DNA of 64,000 nt from Phorcus lineatus (taxonomy: Eukaryota; Mollusca; Gastropoda; Trochida; Trochidae). Both the position numbers and the translations under genes were made by a program. Position 1 is the stretch's first letter. Each line of letters opens with the position of its first letter. The notes beneath the pieces are model-generated. The model worked only from the letters and a program-made list of their open reading frames with translations. It ran no database searches and had not been told where the DNA came from. Shown piece by piece: positions 1-64,000 of this stretch. The stretch lies in contig OV121082.1 of NCBI GenBank assembly GCA_921293015.1, positions 25,433,497-25,497,496 of the forward strand, written 5' to 3'.

Positions 1-79
1 AGTACAGGTGTCTCGCTTCACACATCTTTTGAATGATATGAAGAGTGGGTATATTATTTACTCTAACGAGTATTTTTAA

Positions 80-376
80 GGCTTACCGGGGGCGCGTTCG
101 GTTTCGGATCAAGAGGTCCGGGGTTCGAATTCTGCAGTCTGCAGTGGAGAACTGTTCCTTATGCATTAAGGTTTGGGTGCACTGCTACACGGAATTTCAG
201 CGCAGTAACACGCATGCTTCGCTAGTTCCAGCTGATGCTGGCACGTGGAAGATACTCGCAGGTTTTACCGCAATGCGTCTCCACAATTTTGTTGCGGGCT
301 TTCTCTGTGCAATAATAGCAGTTGTGATATAAGTGAAATAGTTTGAAACGGCGTTAAACCCTAAATCACCTTACCA
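80..376 (+). mobile_element. tRNA-derived SINE, old copy
   Basis: A roughly 300-bp tRNA-headed SINE. The internal RNA polymerase III B box GGTTCGAAT lies at 122-130. The A-box region is degenerate. The body continues with GGAGAACTGTTCC, a GTTCCAGCTGATGCTGGC segment, then GTTGCGGGCTTTCTCTG, and ends GGCGTTAAACCCTAAATCACC near 376. The same body order is seen in the copies at 30.8, 61.7 and 62.6 kb, which defines the family and its length. It is more diverged than the 30.8-kb copy and lacks a clean tRNA 5' end. Such elements are moved in trans by a LINE; the partner is not identified here. Confidence 0.8.
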
Positions 377-399
377 CCTCGACTCCAAGTCGTGCCATT

Positions 400-740
400 A
401 ATAAGTAACGTTTTTTTTTATCCACCTACATAATAAAGCGAGAAACTTGAGCGCTACTGACCTCTACAAGGGACAAATTGCTTTTATTTATGTATAGATA
501 GATATGATGATTGGTTTCAATCCTTAGAATTAATAAATTCTGTTTATCAAGATAATTTTGAGTGTACAACCTTGTTTATTATAATTGTATTTACGGACAA
601 ATCATTTAAATACTGCAAACGAACTACACCCTCGGAAATTAATTAAAGTTTACTAGCGTTTTAAAACTTTCTCCAATAGTAGAACAATGTTGTATGTCAC
701 TTAAAACAACTTAAAAGTTGTGCTAAAGCAAGTAATGTAC
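400..740. other. no gene seen
   Basis: AT-rich sequence with short homopolymers. No convincing exon, RNA or repeat was found. Confidence 0.5.
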
Positions 741-1400
741 GCATTTATCGATTTTAGTAAGTCAAGTTTGTTTAGGTATCGCATCTATCACAGAACAAAT
801 CCATTTAGTTCAAAGATCCGTCATATTGAATCGATAGAAGATCCTGCAAACACTAAATACAACCATGGTTGTTAAGAATATGTCAGATTTAAGAACACTA
901 TGCATCAATAATGAAAGGGGAAAATAAGCCTTAAACTATAATGCATAAAAGATCATATATTTTACATAACAAGGCCTTTAATCAATTTTTTGCATTCATC
1001 ATCCATTCGAATACAAGCTTGAGAAAACTCGAACCAGACAGACCACAACTTCAGGATGTTCGATCACGTCATTTATGTCTGTTCTAATTACTCTTGATAT
1101 TCTTTACCACTGACGCTTGACTTTGTGTATCAATATGAGATGATGCTTCTCTACAGAAATATTGACCTTTGTTACAACCATTCACCATAGGAAACATCAC
1201 CACTCAAAAGATATTATCATCAATGACAGCGAATGCCCAACTCATTATTTGGAATTGTCTGAAGGTTCCTAAGGCTGATTTCAAATTGATTTCAAAGTCT
1301 TGTAGTCCCTGTGCGTGTTGTTAATTTTGTCAAATCGATACGAGACATACAGTAGTTAGTCCTTAGTTCTCAAAGGTTAACCTTTAACAGTTAACTTGGA
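740..1400 (-). pseudogene. unit 1 of the small-exon array, terminal block
   Basis: This block aligns by eye with 15296-15500 and with the coding exon at 25928-26071. The shared core on the minus strand is TGT-ATG-TCT-CGT-ATC-GAT, matching TGT-TTG-TCT-CGT-ATT-GAT in the 26-kb copy, followed by AATTTGAAATC. Here the frame is lost by one extra base between the SRID codons and the NLKS codons, compared with the 26-kb copy. A second shared landmark, CATCTATCACAG near 785, recurs at about 14955 and 23365 and in altered form near 6365. I read this as the decayed 3' end of one paralogue followed by the upstream region of the next. The family is not recognised. Confidence 0.45.
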
Positions 1401-2185
1401 ACTTGTCGACCGAAAGGTTGAGAAGAAAGCTTGAATTGAAATGCAATATTCAGGGTTAACACATTTGCCTGAAATAAACTTTTATTGAACAAAACGAAAA
1501 AGAATTGTACAATGAAGAAATAATACCGGATATTGTAATGTAATGAGTAAGTAATTGGTAAGGTTTGTGCAGCAACTTATATCAATAGCAATAAGCAAAA
1601 ACATTTCAAGTTAAATAACCGATAGGTAAAATAAATATACATACTTTATCAAGCATGATGCTACAGTCTTGATAATGGAGACATTTTTGTGAGAATACTC
1701 TCGTGGGTTTCATACCTATCATCGGTATCCTAGATTAACACTTCACAATAACACGATCTTACATATATATTAGAGAGTATATAAGAAGTATCAATCGTGG
1801 AGAAGCATATATGAAAGTATTAAAAAATACAGAGAAGATGTAAATCAACTTTCCAAATCGTGGCTTTATCTTTTTTCCAATATGCATATTTCTGCTTCTT
1901 CATTCGAAGCTTCTTCAGGGAATGTATGTTTGAAGCACAGCAGCAGTCTTATAAAGTCTTCAGTGTTTCAAAGTAACAACACAATGCAACACAAACAGCA
2001 ATATAATCAACAATCGTCCTGGTGAGTTATCCCCTCTTACATCTAATAGGATCAAATTGGCAGTGATAGGATTAGGGATTTATGACGCTGTTCAATGGAG
2101 GAGAAACTTTTGTAATGAAACACTGTATATATAAATATATATCTAGAGATTTTAGTTCATATATGGATATATAATGAAAAACTTT

Positions 2186-2227
2186 TGATGGCTAGCGCTT
2201 GAGATCAAGTCAATGAATCTCTTCAGG
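2186..2227 (-). repeat. decayed relative of the Penelope 3' motif
   Basis: On the plus strand it reads TTGATGGCTAGCGCTTGAG and continues to CTCTTCAGG. It matches 24411-24449 next to the Penelope-like element and also sits beside a TA-rich run (about 2125-2175). The CTGAAGA half of the possible ribozyme core is kept on the minus strand; the GAAA half is not. It appears to be a remnant of the same element class inserted into unit 1 of the small-exon array. Confidence 0.5.
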
Positions 2228-2284
2228 TTAAAACGCTATGGTAGGAACACATCAATTTTAGCACAGCGAGCTGAACTGCCCACG
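2223..2284 (-). CDS. candidate small exon, unit 1 (AWAVQLAVLKLMCSYHS)
   Basis: An excellent splice acceptor on the minus strand (TTTCTTTCTCCACAG) precedes CGTGGGCAGTTCAGC. Read in phase 1 after the preceding exon it gives AWAVQLAVLKLMCSYHS and then a stop after a few more codons. The copy at 16086-16183 gives AWAPVQPVVLEFMCSYFSS in the same phase with an equally good acceptor, and the copy near 33.7 kb gives QLVVLEPVWYALQ. Frame is retained while bases change, which argues for a past or present coding exon. The peptide is hydrophobic and no domain is recognised. The 3' end runs into the Penelope-like remnant, so the true end may be lost. Confidence 0.4.
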
Positions 2285-2447
2285 CTGTGGAGAAAGAAAT
2301 GATGATTACCAGTGGTAAAGGCGATCGACTGTCTCGATTAGTACAGTTGAGTTGTGGTGAAATGACGTTTTATTGTCGTAAACGTTATCGTCTATAAAGG
2401 GAGGATGATCATGTGGGCTGAAATATAGTTTATTCAGGATTTTACAC

Positions 2448-2501
2448 CAGAAAAGTTGATAGTCGCGGTAGCAGTATTGTCAGAATCAACTAATGTCTGC
2501 G
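2448..2501 (-). CDS. candidate 54-nt exon, unit 1 (AQTLVDSDNTATATINFS)
   Basis: Bounded on the minus strand by the acceptor CTTCTTCCAG and the donor CTG|GTGTAA. Phase 1 on both sides gives AQTLVDSDNTATATINFS. The paralogue near 16.37 kb gives ALSLIDSNNHGMAFSNFY, but its acceptor AG has become AA and its GT donor is gone. The copy near 33.85 kb keeps IDSENTATTASSF with a one-base shift. The three copies share a (L/I)(V/I)DS.N core. Function is unknown. It lies 163 bases upstream, in transcript direction, of the next candidate exon. Confidence 0.45.
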
Positions 2502-2652
2502 CTGGAAGAAGTTCATTGCAATTGGCTTTGATAATTTGCAAGGAATTCCTTCTTGAAATATCAAGGTCAACTCGGTAGAGAAAGGGGGATAACTTTTTAA
2601 GTTAGAAAGTATTGCAAACATTAATACTCAAGAGATATGATAATTTCCTTAC

Positions 2653-2706
2653 CTGATAGCATTAAACAATTCAAATTCACAGAACAGTTGATCACAATAA
2701 CCTTCA
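2653..2706 (-). CDS. candidate 54-nt exon, unit 1 (KVIVINCSVNLNCLMLS)
   Basis: The acceptor (CCTCAAATAAG) and a consensus donor (CTATCAG|GTAAGG) flank a 54-nt open segment reading KVIVINCSVNLNCLMLS, ending in phase 1 and so compatible with the next candidate exon. The copy near 16.54-16.60 kb reads KRIVIICSLQYYCLFCQ in the same frame. Two cysteines are conserved (CS....C). This is the best-supported exon of unit 1 because both splice sites are canonical. No family is recognised. Confidence 0.45.
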
Positions 2707-3376
2707 CTTATTTGAGGAAATAAAAAAACATGAAATAATGTATAACATATGATTCAATTAAAGCTTGTTTGGAAGCAGTTCATAACGTAAACAAATGTTG
2801 AAGTGACAACATCGCTCCTCTTTCTGTAAGTCCGTGGGTCAAATAAACTTTGAAAACTCAAGTGCACAAGTATGGTTATTCATTGACATATGTGTAAAAT
2901 TGGATAAAGAAGAGACTACACATTTAGAAATGGTTGCACTGATAATGAATTGTTGAGTTATATACTCTTCACAAAAATGAAAGCAAAAGTGATTTGGAGA
3001 ATGCTGCATTCGTTAAGCAGCAAATAAAATGCAACTAGAATATTTCTTTCCATGACATCGATTGTTGTGTACTACAGCGCGAAAACGGGATAATTTTTTT
3101 TTTTTTTTATTAGTGTAAGAGGCATTTGAGATGTTTTCCCAAAATCGTGATGTAGAAAACAGGTAATGAAACTTTCATATAAGAATAGGCGAAAGGCATA
3201 CGTTATTTCACATTTTGTTACTCGTTTTTGAATGGAAAGAAGCTATCATAAGGCCACAACATAAAACCGTTGAGTCGCAATCTGCAGTTGCCCTACACTT
3301 GAACATTCATCACAGTACCTTTGGGTTTATCTTTTTTGGTCGGTTCCTGCAGATCCATTCCGCCAAAAAACACAAT

Positions 3377-3434
3377 ATTAGTGAATCTCGGAGCTATAAG
3401 CGAAGCCCAGGATCGCTAGAACCACTTTCGTCAT
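3377..3434 (-). CDS. possible signal-peptide start (MTKVVLAILGFAYSS)
   Basis: An ATG at 3434 on the minus strand opens MTKVVLAILGFAYSSEIH, with a short basic start and a hydrophobic core typical of a secretory signal. It lies upstream of the unit 1 exons. It ends at a stop without an obvious GT donor, and no paralogous copy was found at the matching place in other units. Weak support. Confidence 0.15.
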
Positions 3435-3499
3435 CTCTTTGTCATTTCCATGTAGACTAAACATCCACGTTTAGATTAAAACTTCAAACCAAACTTGCG

Positions 3500-6400
3500 T
3501 AAGGTCGGTTTTCCATCAAAGCTTATTTTTAAAAAAACAATTATACAGTCACGTTCTGTGGTGATGGAAAGCCAAGAACCTGTACCTAAGAAACTATATA
3601 AAATTCTGGTTTGATCATGAATCACAATTTCGTCTTCATCGGCGAGATGAAAACTAACCTGTCATTGGACTGTTTATTTTTGTAAAATTTGAACATATAC
3701 TAACATTTCATTCATATTCATTTCATTCAACATGCTTGAGACAGTAGCATTTCCTCATCTAAAATTGGTTCAGGGGAATTCGACAAAATGGGTACATCAA
3801 TAACGTCCTAAAACAACAACGATCCCTATGAAAGCTTAATATAGTTACTGTTAGGAATTTCAAGACACTTAGCTGCAATGTCTTTTTCAACTTTTTTGTT
3901 GAAATTTCAAAATAAAAAATTTAAAAAAACCGATTGCCCTAATATTCCACCGTAGCAATGATTTCTAAGGGGAATGATAGTTTGGCACTGCTTGGGAAAT
4001 ATTTCATTCATTAGCGGCGTGCAAATTGAAATGACATATCGCGTCGATTACACTATACTGAACACGGCTAATCTGGTTACAGTACAGTTGTAAGAATGAC
4101 TTATTAAGGATATGAATGCGGTTTTAGTAACTGCTTTAAAGTATGTAGATTACTTAAAAACTCCACCACGTGACTCGGTACCTCTTCGTGGTGTTGTGGT
4201 ACGGGTGCTTTTGGTGACACCTTGAGCTATGCTCGTGGTTGGGGCACAGAAGCTGGACAGGTCGTCAGGCAGAGGCCAGAGCAAATAGGGGTCCTAAAAC
4301 CTGCTGTCTATCTCTCACTATGCCTTTCTTCCAGTCTTTTCCCTCGACCTTTCGATCCCATTATCCCTGATCTGTCCACGTGTTCAATACGTGTAACTGA
4401 AATACTGTTGATTTTGAGAAATTTTGACTTCTGTAAAAATGGAAACAACGGTATGACTAAGTTCGCATGGGAAAAGATTATTATTATGACACGCAGAGTG
4501 ACGAGATAAGGCTTCATGTAGAAATTAGGTACATAATACTGATGTAGAACGAACTTCCAACTGTGCAATCGACTACAGTGATGTTGTAAGATCATAAATC
4601 TTAAACCTTAGAAATTGTAAGAAAGTCTGGTTCAATTGTGAACCTACCTTAGTATGGGTAATCGTCGGACATTTTGATCACTTGTTCATTTGAAAGTTAA
4701 GGCCGTTTCATTTATTTTAAAAGTATACAATCTTACCCAAAAATTTAGACAACTTTTTATACAGTAATGTACTTTCATCTTACGCGGTAATAAGAAAGTA
4801 AAAATTTATAAAATTCCTAAAAAATTGACAAAATCTCTAGTCATGTCTTGTTTGCAACATGGATCTTTGATTACTGAATAAAGATTCTTTATTTCAGGGA
4901 CATCATTCAGGAATGTATGATCACTTTTATCATATGCACAATGTATGACCAATGTTTAACACAATTTTTTTTTTTTATAACATGTATTTAGAATCACCTG
5001 AATTTTATAAGGAAACTACATGATGTTCACCAATAGTTTACATTTCCTATTGATTCAAGCATTAGAGAAATAAAGGTCATATGAAGTAATACATTCTTCT
5101 AAATAACTATTCGTTTAGTGCTTCATGTCCTAAGGCATTATTTAAGGATATCTGAGGATCATTTAAAAGACTAAATATACATCATTACCATTTTATTTCA
5201 AAATGATTAAGTCAGTTTGTAATAAAACCTGAAGATTTGTTTTACTTTTGTCTTAAGTATTTAAAATGTTTTAGTTTAAACAATGCCAACCTCATTGCAT
5301 TAAATATTCTGATAAATGCAAGAAGTAGATGGATGATAGTTTAAACTTTTTATATTAAACCATATTTCTATATTAGACAGCATAATGGCATCAATGTTTG
5401 TAAGAGCATGCTAGCTATACCGATACTGTATTTTGTTACGTTCCATTGTACAGGTGTGTTAATATATTAAGGAAATTATGTATAGAATGAAGTTGAAAAT
5501 TGCATATCGCTTATAATTATCAATTGCAGTTACTGTTGTAGAAGCGCCCATGATATGTATTTTATATATGTGTCCATGTTGTTCGTATATCAAGTTACAG
5601 AATATATATAGTAATGATGACCACCTGAAATAAAATTGCATTTAGGAACATTATACATAGTTTAAAATAGACATGAAAAGGAAAATACAAACTAAACACA
5701 TTTCATGTTCAATACTTCAATCATGAGATTATATCAATTAAGCCAAATTTAGATTACATGCTAAATTCTGCACATCAACTGAAACGTTTTGATTTGCTTA
5801 GAAGATTGATTAATAAAATGAAAATATCCTTAAATCATTAAAAGACAAAAGTTTGGTACTTTTAATACATGTGATAAGACCAGTTTGAGTAATACATAAA
5901 TGTTAGAAGTAGATACACGGCAAATTTGGAATTATGCAATGCAAATTGGTCGTTATATCTTTTATTTTAAGTAATTGTTTTTACAGTAATCACATAATTC
6001 ACATCTTAGGTTTCTAAGTCACGTCTGCTTGACATCTTTCAATTTACATCAGGTAATAAATACAAATGTACAATGTACCAATTATCATCCTGGTTAAAAG
6101 TTACAAAACATCATATATTATCACTTATGGATATACTTGTGATATGAAAGGGTAGATTTAATAAACCTAAGACAGGACCTTAAATATGATATGTTTACTG
6201 AGAAGAGGAAATGTAATTGCACTCTCAATGTAAGCAGTTCATCCCTGAATCGAAAAATGTATGTTCACTAATGGATATGCTTGTGATATAAAAGAGAAAC
6301 CTTGATGTAAAACAGACTGCAATAACCTACTCTGCCGCTCTGGTGTGCAATGTCACCTTGGGTATTCCATCTATCATAGAGTTTATTTAGTTCATAAATT

Positions 6401-7840
6401 TCGCCAGCACAAATTGCATTCAAGCATCAAAACATGATAGTAGGTTTTTTTATCTGTTCAAAGTGTCATAAGTGTCTCAATATATTTCATAACAATTAAT
6501 GAATATTTCCAAAATGATCCTTGCAAACGTATTCCCTATTTCTAAAAAGTTTAAATTAGTATTCAAATTAGGTATTGGGATTTATTGACACGTTCATTGT
6601 TACATGAACATGGTTGCTTAACTTTTCAAATTCAGGACTAATTCTAAGAGACAATTTTTCAATAGGTTTTGAATAACATTTCATCCACAGGGAAAACAAG
6701 TGAGCTAAAACCCAGCTGACAATAAGTTTTATGACACAGGCACAGACATCTAACATCTAGCAATGCGTTATCTCCTGGCTCATTCTGATACTTTCACGAG
6801 ATTACTATTTGATGTATTCCAAATTGAATCTAAAGCAATGTGTAACACACTGGAGTATCAATGTCGGAGAGGGGATCAATACGTGACAAGTGTCAGGAGA
6901 GAAACCCCTGAAGCTAAGCAATAGTAATATAGAAGAGCTTTTTTGATAAAACGACCAACGAGTCGAATTTTCGATATTATTTCTGTAGCGTTAATCACAA
7001 TTGGTAATAATTTTTAATAACTTTTCTATGTTTGTGATTGCCTTATTAGCTTTAAATCTTAACCAATTTCTACACTATTCATTAAGACAACCTTTTTGTT
7101 TACAATTTTGTAAAAAAAATAATTTCTGAAAAGCAATGAAAATTTTCGAGAAGATTTAAACAATAACATATTTAAATGTCATCAGTAACGTATAAGAAAT
7201 AAATTGTTTCATAAGGTATCACATATACATACACATGCACTAAAGAGCAATTTATGAATGTTGTAATGTAGCAATGTAAGAATGAATAGTCGTTTTTGCA
7301 CTTTTGAGCATCTCAGTGTAGTACTTTTAGAAATATGTTTTGTCATTTCGAATTCTTACTGCTAGACCGTAAAATGATCTGAATCATTTGAGTTTTCAGC
7401 AGTTGTATCAACAAGATCTGAATAAATATGTTAGTGTCAACAGAAAGTTACGTTAACTTGACCCACAGAAAAAATTGATTTTGAAAAAATGAATAATTCA
7501 GGAACCTATTAAAAAAATACTATTAATCCTGAAACTTTGCTAATAACAATAAAGGTTTATGTATATTTTGATATAGTTATCATATATTTATTACTTTTTA
7601 AGCTGTTATTAATATCATGAACAATTTTTAAGCCATTCGCCTTTGACAACATAACACATTATCAAAATAATGAGACTTAAAAAAGTATAACATAAGTATT
7701 AAAAAACCCAGTAAATTTAACTTCATAGATTGTTTTTAACAAATTTACTACGGATTAATGTTATTCCAGAGCCGATGACATGATTTCTATATCTACTGTA
7801 AAACCTGTAGGCCAGGATCTTTACACTTCGTATGGTTTAA
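3500..7840. other. mostly unassigned AT-rich DNA
   Basis: No intact gene is supported. A decayed trace of the array landmark (CATCTATCATAG) is visible near 6365. A local pair of similar segments lies at about 6115-6175 and 6255-6310 (ATGGATATACTTGTGATATGAAAG against ATGGATATGCTTGTGATATAAAAG). A minus-strand open stretch at 6568-6756 (VCACVIKLIVSW) resembles a secreted peptide only vaguely and has no supporting copy. Confidence 0.4.
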
Positions 7841-7887
7841 TTCTGGCCTTTTGGATTTGAAAAACACACCGCAGAAGGCCGACACCA

Positions 7888-7993
7888 TTATTAGGTCTTC
7901 AAGACAAAGTCTGGAAGACCTATTGTTTTTATCCTGTTTATTATTAGGTCTTCAAGACAAAGTCTGGAAGACCTATTGTTTTTATCCTGTTTA
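7888..7993 (+). repeat. 53-bp direct duplication of an element 5' end
   Basis: Two adjacent copies, period 53, each holding TAGGTCTTCAAGACAAAG, the returning arm GGAAGACCT and the downstream ATTGTTTTTATCC. Each is the 5' palindromic terminus of the element that follows. Doubling of only the terminus is what slippage or repeated initiation at that end would leave. Confidence 0.85.
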
Positions 7994-9424
7994 TTATTAT
8001 TATTATTATTATTTGTACTTTTTTTGTGAATCGGATTCAGCCAAAACTACTGATGCAAATTCGACCAAATTTGGCAAGCTGATAGCCCTTACTGAGGAAT
8101 AGACAGGCGAAGCTTTTCAGCTTGATCGGATCATGCGTTAAAGGCACAGTACCACTCAAACTTTCAAAAATTAACATTGAAAATTTTTTCAAAATGCACT
8201 TAGAGACTTGCAACTTTTTTCAAAAGATGCGCAATTACATTTGCAGCAAAAAAGTAAATCATGGCAAATTCGTAGCTTGCATACTTGCGCCGCCATTTTG
8301 CTTTTTTTGACTTTTTTGCATTTTCGCAACCTAAGCATCTTTGACAATCTTCTCCTCTGAAGATACATGCATCTAAGAGCTGACACTCACATATGTCATA
8401 CCTGAAGGAGTGGCGAAAAAAGTAATAGAGCAACATTTGCAAATTTGTTAATACTTTTTTTTCTGCAACCCTTCAAAGTCGGGCGACTTAGCTCGTGTGA
8501 CAATGTTCAAGGGGCAATTACTCAAAAAGTTGGACTCACAATTGCACCATATTCACTGGAGTGTAAGATCACTTTGTACACTTTACAAATCAAGAAAAAC
8601 ATCGATCGCGAACAGTCATTTCCGTTCACAATAAACGATCAAAAATCGCACAAATATGTTTAAAAAAAATTAACATGGACTATTTTTACAAAATGCACTT
8701 AGAGACCTGAAACTTGTTTTGAAAGAAGCGTACTAACAGTATAAACAAAAAAGTAAATCATGACGATTTCATAAGTATGATAGTTTTTGCACAATATCAA
8801 CTTATTTGTTCCAGAAATTGGTTTTCAACATTCCACAATTCTTGTGAACACGATTCAGCCAAAACCGCTCAAGCTGTTACAGCCAGACTTGCCAGTCTGA
8901 TAGAACTGCATGAGACGAAGCCACAATAAGCTTTTGGGCTTAATCGGCTTAAGTGTTAAAGGCACAGTACGATCTAAATTTCGAAAAATTAACATGGGAA
9001 TTTTTTTCAAAATGCACTTACAGACCTGTAACTTGATTTAAACTATAGGCAATTACAACACGAGCAAAAAAGCAAATCACAGCGAATTCGAATTATGCAT
9101 AGTTTGGCCGCCATCTTGCTTCATTTGACTTTTTGCAAATTCCTGACCCCAAGGGTTAAATTGCAAACCGTTGAAGGAAAACAATTGTTTTGAATGAAGC
9201 GCCATAACAGTACAAACAAAAAAGTAAATCATGACAAATTCATGACTAGCATAGTTTTTCCGCATTATCAACCTCTTTGCAAAAATCCCAGTTTGCTTAT
9301 GACATTTGGTCCCAATTTCACTCTCCCTTTACCACTAACACAAAGAAGCATTTTAAGCTCTAACACTGTGTGAAGTTCAAGCAGGAAGTCTTGAAGACCT
9401 AAGTACTGCCTTGGCAGTCCTAGT
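7893..9424 (+). mobile_element. Helentron/HINE-like non-autonomous element, copy A
   Basis: The 5' end AGGTCTTCAAGAC (7893-7905) is a perfect 13-bp inverted match to GTCTTGAAGACCT at 9388-9400. The 3' side continues into a short hairpin with a TT loop (ACTGCC-TT-GGCAGT, 9405-9418) and ends CCTAGT before (TTA)n. The 5' arm also folds on itself with GGAAGACCT at 7913-7921. Subterminal inverted repeats plus a 3' hairpin and AT-rich insertion sites match the Helentron/HINE (DINE-1-like) class of rolling-circle elements; the class is inferred from end structure alone. No Rep, helicase or endonuclease frame is present. The interior holds degenerate 0.5-0.8-kb subrepeats beginning GTGAA..GATTCAGCCAA. 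Confidence 0.6.
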
Positions 9425-9440
9425 TATTATTATTATTATT

Positions 9441-10780
9441 AAGGATTCAGCAATTTTGCTGAATCCTTATTGTTATTGGTGTGTTTTATTATTATTATTA
9501 TTATTATTTTTCTTCCACCGATTTTGTGAACACGATTCAGCCAATACCGCTCAAGCGGTTACAGCCAAACTTACCAGTTTGATAGAGCTTCATAAGGAGA
9601 TCCAGCATGAAACTTTTGGGCTTAATCGGCTTAAGCGTTAAAGGCACAGTACCATCCAAAGTGCGAAAAATTAACATGGGAAAATTTTTCAAAATGCACT
9701 TAGAGACTTGCAACTTTTTTTAAACGATGCACAGTAACAATTCAAGCAAAAAAGTGAATCATGGCAAATTCGTAACATGAGTACTTTGGCCGCCATATTG
9801 CTTTAATTCATTTTTTGAAATTTCCGGACCCAATGCATCTTTGAAAATCTTCTTCTCTAAAGATACATGCAATTGAGAGCTGAAACTCAGATATATAATA
9901 GCTGAAGGAGTGGGGAGAAAATTCATCTTGGAAAATTTGCATTTTTCTTCATACTTTTTTTTCTGCAACCCTTCAAAGTCAGGCGACTTTGCTCGTGTGA
10001 CCATGTTCAAGGGGCAATTACTCAAAAAGTTGGACTCACAATTGCACCATATTCACCGGAGTGTAAGATCACGTTGTACACTTTACAAATCAATAAAAAC
10101 ATCGATCGCGAACAGTCATTTCCGTTCACAATAAACGATCAAAAATCGCACAAATATGTTTAAAAAAAATTAACATGGGCTATTTTTACAAAATGCACTT
10201 AGAGACCTGAAACTTGTTTTGAAAGAAGCGTACTAACAGTATAAACAAAAAAGTCAATAATGACGATTTCATAAGTATGATAGTTTTTGCACAATATCAA
10301 CTTATTTGTTCCAGAAATTGCTTGTCAACATTCCACAATTCTTGTGAACACGATTCAGCCAAAACCGCTCATGCTGTTACAGCCAAACTTGCCAGTCTGA
10401 TAGAACTGCATGAGACGAAGCCACAATAAGCTTTTGGGCTTAATCGGCTTAAGCGTTAAAGGCACAGTACGATCCAAAGTTCGAAAAATTAACATGGGAA
10501 TTTATTTCAAAATGCACTTAGAGACTTGTAATTTGATTTAAACTATAGGCAATTACATCACGAGCAAAAAAGCAAATCACGGCGAATTCCTAAATAGCAT
10601 ACTTTTTGCACATTATCAACTTCTTTGCAATAATCGCAATTTTCAGATAAAACATGCCGCTGAAGCTTAATACATGCACCAATCTTCATGAAATTTTCAG
10701 TGAAGCTAGCTAACATTACTATCTTTGTACTGAATGTGCTTTTTATGCGCTGAATCCTTTTGTCGTCGCTTGCGACTATA
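9441..10780 (+). mobile_element. Helentron/HINE-like element, copy B with different ends
   Basis: The 5' end AAGGATTCAGC (9441-9451) folds with GCTGAATCCTT at 9458-9468 and also matches, inverted, GCTGAATCCTT at 10749-10759. A 3' hairpin with a TT loop follows (GTCGC-TT-GCGAC, 10765-10776). The end sequences are unrelated to copies A and C, yet the architecture and much of the interior are the same; about 9954-10440 is nearly identical to 8447-8940. It looks like an interior shared by two terminus families. Confidence 0.6.
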
Positions 10781-11731
10781 TTTATTATTTGTACTTTTTT
10801 TGTGAATCGGATTCAGCCAAAACTACTGATGCAAATTCGACCAAATTTGGCAAGCTGATAGCCCTTACTGAGGAATAGACATGCGAAGCTTTTCAGCTTG
10901 ATCGGATCATGCGTTAAAGGCACAGTACCACTCAAAGTTTCAAAAATTAACATTGAAAATTTTTTCAAAATGCACTTAGAGACTTGCAACTTTTTTTAAA
11001 AGATGCGCAATTACATTTGCAGCAAAAAAGTAAATCATGGCGAATTCGTAGCGTGCATACTTGCGCCGCCATATTGCTTTATTTGACTTTTTTCAATTTC
11101 CAGACCCCGTGCATCTTTGACAATCTTCTCCTCTGAAGATACATGCATCTAAGAGCTGAAACTCACATAATATCATACCTGAAGGAGTGGCGAAAAAAGT
11201 AATAGAGCAACATTTGCAAATTTGTTAATACTTTTTTTTCTGCAACCCTTCAAAGTCGGGCGACTTAGCTCGTGTGACCATGTTCAAGGGCCGATAACTC
11301 AAAAAGTTGGACTCACAATTGCACCATTCTTTCAGGAATGTAAGACCTATATGTGGACTTGATGTAACTATCAAAACATTGATCGCGAACATGGTCTTTT
11401 TTTCACAATTAACGATCGAAATCGGGAAAAATCTTTTGACAAAATTTAACATGGGGTAATTTTTCAAAATGCACCTAGAGACTTGAAACTTGTTTTGAAT
11501 GAAGCGTCATCTTAGTCCAAACGAAAAAGTCAATCATGACGAATTCGTAACTAGCATACTTTTTGCGCATTATCAACTTCTTTGCAATAATCACAGTTTG
11601 CTTATGAGATTTTGCCCCATTATAACTAACCATTTACCACCAAGACACAGAAAAGCATGCGAAGGTCAAACACTGTGTGCAGTTCAAGCAGGAAGTCTTG
11701 AAGACCTAAGTACTGCCTTGGCAGTCCTAGT
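10781..11731 (+). mobile_element. Helentron/HINE-like element, copy C, 5' end missing
   Basis: Begins at TTTATTATTTGTAC, the same place copy A enters its interior, directly after the 3' hairpin of copy B. It keeps the family A 3' terminus: GTCTTGAAGACCT at 11695-11707, the TT-loop hairpin at 11712-11725 and CCTAGT at 11726-11731. Interior identity with copy A is high over the first several hundred bases. It has no coding capacity. Confidence 0.6.
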
Positions 11732-11739
11732 TGTTATAT

Positions 11740-13510
11740 TATAGTTATTGTACCGTTTTAGGCAAAATGCATGTGTTGCTCTTTCTGCCTCTGTCTACTG
11801 TGTAAGATTCACTTAATCATACTCATAACAATGGTTGGAAGGATTGCAAAGAAGAAAACTGTGTAAGTAATTTATAACACACTGTATAAAATTGTTATAG
11901 CTATGTCAGCAACATGCATATGCATAACAAACAGTAACTCACTTAATTCACAAAAAGATTCTCTAGTAAAACATATTTTTTAAACATCAAAATTGGCCAA
12001 ACAGTAAATACAGGTCCAATTTTAATGTTTGGAATTAAGGGATATGAAGACAATGATACCTTAGAAACACACTTTAATCGCCACAATGGCATTTATGCTC
12101 ACAAAAAAGAACATGAAAGTATTTCAGTTTTTTCATAATAAACTCATTTCATTTTTTAAATATGGTATTCATTGAAATTATACGTAACTATGAAATCTCT
12201 GTCATTTGTAATTGGATAAAATTAAGAGTAGAAATGTCATCGCTCTAGGTTATCGTCTTTGTATCCTCTTGACAAATAACAAAGTGCTGCAGTGAACAGT
12301 TGTGTGGTTACACTAGAGTTCATTACCCTTTCAATCTGTGAGTTCCTATCACCATAGCATCTAAACTATTTCACCAAAAGTGATGAATGCGTAAAGATAA
12401 GAGTGTTTATGGAAATTTTAATATGTTTTAGCATGTGTATCTATGTTCTATCTTCCTTGACATGTCAAAGCAAACTTTCTAAACGAAGTATGACTTTCTT
12501 TTCAGCATTAAATGTAACCGCAACTTAATAAACTCATTGAAAGGTGTTCAAAGTCATAACGCCTGCACGAGCACAACTGATACCGTAAATTACCGTAAAA
12601 GTGTCGGTGTTCGTTTTGATTTGTAAATGCTTTATTGACAGAGAATCGAAGAAGGATGACTAAGAACGTGTAGAGTAGCAGATTTCCTCTACAGATATAT
12701 TATAAGATATGTACATCCTTAGAGTAAAGCAGCACCAGTGACCAATTGAGTTACAATATACGAACAATTCAGCATTCATCTTGCAAGGATGAACATCCTT
12801 CTCGAGCACAGAACCTTCAAATCTATAAATTCGTGAACGTTACATGTAATAAGAAAGCATTGACGACAAGCGTTATATCCTCTCAGGGAAAGTCCTCTAT
12901 ATATGATATTACAACGGTTCATCTCTGCAGATTTGACAATATTATCCATTAACGTATTTCAAATTGAAATGAAAGCAATACGAAAGCCAGTGAAGATTCA
13001 GTGCGAGAGAGTCTTCTTTTGAAGAGAGGCATGAATATGGGAAACAGTACGGAAGAATTGTGGTATTTCAGAATGAACTTTGCAATGGTACTGTTTGTAC
13101 ATACTGACAATGTCAATATGACATCTTTTAAAAGAAAGGGTATTAATTCGCGGAGAACACACAGTTAATCACCAATCTCAATTTTGATTTGATAGAATCA
13201 ATGATAATGTCATGATAATAATGATTTTATTTCAAATTACAAATTACAAATCAAACTTTACTGACAGTTGTTAAGACTGTAAAAGGATTAAAAATATAAG
13301 AGTGTATACCTTAATATCCGTAAAGAGATTTGACGAAAATGATATCAGGAATGCATAGGTAAATATCAAAAGGAAATCAGTTAAGATTCCTTACCTCTTG
13401 ACAACACAATGTCCACCTCTTCTTATGTTCCTAACGTCTTTATGACTGGGACTACTTGAAGTAACATTCAGTGGCAACACGAAGACTGAGACACCGAATT
13501 TTCATGAAGC
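11740..13510. other. unassigned AT-rich DNA
   Basis: No exon with paralogue or motif support. A short ATG-initiated stretch at 12746-12952 has no recognisable domain and is treated as chance. Confidence 0.4.
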
Positions 13511-13512
13511 AA

Positions 13513-13590
13513 ATAATAATAATAATAATGGCTATCTCTAAAGCGCCCAAATCCATACACTTGTGCATGCTCATGGCGCATGTACATATA
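13513..13590 (-). repeat. retroposon-like tail with (ATT)n end
   Basis: On the minus strand GGCGC, ATGAGCATGC and GGGCGCTTTAGAGATAGCC are followed by five or six ATT units. The GGCGC/GCGCC pair and the trinucleotide tail look like the 3' end of a dispersed repeat. The body upstream is not recognisable. Confidence 0.4.
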
Positions 13591-14229
13591 CTGAAATGAA
13601 AAACTGTTCACACATATTTCCCTAATCCACAACAAAAATTGAAAATAAAAGTATCTGAGAAAGCGGCATCAACACTTCATTTGAATACAACAACATCTCA
13701 TTCGAAAAGGGTGGGTTTGTTTTTAAGTTCGAATAGATAAATGAAATCGCTAGACTCATTTAATGATAAACATTGATGAGAATGATTCACAGAACAAAAA
13801 TATGCTCGCTCATTTCGTTTTGAGAGTATGAAAACGATATTTCTGCACACGAAAGTCTTGTGTATCTAGTCGTGTTTCATCTAGTAAGCTAGTTTACTCA
13901 TTGGTACTTTTCTTATCAACGACTCCCGTAAAAATGAAAACCCACAAATGTCCGTGACTTATCAAAATGAGTACAATTCTTTGCTACTGAAGTATGAAAA
14001 AGTTTTAGATTATCCTAACATCATTGCCAGAGAATCGGAGCAAATATCGAAAAATCAACTTTATTTGTACATCTCTATGTATGAAGGTATTTTTTGTAAA
14101 GACCAATTTAAATGCAAAACTTGAACAGACAATAGTATTTCATGTACGGATTAATCTTCTCTATAAACTTGTATTTTAATTTGAAAAATATGATACAGGT
14201 ATAGTTATAATACGGAGGAATAATTAAGG

Positions 14230-14300
14230 TCGAGCTTGATTTCTTCCTCGAGTGTCAACAACATCTGGTGACTGAACTAGGAGTGATTTTAAGCTAGATT
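14230..14300 (-). pseudogene. unit 2 internal block, shared with 22.6 kb
   Basis: GTCAACAACATCTGGTGACT here matches GTCAACACCACCTGCTGACT near 22660. One minus-strand frame reads SHQMLLTLEEEIKLDL; the 22.6-kb copy reads SQQVVLTFKGGIQWQL in the same register. The preceding TCACTCCTAG could be an acceptor. Conserved register supports an exon origin, but borders are uncertain. Confidence 0.3.
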
Positions 14301-14778
14301 TGAACTGTACCTTCTAATTTGATAAGAACAATGGCATACTTTTAATCAATTCTATATTCAGCTACTGTAGAGCGTTTAAAGTTTTGATACATGTGACAAT
14401 GGACTTACCATAGTATGTAATTCATTAATTGCGCTTATCATTATTTACTGTAATTGGCATTGTTTGAACTTTACTTCACAACATTTAAATGGAGATAATG
14501 GCGTCAACTTTTGTATGAACCCGATCTAGCCTGTCATCAAGTTGAAAGACATTGGGTGCATCGGTTCAAATATACTGTGAACAAACAATGGTGTCAAAGT
14601 GAGGCAAAATGTCTTGATGCCATTGAATATAAATATGTTGATCTCCTTTTCCTTAAAAGGGTTTTCAGTGGAAATCTGAGTTTGGTTTTTAAACCTTCAG
14701 AATAGTTACATAGACAGATCAGATACCACTTTATAGTCAAGATTGAAGAGTTAATAAATTGGGTTTTAACTTGCATAC

Positions 14779-14886
14779 CTGTGACCAACTCAGATATACA
14801 AGACATGCAAACAGCAAAGGTTAATACAATCCGAATTATGTAAAATATCATTTCTTTAACAACTGCAAGCTTGTAGCAAACAACAC
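14779..14886 (-). CDS. candidate first coding exon with signal peptide, unit 2
   Basis: Bounded on the minus strand by the acceptor CCTTGTTTCAG (ending at 14887) and the donor GTCACAG|GTATGC. The ATG at 14851 follows AAAGAA and opens MIFYIIRIVLTFAVCMSC, then ISELVT, ending in phase 1. The n-region and hydrophobic core fit a secretory signal with likely cleavage after the serine/cysteine stretch. Phase 1 is the phase used by the other small exons of this array, so it could be spliced to them. The 22.6-26.2-kb unit has a diverged hydrophobic segment at the matching place (about 23.25-23.3 kb). The mature product is unknown. Confidence 0.45.
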
Positions 14887-15295
14887 CTGAAACAAGGAAC
14901 GGAATATAACATTTTTAAAAACAATAATTGTTTGTCAAGTTCATCTGTCCGTCTCATCTATCACAGCACAGGTCAATTTAGCTAAGAAAAGTCCTTCAGA
15001 TAAATCAATACATAATACGATATGAATGTCACTCAATGTTTAGAAAATGTTGGATAAAGTTAAATCAAATCTGAATCTAAAACGAAATATTACAGCCGTA
15101 AACATTAAAGTTTATAAACTATATGTCAATAAATGTATGACCTTTAACAAAGATCATTCACATACATTACATTATGTATAGGTAGTTTTTTCAACACTTA
15201 CCTCTATGTACCAATGAAGAACCAATCATTCTTGACTTTACCTTGACCAGATTAGAGGACATATCAAAACCGATACACTGACATTTCTAACCACC

Positions 15296-15500
15296 TCTAA
15301 CCATAGGAATCACCAGCTCTCAAACGATATTATCGTGATTGACGGTAAATTCAACACTCATCAATAAGGATTGTCTGAAGGGTCTCAAAGATGTTTTTTC
15401 AATTGATTTCAAAGCCCTGTATTCCCCGTTGGTGTCCTTAACTTATTCAATCGATACGAGACATACATTAGTAAGAAATGTTTATCTTGAACCTTGTCGA
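15296..15500 (-). pseudogene. unit 2 terminal exon, decayed
   Basis: Homologous to the open terminal exon at 25928-26071 (TGT-ATG-TCT-CGT-ATC-GAT start, AATTGAAA and GAGACCCTTCAGA blocks). Several in-frame stops occur here, including TGA directly after the SRID codons, and the acceptor AG is replaced by AA. This copy is non-functional. Confidence 0.45.
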
Positions 15501-16085
15501 TTAAAATGTGAACAACAGAAAGTGATGACGATCTTCATAAATGATCCATGAATTAAAGCATATCCTCTCACATAGAATGGTTACATGCCAGAGAATTACA
15601 TAATGAAGAGAGAAACACCATTCAAGTAATACTCAACGACTTTCATTTTCATAAATGGAGAATAATATTGATTTATGAATAATTAGTCTCAGCATTTACG
15701 CAGTTAAATCACACTGTGTCTTGGTAATGTTTTAGTAGACATGGATGCATTGTCCTGCCCATTTTAACTCCAAAGACAGTACTTGCACACACCATCTGCT
15801 CCGTCCACCTCTACAGTTAGTTGAAGTATTTCTTCGTTAAGCAGAGAGCGTTCTTATAGAACTATGCACAAAAGGAAACCCTGTCAAAATCTTCCAAATA
15901 CTTGTGGTAAGTTAAACCTTACGTCTGTAAAAGAGAATTTTTTTTATTTCATATGAATATCCACACTCTTACAATAGAGTCACTTACCTTAATTCTCACA
16001 ATTATTCACTCAAAGAGTTATACAGAACAATCCTCGGTATATCCTAGATTATATTTAACACTGTGTGCACAACATCACGCTCTCC

Positions 16086-16183
16086 TCAGAACACGCCACG
16101 AACATTTACATATCCAGCATATATATAGCTGCTAAAGTAAGAACACATAAATTCTAGCACAACGGGCTGAACTGGAGCCCACG
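16086..16183 (-). CDS. candidate small exon, unit 2 (AWAPVQPVVLEFMCSYFSS)
   Basis: A strong acceptor (TTTCTCTCTCTACAG) precedes CGTGGGCTCCAG. In phase 1 the frame reads AWAPVQPVVLEFMCSYFSS and stays open for 32 codons to a stop at 16086. It matches the 2223-2284 exon. Neighbouring unit 2 exons have lost splice sites, so this copy may be a pseudogene exon even though its own frame is open. Confidence 0.35.
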
Positions 16184-16339
16184 CTGTAGAGAGAGAAATG
16201 ATGATTACATGTGGTAAAGGTAATCGACTGTCTCGATTCGTACAGCAGTGTTGTGATGAAACTGAATGTTGATAATGATAATCAGTGTTGTATTTGATTG
16301 TCTCTGCCTGGTCGTGTAGGGTGAAAACAGATTTCATTC

Positions 16340-16600
16340 ATTATTTGACATCATAAAAGTTGGAGAAAGCCATACCATGATTGTTGGAATCAATAAGAGA
16401 CAGCGTTGGGAGAAATCAACTGAGAAAAAGGTTAGATACCGGCTTAGGCAATTCGTCTTTGGATGTGGATATAGAAGGGGAACAAGACTCAGATGACTAA
16501 AACAATGCGAAATTAAAGATTTAAAAAGGAGTAATCTTTCTTTCACTTGGCAAAATAAACAATAATATTGCAGGGAACAGATGATCACAATACGCTTTTT
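16340..16600 (-). pseudogene. unit 2 upstream exons, splice sites partly lost
   Basis: Two blocks correspond to the 54-nt exons of unit 1. The block near 16.54-16.60 kb reads KRIVIICSLQYYCLFCQ with a weak donor (CAAG|TGAAAG). The block near 16.33-16.40 kb reads ALSLIDSNNHGMAFSNFY but has AA in place of the acceptor AG and no GT donor. Coding register is conserved; splicing signals are not. Confidence 0.4.
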
Positions 16601-16899
16601 AGGAATTTTGGACTAAATATTATAAGGTAATGAAAAACAAATATTACAAAGCCGTTCACACAAATAATATGATTCTTTTATTGATAGTTGATTTATTCAG
16701 TGCGCAAACCCTCCCCAATGATGAAGATAACGGTTTTACTTTTTGACGGAAATAACAAGTTTGAAAAAATTCAACAAAACGTTGCTATCATAAAATGCAT
16801 TAAATTGATAACTTATGCTCAATTTATCAAGATTACTTCATTCTACTTCTTTAAATCTGAAGAAGGTTGTTGATGATGTTGAGAGTTTTAAATATATAT

Positions 16900-18470
16900 G
16901 CTAATTTCTTCAGTGTCGTGCATTTCTGTATTGATAGTGCTGTTAGTATCTAGACAGAAAGTTGCATATATTGCAATTTAGACATTTAGTTTTTTTGTTC
17001 TCTTTCAACAAATTGGTTTCAAAACTGCCTATCAAGCTTAAGACCGCCTCTTAAAGAGCCACTCCGTGATTTTCATAGCCTATTATTTACCTTTGATACG
17101 AACCTAAATATCATATGTGGTGATATGAAATCAAAACATCTTAACTTTTCATGTCCAAAATACATATATATGACAAATACTGGTTTTCCATGAAAATCTA
17201 AAAACAGCCTTATAAATGCACAGAGGTGTAGATATCACGTTCAATATACATGAATACTAGTTATATAACCTAACAAACACTATCAACTCCTTACTGCCCT
17301 CCTGGTTGTTTTAGATAAGTCTCCAAAATAACGTTTGACTATTTGACGCGCGCCACCGTCCGGTTTTCGATCATAATTGCGACGTTCTACCTTCATATTG
17401 TCACTGTAGTAAACCTACAAACTTTAGAATGTGTCTCTTTGGTGACAGTGGATACTTCGCGATCAAATGACACCATTGAATAAGTTTGGCATATATCACT
17501 CCGACAACAACACTCCGTATGCTATTAAAGTATATTGCACCGACATTTTAAAAAGTCACCGTCATACCCCGCTATCAAACTTTTATATCATGTTGTGGGT
17601 AGCAAATGAAAATGGTAGCCTCTGATTATGAAGAATTACTTACTTCATTGGCATTAAAGAAAAGTTTATCTCATATATAAATAGTTAAGGTTATGGGATT
17701 GAGGTTGCGTCAACATCATTTGGTAAAAATAAAACCTGAAAGGCTATGGAATATAAATCTACCAGCTAAGTAAAACAACAGCGATCAACACTAAATGGAG
17801 AGTTTAACGAGAAATTCTTATCACTGAAAATAATATGCTGCATGCATTGCATACTTTGATGATAACTACATTGCAAGCACATAAACCTTTCACATAAACC
17901 TTCCACCTCCAAGCTCCTAAATCAAACAAGTCTGATAAAGGTGGTAATATGTGCGCACGGTAACAGCTGGAGTGTTGGAAAGCAAAATGCCATTCGCTTG
18001 TTATAACTTTTAAACTTTATTATGTGAAATATTGTTATTTTTTTATGTTGGCCCATCATATTTGATCAGTTGAACAGAAGTACTGGCTTAAATGGTCGGA
18101 TGGGATCTTCCCTCTCTTCCTTTAACTTACAACGGTATATAAGGAAAGAAGACCGATGGATTGTTGTAATTAAACACAAAATTGGCAGCTAAGAAAACAT
18201 CCAAGACAAATATGATTTATTTATAATTATAGCAGACCCCAATTTAGGATTAAAAAGAAGGATTGCAGGTTATTTATATTTTAGCGTGGCTGACACAAAC
18301 GTTCTCTAAGAGGTAGATACATCTAATTGAAAACAATGGTTTAAAGCTGACATAGGATAAATGTAGATTAAGATGAACCGATAGATATTTGAATTAAGAA
18401 TAATATCTACAACTAAATGATACCATTACTTAAGTGCAATGTTCAGCTGTAACATTTCAATACATGTATG
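16900..18470. other. no gene seen
   Basis: AT-rich DNA without paralogue-supported exons. Slightly GC-richer around 17340-17400 (ACGCGCGCCACCGTCC), with no recognisable feature. Confidence 0.4.
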
Positions 18471-18474
18471 TTGT

Positions 18475-20625
18475 TTGTTTTTTCAAATCTTTTTATTCAT
18501 TTCATTTCCTTAGGTGTACATGAGTTCATAGAAGATAATACATTGGTAACTATTGTAAGACATTATACAGAGCTCTCCATTTGGCATTGAATGATGGTAA
18601 AGTATTATTCTTATTAGCTATAATTTTCTCAACATTGAAAACATCCTTGACAATGCTTATAAAGTGATCAATGGATAACATGTTTTTCTTAATACTTGAA
18701 ATATGTATATATTTTTTAGCCATTAAAATGATATGTGATGCTAGAAGGCTGACAGAACTATTACATAACAGAATATCTAAGTCAGATATGGCAATATCAA
18801 TATGTGTAACATGATGATTAATAAAAGTTTCAACTTTTCTCCAAAATTCATACACAAACTTGCAATTAATAAAAACATGGTACAAATTTTCAGATTCAGA
18901 TTCACAAAAAGAGCAAATATTTGTATCAATTATTTTCATTTGGGTTAGCTCTTTTCTAGTGTAAATTGCTCTATTAATAAATCTGTACTGAAAATCTAAA
19001 AGTTTTACATCTTTAGTACAATTTCTGTACTTTTTAAACACAACATCCCATTGAATATTTAAGTTAAGTTCATTTTGCCATTTCAGACATACCTTAAGGG
19101 CAGTATCATCAGCTATTAGTTTATCATAAAAACTTCTACTTCCTTTTTCTTGAGATAGCAGATCATGAAGAATTTGGCATAATGAGAGATTTTGTTTACA
19201 TGACTGATTTGTTAAGAGAGTGTTTTTCCAACTTTTTGGGATATTCAGAATTATCTTATTGTACTCAAGGATTGTCCCCTTGATACCATAAAGATTTTTA
19301 ACTTCATTGAAAGGCAAAAATTCATTATCACCCCAAATATCTCTTATTGTGTGAATACCTTTGTTAAACCAGTTTTCGATTAAGAGATTACTGTGTCTAA
19401 ACTGATGATTTAGCCATAAAGGTTCAGCCAGTATTTCTTCTACCTGAGATGTATTTATAAGATGATGTTTTTTATAATATTTACCCCATAAAGTTAAAAT
19501 TTCTTGCCAAAAAGGGTTATCAATGGGTACATGTCTATCTATATTTGCACCAAGAAGAAATATCTTATTAAATGGGAATGAGCTGGGGTTGTGACTTGAG
19601 TTTTTATTAATATACCTCCTTAGGCAAGAAAGTTTAAGTGCATATATAAAGGATCTGATATCTGTCATTCTAAGTCCACCTTCTTCATATTTTCTACATA
19701 TAGTTTTCCGTTTAATTTTATCAATCTTAACATCCCACATAAAATTATACATAATTTTGTTCAATTTTCAATGAATTCCTTTGGAGGGAAGGGAAGCACC
19801 GAAAAGATATGTACTAATGTTGATATTGCAAGAGTTTTTATAACTGTGATTTTCCCTTGTAAAGTAAGTTTTCTCTTTTTCCAACCAGCAAGAAGTCTGT
19901 TGATGGTTTGTATTCTTTTTCTAGTGTTGATCACCCATAGATCTTCCAGTTTAGGATTGAGATATATACCAAGGATGTTAAAGTCACCATCGTGCCAATC
20001 TAAGCTACTTTCTGGGCATAATTTCAATTTGCTTTCAATCATAGAGCCAATCCAAATAGCTTTAGTTTTTTCAATGTTGATTTTAAGCCCTGATATTTTA
20101 TAGAATTTGTTTAAAGTTTCTAGAGCTGCTTTAAGGCTATTTTCAGATCCATCTAAATATAACTGAGTATCGTCTGCATATTGTCCCATTTTATATTCTT
20201 CATTATTGATTTCAATACCCTTTATATCTTTGTTGTTCCTAATCATAATCCCCAGAATTTCGGCCACAAAAATGAACAAATAAGGAGAAATTGGGTCCCC
20301 TTGTCTACAACCACGTTCATTTGGGAAAAAAGAAGAAAGATGACCATTTTGGATTACACATGAAGATGCATTTTGCATCAGTATGTTTAACCATTTAGTA
20401 ATGTTGGGTCCAAAACCAAATTTCTTCATAACTTTTATTATAAAATCTTTGGAAACTGTATCAAATGCTTTCTCGAAATCAATCAGAATCAATAAACCTG
20501 GCGTGTTTTCATTTTTTAATTCATACATGATGTCATACATTAATCTGACATTGTCACTGATGCACCTACCAGGTATAAACCCTGTTTGATCAGGATGTAT
20601 GTTGACCTGCTCGACAATCATCATT
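18475..20625 (-). mobile_element. 5'-truncated L1/Tx1-like LINE, one frameshift
   Basis: The reverse transcriptase survives from motif 3 onward: TGFIPGRCISDN, then ILIDFEKAFDTV, then GCRQGDPISPYLFIF, then the catalytic QYADDTQLYLDGS, then SGLKINIEKTKAIWIGS and the thumb (LQGKITVIKTLAISTLVH). The C-terminal half (19764-18550) carries a zinc-finger-like CSFCESESENLYHVFINC typical of LINE ORF2 proteins. The reading frame changes once, at GAAAATTGAAC near 19762, where FIE-KLNKIMYNFMW would be continuous with a one-base change. The endonuclease and first RT motifs are missing, a usual 5' truncation. The 3' side ends AATAAAAAGATTTGAAAAAAC near 18480. No clear target-site duplication. The single frameshift and clean catalytic motifs suggest a fairly young copy. 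Confidence 0.85.
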
Positions 20626-20935
20626 GACAGAAAAAATCATCACAAATATTCTCTATCACAAATGATAATGATGCTTTTTCCATTTGAATAAAAGAAAGTC
20701 ATTGTGATAATGTTTCATTGGTGAAAACCGACCCTACATTAAATAATTATAATAAATTATCGAATGTTTTTTATCGAAAGAAGATTTGATGAGATTACTA
20801 ACTAATGGTTGATGTTAATAATATTACCTTGAAATCAATTACATAATTTTGTACCGTTTAGAGATGTGCTTGCAATTGTAACAAGTTCTTAATGAAAAAT
20901 GCGTAACGGGAACTTCTTTTATAGGTTAACAATAG

Positions 20936-21118
20936 TTTGAGATTCTTTTTGCATTTGATAACGTAGAACAATTGCACCACTTATACCGTGCTGTCATTGT
21001 TAACCAGCACACGTATGTGTTACACCTACTACTGACTTCTGACCTGGAAGAAATGCTTGATGTAAAGCAATGTCCCGATTGCACAACTAAAGTCGACTGG
21101 AACCAATTAGGACAGGGT
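20936..21118 (+). CDS. candidate exon, possible core-2/I-branching glycosyltransferase fragment
   Basis: An open plus-strand frame of 71 codons without an early ATG starts just after the acceptor-like TTAACAATAG and contains a donor-like CAGG|GTATGA at 21117. It reads FEILFAFDNVEQLHHLYRAV, then IVNQHTYVLHLLLTSDLEEM and LDVKQCPDC. The pattern (I.(A/V)..D.EQL.RL.RA(I/V)...Q..Y..H) is like the N-terminal part of GT14 branching enzymes, which add beta-1,6-GlcNAc or xylose in the Golgi; this is pattern memory only, and the later part does not match. The exon lies opposite a 120-codon minus-strand open frame that looks like its shadow. No further exons were found nearby, so it may be an isolated fragment. 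Confidence 0.3.
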
Positions 21119-21149
21119 ATGAAATACCCAGAAAGTGTATGTACTACTT

Positions 21150-22600
21150 GAAACAAAGATAAAATTATAAAAAAATGACTCAAACATCTCTGAAGGAACG
21201 AGCCCAATGTAGAGCAGATGTTCATCTTCGCTAGGGTTTGTAAGAAGGGATTATTTCGAGATTGGCGATGATTAACCAGGCATGACAAACAGGCACTTAT
21301 ATGTTATCAGGGGAATTTCCACTTAACGTAAGATAAACACGGCTCATCCATGCAGCTGATTAAGTGCAATTGATGCGAGGTGTACAAAGGCGTGTTCGAG
21401 AGTTGAATGTTTCATGACTTTGATCCACGAACACATCATGGTGTTATGTTTTCCACTTCAAAAAGTATTTCGTATTACTTTGAGAACTAAACAAAAATGT
21501 ATGTTCCAAATGAAAGAAATGAAACATTGATGTATTTTCTGTTACTTTTTGAAAGCATAAAATATCATTGAATGTTTTGTTTCCTAACACGTACGGCTTC
21601 ATACTACAGTAACAATATTGATGTACTTCATATAAGTACAAAACGATTAGTTTAACTTACATTTAAACAGTCAAGATATTAGTATGATTCTACTTTAAAT
21701 AATCGCTCTTTAATTTGTGTACATTTCATAGTCACGTGTCAGAGGACGATATAATATTTTTTTTAAATAAATAACCAATGATTATTAATTGAGAAAGAGA
21801 GAGAGTAAAACATGCAACCTTCTATATTGGGGAATACTATTTAGGGGAGAAAAAGATAACTTGAAAGAGTTTACAAGCATTTAAATATTGAATGTATGTG
21901 ATTCATTAGATTTCATTCACGTAAGAGTAAAAAGTATAAGAATAGGAAGATTTTCTGTATAAGAACTTCCTTCTTATGAAAATAACAAGACATTTCTTTT
22001 ATGCTAAAGAAGTTTTTATCAAGTAAACCTTGCTATTCTTAAGTTTGCCATTTCTAAATGCCTAACGAAAGCTTAAGAAAAAAACGTGCAGAAACTGAAA
22101 AATTGTTATTCACACATATTGGTTCTTCGTCGAAGATTTGAAAAAATAATCAGTCATATTAAAGTTCAAATTCATGCTTTCATAATTCCTATGAAGGGTG
22201 GGGTTACGTATTGTCTACTCAAGGGTTTAATAATATATATTACAAATATGCATGTAGTTATGTTTTCACATCATTATTTTAGAATATAAAACAAACCGTA
22301 TTTCTATCATATTTGGACAGGTACTTCTGAGTGAGTGTAATGAGACAAGGGTACATTTTCAGCACACTCAAGGTTAATTTTGCAATGGAAACTCCTGGCA
22401 CTCCGATTGTCAAAACAGCTTAAATAATACAGCATATGTACAGCATTAGAAGGAACATTTAGATTTAGATTAGAAGGTATAAAAACAGAGATTAGCTCAA
22501 TAAGCGGGGTGGTGGGGTGGTGGCTGTGTTTCAATGAACCAAATAGTTAATTTCATAAGGAAGTACCGCCTGGCGACACTGCAATTAAAGTGCAATACAT
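21150..22600. other. unassigned AT-rich DNA
   Basis: Short GA-rich run near 21790-21805. No supported gene. Confidence 0.4.
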
Positions 22601-22609
22601 TCAAAAACG

Positions 22610-23420
22610 TCCACAGAGATTAAGCTACACCAGTTGCCACTGAATTCCTCCCTTAAATGTCAACACCACCTGCTGACTTGGGTATGATCGATCCTGAACT
22701 TATAACCTCAAGCAAAACTAACTGCAATTATTCCGATTCATCAGAATCATAACAGACCAATTCAAGCATCATGAAAGTCAAACGCTTTAATGAATTACTC
22801 AAACTGACCATTTTTAAGCATGTTAAAACAATATCAAATTCTAAACAAGCTGGGAGATGTAGCATAAGTGAACTGTAACTACCACAACTAGCGTACATTG
22901 TTGTATATGTATAATTTAAATGGTAATTGTATATATGTCTTGACTGATTACCATATTCTTACAACACACAACATTTATTCTAAATTTTAATACTTTTTAT
23001 TTTCATAAGTCGCATGGTTATCTAGTCATGTCTTCAGTCTTGTATAAAAAGTTTTTTTTATAAAGTTTCATTGGTATCATCTACTTCGCAATTTGAAATA
23101 ATTAGCACAATATTCCAAATTGGTGAAGTGTTATTTTGGTAGATCGAGTGTATTTGTGTATGTCGAAAGATGAAAAACGACTAAAGTACATTCTACATGT
23201 TGCATTCGAAATACACTGAAAGAATTCAAATTTAGAACAAGCCAAACAAGACATAATTCTGTACTAACTGGGTTGGTTATAGACAAGATATAACATTAAC
23301 AGAAACACAAATATAATGCAGGTATATGACAGATATCAGTTGGAGCTTGTCAAATCCAATTAACCATCTCATCTATCACAGAAAAATTCCTTTACTTCCA
23401 AAATCCTTCTGGGAAGAATC
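22610..23420 (-). pseudogene. unit 3 blocks of the small-exon array
   Basis: About 22630-22690 matches 14230-14290, and 23360-23375 carries the landmark CATCTATCACAG. Immediately after the landmark, on the minus strand, ATG-AGA-TGG opens MRWLIGFDKLQLISVIYLHY, comparable in position and first residues with MRYLNKLD near 780 and MRRTDELD near 14950. These could be 5' exons or leaders of successive paralogues; none can be closed into a full gene. Confidence 0.3.
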
Positions 23421-24303
23421 AATATATTGTACTGCAGTAGTGGAATACGAACTCATCAATGATCTCTGAAGACCATCGTAACCACGCTGGACATCCCAAT
23501 GTATCTTAGATCTTAATTCCAGTGAATTACGTTCAACAAAGATTGGCTAATGTAGTTTACGTCGACCAATCATTTCCCCTTTGAAACGTGGCCCTTTTTA
23601 ATTCCATCTTCAGTACCATCTTCTGTTCTCTAAGAATAATTCAAATATTTTTGTATGCAATGGACATTTCAAGTATTCAAGAATTTCAACTTTAAAAAAA
23701 GTACTAAAGCGGACATAATGGCAGCCATTCAGGCTGCTTCATTCCTTCATTGATAAGAGAACCGCCGTTTCCTCACAGACTCTGTTCACATGATTCATGT
23801 TCACCGATAACAACTGAAGGCTTGCTCTTTTCTTTATGAGTTTTACACAACAACCAAAAACAATGAAAAATGAATTTGAATGGAATTGGCATTTTGTTTA
23901 TTTTTAGTGTCTTCATCACTTGTTTCTCTCGGTTACATCTGTTAACTTTTAACCAAATGACACCATTTCAGCGTATGAATATATATAATCAGCATGTGAA
24001 AAAGTAACAGAGATTTTCCTGTGGATAAATATATCGACATGAAAACAATTCTTTCAACTGGTATGCAAATCCGGTGATACATCAAGCAATGTTATTTGTA
24101 ATCGACAATTTGAAAAACATTCGGATTGTTTGTTTTCTGAGAATTGACGTTCGGACATGTCCATATGATGTTGAGGTCGATCGAAACCTCCATAGTTTGA
24201 GGCCAAGTCTGAATGATTGACTGAAAGGATGTTGAAGGTTAACCTGGTCGCCACTGTCTTTCGGTGCTTGGCTCGATCCTATGTAATAAGCAGCTTAATA
24301 ACG

Positions 24304-24308
<5 letters not shown>

Positions 24309-24384
<76 letters not shown>
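24309..24384. repeat. (TA)n microsatellite
   Basis: About 38 uninterrupted TA units on the 3' side of the Penelope-like element. Confidence 0.95.
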
Positions 24385-24387
<3 letters not shown>

Positions 24388-25640
24388 GTTAGAAGTAAAA
24401 ACAATCCATTTTGATGGCTAGCGCTTTCAGCTCAACGAGCCTCTTCAGGCCATACATACAACGGATAATGCGTTGCCAAGCAACGTCATCGTGTACAACA
24501 TATATACGTCACACAGGAACTAATGACGTCATAATGAACTTGACAACAATAAATTGTATTGTAAGCAACATTATGTTTTGCCATTTAATTTTGGCGCCTA
24601 TTTACGAATGAAATATGATTCTTTCAAAAGTAAATCATTATCATTGTTATAATTGTGTTTATATATCGGGAAAACCTTGAACTTGCCATTACCACATTTT
24701 TCTAAATGTTCACTGAGAGGGATAGTTCGATTTCGGGGCTGGTTAATGTGGGATCGATGAAGGTTCATTCTCCTCTTTAATTTTTGCTCTGTTTGCCCGA
24801 TATATTTCTCATTACATCCAGCACATATGATTACATAAATAACATTTTTTGTGTCACAATTGATGTTTTGTTTAACAACAAATGTATCCTTTGGTGAAAT
24901 ATTTATGGAACATCCTTCAATAATACTTTCACACGTGAAGCAACGTGAATCTCCACACTTTGATACTTTCGGAATAACCTCAACTGAGTCAAATCTAGAA
25001 TTAGTCAAAATTTTGCGTAAGTTTTTGGGTTGCTTACGGCTGTTTATGAAATTGCATTTATCGACAATCTTTTTCATTTTTTGACTAGGACTTAAAATAG
25101 GAAGATAACGTTTCACGATAGACATAGCATTATCATGATTAAGGTTAAAAGTGGATACAAGATTAAGATTATTTTGGGTATCGATATTCTTTTCCACTTT
25201 AGATCTCAGTTGTTGCTGGTCCGTATTTAAAGCTTTTGATATACTATCACTTATCAACTTTTCTGGATAGTTTTGTTTAAGTAAAAAGCTTTTCAGTTCA
25301 TCAAGGCGATTGATTTTAACATCACCATCAGAAACAATTGTACAAACTCTTCTTGCTAAACAATAGGGAATGTTGAGTTTGGTATGATGGGGGTGGCATG
25401 AACCAAAGTCCAGATGCTGATGTGAATCTGTTTTCTTATAGAATATATCCGTTGTTATGATACCTCCTGTATCTATCTTAACAATGACATCAAGAAAATT
25501 CAAATGTTCATCATGGCATTCCATGGTAAATTTCATGGAAGGGTCAAGAGAGTTAAGGATTTCGTGAATAGTTTGAAGAAGGTTATTGTCGTTTTTAAGT
25601 ATGATGAAACAGTCATCTAAAAATCGTTTCCACGAATTTT
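24385..25640 (-). mobile_element. Penelope-like element (GIY-YIG type), 5'-truncated
   Basis: The minus-strand frame from 25638 to 24598 begins inside the reverse transcriptase at SWKRFLDDCFIILKNDN, which contains the catalytic aspartate pair, and continues with SLDPSMKFTMECHDEHLNFL and the KKTDSHQHLDFGSCHPHH thumb region typical of Penelope/Neptune elements. A cysteine cluster (CGDSRCFTC) precedes a GIY-YIG endonuclease (VIYVIICAGCNEKYIGQT, then RRMNLHRSHI). PLEs copy themselves by target-primed reverse transcription using this nuclease. Most of the RT core is missing, so the copy is broken, but the remaining frame is nearly clean and looks recent. The 5' truncation point lies about 15 bases from one (TA)n tract and the 3' end directly abuts another. 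Confidence 0.9.
24413..24449 (-). ncRNA. hammerhead-ribozyme-like motif in the PLE 3' region
   Basis: On the minus strand CTGAAGA (24442-24448) is followed by a five-pair stem (GGCTC with GAGCT, tight loop) and then GAAA (24425-24428). CUGANGA, stem II and GAAA is the hammerhead core, and hammerhead motifs are known in Penelope-like elements. Downstream, GCTAGC is self-complementary and the last core A could pair with the U of CATC, placing C at the cleavage position, but two mismatches interrupt this short stem III. Stem I is not obvious. It may act only as a dimer or be inactive. Confidence 0.35.
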
Positions 25641-25648
25641 ATATATAC

Positions 25649-25757
<109 letters not shown>

Positions 25758-25927
25758 TGAAAGATTTTGTTTCCTATTCATTCAATAAGAATATACTTCA
25801 AATATCACATATCGTGAATATTTCCTTGACTACATCACTCGTTAATCATTTATTTCATCCATAACAAATTTTAAAAAAAAGTCATGATTTCTAGCCAATC
25901 AAAAGAGGCATCAATAGTCAGAAGAAT

Positions 25928-26071
25928 TTAGATTCTATCGGACTGACAGACACGTCCAGATGCATCATGGAGGGCTATCTTCAGGGTCTCTTCAACAGAT
26001 TTCAAATTGCATCCAAAGCTCTCGAGTTCCTCTATGAGTCCTGGATTGTCTGAATCAATACGAGACAAACA
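25928..26071 (-). CDS. candidate terminal exon, unit 3 (open frame)
   Basis: The acceptor AATCTCTCTAGCCAG precedes 47 codons and a TAA. The peptide starts CLSRIDSDNPGLIEELESF, continues GCNLKSVEETLKIALHDA and ends SGRVCQSDRI. It has three cysteines and an amphipathic, helix-like pattern. Copies at about 1180-1345 and 15300-15460 share the sequence but carry a frameshift or stops, so this is the best-preserved member. No family is recognised; a secreted or extracellular helical domain is a guess from the cysteines and the signal-peptide exon of the array. It lies just upstream, in transcript direction, of the (TA)n/Penelope insertion. Confidence 0.45.
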   Translation of the reverse strand, partial: CLSRIDSDNPGLIEELESFGCNLKSVEETLKIALHDASGRVCQSDRI

Positions 26072-26249
26072 CTGGCTAGAGAGATTCCCGAAGGTAGTAC
26101 TTTCATTATCAACGTGAAACTTCTCAATGGTAAAGTCAGTTTATACATGCCCATGCGGGTTGTCTTCCAAGGAACGCAGATAAAGACAATAGTTCTATAT
26201 CGAGAAAAGCACGATTTAGATATCAAAATCATCATTAACAACATGGTTC

Positions 26250-27812
26250 TTAATTACTGAAGCATACAAAAGGGGCATAAACACAGTATAGTGATTAAAT
26301 GTATTCTTACATTCCAACAATTAATATATGAGTTACAAGGGGTACAAATATTTATCTAATCAAAACAAAAAATTATTTGCACAAATTAAGCAAATTAAGG
26401 ACTGAGAAGTGTAAAAGCAGCTTTACTCATCATAGGGATTACATGAGTCGAATTTTTTTTTTATACAAATGAACAATTAGTATTTAAGTTATGAGCCGAA
26501 ATCAAATTGCGATGGACGAACGCGTTGACCACTATATACCCTCCGTCTACTTCGTACGTGGTGTATAAATAGGTCGTTATTTAATGTTGCTGATGATTAT
26601 TAGTGTTTTGCATTCGCTCAGATTCTCGATATGTTGTCCAACATTATTTCATTTGCATGTGAATGGTTAACGAGACGTGCAGAAGAAAGCATCCATGTAA
26701 GTAAGTCTACCAATCACAGTTACATGTTTTCGTCAATTTACGTATGTATTCAAGCATCGAAACTGAAAATGGCAATGTAAGTAACAACTAATAGGACGGC
26801 TAATAGGACTGCACAACATCCGAATCTAACTTCAGCTCCTGAAAAAAGGTTGTTTGCATTGTTTTATGATAAAGATTTTTGAAACACTGGACATGCAAAT
26901 GTTGCATCAAATATAATTATGTTGGATATTATCAGCTTGTTTTCGAAGCTGCTACCATTACGTCTCTATCACATCCCAAATGTCTTCCTGTCAATAATTT
27001 GGCACCTAATTTAATTATTCTTAGACAAACTATTAAGAGGAGATTGAGCAATAAAACGACCATAATGATTCACTGGGGGTAATTTTCTTTTTCGACAACC
27101 TCTCGTTGACTTTTATTGTGCATGATGTAAAGCAGGATATCGTTACTACTCAATAAGTTGTATTTGTGTTTCTCAGACCTGTCTGTTGATTCGTAAAACA
27201 TTTTGATCCAAGGACAGCCAGTTCATTATATTTAGACTTTAGTTTAAAAGTTCAAGTTAAGCTAGGTCACAAGAATAATACCACTTCAGTCTTAACATTG
27301 GTGTGGAGTATATATCATGTCGCAGTCAACAGTGAAAATGTTCACCATGATTAAGATATTGGTCTTATGGATTCAATGAAAAACACATTTGAATTCAGAG
27401 AAAGCATTGATGGTGATATAATTGGATATATTTTCTGAAACATGCAAGTACATGCAAAAGATTGCTCTTAAGTTTTCCCCAAAACAAACTTCTTACATGA
27501 CCAGATATTCAATCACATTACGTGACATGATCGAGAAGAACTCTGAATGCTGATTGAATATTCATTTATTCTTCGCAGCTCAATGAAAATCAACTTCCTG
27601 ATGAAGAAGTCGTTACCGCCCATAAAGTCATAAGCTGTCCTCAGCTTTCATGCAGGACTATGCAGTTCCAGGAAATGGCTATGATCCCGTGAGAGTAACT
27701 CCCAAATATATCAATCTCTTGAAAGGCAATGGAATTCATTCATTGTAATAAGGTGTGCACTATGCACATAATTTACACTTAAATAACATGTGGTAACCTT
27801 AAATCACATGTT
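26250..27812. other. no gene seen
   Basis: AT-rich sequence. An open stretch at 26879-27082 has no motif or paralogue and is treated as chance. Confidence 0.4.
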
Positions 27813-27889
27813 TTACACTTTAACCACATGATTTACACTTAAGCTACAGCAATTAAATCAAGTCTCTTTGGTAGCATGTTTTCATATTT
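27813..27889. repeat. 77-bp direct repeat, left copy
   Basis: TTACACTTTAACCACATG through to ATGTTTTCATATTT, repeated without visible change at 28138-28214. It flanks the duplicated 254-bp segment. A short TTACACTT/CACATG-type subrepeat also occurs just to the left (27770-27812). Confidence 0.95.
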
Positions 27890-28140
27890 GGCCAGGAATG
27901 AAAGAACGAGTATTTCCAAATGTTAAAATACAAAATGATATACTTTTGAAATACAAAACCCGCGCTCACAGTGACAATTCATACTGTTCGATTATTGAAA
28001 AGCCATATGATTATTTACCTTCACGACAATTAATGGAGTGAAATTGACTGGTCCACTCAAAGGATTCACGTTTTGACGTGATATTGTAATGATGAATCCA
28101 GTGTGACTAATTGTCGTTAATCGAGTTAGAATCTGCCTTA
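27887..28140. repeat. 254-bp segment duplicated from/to 29873-30126
   Basis: Identical by eye to 29873-30126 in the same orientation (offset 1986). Starts TTTGGCCAGGAATGAAAG and ends GAGTTAGAATCTGCCTTA. No terminal inverted repeat, poly-A or coding content was seen. Confidence 0.95.
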
Positions 28141-28214
28141 CACTTTAACCACATGATTTACACTTAAGCTACAGCAATTAAATCAAGTCTCTTTGGTAGC
28201 ATGTTTTCATATTT
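28138..28214. repeat. 77-bp direct repeat, right copy
   Basis: Second copy of 27813-27889, directly after the inserted 254-bp segment, overlapping it by the shared TTA. Confidence 0.95.
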
Positions 28215-28219
28215 TGATG

Positions 28220-29870
28220 TCTTGACGGGCAAGGCAAAGGAACAGCCAATTGTATCATGATCAGCATTATACACTGCCTTAATTGTTCTTTGGAGAATAC
28301 TAAGCTACAGGAATGTACAAATATTTTGTCTTAGCACTAAAATTATATACATTGTTTTGTAAAACCTTAAATGGGAGTTTAATCATAATCAGGTACAACA
28401 TCATCTTAATAGATGTATTACAAGGAATCCTTTCTGGTTTATATGTATGTTTATATATGTGTATATGAACTTGCCCATCTTCCTAAGACTTCGTTAAATC
28501 AATAAAATTTTGAAAACATGTTGTTTATTTCATGTGGTCATGCTATCATTATCACGGTCTTCAACTGAAGAGTTGTTATAACAACGACGTAGTCATGATG
28601 AGTCTGATTAAAAGGTCAGTGACTGTTTTGACTTATGTTCATTAAGGTTAATAAATACATTCTCTTTTTTCTTTTTTTACACAATTGTAACACGAGGGAT
28701 CAAGTAATGAAAACCTACATTTTTAGCTTTTCCATCTGTAGACAAAATGATCATAATATACCGTTCAACAGTTTAATGAAGACAATCATTCATCCTGAAA
28801 AAGCATATTGGATTTATGTTAGGGAATCTTATATTGATTATGAGATAAGACGTTCCTATGAGTAAGTAATCGATGAACAAGAGATGGTAGGGATTTTCTT
28901 CAATGGTTACAGAACAAGCAGAAATGTCTAGACAGTTGAACATTAAATGAAGAGCTTGGGGCGAACCGGATAAAAATAGCGTCAAGAAGTTCTTGTTTTA
29001 TGAATCAGGATGCTGCTATTATAGATTTATTCGTCATTCAAAACAATTGCAGATTATAACGTGACACACTATATGGTGTGAGTCTATTTGTGGTATCGTT
29101 CACTGCAATGCACATTCTTGAATATTAATAAAGAATTACATGTTAACAAAATTATACATTCAACAGAAAAAGAAATACCATCCCACATAAAATGCAAGAT
29201 AGTTTAATCCACAAGGGATACATACAACTAACAAATAGTTACATCATGTCCTCGTAAGTCAACTATTTTATAATTATTAATTTTACAACATTTTTCTGAT
29301 CATGTTACTAAAGTACAGGCTTTTTGGAAATTGTCCTTTTGATATATGGCGAGTTATGAGAGTGAAATAGGACTTTTTGGTATGCATTATGTCAACAACA
29401 TATTTCATTTACTTGATATTTATATTTTAAAGGTTTTTAACTTAAATCCTAATGATGCATTTGAAAAAAAATGCATCTTAAAAAGCAATTTAATATGTGT
29501 TTGAGCATTTAAATAGCCCTTACCCCGATGAGCAAACTTGAGTATTCCGATTAACTAAGCATTTATTTTTTAATGACATTTACAATAAACTTTATGTAGC
29601 CAACAAATTTTGCCATACTTTTATCCGTGCCACTCTTCATTAGGGATGTTTTTTTATCAAATTAACAAGATAAGCAGGCATTCAAATAGGTTTGTTATTT
29701 TCGGTAAAATCGTTTACAAAAATGATTTTTTAAGTATATTTGAAAAACAAACCAATTGCTTTCAAGACAATCTGAGATTAAACACCTTTTACTATTACAT
29801 TTTCTGAATCTCAACCACTTGCCTTACGAATTCCTTATTTCCTGACAATGACTGAAGTGCAAATGACTCT
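28220..29870. other. no gene seen
   Basis: AT-rich DNA without supported exons. Confidence 0.4.
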
Positions 29871-29872
29871 GC

Positions 29873-30126
29873 TTTGGCCAGGAATGAAAGAACGAGTATT
29901 TCCAAATGTTAAAATACAAAATGATATACTTTTGAAATACAAAACCCGCGCTCACAGTGACAATTCATACTGTTCGATTATTGAAAAGCCATATGATTAT
30001 TTACCTTCACGACAATTAATGGAGTGAAATTGACTGGTCCACTCAAAGGATTCACGTTTTGACGTGATATTGTAATGATGAATCCAGTGTGACTAATTGT
30101 CGTTAATCGAGTTAGAATCTGCCTTA
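29873..30126. repeat. 254-bp segment, second location
   Basis: Same sequence as 27887-28140. Here it is not flanked by the 77-bp repeat, so this is probably the donor. Confidence 0.95.
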
Positions 30127-30757
30127 TCAATTTTGAGCTCTTAGCATCTTCGGATTCAAACCGATCATCACAAGGTCAACGTAAAACTGACCAATATAGT
30201 TTGATCCAACAGATCACAAGTTTCTTGTTCAAGATTTGAAATAGTACAAGTCGGTTTGTAAGAATACTTAACAACCTTACAACCTTAACGACAAGTCATT
30301 CGTAGTAGTGTAGGGACATTTTCACCTTGCCAGTCTAAAAACAGCGCCAAACTCGCGGAACATGAACGACATTCACAGACTTTAAGCGTGATGGCAAATA
30401 TCCTTCGCGGGTCAGTAACTCGAAAGCAGTCCGATTATCCATTTATCCTATTACATTAGAAATACTTGAAAATTAAACATTCTACTATTGCCGTATCGAA
30501 AACGAGTCTTCATTACCAGGGAGATTCGGAATATATTTCTAGGATATATAAAGATTTATACTTATACGTATATACTTACAAATTAGTAAGTAAACGAAGT
30601 CTAAGTTGTGGAGTAATTCTGCGGTTAAACCAAAGGCATGAGGGATTTGATAAGTAATACATTCTTTCAATGGTCGTTAGAGCATACACTGTCACAGAGA
30701 ATAAAATCTGAAGACTAACATGTCACTTGCTTTGATAGATACAATGTATGTTTTCAA

Positions 30758-31052
30758 GGTGCGGGATAGCGCATTGGTTAGTGTTTTCGGCTTGGGATGA
30801 AGAGAACCGTGGTTCGAATCCCGTGACGGGCTCGGCAACTTTGTTTGCCGTAGAGAACTATTCTACATGCTGTAAGGTTTGTTGCAATGCTACACTAAAT
30901 ATCATCGCAGTACCACTCATGTTTCGCCAGTTCCAGCCGATGCTCGATGTTTCACCGCAATGCATAGCCACAATGGTGTTGCGGGCTTTCTCTGCAATAA
31001 AACAAGCAGCCGTGACAAGTGAAATACTCTCTAAACCCCAAATCACCTTACC
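30758..31052 (+). mobile_element. tRNA-derived SINE, best-preserved copy
   Basis: The head has a canonical A box (TAGCGCATTGG, 30767-30777) and B box (GGTTCGAATCC, 30811-30821) at tRNA-like spacing. The body includes GTAGAGAACTATTC, GTTCCAGCCGATGCT, CAATGGTGTTGCGGGCTTTC and the end CTAAACCCCAAATCACCTTACC. Compared with the copies at 80, 61.7 and 62.6 kb it has lost the CGGCGTT part of the tail. No open frame. Transcription would be by RNA polymerase III from the internal boxes. Confidence 0.88.
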
Positions 31053-31059
31053 TCTGTTT

Positions 31060-33640
31060 TGGATTCAAGATATTTCAAACATTTACAACCGATACCCTAT
31101 CCATCACAACATAAGGTCATATCGGTTGGCACTTTCAAGGTAATCCATTTTATGAACTGAAATAACCATTGCCAATTTCTCGTGGAAACTTCTAAGGATT
31201 TATATTGTCAGACTTGAAAGCCTTTCCATAGTACAGCATGAAAATGGCCTGTTATGGTTGTGGCACTCCGGATCGATGATGAGAGATGGATGTGTTACTT
31301 TAACCTCGATTGCCATACATTAGTGTTTAGCATGTTTATGTAAAATCATGCCAATGAAAGAAAACTAAATTGCAAGCATCGATGAAAGTTTCAGCCGATA
31401 ATGAGGTTCTTTCATGATGCAGAAAATGATTTAAGTAATCATTCTAAGGTTACATGAAATTCGTTAATGGAGTTAAAGCAAACAACATAAGATTTTGTGT
31501 ACATAATTATGTGTTAAGAGCATGTATCTTCAATGGTGAAGATTTTGAAGGTCATGTAGATTTAGATCTGTAAGAAATAAGCTAAAATCAATATGGCGGT
31601 TTACCACGTGATCTCGTAATGATTTATGCTTATGAGTGGATTCATAACCGTCGAGACACACTTCTGCACATTTTGAATTCTTTATTAGGGCAGTTATTAA
31701 TTAAGTTTTAAGTTAATTAAGCCAATTTGGGTTAAACAGTGAAAGCTATTCCTGAAATTAAATAACTCTAACAACCGTTATAATTAGTTCTAAAGAATAA
31801 TTTCAAGGTGATTGGTGAATTAAAAATAAAAGTTTACATTCAATTGCCTCACTGAAGTACATTGTAAATGTGAGGTGGTTTCGGATTTGACAAAGTTTTG
31901 TTTGAACTGTACTTACTTACAGTACAGTGCAATGCAGAATATAAGATGTGATACTTTAGTTATATATTCTTAAGGCTAATCAATTAGTTTTTAGTGACTA
32001 TATGGCCATTATTATGTTTTTAGACCGACACAAATTTGAAATAGAAAGCTAATACCAGAAAATAGCCATTTGGTGAACAGAAGTGCAGTTTACATCAGAG
32101 CATCTCCAAGGACCGGTATAATTACAATGTTCCTCACTGAAGGTGGTTTGTGTAAAGTCCAATTAGATATATTATACAGTCGAGGTTTGGTTTGAGACAT
32201 ATGCACATCCCAGAATAGCAGATGCTTAATTCCAAAAACTGCACACTTCGTGTACACTTTTTGAAGATAAAAGGAAACCCAATGCTCTCAGCAGGAAAAG
32301 GAATTTATTTTAAACCATTTAATCAAATTAATAACATATAGGTGTTAAAAATCAGATCATGGCGCTTGAACAAAGTAGAAAAGTCAGAACAAATAATGTC
32401 GATTCACCATGAGCTGTTCTCCTAATGTGAGGACAAAATATATGATTTGTTCGTTTTTAATTGTAATTCGACTGATTTGCTTATAACAAGGTTTACAGAA
32501 ATATTTCACACTTAACCTTAAAGCTTAACAAAGATGTCTTTCACACATTCTATCACACTACTTGTCTTTGACTTACAAGAATAGATAGACCCTTGTTATT
32601 TTCAACACCTATTATTTTACATACTGAAATAATTTGTATAGATTTATTAAAAATGTAATACATTTTGGCTGTTGTTCTATACATAGATGCTGATGTTTAT
32701 AAAGTAAAGAATGATGCACAAGACATTCGTTTGTAGTTGTAGTGGCAATATCCAAATGACATATAAATGTCGAATATCTTAAGCAACTACATGTATACAG
32801 GACTCCCCTCAGTATTTTCACACTGCAAGCAGTCTTGTGAAGTAGACTTTCATATGCATAATCAAAGAGGCTTGCTTTCCGGCTCATTACACTTCCCGTA
32901 CATGATGCTCACTAACACCTATTTCACACATCATCTGCACTGTTTACGTGCTATAAAATGAAGAAGAATACAATTTTCGCAAAGTATCTCATGTGAACAA
33001 AGGCCGAGAGATAAGTGAGGGTTAGAGTATTTTATTATGTAGTTAACTTAAAGTAGCATTACCTTTGTTTTCAAATCAGAATTAACGCTTAATATTAAAA
33101 GATCTGTCCAATGAGTTAAATTATTTAGTTAATAAAATTTATAACTCAAGAGAATAGAAAGGCAATAACTTTGCCCTCTCATGATCACCTGAATAAGGGT
33201 GCAGAATATAAATGATATTAAGTAAAATAGCAGAATGTCATTAAATATGTTTCCTGGAGTAACCTGATTCTTGAATAGTGTATACGAAAATTATTTCGTC
33301 CATTCAATAAAACGTCAAGAAGGTTTTCAGCTATTGGATCGTATTAACTCTTCATATATATCTGCGTAAAACCGCGATGATCTTATTTGGGAAAGCAATA
33401 ATATTAGTCTTTGACAATAATATTATCCTGGACTGAAGCGGGAAAATTAAATATATCTTCAATTTGCAATTGGCTTCATGAAACTTTAAACAAAAATAAG
33501 AAAAACGAGTCACTTTTTAGCAAGTTAGGTCCTTACCTTACACATACGTACTCCGCAGGTTTGACCAACCAAGCCTCAGCATTTCCCGGATTGGAAATGT
33601 CTGCATGATAACAAGATCTTTTCAGGATACGCCACAAGCA
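31060..33640. other. no gene seen
   Basis: AT-rich DNA. No supported exon, RNA or mobile element. Confidence 0.4.
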
Positions 33641-33654
33641 TTAGCACATCCTTA

Positions 33655-33875
33655 GTCCAGGAGAAGCAGTATAGCTACTGTAAAGCATACCACACTGGCT
33701 CTAGCACAACCAGCTGAAATGCAGCAGTCAGAGAAAACATGATCGTTAGCGTGAGATGTGACTCTGTATCTCGACTGGGACGTTATGTGTTGCATCGAAA
33801 ACAGAATTTTATCAGGAGACTTTACAAAGCTGGAAGCGGTAGTAGCTGTATTCTCAGAATCAATGAGACATCATT
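33655..33875 (-). pseudogene. unit 4 remnant of the small-exon array
   Basis: Aligns with 2230-2510 and 16100-16430. The first block reads IDSENTATTASSF and is followed by GTAAAGTC, a possible donor, but is out of frame with its start by one base. The second block reads QLVVLEPVWYALQ and then stops. Upstream exons of the unit were not found here. A decayed fourth copy. Confidence 0.4.
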
Positions 33876-33899
33876 GTGAGAGGTACAGAGTTCAAAGTT

Positions 33900-36240
33900 C
33901 TCCTTTGAATGTCATTATCATTGGGTAACTGAAACTGGAATATAGGCATCTATAATTGATGGCAAAGTACACATAAAACGCAAGGGTCAATTTTTATTGT
34001 ACATCAGATCGTAAATAAAATACCATTCAAATAGCGTCATTTGCCTTGTGATGAGTAATATTATTTTAAATGAGGAGTAATGAGAACTCATTTACAAGAA
34101 TAAAATATATGATATATATATATGACCATTGTATTGCAAATAGTATTGATACACAAATCATTAAGTACAGCTAAGGAATGTCCTAGTAGCAAAAATGTTT
34201 ACAGTCCATTTAAAGAAATCACAATATTCCACAGGACGAAACTAGCGGGAATATTACTAGTAGCAAGTAAACATTCTCACGGCCCTAATATTGATTTACG
34301 TCCAATTTCCTGAGGGAGCGAATATTCAAAATTGATTTCCAGTGTTTTATTGCAATTTACCCACCAGTCTTTGGCACCAAGGTATTAAATGCATTGTCAT
34401 ACTGACATAATATCATTGCGAGATTAACTTTGAAGCAGTAAGAAAATATCCAAATGTTACCAACTACCCTAACCTCATATAATACATTTTTTAAAAATGA
34501 TAATCTAGGTCTGCATTGAACATTTAATCTAAGAAATATTTGGCAAAATGTTAAGCATCCCCACGTTTTCTTACTAGAAAAAGTTCCTTGATAGGAAAAA
34601 AGACAATAAGTAAGTAAACGTTATTGCATTATATGAGAGAATTATAATCTAGGCCTTTAGGAAAGAAAATTTCATTGGGATTACGTTTGGCTTCTTTGGG
34701 ATATATATAAAATTTGATATTTTAGTATGAAAAAACTTATGACATCATTCTGAGAAATGAAAGTGAATATTGGTAGTTGTAATTGCTTAAATATTACTTT
34801 CCTTGTTGATATACTTTCTTAAAGAATATACTCTGTATGCTTACCAAATTACGATATGAGCATAAACAACAATAAGAAACAATATAAAAACAAAACGTTT
34901 ATTACTTTTAAACTTTGTTAGTTCATCAAAAATAACTGACCTCGTATCACACTCACATACACGGCTTATGTTTTCCCCTTATATATCCTTATAGGTGTTA
35001 TTAAACTTGTGAATGTTGTGGACAGTTATGAGTCATTTGCAGACAAGTTAATGTATTATGCAGTAGATACGATGGCGTAATAAAGATAAGTATACTTCGC
35101 AATTTTGTACATATTATTCTGCTCCAGACGGTATTTTCAACCCGAAACAGAAGAATTTATTCACTGATTCATTACACACACAAATTCTGGAGGGAACTAT
35201 TAAATATTAAACGATTTAATAACTGTAGTCATGATTGGTGTCTGTTTCTTTAACCAAATACAATATTGTAGATGCTGCTAAACTGAAGATTTTTTTAATG
35301 AGCCCTGGAATATGTCAGATTGGCCTTACCATCCATTTACATTTGTAGGTAGAAGTTTTTTTCAAGAGAGATATTAACTGAGAAGAAATATAAAGACTAA
35401 AGGAAAGAAAATACAACTCCTCATATCATAACTTTTATATGAATGAATATTTGAAATTTAACCAATCTTTCTTTAAATAATTCAAGATATGTTCAGTATG
35501 ATATTTACGAAAAACATGTTTGGCACCCTTGCAACATAATACAGCTTAATTGTTTGAAACAACTTGCTGTCAAAATTGAGTCTACTTTCTTTTGACGCCA
35601 GTGAAATCTTTCTTTATAGCAAAGGGATTTAATGAAAACATTTTTAAGGCTAAAGGGCTAAGGAAGATTTGATTAAAAAGTTAGATTAAACGTAACAGCA
35701 AGGCAAAAATAAGTCCTGGTAGATTAAAGATAGCTTGCAAAAAAAATCTGCGTTAAAATATATGAAAAAAATCATCAAAAGTCTTGGTTGGTGCATGACA
35801 TGCAGAGAATTATAAATAAACAGCAGGTCCATACCAATCTGCAAAAATCTTATAAAAAGCAAATATATATATACATGTATACCGACCAGTGTTGCTGTCA
35901 GTTGGTCCCTATTATGTGTATAGTGATTACTTTTGCAAATGGAAAACGTTTTCTCACACAATGTATAAAACATTCTAAATGAATTACCCTTACGGTATTA
36001 ACGCTATGACAGAGGCATTAGTTGAACATTATATTCTATGACCTGCACACAGTGTAGTTTATGTTAAAAAGAGAACAGAATTGTAGCTTCAATGTTAATC
36101 AGAAAGTACAAATGTACGTTTTGTGTTATAAGCACAGAGAATGATAAGTACAATGTGATATTCAAATATTCAAATTATTTTATATCAGCTGTAAATTAAA
36201 TTTATTCAATTCTTCTCACAAAGGCCATCCATCGATCACC
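33900..36240. other. no gene seen
   Basis: AT-rich DNA. A short open frame at 34122-34313 and an opposed pair near 35690-35980 lack motif support. Confidence 0.4.
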
Positions 36241-36420
36241 ACCATGGTCTTTCCACCAAATACATGTAAATGGGGTATTTCCCCGTAAGCTATACTTTGA
36301 CGATATGTTACTGTTTTGAGTAGTTTGGTTTCATGACCATATGACAAACTTGACAGTTAGAAAGATATGGGCTTATCAAGTGTACAAATTGAAAAAAAAC
36401 TGTGCCATATGCTACTGAGT
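36241..36420 (+). repeat. segmental duplicate anchor 1 (pairs with 53621-53810)
   Basis: Shared blocks are GGGGTAT.TCCC, TTTTGAGTA..TTGGTTTCATGACC and GTACAAAT.GAAAA. The start of a colinear duplication running to about 46.8 kb. Confidence 0.5.
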
Positions 36421-36429
36421 AAGAATTAC

Positions 36430-39330
36430 CTCTTCTTCAGTCATTATCACATCATTCATTAAATAGTTTTAATGATCAATAAAGTTTATAATTTGATTAC
36501 GAGGTTAATACGTTAAAGAGAACACATAGGACATAATATGTGGTTACTTACACTGTTTCGTGTTTTGGCGCTTTACAGAACACCTCAAGCATTTTATAAG
36601 CAGCTAATTTACGATATATATCATCATCATAAGACAACCTATTAATATTTGTTTTCCCTCATATACGTTAACACCTCCAATAGCTTAATATATATATGAA
36701 AAAAGAAGGTTGTAACAATATCAATTAACAACTTTATTTTCCTTCGAGAAACGGTAAAGGTTATGTTTTCTGAATGTTTACCAGTCATTGATTTCATCTC
36801 ACGAATTCAGGTTAAAATAATGTAACTACCGCAAAGTGACTTCTATGTGATGCTTACATAAGCACGTGACGTATATAATTATCAAAGGCAGAAGCTTAGT
36901 AAGATTAATTGTCATGATAACAAAATTGTTGATACGAGACGGGATAATCAAGTGATAATTTGCGTACGAAGACCACTCTGAGAAAAAAATAAAGCATATA
37001 TTGTATCGAGTGTTTGTTCTCAACATTATGCAAGAAGAGGACTGTCTTTTACATGCGCTTTAGACTCCAATTAAGGGAATATTGATTCAGGGTTACGTTT
37101 TATTAATCTTCATAAAAATGTAAATGATTTAAGCCTTCATGCATAAAACCTCTGATGAATGAGAAAAGGCCTGATATCAATAGATAAAGCGTTTTTAGAG
37201 TAATTATTCCGTAAAGAAAGACACGATTGAAAATAAGGGGAATGCTGAATACGAATTTTAAAGAGTCTATCCCTACACTTTGTACAATGATGTGTTTCAC
37301 ACTTTTGCTACTGCATACTTCCAGGTAGAGACCTGGCATTAACAAACCCCGATAACCTTCGTAATAAGTTATATTTTACTGTAGAGAAAACTATATTCAG
37401 AAGAAGTGTTATCGTTTCTGAGAAAAGAACCAAAACATTTACATTTTATGTGTTGTAGCAATCGGTTTGCATCGTGAATCATCTGTCCTTGTTAAAATGA
37501 GTTTCGCAAAATAATTAGTAAGTTTTTTTCTCCAGAGAAGTTTATTGAATATATAATTCACTTAAACACATAAAAACACCTTTGATATTAAGCTTTTATT
37601 AATCACATGTAATCCCTCAGTATCCAATGTCTAGACTTCCTAAACCACACGACTGCCAGATTAATGGCCCTGATTGCTTTTCTGAAAGAACTTTACTTCA
37701 AAGGGACTTATCTATCAGAAAATCCTCACTAAGTTAACTTAAGCAGAACCCATGAATGGGTAAGTAAAGATACATTATCTGCTGGGCATCCCGTGCAGGT
37801 AACCTTTTAATGGTACATCTCCTCTCGGTAGAAAAGTTTCTTTGAAATATGGCTCATTTATATCAAAACATCTTCTCCCAACTTTGCACGCTCTCTTTGA
37901 TTGGCAAAATGAGGCCATTAAATCACTGCTTAATTTGTCCCTTGTTTGTGATGTACACAGAAATGAGTTGCATTTTACATTGCAACCTTTGTTTTCATCC
38001 TCATTGCTAATTAAGAGCTGACTCCGTCATTTTATCTTTTATTCATTAAATTTATACCATATATCCTCCACATGCCTTAATTAAACAATGACGTCTCTAA
38101 AGTTGTACGCCATAGACTCAAATCATGGTATCTAGTTCTTCATAATCTTTGCAACCAAATTTGTTGGCATTCATCTTTAAGTAACTAATTAATTGAGTGA
38201 TGGATAGATCTAGTTATATCTAATCAAGCATGCACTTACCCTTTCTAACTGATTGAATTACTGAATGTCGGTGCTTAATTGCAAGTGCAGATGTAATTGT
38301 TCAATAAAAATTGGATCATCAGCTGATTCCTTGCGATACATATTTTGACTAGATAACTATATTGAATTCTGATTATCTGATCTCTTTATTCGTTTTTCCC
38401 ACCGAGTCGTTTGCAACGTTTTTAAAAGTGCCTCAGTAACCTAATCAAAGTAATGATGTAAGTTTTAAGATGCATAACTCTCATTATTCTAATATACATC
38501 CTGTTATGTGGGTATAAACCGAAATAGGTGCTTTCTTAAGTCATAATCATCATTCATTATTGTAAATCGAATGTTAATCAGTTCTGAGAGAGAATATGCT
38601 TGTTTTCAGTATTGTTTGCAGGGACTGACCTGCCTTCAGATATGCTTTCTTTTAAAGCATCAAAGGACAAAATAGTGTGCTTACTCTCCAAACCCAGGAT
38701 TTTGCAACGGTGTTTTGCAAAGAACATTGCAATACTTATACCATACTTTTTAGCAGGCCTTTGAACCATGCCAGAGCAATTGCTCTGAGAATCGTTTGGA
38801 TATACTATTGGCTTCGCGGTTTACTTCGTCTCAGTGTGACGTCTCCACAAGGAAAGTAATAGAACGTATCCGAACTTTTTTCTGGTTTGTTTTTCCCCTG
38901 AGAATAATAAAATCGATTTGTATCTGTCTTAGACGAACACATTGAAAATTTCAATGAAACTTTATTTAGTAGGGTTATTTGTTAAATTTGCTTACACATC
39001 TATTTTTCTGATATCGGAGCAGTATCAAGGTGCCTTAGGAAAAGATGACTTGTATTTGATGCGACATATTGTCTGCACGTAAAATACACACTAAAATGTT
39101 TTCAATAGTAAGTAAACGCTAGTTATTATCCTTCATTTTATCTTTAATTGAAGGAAATTTACAAAATCTAACCAAGATCAAGTGTCAAAAAAGATTAATT
39201 GAAACAAAAGTCAAATGGTAATTGGCACTAAAGGGGATATTTTCAGGACACCGCTATCAATTTATCATTGTTCATCAACGCACATTCCCTCCTTTGAGGG
39301 AGCTTAACTCGTATTATCTAATTCTGACCT
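36430..39330. other. unassigned, inside segmental duplicate 1
   Basis: No supported gene. A minus-strand open frame at 38578-38769 is somewhat GC-richer than its surroundings but has no recognised motif. Confidence 0.35.
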
Positions 39331-39344
39331 CTGTTTTAATGTTA

Positions 39345-39995
39345 ATTTTCTCAGCACTGAAAAGGAAAACAGTCTAAGCAGTCTTTTTGGGAAGGCAGCT
39401 GAGGGCTGCTGTAGGAGCAAATGTCAGTGACCAAACAATCACAAACCGTTTGAGGGAATCTTACCTCAAACACTGACGTAAAGTCGATAGACCAGTTCTT
39501 TTTCCACGTCAAAGCGCGCTTAGTCCGTAAGAGAACGATAGTGGACAGAAGTTCTTCTCCCTAACGAATATCACTGCAACATAATGACGTGTGTTCATGT
39601 CTACAGACGGCGTAAGGAGCGTTTGTTGATTTTGTTTGTTTGTCAGCATCCATTTATAAGTGGTGGTGCCAGTGTCTTAGAATAGGCCTCTCTGTAGTTT
39701 TGTAACCAATCGTAACGTCATCAATGAATTTGAATGCATTTAGCTACAGGGTAGGGATTGCGGCAATCGGTTGTGATTCCTTATCTTTTTCCCACAGGTC
39801 CTTTGGTAAAGTTTACAATGATCGACTTCGCATCGTCACTATTTAACAAGACAGTGTTTTACGAATGGACTGGACAGCTGAAGATCAGTAGCATCTTGCT
39901 AAGTGGCTGAGTTTGAGTGGAATGGTATCCCACATAACACGTTACATACATTAGTGACCCCCATGAGGCACGCGTGAGGGCACATAGCTTTTCTT
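39345..39995 (+). mobile_element. decayed Tc1/mariner transposase
   Basis: Fragments in the right order for a Tc1-type transposase: ANVSDQTITNRLRESYLKH (helix-turn-helix end), then YRRRKERLL near 39605-39630 (the RVYRRR.ER region), SGGASVLE (matching GGGSVMVW), and WNGIPHNTLHTLVTPMRHA near 39918-39975 (the EW..IPQ..L..LV.SM C-terminal block). Frames change several times and many stops are present. The catalytic DDE residues cannot all be placed. Terminal inverted repeats were not found. An old fossil inserted in segmental duplicate 1. Confidence 0.75.
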
Positions 39996-40919
39996 TGAGA
40001 TCCCTGATTTCGGGTTTTGTTTCTTTTTGTATATTACAGTCAATAATGAAATTACCAGACGTCTTTGCCTCCTGTTACTTTTTGGTTTTAATGGCAAACA
40101 TGTTAATTTTTCCCTTTCATTTTTTTAGTATTTTATGATAGTTAATGACTTAACGTTTTCCTGAGGCAAATTGATTTATTCAATTCATCATCTTCTTTAC
40201 ATTTCTTGATCTCAATTCTATGAAAAAACTTGGTACAAATTGGACCCACTTGAAAGGTAAAAGAGAATGTTAATTTGAGGTATAGGTATGATTAAAGGCT
40301 TCACAGCATTAAAGTTTATCTATAAACGATTTACTGAAGTACCTTCGAGGTACCTTCACAGGTACCAATTTAGGGAAAATACTGTATGTAGAGACAGACG
40401 TTCTATTTATACTTCTTATTTTTCTGTTAAACCTTCCTGTTAAATGGATTATCTTGATTTTGCACTGTTCAGTGATATTGACTTAAGAATTACTCTCCAA
40501 AACAAATTACGCCTACATAAACTTTGTATGAGTACCCACCTAATTAAGTTATGCCTTTTGCTCTATACATATTTCTGTGTTCGTTTTTGTGTTTCCATGG
40601 AAAAAATATAAACTTAGTACAGAGATAGTTTGGTGAAGAAACTAAACTGCCAATCTCCTCCTTTTACTGTACTCAACGGTTCTGTATAAAACCAATTAGG
40701 TTTTATTATTTTATATGATTTTATATGAAGATGTAAATGTGTTTTGCGGATTACGGGGGACCGGTGCAATGTAGTCGTCTTCTGATAACTCTCGTATGTA
40801 TCTCTTATCAAAACATATAATTTGAAATTCAATGGAATAAAAAAAACGTTCATGTATATATGTACATGTATAATGAGATCAAACGAAAGGCTGCATGGTA
40901 ATTTGCATTTATTGGCAGC

Positions 40920-41190
40920 GTCAGGGGAATACTTTCAGGACTTATCACTATCATTATGGTAATGCATCATTCTCATTGACCCGTCTCTACAGCTACTTTA
41001 AGACAAACGAGAAGTAAAGATCTCAATAAATCTTCGCTAACACTTGGCTAAATTAGAAGTCTCAAACTGTTGATACATGTCAGTCGTGGTGGTTGATTGC
41101 CAACAATTTCAATACCACAATCAATACTTTCAAGAGCTGCACAAACTCCAATTTATTACTCGGGAGTTCGTATTATCTTGAACAAGAAAT
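40920..41190. repeat. segmental duplicate anchor 2 (pairs with 57330-57600)
   Basis: Shared blocks include GACAAACGAGAAG.AAAG, TTGGCTAAA.....AGTCTCAA and AATTTATTACTC. The plus-strand frame open at 57.3 kb is interrupted here by three stops, while a 30-codon minus-strand frame (ELPSNKLEFVQLLKVLIVVL) is open here. Coding strand undecided. Confidence 0.45.
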
Positions 41191-41974
41191 TGTATTCGTA
41201 GGGGATTCTGAAAAGGATTCTAAAAGTCATCTATATTGATATTTTTTTATTTCATTTTCCCCAATTACGATTGTACATTTGTGTCTCAAATGCGGATTCA
41301 CATAACGGGTAAGAAATCATAGCTGTGAAGAATTAATATAATCATGTTGTATAAAATCAGATCATTATAGATACATGTGACTCCTTTTTCATAAAAATGA
41401 AAATACATGATCATGTTCTGTAGTTACGAACGAACTTGCAATTGGTTTAAGACAATGAATATACAAAAATTCTAATTTAATTCTTTTAAATAAAAATGGG
41501 GCTGGTATAGGGAGTGTTTTGCTTCTCATTACGATAATTGAGGAAATATTTCATCACTCAATAATTAGTTTAAGTAATTTGATTGTTCATAGCTAAAGCT
41601 GTTTGTCTCAACACATCATGTAAGATCCTTTGAGTAATCATATTACCTATTCAAGTATCCGTTCATATTTTGTTAAAAAGACAGATTACGTGCACCATTG
41701 TAAATGTTTAAACATGACACACTGTAAGATAAACTGTCACCAATTACCTAATAAAAGGTCGGTCACAGGACACTTGTCAAAAGACATATGTTAGCATTTA
41801 ATATATTAATAAAATACTTACTTATCAAAGCTGTCGGTACAAATGACTCATGGATTTCAATATAGAATAGTAGATAGAGGATGTTTGATTTATTTCTAAT
41901 CAAGCGATATGTTACATATCTGTTTCTTTATGTAGCTGAGACTTTTGGTTGTATGAAAAGAAGACAAGGTATTG

Positions 41975-43170
41975 TCATTGATGACATTGAATATAAATTA
42001 TGCTAATGATACTGAGAATACTTTATGTGATGTTATTGACACAATTAAAATTCAAGAAGACTTCAGGATTTGTTTTAGATAAATCAAAAGCAATTAAGAT
42101 TGGATCTAAGGCTAGATCTGATAAAATTTGTCATGACCGAACATTGAATGGTTAATTGGTGAAATTGATGTACTTGGTATACAGTTTACATCAGATCTTA
42201 AAGACATAAGGGGAATGAACATCAGAAGGAGACTGGACTCTTGCCATCTTGGAGAAAAAACCACTAAACACGTTTTGGTAAGATTAGAATAATTAAAACA
42301 TTATCTTATTCCAAATGAGTTCATATCTTAAATTCTTTGCCCAACCCACCAACAGAAATTATCACTTTACTAAAAAAATATCATTTTCAAATTCATATGG
42401 AATGATACGAAAGATAAAATGCTAAGTGTTATATAAAAAAATATGACGATAGAGGAATGAGAATGATTGACACAACAAGATTTATTGATACCTTGAAGCT
42501 TTGAAGCCTTAATTAATTTTGGAGCAAAGCTTTTTAAAAACATTTAATATCCTTTTTGGAATGATATGTTATAGGCAATATTTCACAAACCACAATCTTG
42601 GAAACATAGAATTAAAAGCTGTCAGTCTATTCATGTTATGAATTTGAATATTATGCATTGTCTGATAAATCTTGTTAATGAATATAAAGGCTGCAATATT
42701 TGTTATGATGAACTTATTTCAAGGGGTGAACAAACAAACATTTGTAATAAATTGCAGAGTCTATTCTCTGAAATTTACTTTGAGTGGACAAACTTGTTCA
42801 CAGTATACAAGAAGGGACTGCAAGATATAAAGCTCATTGATTTTCAGTACAAATATTTACATCTATGCAAAACATGAATTGCTGATTGATGTTTCAATGA
42901 TTGAAATAACCTCGATAATGTGTATCGGGAATGTAAGGTGACCTAAATCTTTTGTAATAACCTGCAAATTTGGCTAAACAACAAATTATATCCTCATTTA
43001 ATGACATCTAAAAATGTGATCTGGTTTAATAACTACTGAAGCATATCACCATTGCTGCTAAATACATATGCAGTATGAAGAATATACTACTTAATCTAAA
43101 CTTGTATATCAAAACTCTGAAACAGATATTTTTTGTTGAAAAATATACATGAAAAAAATAATAAAATTTA
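41975..43170 (+). mobile_element. ancient LINE remnant, relative of the 18.5-kb element
   Basis: The plus strand follows the order of the 18.5-20.6-kb LINE. YANDTENTL stands for YADDTQLYL, then LDKSKAIKIGS, then GEIDVLGIQFTSDLKD (matching FNILGIYLNPKLED), KTLSYSK, and the only long open part at 42638-42877, ending QDIKLIDFQYKYLH, which matches KDVKLLDFQYRFIN. It ends near 43130 with LKQIFFVEKY. The catalytic YADD has become YAND, and stops and frameshifts are frequent. Much older than the minus-strand copy. Confidence 0.75.
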
Positions 43171-43199
43171 AAATTTTAATCACATATGAAACCCTTTCC

Positions 43200-44800
43200 T
43201 ACCAGTAGTTACATAACAACAATAGGTATTTTCCATAATAACTTTATCTTTCTGTTTCTCAATATGTATAACTATATTATTTTACATGGATGTACGAGTA
43301 TTATTATCGTTATTATATTTTCCTTGTTAATGAAATCTACACGCATGTTTATATAGTAATCTACACATGATTTTTGGAGCCAATTAAAAAAAGTGCTTAC
43401 AGTAAGATTGTGCCTTCTGACTGAGAATGGACATTCAAACTTTCTATATTCTCTTTTCTTATATTTAACTATGCTATATTTACTAACCATGGATGGCCTA
43501 GAACACGAATCAGTTAACATTGCTATACATTTATATTATTAAAACGTGCTTTGAAAATCTCTATGTACACAAGAGAAGTTACACCCAAAAATACGCTACA
43601 ATTATAAAACCTAACTTGAGCTCATGGAAATGATTTAACATTTTACTATTCTTTTAAATATCTCTAATAAACGTTACTAATCAAGCATACATTGGTACTA
43701 ATTCCCTCCCATGTATGTATCAAATTTCCTTCATGATTATCAACACATTTCTATGATATGAATACTAAGAACTGTTCAGTATGAAAAACAGTTTGGTTAT
43801 TTTCTTAACTTGACATCAAAGTCAATTGCTGAAGCAGATAAACAAAAATAACGAAAGATCAGAAAAACATCATTAGTAACTCATGAGAGTGCAAAGTGTA
43901 CATCTGATGTTATCTTATTAGAAGCTTTAAAACAAATTATGTTTGATTGTTGATTACAACTAACAGATAGTATCTTTGATAAAACGTGTTGGAAACAGAT
44001 AAATAAATAAATGGAATCATATGAAATTATTTATTACAGAAGTTCAGACACGGAAGAGTATATTATGTAAATAAAACTTTAATGATTGTCAGTAGGAGAT
44101 CTAGAGTTCAGAAATATAGTAACAGCGAAGTTTGATTGTATTGCAAGAGACAATATCCTAAATTAAGGCAAAAACATATGAGCCTCATTTATAAGCAGTT
44201 ATATATTAAGTGGGCTGCAATAGTTGAATAACATAAATCGTCAGAATGTATAAATATCTATTCTTCTTCTGCATCTAAGTTTTGTGCTGATAGCTGAATT
44301 TGTTGCTGCTTGATATTAATTTAAAATACTGAATTTCCTAATCTAACTTAGTTCGCTAACACAAGATGAAATACATCAAAGTTCTTATTCGTATTATCAC
44401 AAGCATAAGTTTTGCTGCATTCCCCTCTTCTTCTGTTCATGTAAAGGCCATTTTGCCATACCTGAGATATGACAATACTTCCCCTGATCCGTTTATCAGT
44501 TGACAAGAAGTTGTGGTACTATCATAGCAGAGATTAATTTCAAGTATCCATCAGGGATTAGATACCTGACAAAAGAATTAACACGGTGATCTTTGAGGAA
44601 CATGTTAAAACCTGCAGAATAATTTGCTTTATTCATCTACTTAATTTCTTATAAATTTTAGAATATATAGTTTGAAGAATATTTTCTATTATGAAATGAG
44701 TATAATGTATTTTCTTTGAAGACTATACTGTATACAACTGTTTGAGTTCTCCTCTGACAGAGATGAAACAATAAAATCATGTTTTGAGACAATTTGACGA
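43200..44800. other. no gene seen
   Basis: AT-rich DNA, no supported feature. Confidence 0.4.
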
Positions 44801-44875
44801 CAATGGATCCACATTGAGCCATTACGACTCTCTTTTGTTTTTCCCTACTGGCACTTAATACAGTGGGCTATTGCC

Positions 44876-44910
44876 GTCGACCGTCGTCCGTCTGTCCGTC
44901 TTGTCCGTAT
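44876..44910. repeat. short GTCCGTC-type repeat
   Basis: CGACCGTCGTCCGTCTGTCCGTC-like run, a degenerate tetranucleotide cluster and a local GC island in AT-rich DNA. It may be the edge of a dispersed repeat. Confidence 0.5.
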
Positions 44911-45189
44911 AATCATTTCATATCCGTTCACCAGTTTCTGAAACATTGCATGAGTATTACCCGCCTACTAGATTGGTACCTTTTGATAGGCAACTGAAGG
45001 TCGTAGTGTCTGGGGAAAATCATTTGAACAAAAGATTTCTATGAAAAGGGTTAATATTATCTTTTCAAAGAAGAAATATAGTTTCTCTCTTTCTATTCTA
45101 AAAAGATTCTCTTTTCTGTTTGTGTTCCGTATCCGTTTACATAAACGACTCAAGTTAATCCATGTGCTTCTTGTTTGCTCTTTTTGGTT

Positions 45190-46010
45190 GTACAACGTGT
45201 TTATTGGCTTCTGGTCATGAAACTAACACATTAAGTACACACTCTCATCAGATCTAGAGGATCGCTTTAGGCAGTAATTGACATTTTTTGTGGCGGGTGC
45301 ATATGATCCGTACCACGACCCTGTCTAGGCCCTACATCACAGAAATCAGAGCACACTGTGAGGCATGGAATGGTGTCAGTGTATATGTTGTGCAATTTGA
45401 TAGTCCTTATATTTCCTTACTATGTGATTCGATGTCGACTGAGTGCGTGTCTTGGTACTTAACGTGTTTTATAAACCTCTACTAACGTCACTCTATTGTC
45501 CTGTTTTCCTTTTGCCGGGTAAACGTCAGTAGTCAGATTCGCGGATTTTCTTTCTGAATAACTTTAGGCTAACTTTCCAAAACAAAACCTTGGGTCTGTT
45601 CCTTCTTGAATTCAAGATTTTTTTCAGTTTTAATTCAATACGTGGTTGCAAAACATCCAAAAGAGTGGACAGATCAGAGAGGAAAGGGATCGAAAGGATA
45701 AAGGCAGTGAAACCCATGTAGATGAGATAGATGTTTACATTAGAGAATTGAACCAGATCCGTCTTTTTGTTATTTGAGGGATTAAGAGAATGTTACAATA
45801 AGGTCAATTTGTAAATTGATAAAAATCAATAAAATCAGAAAATAGAGCAATGCTATATCAAACTTCACAGATTACGAAAGGGAAAGAAAACTTAAGCTTA
45901 CATCTTGAAGACAGACATGTTCTTCGTTATCTCCTGTGTTTCTTATTACATCTGCTAAAACATTGTAGTCCTTAAAGCAGCGCTGTTTGTTTATAAAATA
46001 ACAGGATCGC
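45190..46010 (-). pseudogene. segmental duplicate block 3 (pairs with 60205-60680)
   Basis: Shared stretches include TGGTCATGAAACT, TAGGCAGTAAT, ATGATCCGTAC and CTGTCTAGG against TTGTCTAGG. On the minus strand an acceptor-like TACTGCCTA(A/C)AG recurs in both copies. At 60 kb it opens NSLMRMLCSEYLSFMTSRS; here the equivalent frame is interrupted. A minus-strand frame at about 45.30-45.44 kb (TDTIPCLTVCSDFCDVGP) is open here but not in the partner. Probable exon remnants of an unrecognised family. Confidence 0.35.
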
Positions 46011-46567
46011 ATCCATCACTGCCTCGTTAGCATAGCGCTTTCCTTTAACGTGTAATGCTGTAAAAATATTGATGATACTTAAAATTTACCATTTTGAATA
46101 TCTCTTTAAATAAAACTCGTTATTGTCAATGACAAAGTAAAACACGAAACAGATTGTTAGACCAAGTCAATCCCAAACCATGATTAATCACATTTTATGA
46201 AGGTAAGTTTTAAGTCTACTTTAATGTTGAATAATTTCCAAAAACATTATAATTTTGCACAATTACTTCGATGACAGGGTAAAAACCCAAATACTCATGT
46301 TAGTACACGTATGTAATTAGGGCGGAGAAATGCTGGTCTTAGCTGTCGATGCTTCAGAAATGGTTACCAGCTGCAGCTTACTTGTTCCACTTGTTGTTTA
46401 TATGATAAGCAGAGTTTAAAGCCCAGACGTCTTAAGGTTTTTTGGGGTTTACTGTGGCCCCCATCATTTCAACAAAATAATAGAATATCTAAAGCTAAAA
46501 CACATAAAGATAGACCAGAAAAGTGTATTTACAAATCTGAAACTTTGAACAACCAGCGTTTCATTGC

Positions 46568-46780
46568 TCAAAAATGACAGTTATGTTTCTCTGAATCCTG
46601 CACAGCAATGTAACAGAGTTTTATATATAAAGCTACACTTTTTAAACGGTTATCAATTTTGAAATCTGTAAGACAGGTGGGTTGAGTAACCGTTATAGCG
46701 CTCCCTTCTGAAGGGATATAACAATACTTGCTTTGTATATGAATGTATATAAACCACTGAATATGGATCAAAATTTTCAT
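46568..46780 (-). CDS. candidate exon with conserved CYIAVQDSEKHNCH
   Basis: An open minus-strand frame of 70 codons. Its last third reads LKSVALYIKLCYIAVQDS, then EKHNCHF and a stop. The partner copies at 61301-61430 and 62200-62329 read LSTVEMHITLCCITVQDA, then YQHYCH, in the same frame while most third positions differ. The conserved C.I.VQD....C H spacing suggests selection on a small cysteine-containing peptide. Further upstream the frame diverges, so the exon border is unknown, and no domain is recognised. Confidence 0.4.
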   Translation of the reverse strand: MKILIHIQWFIYIHIQSKYCYIPSEGSAITVTQPTCLTDFKIDNRLKSVALYIKLCYIAVQDSEKHNCHF

Positions 46781-47567
46781 TTTAAACTGTTCGATATTAC
46801 ATTCGAATCACATGGTTTTCAATAATAATTACGTGAATACACTTGCATGAATATGTCATTAGGAAATGTACATGAAAACTTTATTGTTTTTATATCAGCC
46901 ATGCAAGTAAATTACGCAACCTTCACAAATTCCATTGTTTAAATAAGATCCCATATTCCAGATCCTAAATGTTAAAGCTTATAATGGTGAATCTGAGAAG
47001 ACTTCATAAAAAGCTAAATCTATGTAAAATACATATCTCAACACGCATCAAAGCAAAAGTATTTTATGGTATTTATGATCAGCTTAAAGACATCAAGCAT
47101 GTTCTGCACAACTTAATATTTCCTGTCAAACTATAGCTTTCTTTAATGCATATAATTGCATATAATGTTAAGGTCAAGTAACCTAAATCATGTAAAGAAG
47201 CAAAGTCAATATCTCGATTAATATTTGGCGATTGTCGGTAATTTGTCTATAAATGCTGTCTGGTAAAAACATTAATCACTAACTGAAAACGGTAATTGAT
47301 ATAACCTTCCTCCTTGTTCTATTAGCTGTATTTTTGTCTGGCGTTTGGAGAAAAGAAATCTATTCATTTAGGGGGAAATGAACAAATTGGAAAATTACAT
47401 TTACATTACATTCTGAATCTAGGAAAGCGCTAGACATAGGCAGAGATGCAAATGTGAATTCAATTACCCAATGACCGTCATAATACAAACTACTAGATAA
47501 GTTAAATTGATTTGAAACAACTGAAAAAGATCTTTCTTAACTAACTTGATTGTTTTTGCTCTGTTAA

Positions 47568-47872
47568 AAGGGGTTGTTATGCTCCGGAAAATTGTGTGGA
47601 ATTTACATTCCCATTTGATTGCTCTAAGGAAAAAACTATTGAATAATTTCAATGACGGCGGTGTTTGTTTCAAATTGAACCAAAAATATTTTGAGGAAAA
47701 GATAAATCCGACGATAAATCCAAATACATATGTGTTCAAGTCAGGTGGTGCACTCAAGGTCGTTATATCTATTGAAAACAACAAACATAAAATAAACTAC
47801 AAAAAAAGAAATGGAAACAGATCGTTTTACGAAATCAAATTTTCTCATGGTAAAATATTGTCATTTGTATAA
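47568..47872 (+). CDS. candidate terminal exon, unknown protein
   Basis: A plus-strand open frame beginning after an acceptor-like TTGCTCTGTTAAAAG. It runs through MLRKIVWNLHSHLIALRK, GGVCFKLNQKYFEEKINPT and GGALKVVISIENNKHKINYK to a final FYEIKFSHGKILSFV and TAA. An AATAAA polyadenylation-type hexamer follows within about 35 bases. An ATG at 47546 would extend it upstream without splicing. The composition is lysine- and asparagine-rich, as expected from AT bias. The opposite strand is also open for 106 codons, which weakens the case. No family recognised. Confidence 0.3.
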
Positions 47873-48582
47873 CATTCATATTAAATCAATCTCTTTTTCA
47901 ATAAATACATCATCACCCAAGAAATAACGTTTAGCACTCTTAACGTTAAGGTCTATAATACAACCTTTGCAAGATCCAGCTTGAGCGTTTAAAGATGCAA
48001 TGTGTCAAAAACTTTGTGTACTGACTCGAAGAGAAGGTTTTTAGGCATAGATAAGTTATCAAGAAGTCATGTTTGAATTCTTAGGTTTGATGTGAGTATA
48101 GTATGAATGTAACATCTAGACAAAACTAAGACGTCTCAGATTTCAGACCGCATGCACAGTGCATCTCTAATTAATTTTTTAAAAGTGTCTGCTTTAAAAT
48201 ATGTGGAAAGATCCTGTCGCATATGATTCATTACATGCAAAGTAGTCACTGAAAGATCATTTGCGGATCTAATATACTGCAAATGTCAAAGAAGCAGCCA
48301 ATGCTGACTTGTTTTACAAGTCTTTTTGTCTGTTTGTCCTTATTTATTGCATATCCAGTCCAAAATAAACACGTGAAACCAGATGTGTAGAGTGATGTGT
48401 TTTGCAATAGGGGACCTCTTACTTTTCACGTTATGTACGAACTATGATAGATACACTTTTGATAAGGCAGAAGAGGCTGAAGAAAACACAAATGTGTGAA
48501 TATGTATATAATGGGGTAGTTCTAACGTAGTTTTACACGTTATATCTGCATGAGAGAGAAACAAATAGCTGGAAAGAAGTGA

Positions 48583-48683
48583 GGTAAATTGGCTTGGGGT
48601 TTAACGCCGCTTTTAATAGTATTTCAATTATATCACGGCTACTAGTATTATTGCAAGAAAGCAGGCGACGCTATAGTGGCTAT
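48583..48683 (-). mobile_element. SINE fragment, 3' part only
   Basis: On the minus strand it carries GCTTTCTTGCAATAATACT, TAGCCGTGATATA, AAGCGGCGTTAAACCCC and the terminal AATTTACCTC. This is the last third of the window's SINE family, without a tRNA head. Confidence 0.75.
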
Positions 48684-48804
48684 GTATTTGGATGATTGGA
48701 TGAACCAAGGGCCATACACTGTAATGAAATTGAATTTACTATAATCATTGACACACATATGGAGAGTTTCTATTGTAGTAGAGTAGTCATACTGCTATTT
48801 CAGG

Positions 48805-49043
48805 GTATTTGTCTCCGCCTAGCTCCATCATATACCCTGATATCCTTCGGCCTAAAACGCTCGTATCGCTTTCGGCTGGTTATTCATGGCTATTTATACA
48901 TTGACATTTGTTTGAATTCTCATCCGGGTGGTGCCGATATCGCTGAATGCGAGTCATTTCATTGGGTTGCTATATTTAGCGGTACGAGCGTTTTAGGCCG
49001 AAGGATATCAGGGTATATGATGGAGCTGGGCGGAGACAAATAC
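48805..49043 (+). repeat. 61-bp near-perfect inverted repeat (hairpin or MITE)
   Basis: Arms 48805-48865 and 48983-49043 are reverse complements with a single difference, separated by 117 bases. The difference (T against G) makes a G-U pair in a plus-strand RNA, so such an RNA would have an uninterrupted 61-pair stem. The arms are GC-richer than the surroundings (CCTTCGGCC, CTCCGCC). No flanking target-site duplication was found. A continuous plus-strand frame crosses the structure but has no recognisable domain. Confidence 0.9.
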
Positions 49044-49109
49044 GTTGATGTAGCAGGATGTAAGGTAGTGAGCTTTTCATGTTTGATTCAATTGTTATTA
49101 TACTTATGA

Positions 49110-50150
49110 AAAGGTACTCAATATTGACATGTACATGTTGTTATAAAAACGTTTGTTGCGTTGACCTTTTGAAATACTGCTTTTTTTTTATTGCGGTTTC
49201 AACTTGGAATAACTTGTAACAAAAGTTTCCTCTCACCAACGTCTTGTGTATCTTCTTAGTTTCCCCCGCCTGTTTAGCTAAACTCCAGGCTCTTCTTTAT
49301 CATAGCGATCTCCTGAATCAAGACTATTTATCAGTTATAATCAATAAAAGACATGAATGGAACATTCAAAACACTGAATTTACAATATATGGGTTTTTTG
49401 AATTTTTGTATAAATAATGTTTTCAAGCAATGATTCTTCAATATATCTACTACATGCACATTGATATGAGATTTGTAAGTTCACTATCAGAATTGGTCAA
49501 AATCCTCAAAGTAGAAAGTATAATAAAAAAAAGATACTTTCACATTTCTCCAAGTGTAAAATCAGGTGATAGAAGAAATTTTCACTAAATGTAGTCAGAC
49601 GCATCATATTACTTCGAGCTTTACAGTATATAAAACGTTCAAAAGGTGTTCGGAAACCACAAGCACTTGTTTACTTAATGGATAGTCACTTTATTGTCAA
49701 ATGATGTAATGAAGTAGACGTAAAGAGATGTGTTATGGCTTCTCCTTTTCACATGAAAGAAATATTTTCATTGAACTTTAACTAACCTTCTAGAAAGTAG
49801 CGTGACTAAAGGAATGCTTGGTCAGTCTTGAGATAAAAACTGTTCTGCTTGCCTGAGAATAATTTACCATGATATCTGGTTGTTTGTATGTTCCATTAAT
49901 TAGATTATTATTATATCAATTAGATTCGATAACATGTTTGGACCCTAAAAAACAGTGATATCAAAATTTATCAAACCTGATGAATGGATGTCATTTTAAA
50001 TCAGTGTTTAAGTAAACCTTGGTATGAATTATTGAATTCTACAATTCAGCTGAAATTTTGTGAACTCGACTAATGTGACTGTTGGAACCATTGATATCGA
50101 AAATCAATTAGATAACCCTATTATTATAGTTTAATTGTTATTAGAGCAAG
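49110..50150. other. no gene seen
   Basis: AT-rich DNA, no supported feature. Confidence 0.4.
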
Positions 50151-50167
50151 GTAGCATGAAGCCGGAT

Positions 50168-50410
50168 ATCAGTTGATTTCTTTCAGAATGCACCATTCGT
50201 TTGGTTGAACATGCTTTTGGATTTGTTTAATTTTGTACTTTCTACCGATATCTTTCTTTATGGTCATTTGAAATTATTCTTTAAAAAGGGTAGTGCACGT
50301 GTCCCGAAGAACCAAAGACCTAAAACACTTTAAGATGTAGCTGGTAAGATCTTTGGGGAAACAGGATCAATGATTGGGCTTCCCATGAATGGTGTAGTGG
50401 TGATGAACAA
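50168..50410 (+). mobile_element. host LINE, left part (interrupted by the 50.4-52.5-kb LINE)
   Basis: The plus-strand frame reads ISVDFFQNAPFVWLNMLLDL, then FNFVLSTDIFLYG, FKKGSARVPKNQRPKTL and DVAGKIFG, ending at NNQ. This is the order of RT motifs 1-2 in RTE/CR1-like LINEs (FKKGS..P.NYR..TL.D..GKIF ... QAGFRKG). One in-frame stop follows KTL. The next expected residues, GFRKG, are found 2 kb further on. Confidence 0.7.
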
Positions 50411-52456
50411 TCAGACAGACAGACAGACGGACAGACAGACAGACAATTTATTCAGTAAAAGGCCACTGGACTCTAATACAGTCATAAGCAGGTGAATATT
50501 GCATGAGCGTTATCAAAAAACACTAGAATTTCTTATTTTCCTAACTTGACATAAAAATAGACATAAATTGTTAACCACATCTTTATCTGTTGATGACATA
50601 AGATTAACAAAAAATGTATTGTGAAATTGGATGTTTAAGATATTTATCAAGAAATATTTTCCTTATATCCGAAAATGCTTTACAGTAGAGTATCACATGT
50701 ATTTCATCTTCAAGTAAATTAAGATTAGACTTTTTACAAACAGGGCAAAATCTTAAATCATAGGTGACATTGTTATATGTACATTGTCACCGAGACAAGC
50801 TTAAATTTTCCACACCTAAAATTTGACAAACAATTTCTTAAATGAAAAGGGATATCTAATCTTAGATATGTTTCAACATTAAGGAGAGACTTGAAGAGTT
50901 TATAATTAACACACATAGTTGAATTATGGAGAGATGAATGCCAAACCTGTGAGAGATTATCAGACAACCTTTGTTTGAAGACAGCAATAACCCCATTAAA
51001 ATCTCCAACATCCTGCGAAATCCAAACAAAACCAAACCCAAATTTAAATAAAACACTTTTGATATGAGATGCCCATGTAATGCGACCAGGTTTATCCAGA
51101 GACTTTAACATTAAATAAAACTGATGAGATAATCTATGACCTGGAAGAGTTAAAAGTCTACACCAAAATCTGATTGCCCTTTTCATATAATTTAGTTGAA
51201 GAATTAATCTGCCACATTCACCAGGAACCATACTATTACAAGTACTTTCGCCTACTTTTAAGAAAGACTTACAAGTTTTAATCTGAATTTGTTCAATGAT
51301 TTTACAATAAGTAACACCCCAAATTTCTGAACCGTAGCAGAGAAAAGGTTTAACCATAGCATCAAATATTCTAAAAAGATCCACACATGACAAATAACCT
51401 ACCCGTTTTTGGTACCTATAGATTGCCATTAGGGCTTTATTAGCTTGAGAAGCCAGAGTCGTTTGAGCTTTAGTCCATACTAATCTAGGAGTGAACACTA
51501 TACCTAAGTATCTATAGTAAGAAACCACCTCTAGCTGTTGTCCATGAAGAAACCATTTTTCATAGTGTCTAATGGTCCACTATTTCTGAAAACAATAACT
51601 TTAGTCTTATCGATATTAACTTTCATACCAGTAAGTTAACAAAACTTTTCCAGACCAAATATTTTTTTTGTAACTGAATAGCACTATCTGCAACCGAGGA
51701 AACATCATCTGCAAACATTAGGGCATATAAATTATCAACATCAGGAGAAATAAAAAATATCACGACCACCAAATTGCTCCATACTTTCCATAAGCTGATT
51801 AATAAAAACAATAAACATATGTGGACTAAGGATACAACCCTGCCTGGTACCTATACTACAATCAAAATAACCCGAGAGACAATCAGATGTTCTAACACAA
51901 GCAGATAACCTACCATACATCGATGAAAGAATATTATAGAATCTGCCCATGACACCCACTTTTTTTAAACTCAACATGATAACTTTATGATTAACTGTAT
52001 CAAAGGCCTTAGAGAAATCTATGAATAAACAATAAAACCTTCCTTTCCTCTTACATGCATACTTCTGAACCATAGCTTGAAGACAAAAAAATATGATCTG
52101 TAGTTGAATAATTAGCCCTGAATCCTGCCTAAGCTTCATGAATAATATTATTCTCCTCACACCCAATTTTTAATCTCTTGTTTAGAATGGAGGTAAATAT
52201 TTTACATGCAGAATCAATAAGAGAAATACCTCTATAGTTATTTGGATTACATTTTACACCAGATTTATAAAATGGAAAAATTATGCTTTTGCCCCGTGAC
52301 AAAGGGAACACACCATCAAGAAATATGTTGTTGAATAACACTGTTAAATAATTGCTGATATGAGTCCTTGAAGCTTTAATAAAGTCAATTGCAATGCCAT
52401 CTGGTCCAGGAGATTTATTTTTAGCAAATTTATCAATGTGGAACAAAACTTCATTT
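50411..52456 (-). mobile_element. CR1/jockey-like LINE inserted in another LINE
   Basis: Minus strand. RT begins KPENEVLFHIDKFAKNKSPG (52455-52410), then PFYKSGVKCNPNNYRGISLI, FYCLFIDFSKAFDTVNHK, GTRQGCILSPHMFIVFINQL, the catalytic LMFADDVSSVADSA (near 51.7 kb) and the thumb (YLGIVFTPRLVWTKAQ, AMVKPFLCYGSEIWG). A C-terminal CPVCKK....EDEIHVILYC zinc-finger-like segment follows after another shift near 50.76 kb. At least four frameshifts split the ORF. The N-terminal endonuclease is absent. The 3' end, TGAATAAATTG, is followed by about eight (TGTC) units (50413-50445), a simple-repeat tail typical of this type of LINE. Clade assignment is from motifs only. Confidence 0.85.
50413..50445. repeat. 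(GACA)n, 3' tail of the inserted LINE
   Basis: About eight tetranucleotide units with one GACG variant, directly at the 3' end of the minus-strand LINE. Confidence 0.9.
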
Positions 52457-52850
52457 TCAGGTTTTAGGAAAGGCTTTCAGACTACTGATAATATCTTTGT
52501 TTTTGACACATTGATCAATAAATATATTTCCTATAAAAGGTACGCTGTATTGTGCTTTCGTCGATTTAAAGGGAGCCTTTGATTCGCTGTACAGAAATGG
52601 TTTATGTTTCAATCTATGGCGAGGTTGTGTCAAAGTTAGAATATTCCGATGTCTTAAAAATGCGTACAAATCTGCAAATCCTGTGTCTCTTTAGATTATG
52701 ATGTTATAGATCTTTTCGAGTGTTTCTCGGATGTTAGACAATTATGTCAGCTGTCACACCGATTGAATTCTGGATTTTTATTAATGACATAGTAGAAGAG
52801 CCGGAATGTGCATTCCATGGTGTCACATACAGGCCCCCCTGAGTAATTGA
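52457..52850 (+). mobile_element. host LINE, right part
   Basis: Resumes the plus-strand RT exactly where the left part stopped: GFRKGFQTTDNIFVFDTLIN, KRYAVLCFRRFKGSL (matching YCCFIDFKKAFDSI), LYRNGLCFNLWRGCVKV, DVIDLFECFSDVRQL (matching FF.C..GVRQG) and FWIFINDIVEEPECAF. Two or three frame changes and several stops. It fades near 52850. Confidence 0.7.
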
Positions 52851-53130
52851 AGGAAATGCATCAAATTTGAAGGAAAACAGTGCATAATAGAAGGGAAAGC
52901 TTCCCTAATGGTAGGAAACGCAGCTTAATCGCGAAACAAACACGTCAATATCGGTGAAAAACACTAATTACAGAATTTTTTCGTCCCTAACGGAAGGAAC
53001 TTCGTCCCACTTTTGACGGAACATCGGTAGACTTCGGAAGGAACATCGGTAATATCCGTTAAATTCTCGGTCGACAGCGGAAGCAAACGCATCTAAAAAT
53101 AGTTTGGATTGAGCAGTCTCCAGTTTCGGT
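52850..53130. other. degenerate GGAAGGAA(A/C) repeat block
   Basis: Contains repeated AAGGAA motifs (AATTGAAGGAAATGC, TTTGAAGGAAAAC, CGGAAGGAACATCGG) and a strong donor-like CGGTGAGTG at 53126. CG-richer than its surroundings. It could be a 5' exon or promoter area, or another repeat; undecided. Confidence 0.25.
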
Positions 53131-53620
53131 GAGTGTTGATTTTTATGTTTTACTGTGCGATTTCTAATTGTATTTAGTTGAACATGCTTGCATTGAAAGC
53201 GTAATTAAACAAGGAAACGATGGGGTTATAGAGTTTTGTTATGAAAACTAGTTGTTACGTCGTCATCCGCATAGAGTCTGACTTTGTTTACATCAGTCAG
53301 ATGAAGCCGTATCGCTATCACTAATATGAATGATAAGCTTGAAAACATTTCAATGTATCAATGATAGCTGAAAGTTTGCCATTTCTTCACACAAATATCA
53401 AATTGGTATACATGTATACAATATTTAAACGTTACGTTATTACGTGGGGGACAATAACCTTTAAAAACGCGTGTTGTTAGTACCGGATTATCATAAATAA
53501 ATTTTCTTTTCTGTTCATTTTACCTCTATATGTGTTCTTATACATAGAAAGATTATGACACGAAATATTCATTGATTTTGTACTGCCAAAATGGTGACAT
53601 AAAGTTCATGCTTCGGACCA

Positions 53621-53810
53621 TAACAATTCCACCACACAAGACGGGGTATGTTCCCTTAAGCATCCTTTGATGGGAAGTGCTTGTTCTGAGTATTTTGGTT
53701 TCATGACCTGAAGACAAATAAACACCACATAAGATAAAGTAGAACACAGAAGCATATGGAGTTAATCACTTTGAAACGGAATGTACAAATAGAAAACAAT
53801 TTTACTGTGC
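53621..53810 (+). repeat. segmental duplicate anchor 1, second copy
   Basis: Pairs with 36241-36420. The plus-strand reading PLMGSACSEYFGFMT also resembles LMRMLCSEYLSFMT on the minus strand near 60.2 kb, so the same exon-like block seems present in both orientations. Confidence 0.45.
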
Positions 53811-53819
53811 TCTATACTT

Positions 53820-56800
53820 ATTATAGGGTAGAATAATCCCACGTAATACTGCTTATTCATGAGGTATATACTTTCATTTGATCTATAGCTATTTTAATCA
53901 CAATGTTTATTCATAGTGAAAGAAAACATTCACATTCACAAGTTGTGAGGAGATTTACTTGCTCCTTATAGCGATTGTGTGACAACACGTTATTTGAGCA
54001 ATTGAATATTTTAGTTATCTGACCAATTAATTGACTATGCGTTATATATTCATAAATCAAGCATTTGAAAGTCAAAGACGATAGTGTCAAATTGGTTTCG
54101 TTTCGACACGATAAAGATAAGATAAGATAACTTAATAAAAACATAAAACATAATTCTGAATGAAGTTTTCGCAAATTAGTAGCCGTTTTGTCTTGATTTC
54201 GAGTGAGGAAGGATTCAACGTGTTTTCAACCCGGGCATATTTCAGTATTTCAGCATGTAGATGTTTCCATCAAAAAGAAGAAGACACATCAGTTAAGGGA
54301 GGAATTCGGAAAAAAAGTACCCTTAAGATATACATGAGTGAACATTGCAAAATCAATAAAAATGGACACATAAATACTTAAACATTATGTTTTATTTATT
54401 TAAAAAAACACTGCAATTATTAGTATTGATAATAAATTGAATTTCTTTGGTAAAAATGGAAATTTGATTAAATTCTTTATTACATTATAAGGCATTAGGG
54501 CCACATAAAAACCTTTTCTTCTGGGTTGTTTTGTATATCTGAGAGAAGAGAGAATCTACAATGTGAGTCCGCAAGTGCATTTTTGTCAAACGAAGACAGC
54601 ACTCAAGCCCGAAACACTCACACTTAGTCTGGTTCCTATCCGCTAACTGACAGGCATGTAGTATCAATTGCTCTTAGTGTCAATCAGGATTTAAACAACC
54701 ACATTAGGATAAATTATTGACTAAATTGGTGATACCTCTCACTCAATACTTTTCTTCATCTTGATTTGGGTATTTCTTCATACTATGTCTGTGATGCAGT
54801 GAACATTTTCAAGGAGACACAATTATATTTGAAATGAATGTAGCAAGGGGTTCACAAACACCAAAAACAAATTTCAACTGCCTTCATTCAAGACATTCTT
54901 AATCTAAAATGACTTTTACCAAGGGATGTTCCAGATAATCGATTATTAGTAGTGGATGTATACTGAAAGAATGCTTCCATCTGATACAGTGTTGTACCAT
55001 GTAGATTCTTAATCCTGTGACGTCAATGTCAATTTGAAATAATAAGATAAATGTCCGATCGACATTACAATTTGACCCCACAACATGTCTGGGACTCTTA
55101 ATTCTATTTGTGGAATTTCCTTTTTAAGGACTGGAATGGAAGTACATTCCGTGATACGACATAAGAGAAATTCACATATGATTGAGGCAACTTTTTGGGA
55201 ATGTAAGAGGATTCAACAATGAAGCATTTAGATAATGAGAACACTGATGTTTATTTAAAAGCTAAAGTTCTTTGGTCAGGTGAAAGTTTCATTACCTTGA
55301 AAAAATTATAAGGTATTTGTCTTATTCCGTATACTGTTTCACAACGATACAAATTTTGATTATTCTTTCACTTAAAGCAACTATTTCTATTACAAACCAT
55401 TGTCTTGGTGAAAAAAACCCAACGGAATGAATCCTTCAAATCAATATCACAAATGGATTCTTAACATCCGAAAAGTACGCCACATAAAACTAAATATTTC
55501 TATCAATGATGCATATGATTTGTCCATTTATATAGATAAACACTTTTCTGTAAGGCACACAGAATACGTCATGACTTTGTATATGTATTCGTGGGAATCA
55601 ATGTAAAAGCTGTATCAACTGTTAAAAAATGATTCCATTAATTTCAAAAGAAGTAAAAATAAATGTAAGCTTCAACTACCATGATGAATCAGCATAACAG
55701 ACTGAAAATGTGTTTCTTAATGTTATGAAGTATTTTACTTCTCATTTACCTTTATTATGTCATAACCATAAGTACGAATGACGGACAAGTGCATAAGTGA
55801 CATTGGAAAGGATACCATGTTTTTTAATGTAACAAAATTATTTCCAGTGACATAAAAGTTAGATTTTAATTTATGTAATCAATTCTATCATCAAAAACTG
55901 TGTTCCACAAGAGATATCGTTTTGACTGTAGATTTTGAACAATATGTTTTCAATCTACTTTATGATCATAAACAATATTTTGCCCATGGAAATTGTTCAA
56001 ATCAATGCAAGCAAAGAGACTTTTGTTATTTTTGGCAGAACAATACGTTCACAACTTTTCACTGTCATAATTTGTTCATGAAATACTCATCAACTTGTTA
56101 CTTTGAAAACAAGTTAGGAGTTAGTTCTAAACAAATTTGATTTGGGTATTAACGTACAGTCGGTATGTACTTTTAGGTGTTTGTATATCATGCATCGTTT
56201 TACTTCAATCATTTCAGAACCTGTGCGCCCAAATAAGTTTAACTTACTTTTCCTTTGAAATTTCAAACCGAGGCCGAATCTCGAGTCATCCAGTGAAGTT
56301 TCTTAATATTGTCAATATATATGGTACATATGTATATATAATGGTAAATATCCAGATGTATTTAATTGATAATAAAAAAGATGCAACGTTTAGGATCCAT
56401 CTTGCTAACAAGCTAATATGTATCCGCAAAGGTCCCACAATACTCTTCAGCCTTTTTCTTATGTCGCTTTTTATATAACCAGCCAATGAAATTACTTCCA
56501 ATAAAAATTATTGGCAGTACCCGGATGAGGAGACTCATTAATCATGGTGAGAATCAGGAATTTCAGGTATCAAAAAAGCTTTGAAATTCTAATGTAATTG
56601 TTTTATCTATTTCATATACGATGATCTCAACAATGAAATGTATCATCGAAGTTAGGAAAAAGCCACAATACATATTAATGGAAAACACAGTTTGCAGGGG
56701 AAGACTTTCTTTTGATTATTCCTATCTTACGTCTTCTTCATTTATGCCGGTTTCCATCAGAAACTAAAAGGTTTTGAAAAAATGAGAGTAACTATCGAAG

Positions 56801-57290
56801 TAACTATAACATACATTTACACAAGAAATGTTGTGTACAACACTTGTGTACGGCAAATATTTATACAATGCCGAATTTACAGACCTACGTTAGAAACTTA
56901 TTATCTATTGGACCATATAATTGACATGAGGTCGCTTTATACTTTCAGTCTCATTTTGAATCCGACAACAACTGTATCACTTGTTTGTCCCTCGGGAATC
57001 ATCCACAAATTGAAAAACTTACATTTTTTATACAAAAGCTTTTGAAAGTCATTTTGACCAAAAGTGATATAAAATGTAGTTTCAATTCAAATTTCAATTA
57101 AAAAAACATTACATGAAGTTTTCTTCCAACCAATAGACATCTTCTTCTGAATGGATTGCATTTTGTTTTGACTGAACTCAACGTGTCCCTATAACGTTTA
57201 GGAACTTTTAACTCATCAATTCTAAAATCATAGCATACAGAAGTCAATATTATATAGTCCTCTCACATCTACATCAAATGCCGAGATGAA
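53820..57290. other. unassigned, inside segmental duplicate 2
   Basis: AT-rich. Open stretches at 53911-54174 (-), 54160-54381 (+), 55922-56140 (+) and 56137-56478 (+) have no motif or paralogue support and are not called. Confidence 0.35.
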
Positions 57291-57301
57291 ATTAAACGTA
57301 A

Positions 57302-57649
57302 GGTTGGATAAAAATTTACATCCACAGCAAACATCAGAGTAACACTCTCTGGACTAATCCATGTCAGTATTGCAAAACAACAGGCTCATCGACGTGCCCC
57401 TACCTCTACTTTGAAGACAAACGAGAAGCAAAGTTTTCTAAAAATCATCACTTACACTGGGCTAAACCGAAAGTCTCAACTATAGATATCCATCAGTCGT
57501 TTTGGTTGTCGGTCAACCATTCAAATACCAATTCATTTCGAGAGAAACCCAAATTAATTACTCACGATTACGAGTGCTTATTCGGGATTGATATATCTAC
57601 TGTGATTCTAGTGGTGCCGAATATGCCAATTACCTATTTATTGTCCTGA
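57302..57649 (+). CDS. 115-codon open frame without ATG, possible exon
   Basis: Open from a stop at 57299 to TGA at 57647-57649. Reads NPCQYCKTTGSSTCPYLYFE, then DKREAKFSKNHHLHWAKPKV, DIHQSFWLSVNHSNTNSFRE and HDYECLFGIDISTVILVV. Four cysteines cluster early (C..C......C). Length is unusual for chance in DNA this AT-rich. Against it, the homologous block at 40.9-41.2 kb has stops in this frame. It may be a functional exon whose duplicate has decayed, or a chance frame. Family not recognised. Confidence 0.3.
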   Translation, partial: GWIKIYIHSKHQSNTLWTNPCQYCKTTGSSTCPYLYFEDKREAKFSKNHHLHWAKPKVSTIDIHQSFWLSVNHSNTNSFREKPKLITHDYECLFGIDISTVILVVPNMPITYLLS

Positions 57650-60050
57650 TGCTCAATATAACTTTCAGGCCTAATAGTTTGCACAATTTATTTCTAAAAC
57701 ATTCCATTAAATTGCAATTCTTTTAGATATACAAAAACGATATTCTGTGTCTCATGTGCAATTCACATTTTTAAGTTGAACAATCCTAATATCATGACGT
57801 TTCACAAGAATGACTTATGTCTTTAATGTAGCACTTGACGGTTACTTGTCGACTACTTTAATCATACATAATTTTAGCGGTACATCTTTAAAATGCATAA
57901 TGACCCCCTCCCCCCAGTTTACTCAGCCCAGTTATATTCTTTACAAAATGGTCCAGTTATGACTGAAGTCTATTTAGGAGGATATTAAAGAACTGATTTT
58001 TGTATGGAACTGCACGATCGAAAGCTTGATTCATTAACTTCACCCTCAATCATGTTATTTTCATCGTTTTCAATCAGTATTTATTGAGCTGTTTGCCTGT
58101 TTGAATCGTTTCTGGGTTAGTAAAGCAGGACATTTAACCATATCCAAGACTGGAATGAGGGTCATGAGGTAAAATTGCAAATTGGCTGCACTTAAACATG
58201 ATCGATTGGTCATTTTGTAGCCCTCTTTGTTTCCTCAACTTGTCATTGTATTTTATGAATATTCAAGTAATGCAAATGTGATAGATATTTCAGATAAAAG
58301 TTTTTTCAATAGTGCATTAACTCATCATATTGAATATTAATTTTTTGCTTCGAATTTGTGATATAGATACGAAAAATATAATATGAAATGAAAATACATG
58401 GTGTGAATTCAATAAAATCTAACAAAGTGCCCCTTTTAAATGACCACAAAAATCTCAGAATGGTGAAGTTTTAAGTCATTCATCGTTGTCAAATAATATT
58501 TGATAACACATTTATTTTAGATCATGTAATATACAACACAGTGAATAACTGAGTCAGTAAGAGATGGTTAATGGCAAAGGATGTGATAATATCAACATAT
58601 ATTCATGAATCTAAAGTAATTTACAGCTTAGTTTTCGTTGATAAAATGGAGTGTGGTTAAATGCCATGGTACATATAAACATTGAGACGACTTGTGGAAC
58701 GAATACCTGACCAACATAGATTTTACTTTTGATTATTTTTCGTTTTATTCCTTTCATATATTGAGTGTTTCTGAACATAGTGTTAAACATGCGTGTCAAT
58801 TAGTTCACATATGTATCATAAAAGAAACTTACTTGTATGAAGAACAGAAATAAAGGAAAGAGCAAACTAAGATTGTAACGGGTATTTATACTTCAAAGTT
58901 ATTGGACTAATCAATATTGAAAACTTAAGGAATATATTTCGGAATTTGAAGGTTTTGACACATGTGTAAACTCAAGTATACTTTCTTATTTCATGATGAT
59001 ATCAGCGAAACATATTCATGTTATCTGTGTTTATTTTACCTTTCAAAATTTGATGCTTGATTAAAAATTGACAATAAACTAGTTACCTTATAATGTGTAT
59101 TGTCATAAAACCCACCAGTCGTTATTTCAGATATTCTTTACGAATTTCGGGAAGTGCCTTCATTATTATTGTCTGCTGAGATATTATATGATGATGAAAA
59201 CGTTTTATGATATGTACTCATCAACTTAAATCACTGTCAGTGTTCTTCATTTCAATATTTTTGTATGAAGCATGAAACATGAAGCATACACACTAACAAA
59301 GCCTACAGTTGAAATAATTTGTCACATTACTGTTTTTTTTATCTATTTGTAATAAAAAGCAACTAATTTACATATATATTTTCTAATGAGTAAGAAAGCT
59401 GTAACATTTCGACAAAGTGACAATCTATATCTTCCTAATTATAAAAAGCGTATTTCTCCTTCCCGTTTTTCTTGTATTCATATGAGATAACTATTGCTTC
59501 TGTTTTACTAGATTTCAATATGTTGTTGTTAAAGATTTTAATGAGAATGAATATTGTTTTTTGACGAAATAGACAAACATTTTAAGTATTTCCACACAAG
59601 GAATTATCTACTGACTACATTTCTTTAATATATGCCATATTTTCAGTTAAAGGGTTCAAGTGTTATGTGTTTGGACTCACTGAGACGAAATGAATAATGC
59701 ATGGAAAGATTTTGAGACCTGTTACAGATAAAACTGTTCGAAAAAGTACTGACCTTCTCAGATTTTAGGACATATCTACATAAAATGGATATAAGGTGAT
59801 TTTTTCATGGGAGAAAATAAATGGAATAATAGGCAAAACCATTCACCAATTAGTTTTTAAACAATGCCTTTTTATAACAAGTTTTAGGAAACATTTGTTT
59901 TGTAAAATGGCTTTCATGTATTTTTTTCTCTCTAAGCATAGTTACGAGTATTGACTTTTCAGTGACAAGAATGAAATGACACGCACATTTCTGATGTTTC
60001 AGCAATGTGATAAGAACAGAATATTAATATAATAATAATGTGATAGGTAT
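57650..60050. other. no gene seen
   Basis: AT-rich DNA; no supported feature. Confidence 0.4.
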
Positions 60051-60109
60051 CTAAACATTTTTACATTTGAACAAAAAGTTTTATCGACTTTCCTCTGAAG
60101 AGTTTTTTC

Positions 60110-60420
60110 TAATGTCTCGGGTCTAGGCTTGTGTATATCTTCAACATACTTCTACCTTTAAAGTAATTCCATATGTTCTTGCTCCTCGTACCTTTATGGT
60201 TAATGTACTTGGTGTTTATTGACCTGCTGGTCATGAAACTCAAATACTCAGAACACAACATTCTCATCAAAGAATTGCTGTAGGCAGTAATGTATATCTT
60301 GAACGAAGGATGTAAATGATCCGTACAACAATCTTGTCTAGGTCACATATCTCAAATAATCAACGAAAACAGTAAGCAAGGAATGAACTATGGTATGACT
60401 TGTGTAGTTGTAGAAATATA
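60110..60420 (-). CDS. candidate exon (NSLMRMLCSEYLSFMTSRS)
   Basis: The minus-strand acceptor-like TACTGCCTACAG near 60276 precedes NSLMRMLCSEYLSFMTSRS, then INTKYINHKGTRSKNIWN and KIYTSLDPRH with a stop near 60117, 56 codons open. The block is shared with 45.2 kb and with 53.6 kb on the plus strand. Conserved core CSEY..FMT. Unknown family. Confidence 0.3.
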
Positions 60421-61300
60421 AATTGACAGTATGATTTTATGCAAAACCATTAAAATCAAGGAACATCATTATTGTGAGAAGAGATTATTAAAAATATTAC
60501 AATAAACAAGTCTGATTCGATTAAGTAATATGGTATAATAAGATCATTGTTGTAAAAGTTTTCTCACCAATACAGAAAGGTAATGGAGACTTACATCTTT
60601 AAGACTGACGTTTAATAAAGTATCACGTGTTTTTCGTAACACGTCTACTAAGACATTTTTAACAATTGAAGCAGTGTTGATTGTTTTCAAAATGTTCGTT
60701 ACCAAGAAACCATTACATTCAGATGGTATACAAATAAGAACACATCATCACCCCATTGTTAGCTTAACATTTGGTTTCTAGAAAGCTCAATAATGCACGA
60801 TAGCCTATATAAATTGCACCTAAAATATCAATTTCAATTTTTTAGTGTTTATCCAAACCATTACCCAAAATGTTTTCGACTGTATAAGCCAAAGAGAAAC
60901 ATGAACTATCGAAATAGATATTGTTTAAACTAGCAGTTCATCCACAACTTGAAACAAAGGCCATTCGAATTTGTATTACTTCATATTCATGATTAATTGC
61001 AACCAAGATAATAATAAAAGACCACATCTATCTGTTCGACAGATGTAGCCAACTACATATCTCTAAATAAAAAATTGCAATTCAATTTCATACACAATCT
61101 GTCATCATGAAGCATGATAACCGAGCTCAGTGATAAGATTATAAATGAATTGTTCTGATGAACGGTATTCTGGCTTCATTATTTGAGCACATGTCTTTAA
61201 GTGCATCTAAAAATAATGCGAAAACACAAAATTCTAAGCTGAAACCAATAAGTTTCCCGAGGGTCATAAATACAAAACGGAGACAAGAAATGGATCTTTG

Positions 61301-61430
61301 CTAATCTGCACTTAGGAGCAACTCGGGCCATTTGTGACAGTAATGTTGATATGCATCTTGCACAGTAATGCAGCAGAGGGTTATATGCATTTCTACAGTG
61401 CTTAGAACGACATATGAGTGAGTTCAGCAA
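61301..61430 (-). CDS. candidate exon, paralogue of 46568-46780
   Basis: The minus-strand frame reads THSYVVLSTVEMHITLCC, then ITVQDAYQHYCHKWPELLLS and stops at 61301. It matches LYIKLCYIAVQDSEKHNCH in the 46.6-kb copy. An overlapping 77-codon frame starting with ATG in another register is probably a shadow, since only this register is conserved. Repeated identically at 62200-62329. Confidence 0.4.
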
Positions 61431-61691
61431 CCGTTTTTAACAATGCTTTCTTCTGTAAATGTAAGAACAATGCTGTCCTTGTTTATGAATGAAATCATCT
61501 AACATGTATGAGAACCTTTTAAAAGCTTTTGTCATACACACATTTTCACAATAACTAAACATAACTGTCAGCTGACAACAATTGTCAACAAAGCAATCAT
61601 TTACATTAAGAATAGAATCGATGCATCTTTTTGCTGGAAAGGAAATGTCTCCTTGTTATTCAAAAAGTAAGTCATTGCTTTCATTGTCAAT

Positions 61692-61940
61692 AAGGTGAGG
61701 TGAGTTGATTTGGGGTTTAGAGCCGCTTTAAGAGTATTTCACTTTTATAACGGCAGCTATGCATTGCGGTGAAACCTGCAAGCATCGGCTGGAACTAACT
61801 AACCATGGGTGGTTCTGCGCTGAAATAAAGTGTAGCATTGCAACCTAACCTTACTGTGTGTAGACTAGTTCTCTACTACAGGCAAAGCTGCCGAGCCCCT
61901 GGCGGGATTCAAACTTAACGTACTGCTGCAGATTGCGTAC
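61692..61940 (-). mobile_element. tRNA-derived SINE (in copy 1)
   Basis: On the minus strand the B-box region reads GTTTGAATCCCGCC, followed by GCTCGGCAGCTTTGCC, GTAGAGAACTAG, GTTCCAGCCGATGC and the end AAACCCCAAATCAACTCACC. The A-box half is weak. Family as at 30.8 kb. Confidence 0.85.
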
Positions 61941-62199
61941 ATGATTGCCAACTACATATCTCTAAATAAAAAATTGCAATTCAATTTCATACACAATCTG
62001 TCATCATGAAGCATGATAACCGAGCTCAGTGATAAGATTATAAATGAATTGTTCTGATGAACGGTATTCTGGCTTCATTATTTGAGCACATGTCTTTAAG
62101 TGCATCTAAAAATAATGCGAAAACACAAAATTCTAAGCTGAAACCAATAAGTTTCCCGAGGGTCATAAATACAAAACGGAGACAAGAAATGGATCTTTG

Positions 62200-62329
62200 C
62201 TAATCTGCACTTAGGAGCAACTCGGGCCATTTGTGACAGTAATGTTGATATGCATCTTGCACAGTAATGCAGCAGAGGGTTATATGCATTTCTACAGTGC
62301 TTAGAACGACATATGAGTGAGTTCAGCAA
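62200..62329 (-). CDS. candidate exon, duplicate of 61301-61430
   Basis: Identical frame to the copy 899 bases to the left (ITVQDAYQHYCHKWPELLLS). Either a fresh exon duplication or an assembly artefact. Confidence 0.35.
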
Positions 62330-62590
62330 CCGTTTTTAACAATGCTTTCTTCTGTAAATGTAAGAACAATGCTGTCCTTGTTTATGAATGAAATCATCTA
62401 ACATGTATGAGAACCTTTTAAAAGCTTTTGTCATACACACATTTTCACAATAACTAAACATAACTGTCAGCTGACAACAATTGTCAACAAAGCAATCATT
62501 TACATTAAGAATAGAATCGATGCATCTTTTTGCTGGAAAGGAAATGTCTCCTTGTTATTCAAAAAGTAAGTCATTGCTTTCATTGTCAAT

Positions 62591-62839
62591 AAGGTGAGGT
62601 GAGTTGATTTGGGGTTTAGAGCCGCTTTAAGAGTATTTCACTTTTATAACGGCAGCTATGCATTGCGGTGAAACCTGCAAGCATCGGCTGGAACTAACTA
62701 ACCATGGGTGGTTCTGCGCTGAAATAAAGTGTAGCATTGCAACCTAACCTTACTGTGTGTAGACTAGTTCTCTACTACAGGCAAAGCTGCCGAGCCCCTG
62801 GCGGGATTCAAACTTAACGAACTGCTGCAGATTGCGTAC
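62591..62839 (-). mobile_element. tRNA-derived SINE (in copy 2)
   Basis: Second member of the tandem pair, essentially identical to 61692-61940. Its head abuts the Tc1 remnant. Confidence 0.85.
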
Positions 62840-62845
62840 ATGATG

Positions 62846-63348
62846 GAGGTCGCGAAAGATCAACAACGCTACCTGATGACCGTTTTCTTCTACTGCAAGC
62901 TCTGACACAACGCCAAAAATGCCACCGAGTTAAAATCGTATCTCCGTATCGCGCGGGGTCAACATTTCGACACAAACTGTGCGTAGACAACTGCATGAGA
63001 ACGGTTTGCATGCAAGACGACGATGTTTTCGGACCCCCTTAACAACTGTGCACGTTAGTTAGTCTGCTGAGTATGTCGATTGGACTGCTCCTGACTGAAG
63101 GCCTGACTTGTTCACGGAAAAGTCTCATTTGTCGACTTTACTGATAGACGGGCAACATTTGGAGAAGACAGGAAAAACGTTTGGCAGATGATAACATTTT
63201 TTAACATTACAGACATGGAGGAGGTTCAGTCTTGGTATAGGGTGGAATCAGCTTGGATGAAAAAACTGATCTGAATGTTCTAGAGTATTGCGCCATGACT
63301 TGTATTACACGGATATGATCTTGGATATCTACGTCAAGCCTTACGCTT
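62846..63348 (+). mobile_element. decayed Tc1/mariner transposase, second element
   Basis: Ordered Tc1 motifs: TTLPDDRFLLLQALTQRQ, then TVRRQLHENGLHARRRCFRT (the helix-turn-helix and arginine-rich region), VDWTAPD and LFTEKSHLSTLLIDG (the DW..VLFSDESRF...DG region with the aspartates altered), HGGGSVLV then GGISLDEKTDLNVLEY, and DMILDIYVKPY at the end. Several stops and at least one frameshift. It is cut on the left by the SINE/duplication boundary and on the right by a SINE fragment. The terminal inverted repeats and the last catalytic residue are absent. Confidence 0.8.
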
Positions 63349-63349
63349 G

Positions 63350-63456
63350 AGGTTTCACCGTAATGCATAGCCACAATGGTGTTGCAGGCTTTCTCCCTGC
63401 AATAATACCAGTAGCCGTGAAACACTCTTGAAAGCGGCGTCAAATCACATCACCCA
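63350..63456 (+). mobile_element. SINE fragment, 3' part
   Basis: GGTTTCACCGTAATGCATAGCC, TGTTGCAGGCTTTCTCC, AGTAGCCGTGAAACACTC and GCGGCGTCAAATCAC follow the SINE body order from the 30.8-kb copy, without the tRNA head. It joins the Tc1 remnant directly. Confidence 0.75.
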
Positions 63457-64000
63457 TTAAAATAAATAGCTTGGCTAACGTTTTAAATGATCATACTGAT
63501 GGTTCACATTTTGTGGATGACTTTGACGTCTCTTGCCGAGGCAAAAATATGCCATCAATCAAATGCCAATTAGAGTTTAAAAATTCATCACCTCACCTCA
63601 TTGGAAATTTTGTCCAAATATGTCCTCTATGAATGAGATCAAATGTAAAACTTAAATGGCTTAAATTGTTGAAATACATCATTTAAGAAATGCGGCACCT
63701 TGTTCATAAGACATCTAGAAATAAATCTTACTTTTGAAACATAGAGCTTGTTTATGACTGGAATTATTACGAAAATTGATGTAAAACACGATATGAATAC
63801 CATCAGGTTTTTCAGCTTTTGCACACACCGTATTTATCTAGTGTCTCTATACATATATTTTTACAAAAGTATAAAATAGGATTGTACAATCAATAATGCC
63901 TATCAAATCATTCATAATTTTCTTTCAAGACGTAATCAAATAAAAATTTAAATAATTGTTAATAATCATTCTCATTTATAGAATTACAAGCGAAGATAAT

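Follow-up and report, generated by a model that had tools for sequence, protein, structure and literature searches.

A probable decayed array of same-strand duplicates with a conserved exon-like core in the genome of Phorcus lineatus

The stretch of DNA analysed here, hereafter the window, comprises 64,000 nucleotides (25,433,497-25,497,496) of a genome of 958 Mb in 74 contigs, animal-like in size, base composition and transposons; coordinates are counted within the window, and values of zero or below lie to its left, 0 being the last base before it. In our opinion, it probably carries a decayed local array of old, unprocessed duplicates, whose copies are not shown to be coding now and look for the most part like relics. 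The array, which spans about 48 kb, would have arisen by repeated duplication, at the level of DNA, of one multi-part unit, with all copies in a single orientation, and would later have been disrupted by transposon insertions and by point decay. Originally the unit probably belonged to a spliced gene that was read leftward, since its best-conserved part bears acceptor and donor signals that match.

Collinear islands, all on the same strand, are common to block A (0.74-2.76 kb), block B (14.2-16.65 kb) and the interrupted block C/D (22.6-33.9 kb). A sensitive one-strand block-to-block BLAST, with the search space for E-values set at 4e8, matched A to B in the same order at 761-1007 and 14934-15168 (E 2e-5), 1106-1359 and 15221-15475 (E 7e-36), and 2235-2757 and 16131-16649 (E 3e-43). 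C matched A at 23314-23436 (E 3e-6) and 25900-26136 (E 4e-10), and D matched B at 33559-33725 (E 1e-6). This bears out the preliminary description of the locus in so far as it had recognised diverged copies of one minus-oriented unit.

The most complete copy on BLAST and profile matches is B (14230-16650, minus strand), which consists of islands P6 (14234-14295), P5 (14893-15020), P1 (15302-15478), the core P2 (15985-16270), P3 (16309-16409) and P4 (16538-16649). By the same two kinds of match, copy A (720-2760, minus strand) holds P5 at 725-850, P1 at 1163-1365, P3 at 2406-2505 and P4 at 2645-2757. Its core remnants, at 1701-1760 and 2235-2369 on the minus strand, are separated by an insertion that occupies about 1761-2234. 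Within the latter, a plus-strand fragment (2126-2234) is 71% identical over 108 bp to 24346-24449, the end of a Penelope-type element at 24.3-24.45 kb; part of this match is AT repeat, and the core of A resumes at 1760. The Penelope-type element itself (24300-25760, with a GIY-YIG domain at 24598-25638) lies between (AT)n tracts and separates the two islands of copy C. At the low end of C (22600-23440, minus strand), BLAST and profiles place P6 at 22639-22700 and P5 at 23318-23435, while P1 lies at 25900-26085 on the same strand. Copy D (33537-33880, minus strand) has the core, with its donor AAG/GTAAGG kept and its acceptor lost, and P3. Because the Penelope-type element separates the C islands and D has parts missing from C, D probably represents a displaced high end of this copy, so that C and D would be one interrupted copy, as the order of the parts suggests.

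How far single matches can be trusted is best judged against the reversed sequence of the 264 kb that comprise the window and 100 kb on each side. This control gave no matches for B or C2, two for C1, the low end of copy C (best E 2e-5), two for D (best E 0.005) and six for A (best E 8e-5), five of the six in one AT-rich stretch at 2102-2186. Single P5 matches (E of about 1e-5 to 1e-6), those of C1 above all, thus stand little above the control, and C1 is the weakest block. The case for the P5 island would rest on its recurrence at an equal relative position in four copies.

The array extends about 14 kb to the left of the window. The flanks contain a further copy, Z, at -8.1 to -5.75 kb and a piece of P1, Y, at -0.51 to -0.35 kb, and there are more diverged copies too, 0.35-14.3 kb to the left of the window and, within it, at 6.2-6.9 and 12.8-13.2 kb. 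The two latter stretches resemble stretches at -14.3, -10.4, -4.3, -3.5 and -1.2 kb. The first of them, copy Q (6200-6920, minus strand; 70% identical to -10.0 kb), has diverged P5 (6327-6428) and P1 (6735-6903) in the right order and with similar spacing; the P5 profile ties it to the array (E 0.0016), and the P1 profile does so weakly (E 0.64). The second (12800-13240, minus strand), a diverged relative of Q and P1, matches -1.26 to -0.87 kb at E 1e-19 and is found by the 6.2-6.9 kb query at E 0.002. The other Q-like stretches would be joined to the array through the 6.2-6.9 kb stretch.

Iterated profiles, counted at E 0.001 or better (the E-values of members being inflated, so that the independent values given above are more trustworthy), place P1, the best-sampled island, in nine places. 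The core occurs in six pieces (whole in Z, B and D, in two pieces in A, and partially at -6.5 kb). There are five places for P5, four for P3 and three each for P4 and P6. All these matches are on one strand and between -14.3 and +33.9 kb, and there is none of this strength elsewhere in the 264 kb. Weaker matches within the cluster are those of P1 at -9.7 kb (two, short) and -3.4 kb (E 0.026-0.34) and of P5 at -10.2 and -4.1 kb (E 0.083 and 0.96). Outside it, there is one P1 profile match at 152.9 kb with E 1.8. Searches with single sequences returned, outside the cluster, matches of an AT-rich stretch in A (2094-2188; best E 3e-5), which the reversed control hits as well, and, at E 0.009-0.038, scattered lone matches of A, B, C1 and D. 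The locus thus shows what is expected of a tandem array: several copies, one place, one orientation and a constant order of parts.

It might be argued that, in a region so rich in transposons, the unit is simply an old dispersed transposable element. We looked for its genome-wide dispersal in a DNA search of all 958 Mb. Unit B returned four matches (itself, Z and two parts of A), all at this locus; copy Q returned three, all in the cluster, and copy D only itself. The sensitivity of this search is about 70% identity and diverged copies are missed: C, D and Q were missing from the results of the B query, and Z, which has a match of about 64% to D, from those of the D query. A SINE of the same genome (30786-31060), which like the array unit is repeated in this region, served as a control and differs sharply, with 3,769 candidates genome-wide, of which 40 were scored, the 42 matches listed being on both strands. 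The array unit is therefore not a dispersed repeat at this sensitivity and, down to about 70% identity, it is confined to the locus. Given also the single orientation and order of the copies, and profile matches of E 0.001 or better that stay between -14.3 and +33.9 kb in the 264 kb, we regard a dispersed element as a very improbable origin of the array.

Several other repeats and frames were seen in and around the window. Two remnants of LINE-type reverse transcriptases are on the minus strand, one with RVT_1 at 19761-20636 and zf-RVT at 18553-19767, the other with RVT_1 at 51744-52169. A composite array at 7990-11742 has repeats of about 1.3-1.5 kb with internal sub-repeats, 74-89% alike; we considered these repeats of 8.0-11.7 kb as further units of the array and set them aside, a match to the islands being absent among those listed. 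An identical 254-bp direct repeat occurs at 27887-28140 and 29873-30126, about 2 kb apart; an inverted repeat at 48788-49060, with 83-bp arms at 91.6% identity and 107 bp apart, is possibly a MITE-like element; and an 898-bp tandem duplication at 61048-62844, 99.9% identical and containing a SINE, is a very recent event. To the left of the window, the nearest listed frame of at least 110 codons is one of 389 codons on the minus strand at about -41.3 to -40.1 kb, which by eye we take to be a look-alike of a sperm-protein-17 type RIIa/IQ protein.

The core is far better conserved than its flanks. Between B and Z, 296 of 314 bases (94%) are identical over 15960-16279 as against 162 of 238 (68%) in the adjoining 120 bases on each side (p 4e-16), and between A and B 103 of 120 as against 217 of 387 in the flanks (p 7e-10), p-values that are descriptive since the windows were picked after inspection of the alignment. 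The upper boundary of the conserved part is near 16.25 kb of B in the comparison with A and near 16.27 kb in that with Z. In B the core contains an exon-like segment of 196 nt (15988-16183, minus strand) with acceptor TCTACAG/CG and donor AAG/GTAAGT; it is 190 nt long in Z, and each of its three frames has 3-6 stops in both copies (4-6 in B).

Splice signals had been proposed for this locus before, and their fate is mixed. The acceptor at 2284 in A stands, as it recurs at 16183 in B and at -6065 in Z, that is in three of four copies, D being the exception. Likewise in three of four copies, the donor AAG/GTAAG is found at 15988 in B, -6254 in Z and 33537 in D and is missing from A. The remaining proposals, with the alignment read by eye, fall to one copy each: the donor at 2653 (one of three copies), the pair 2501/2448 (one of four) and the AG at 26071 (one of four). 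The donor at 14779 ends a stretch of which A, C and Z have no copy.

A non-coding exon under constraint, or gene conversion that took place repeatedly, could account for conservation of this kind; each would fit the core as seen in the sequence, and the present data do not separate them. On the former account, spliced non-coding RNA genes would form a tandem family at the locus, the core of about 300 bases being a constrained exon with its splice signals, and B, Z and perhaps D would still be transcribed. The preservation of the core in both B/Z and A/B with close upper boundaries (about 16.25 and 16.27 kb), the acceptor in A, B and Z, the donor in B, Z and D, and the stops that each of the three exon frames has in B and Z are consistent with it. 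However, an insertion splits the core of A, the core of B folds no better than shuffled sequence (z 0.15 and 0.21, for B alone), and Rfam gives no match at gathering score in the window; the two latter results speak against a structured RNA. We consider such a family unlikely. Its stricter form, a species- or clade-specific family in which an exon of about 196 bases would be selected together with flanking intron sequence while the surroundings decay, seems to us more doubtful still. Between these two in plausibility, and likewise improbable, we would place gene conversion, in which the cores of B and Z would have been homogenised recently, and those of A and B by an earlier event, with no present function. 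A short tract of 94% identity between B and Z set in flanks of 68% is what one would expect from it, but the upper boundary in A/B is nearly the same although A is far more diverged, so that repeated events with like ends would be needed.

The preliminary description went further and saw in the array a live, lineage-specific family of secreted proteins with small phase-1 exons. We disagree with this part of it. The 'conserved reading register' that it reported is not reflected in any bias towards a codon phase: mismatches are even by phase in all 18 pairs of copies (eight island pairs and ten pairs of Q copies; p 0.16-0.94), the test being a blunt one, as indels shift the phase in some pairs. 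The CLSRID frame is indeed open in C (70 codons, 26140-25931), but Y has a 2-base loss in it and A and B have frameshifts or stops, which agrees with the earlier suspicion that some copies are decayed or pseudogenes. One open frame of 70 codons is no evidence, because the window has 98 stop-to-stop frames of at least 70 codons where 59 (50-66) are expected under a first-order Markov null; the excess may come from transposon frames present in the window.

The supposed signal-peptide exon, MIFYIIRIVLTF (14779-14851, minus strand), fares no better as a part of the family. B has a hydrophobic ATG-led peptide with a GTATGC donor, but the stretch is not common to the copies: A, C and Z lack a homologue, and elsewhere in the 264 kb it is matched at best at E 0.006 for DNA (54.5 and 56.8 kb) and E 0.57 for protein. 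A protein search of the genome with the CLSRID peptide found only itself, and against PDB the same peptide gave nothing below E 1.2. The peptides of the array had no Pfam match above threshold, and their only matches were below it. Open stretches over P1 in four of the five Q copies do speak for the secreted family; taken with the results above, we nevertheless hold its existence to be very unlikely.

This is not to say that the unit never encoded a protein. Over P1, those four Q copies are open for 41-46 codons, their peptides looking similar by eye; D has a 72-codon frame spanning P3 and the core; and 36 codons of the core of D show a small, non-significant excess of third-position differences against Z (9, 12, 15; p 0.32) and B (11, 13, 16; p 0.47). 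The core indels of A, B and Z, judged by eye, are of 3, 3 and 6 bases, all multiples of three. Because of these features, it is quite possible that the unit was originally coding. The lesson of the locus seems to us to be that, when small exon-like segments are matched by eye, a decayed array of duplicates can come to look like a gene family. Of its features, only the conserved core deserves study with RNA data; if that core should prove to be transcribed, selection would here have acted on a non-coding exon whose neighbours had already decayed.

With tandem arrays of lncRNA genes the locus has in common a conserved exon-like core, splice signals and the absence of an open frame. It differs from them in that the pattern is strong in one island only. 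The decayed array that we prefer is comparable to the clusters of unprocessed pseudogenes left by birth-and-death evolution. Such clusters have a functional founder or parent protein, whereas here none was found and the ancestral unit was only possibly coding. Nevertheless, like them, the array is local and on the same strand, has retained the spacing of its islands, is decayed to different degrees in its copies and is interrupted by transposons.
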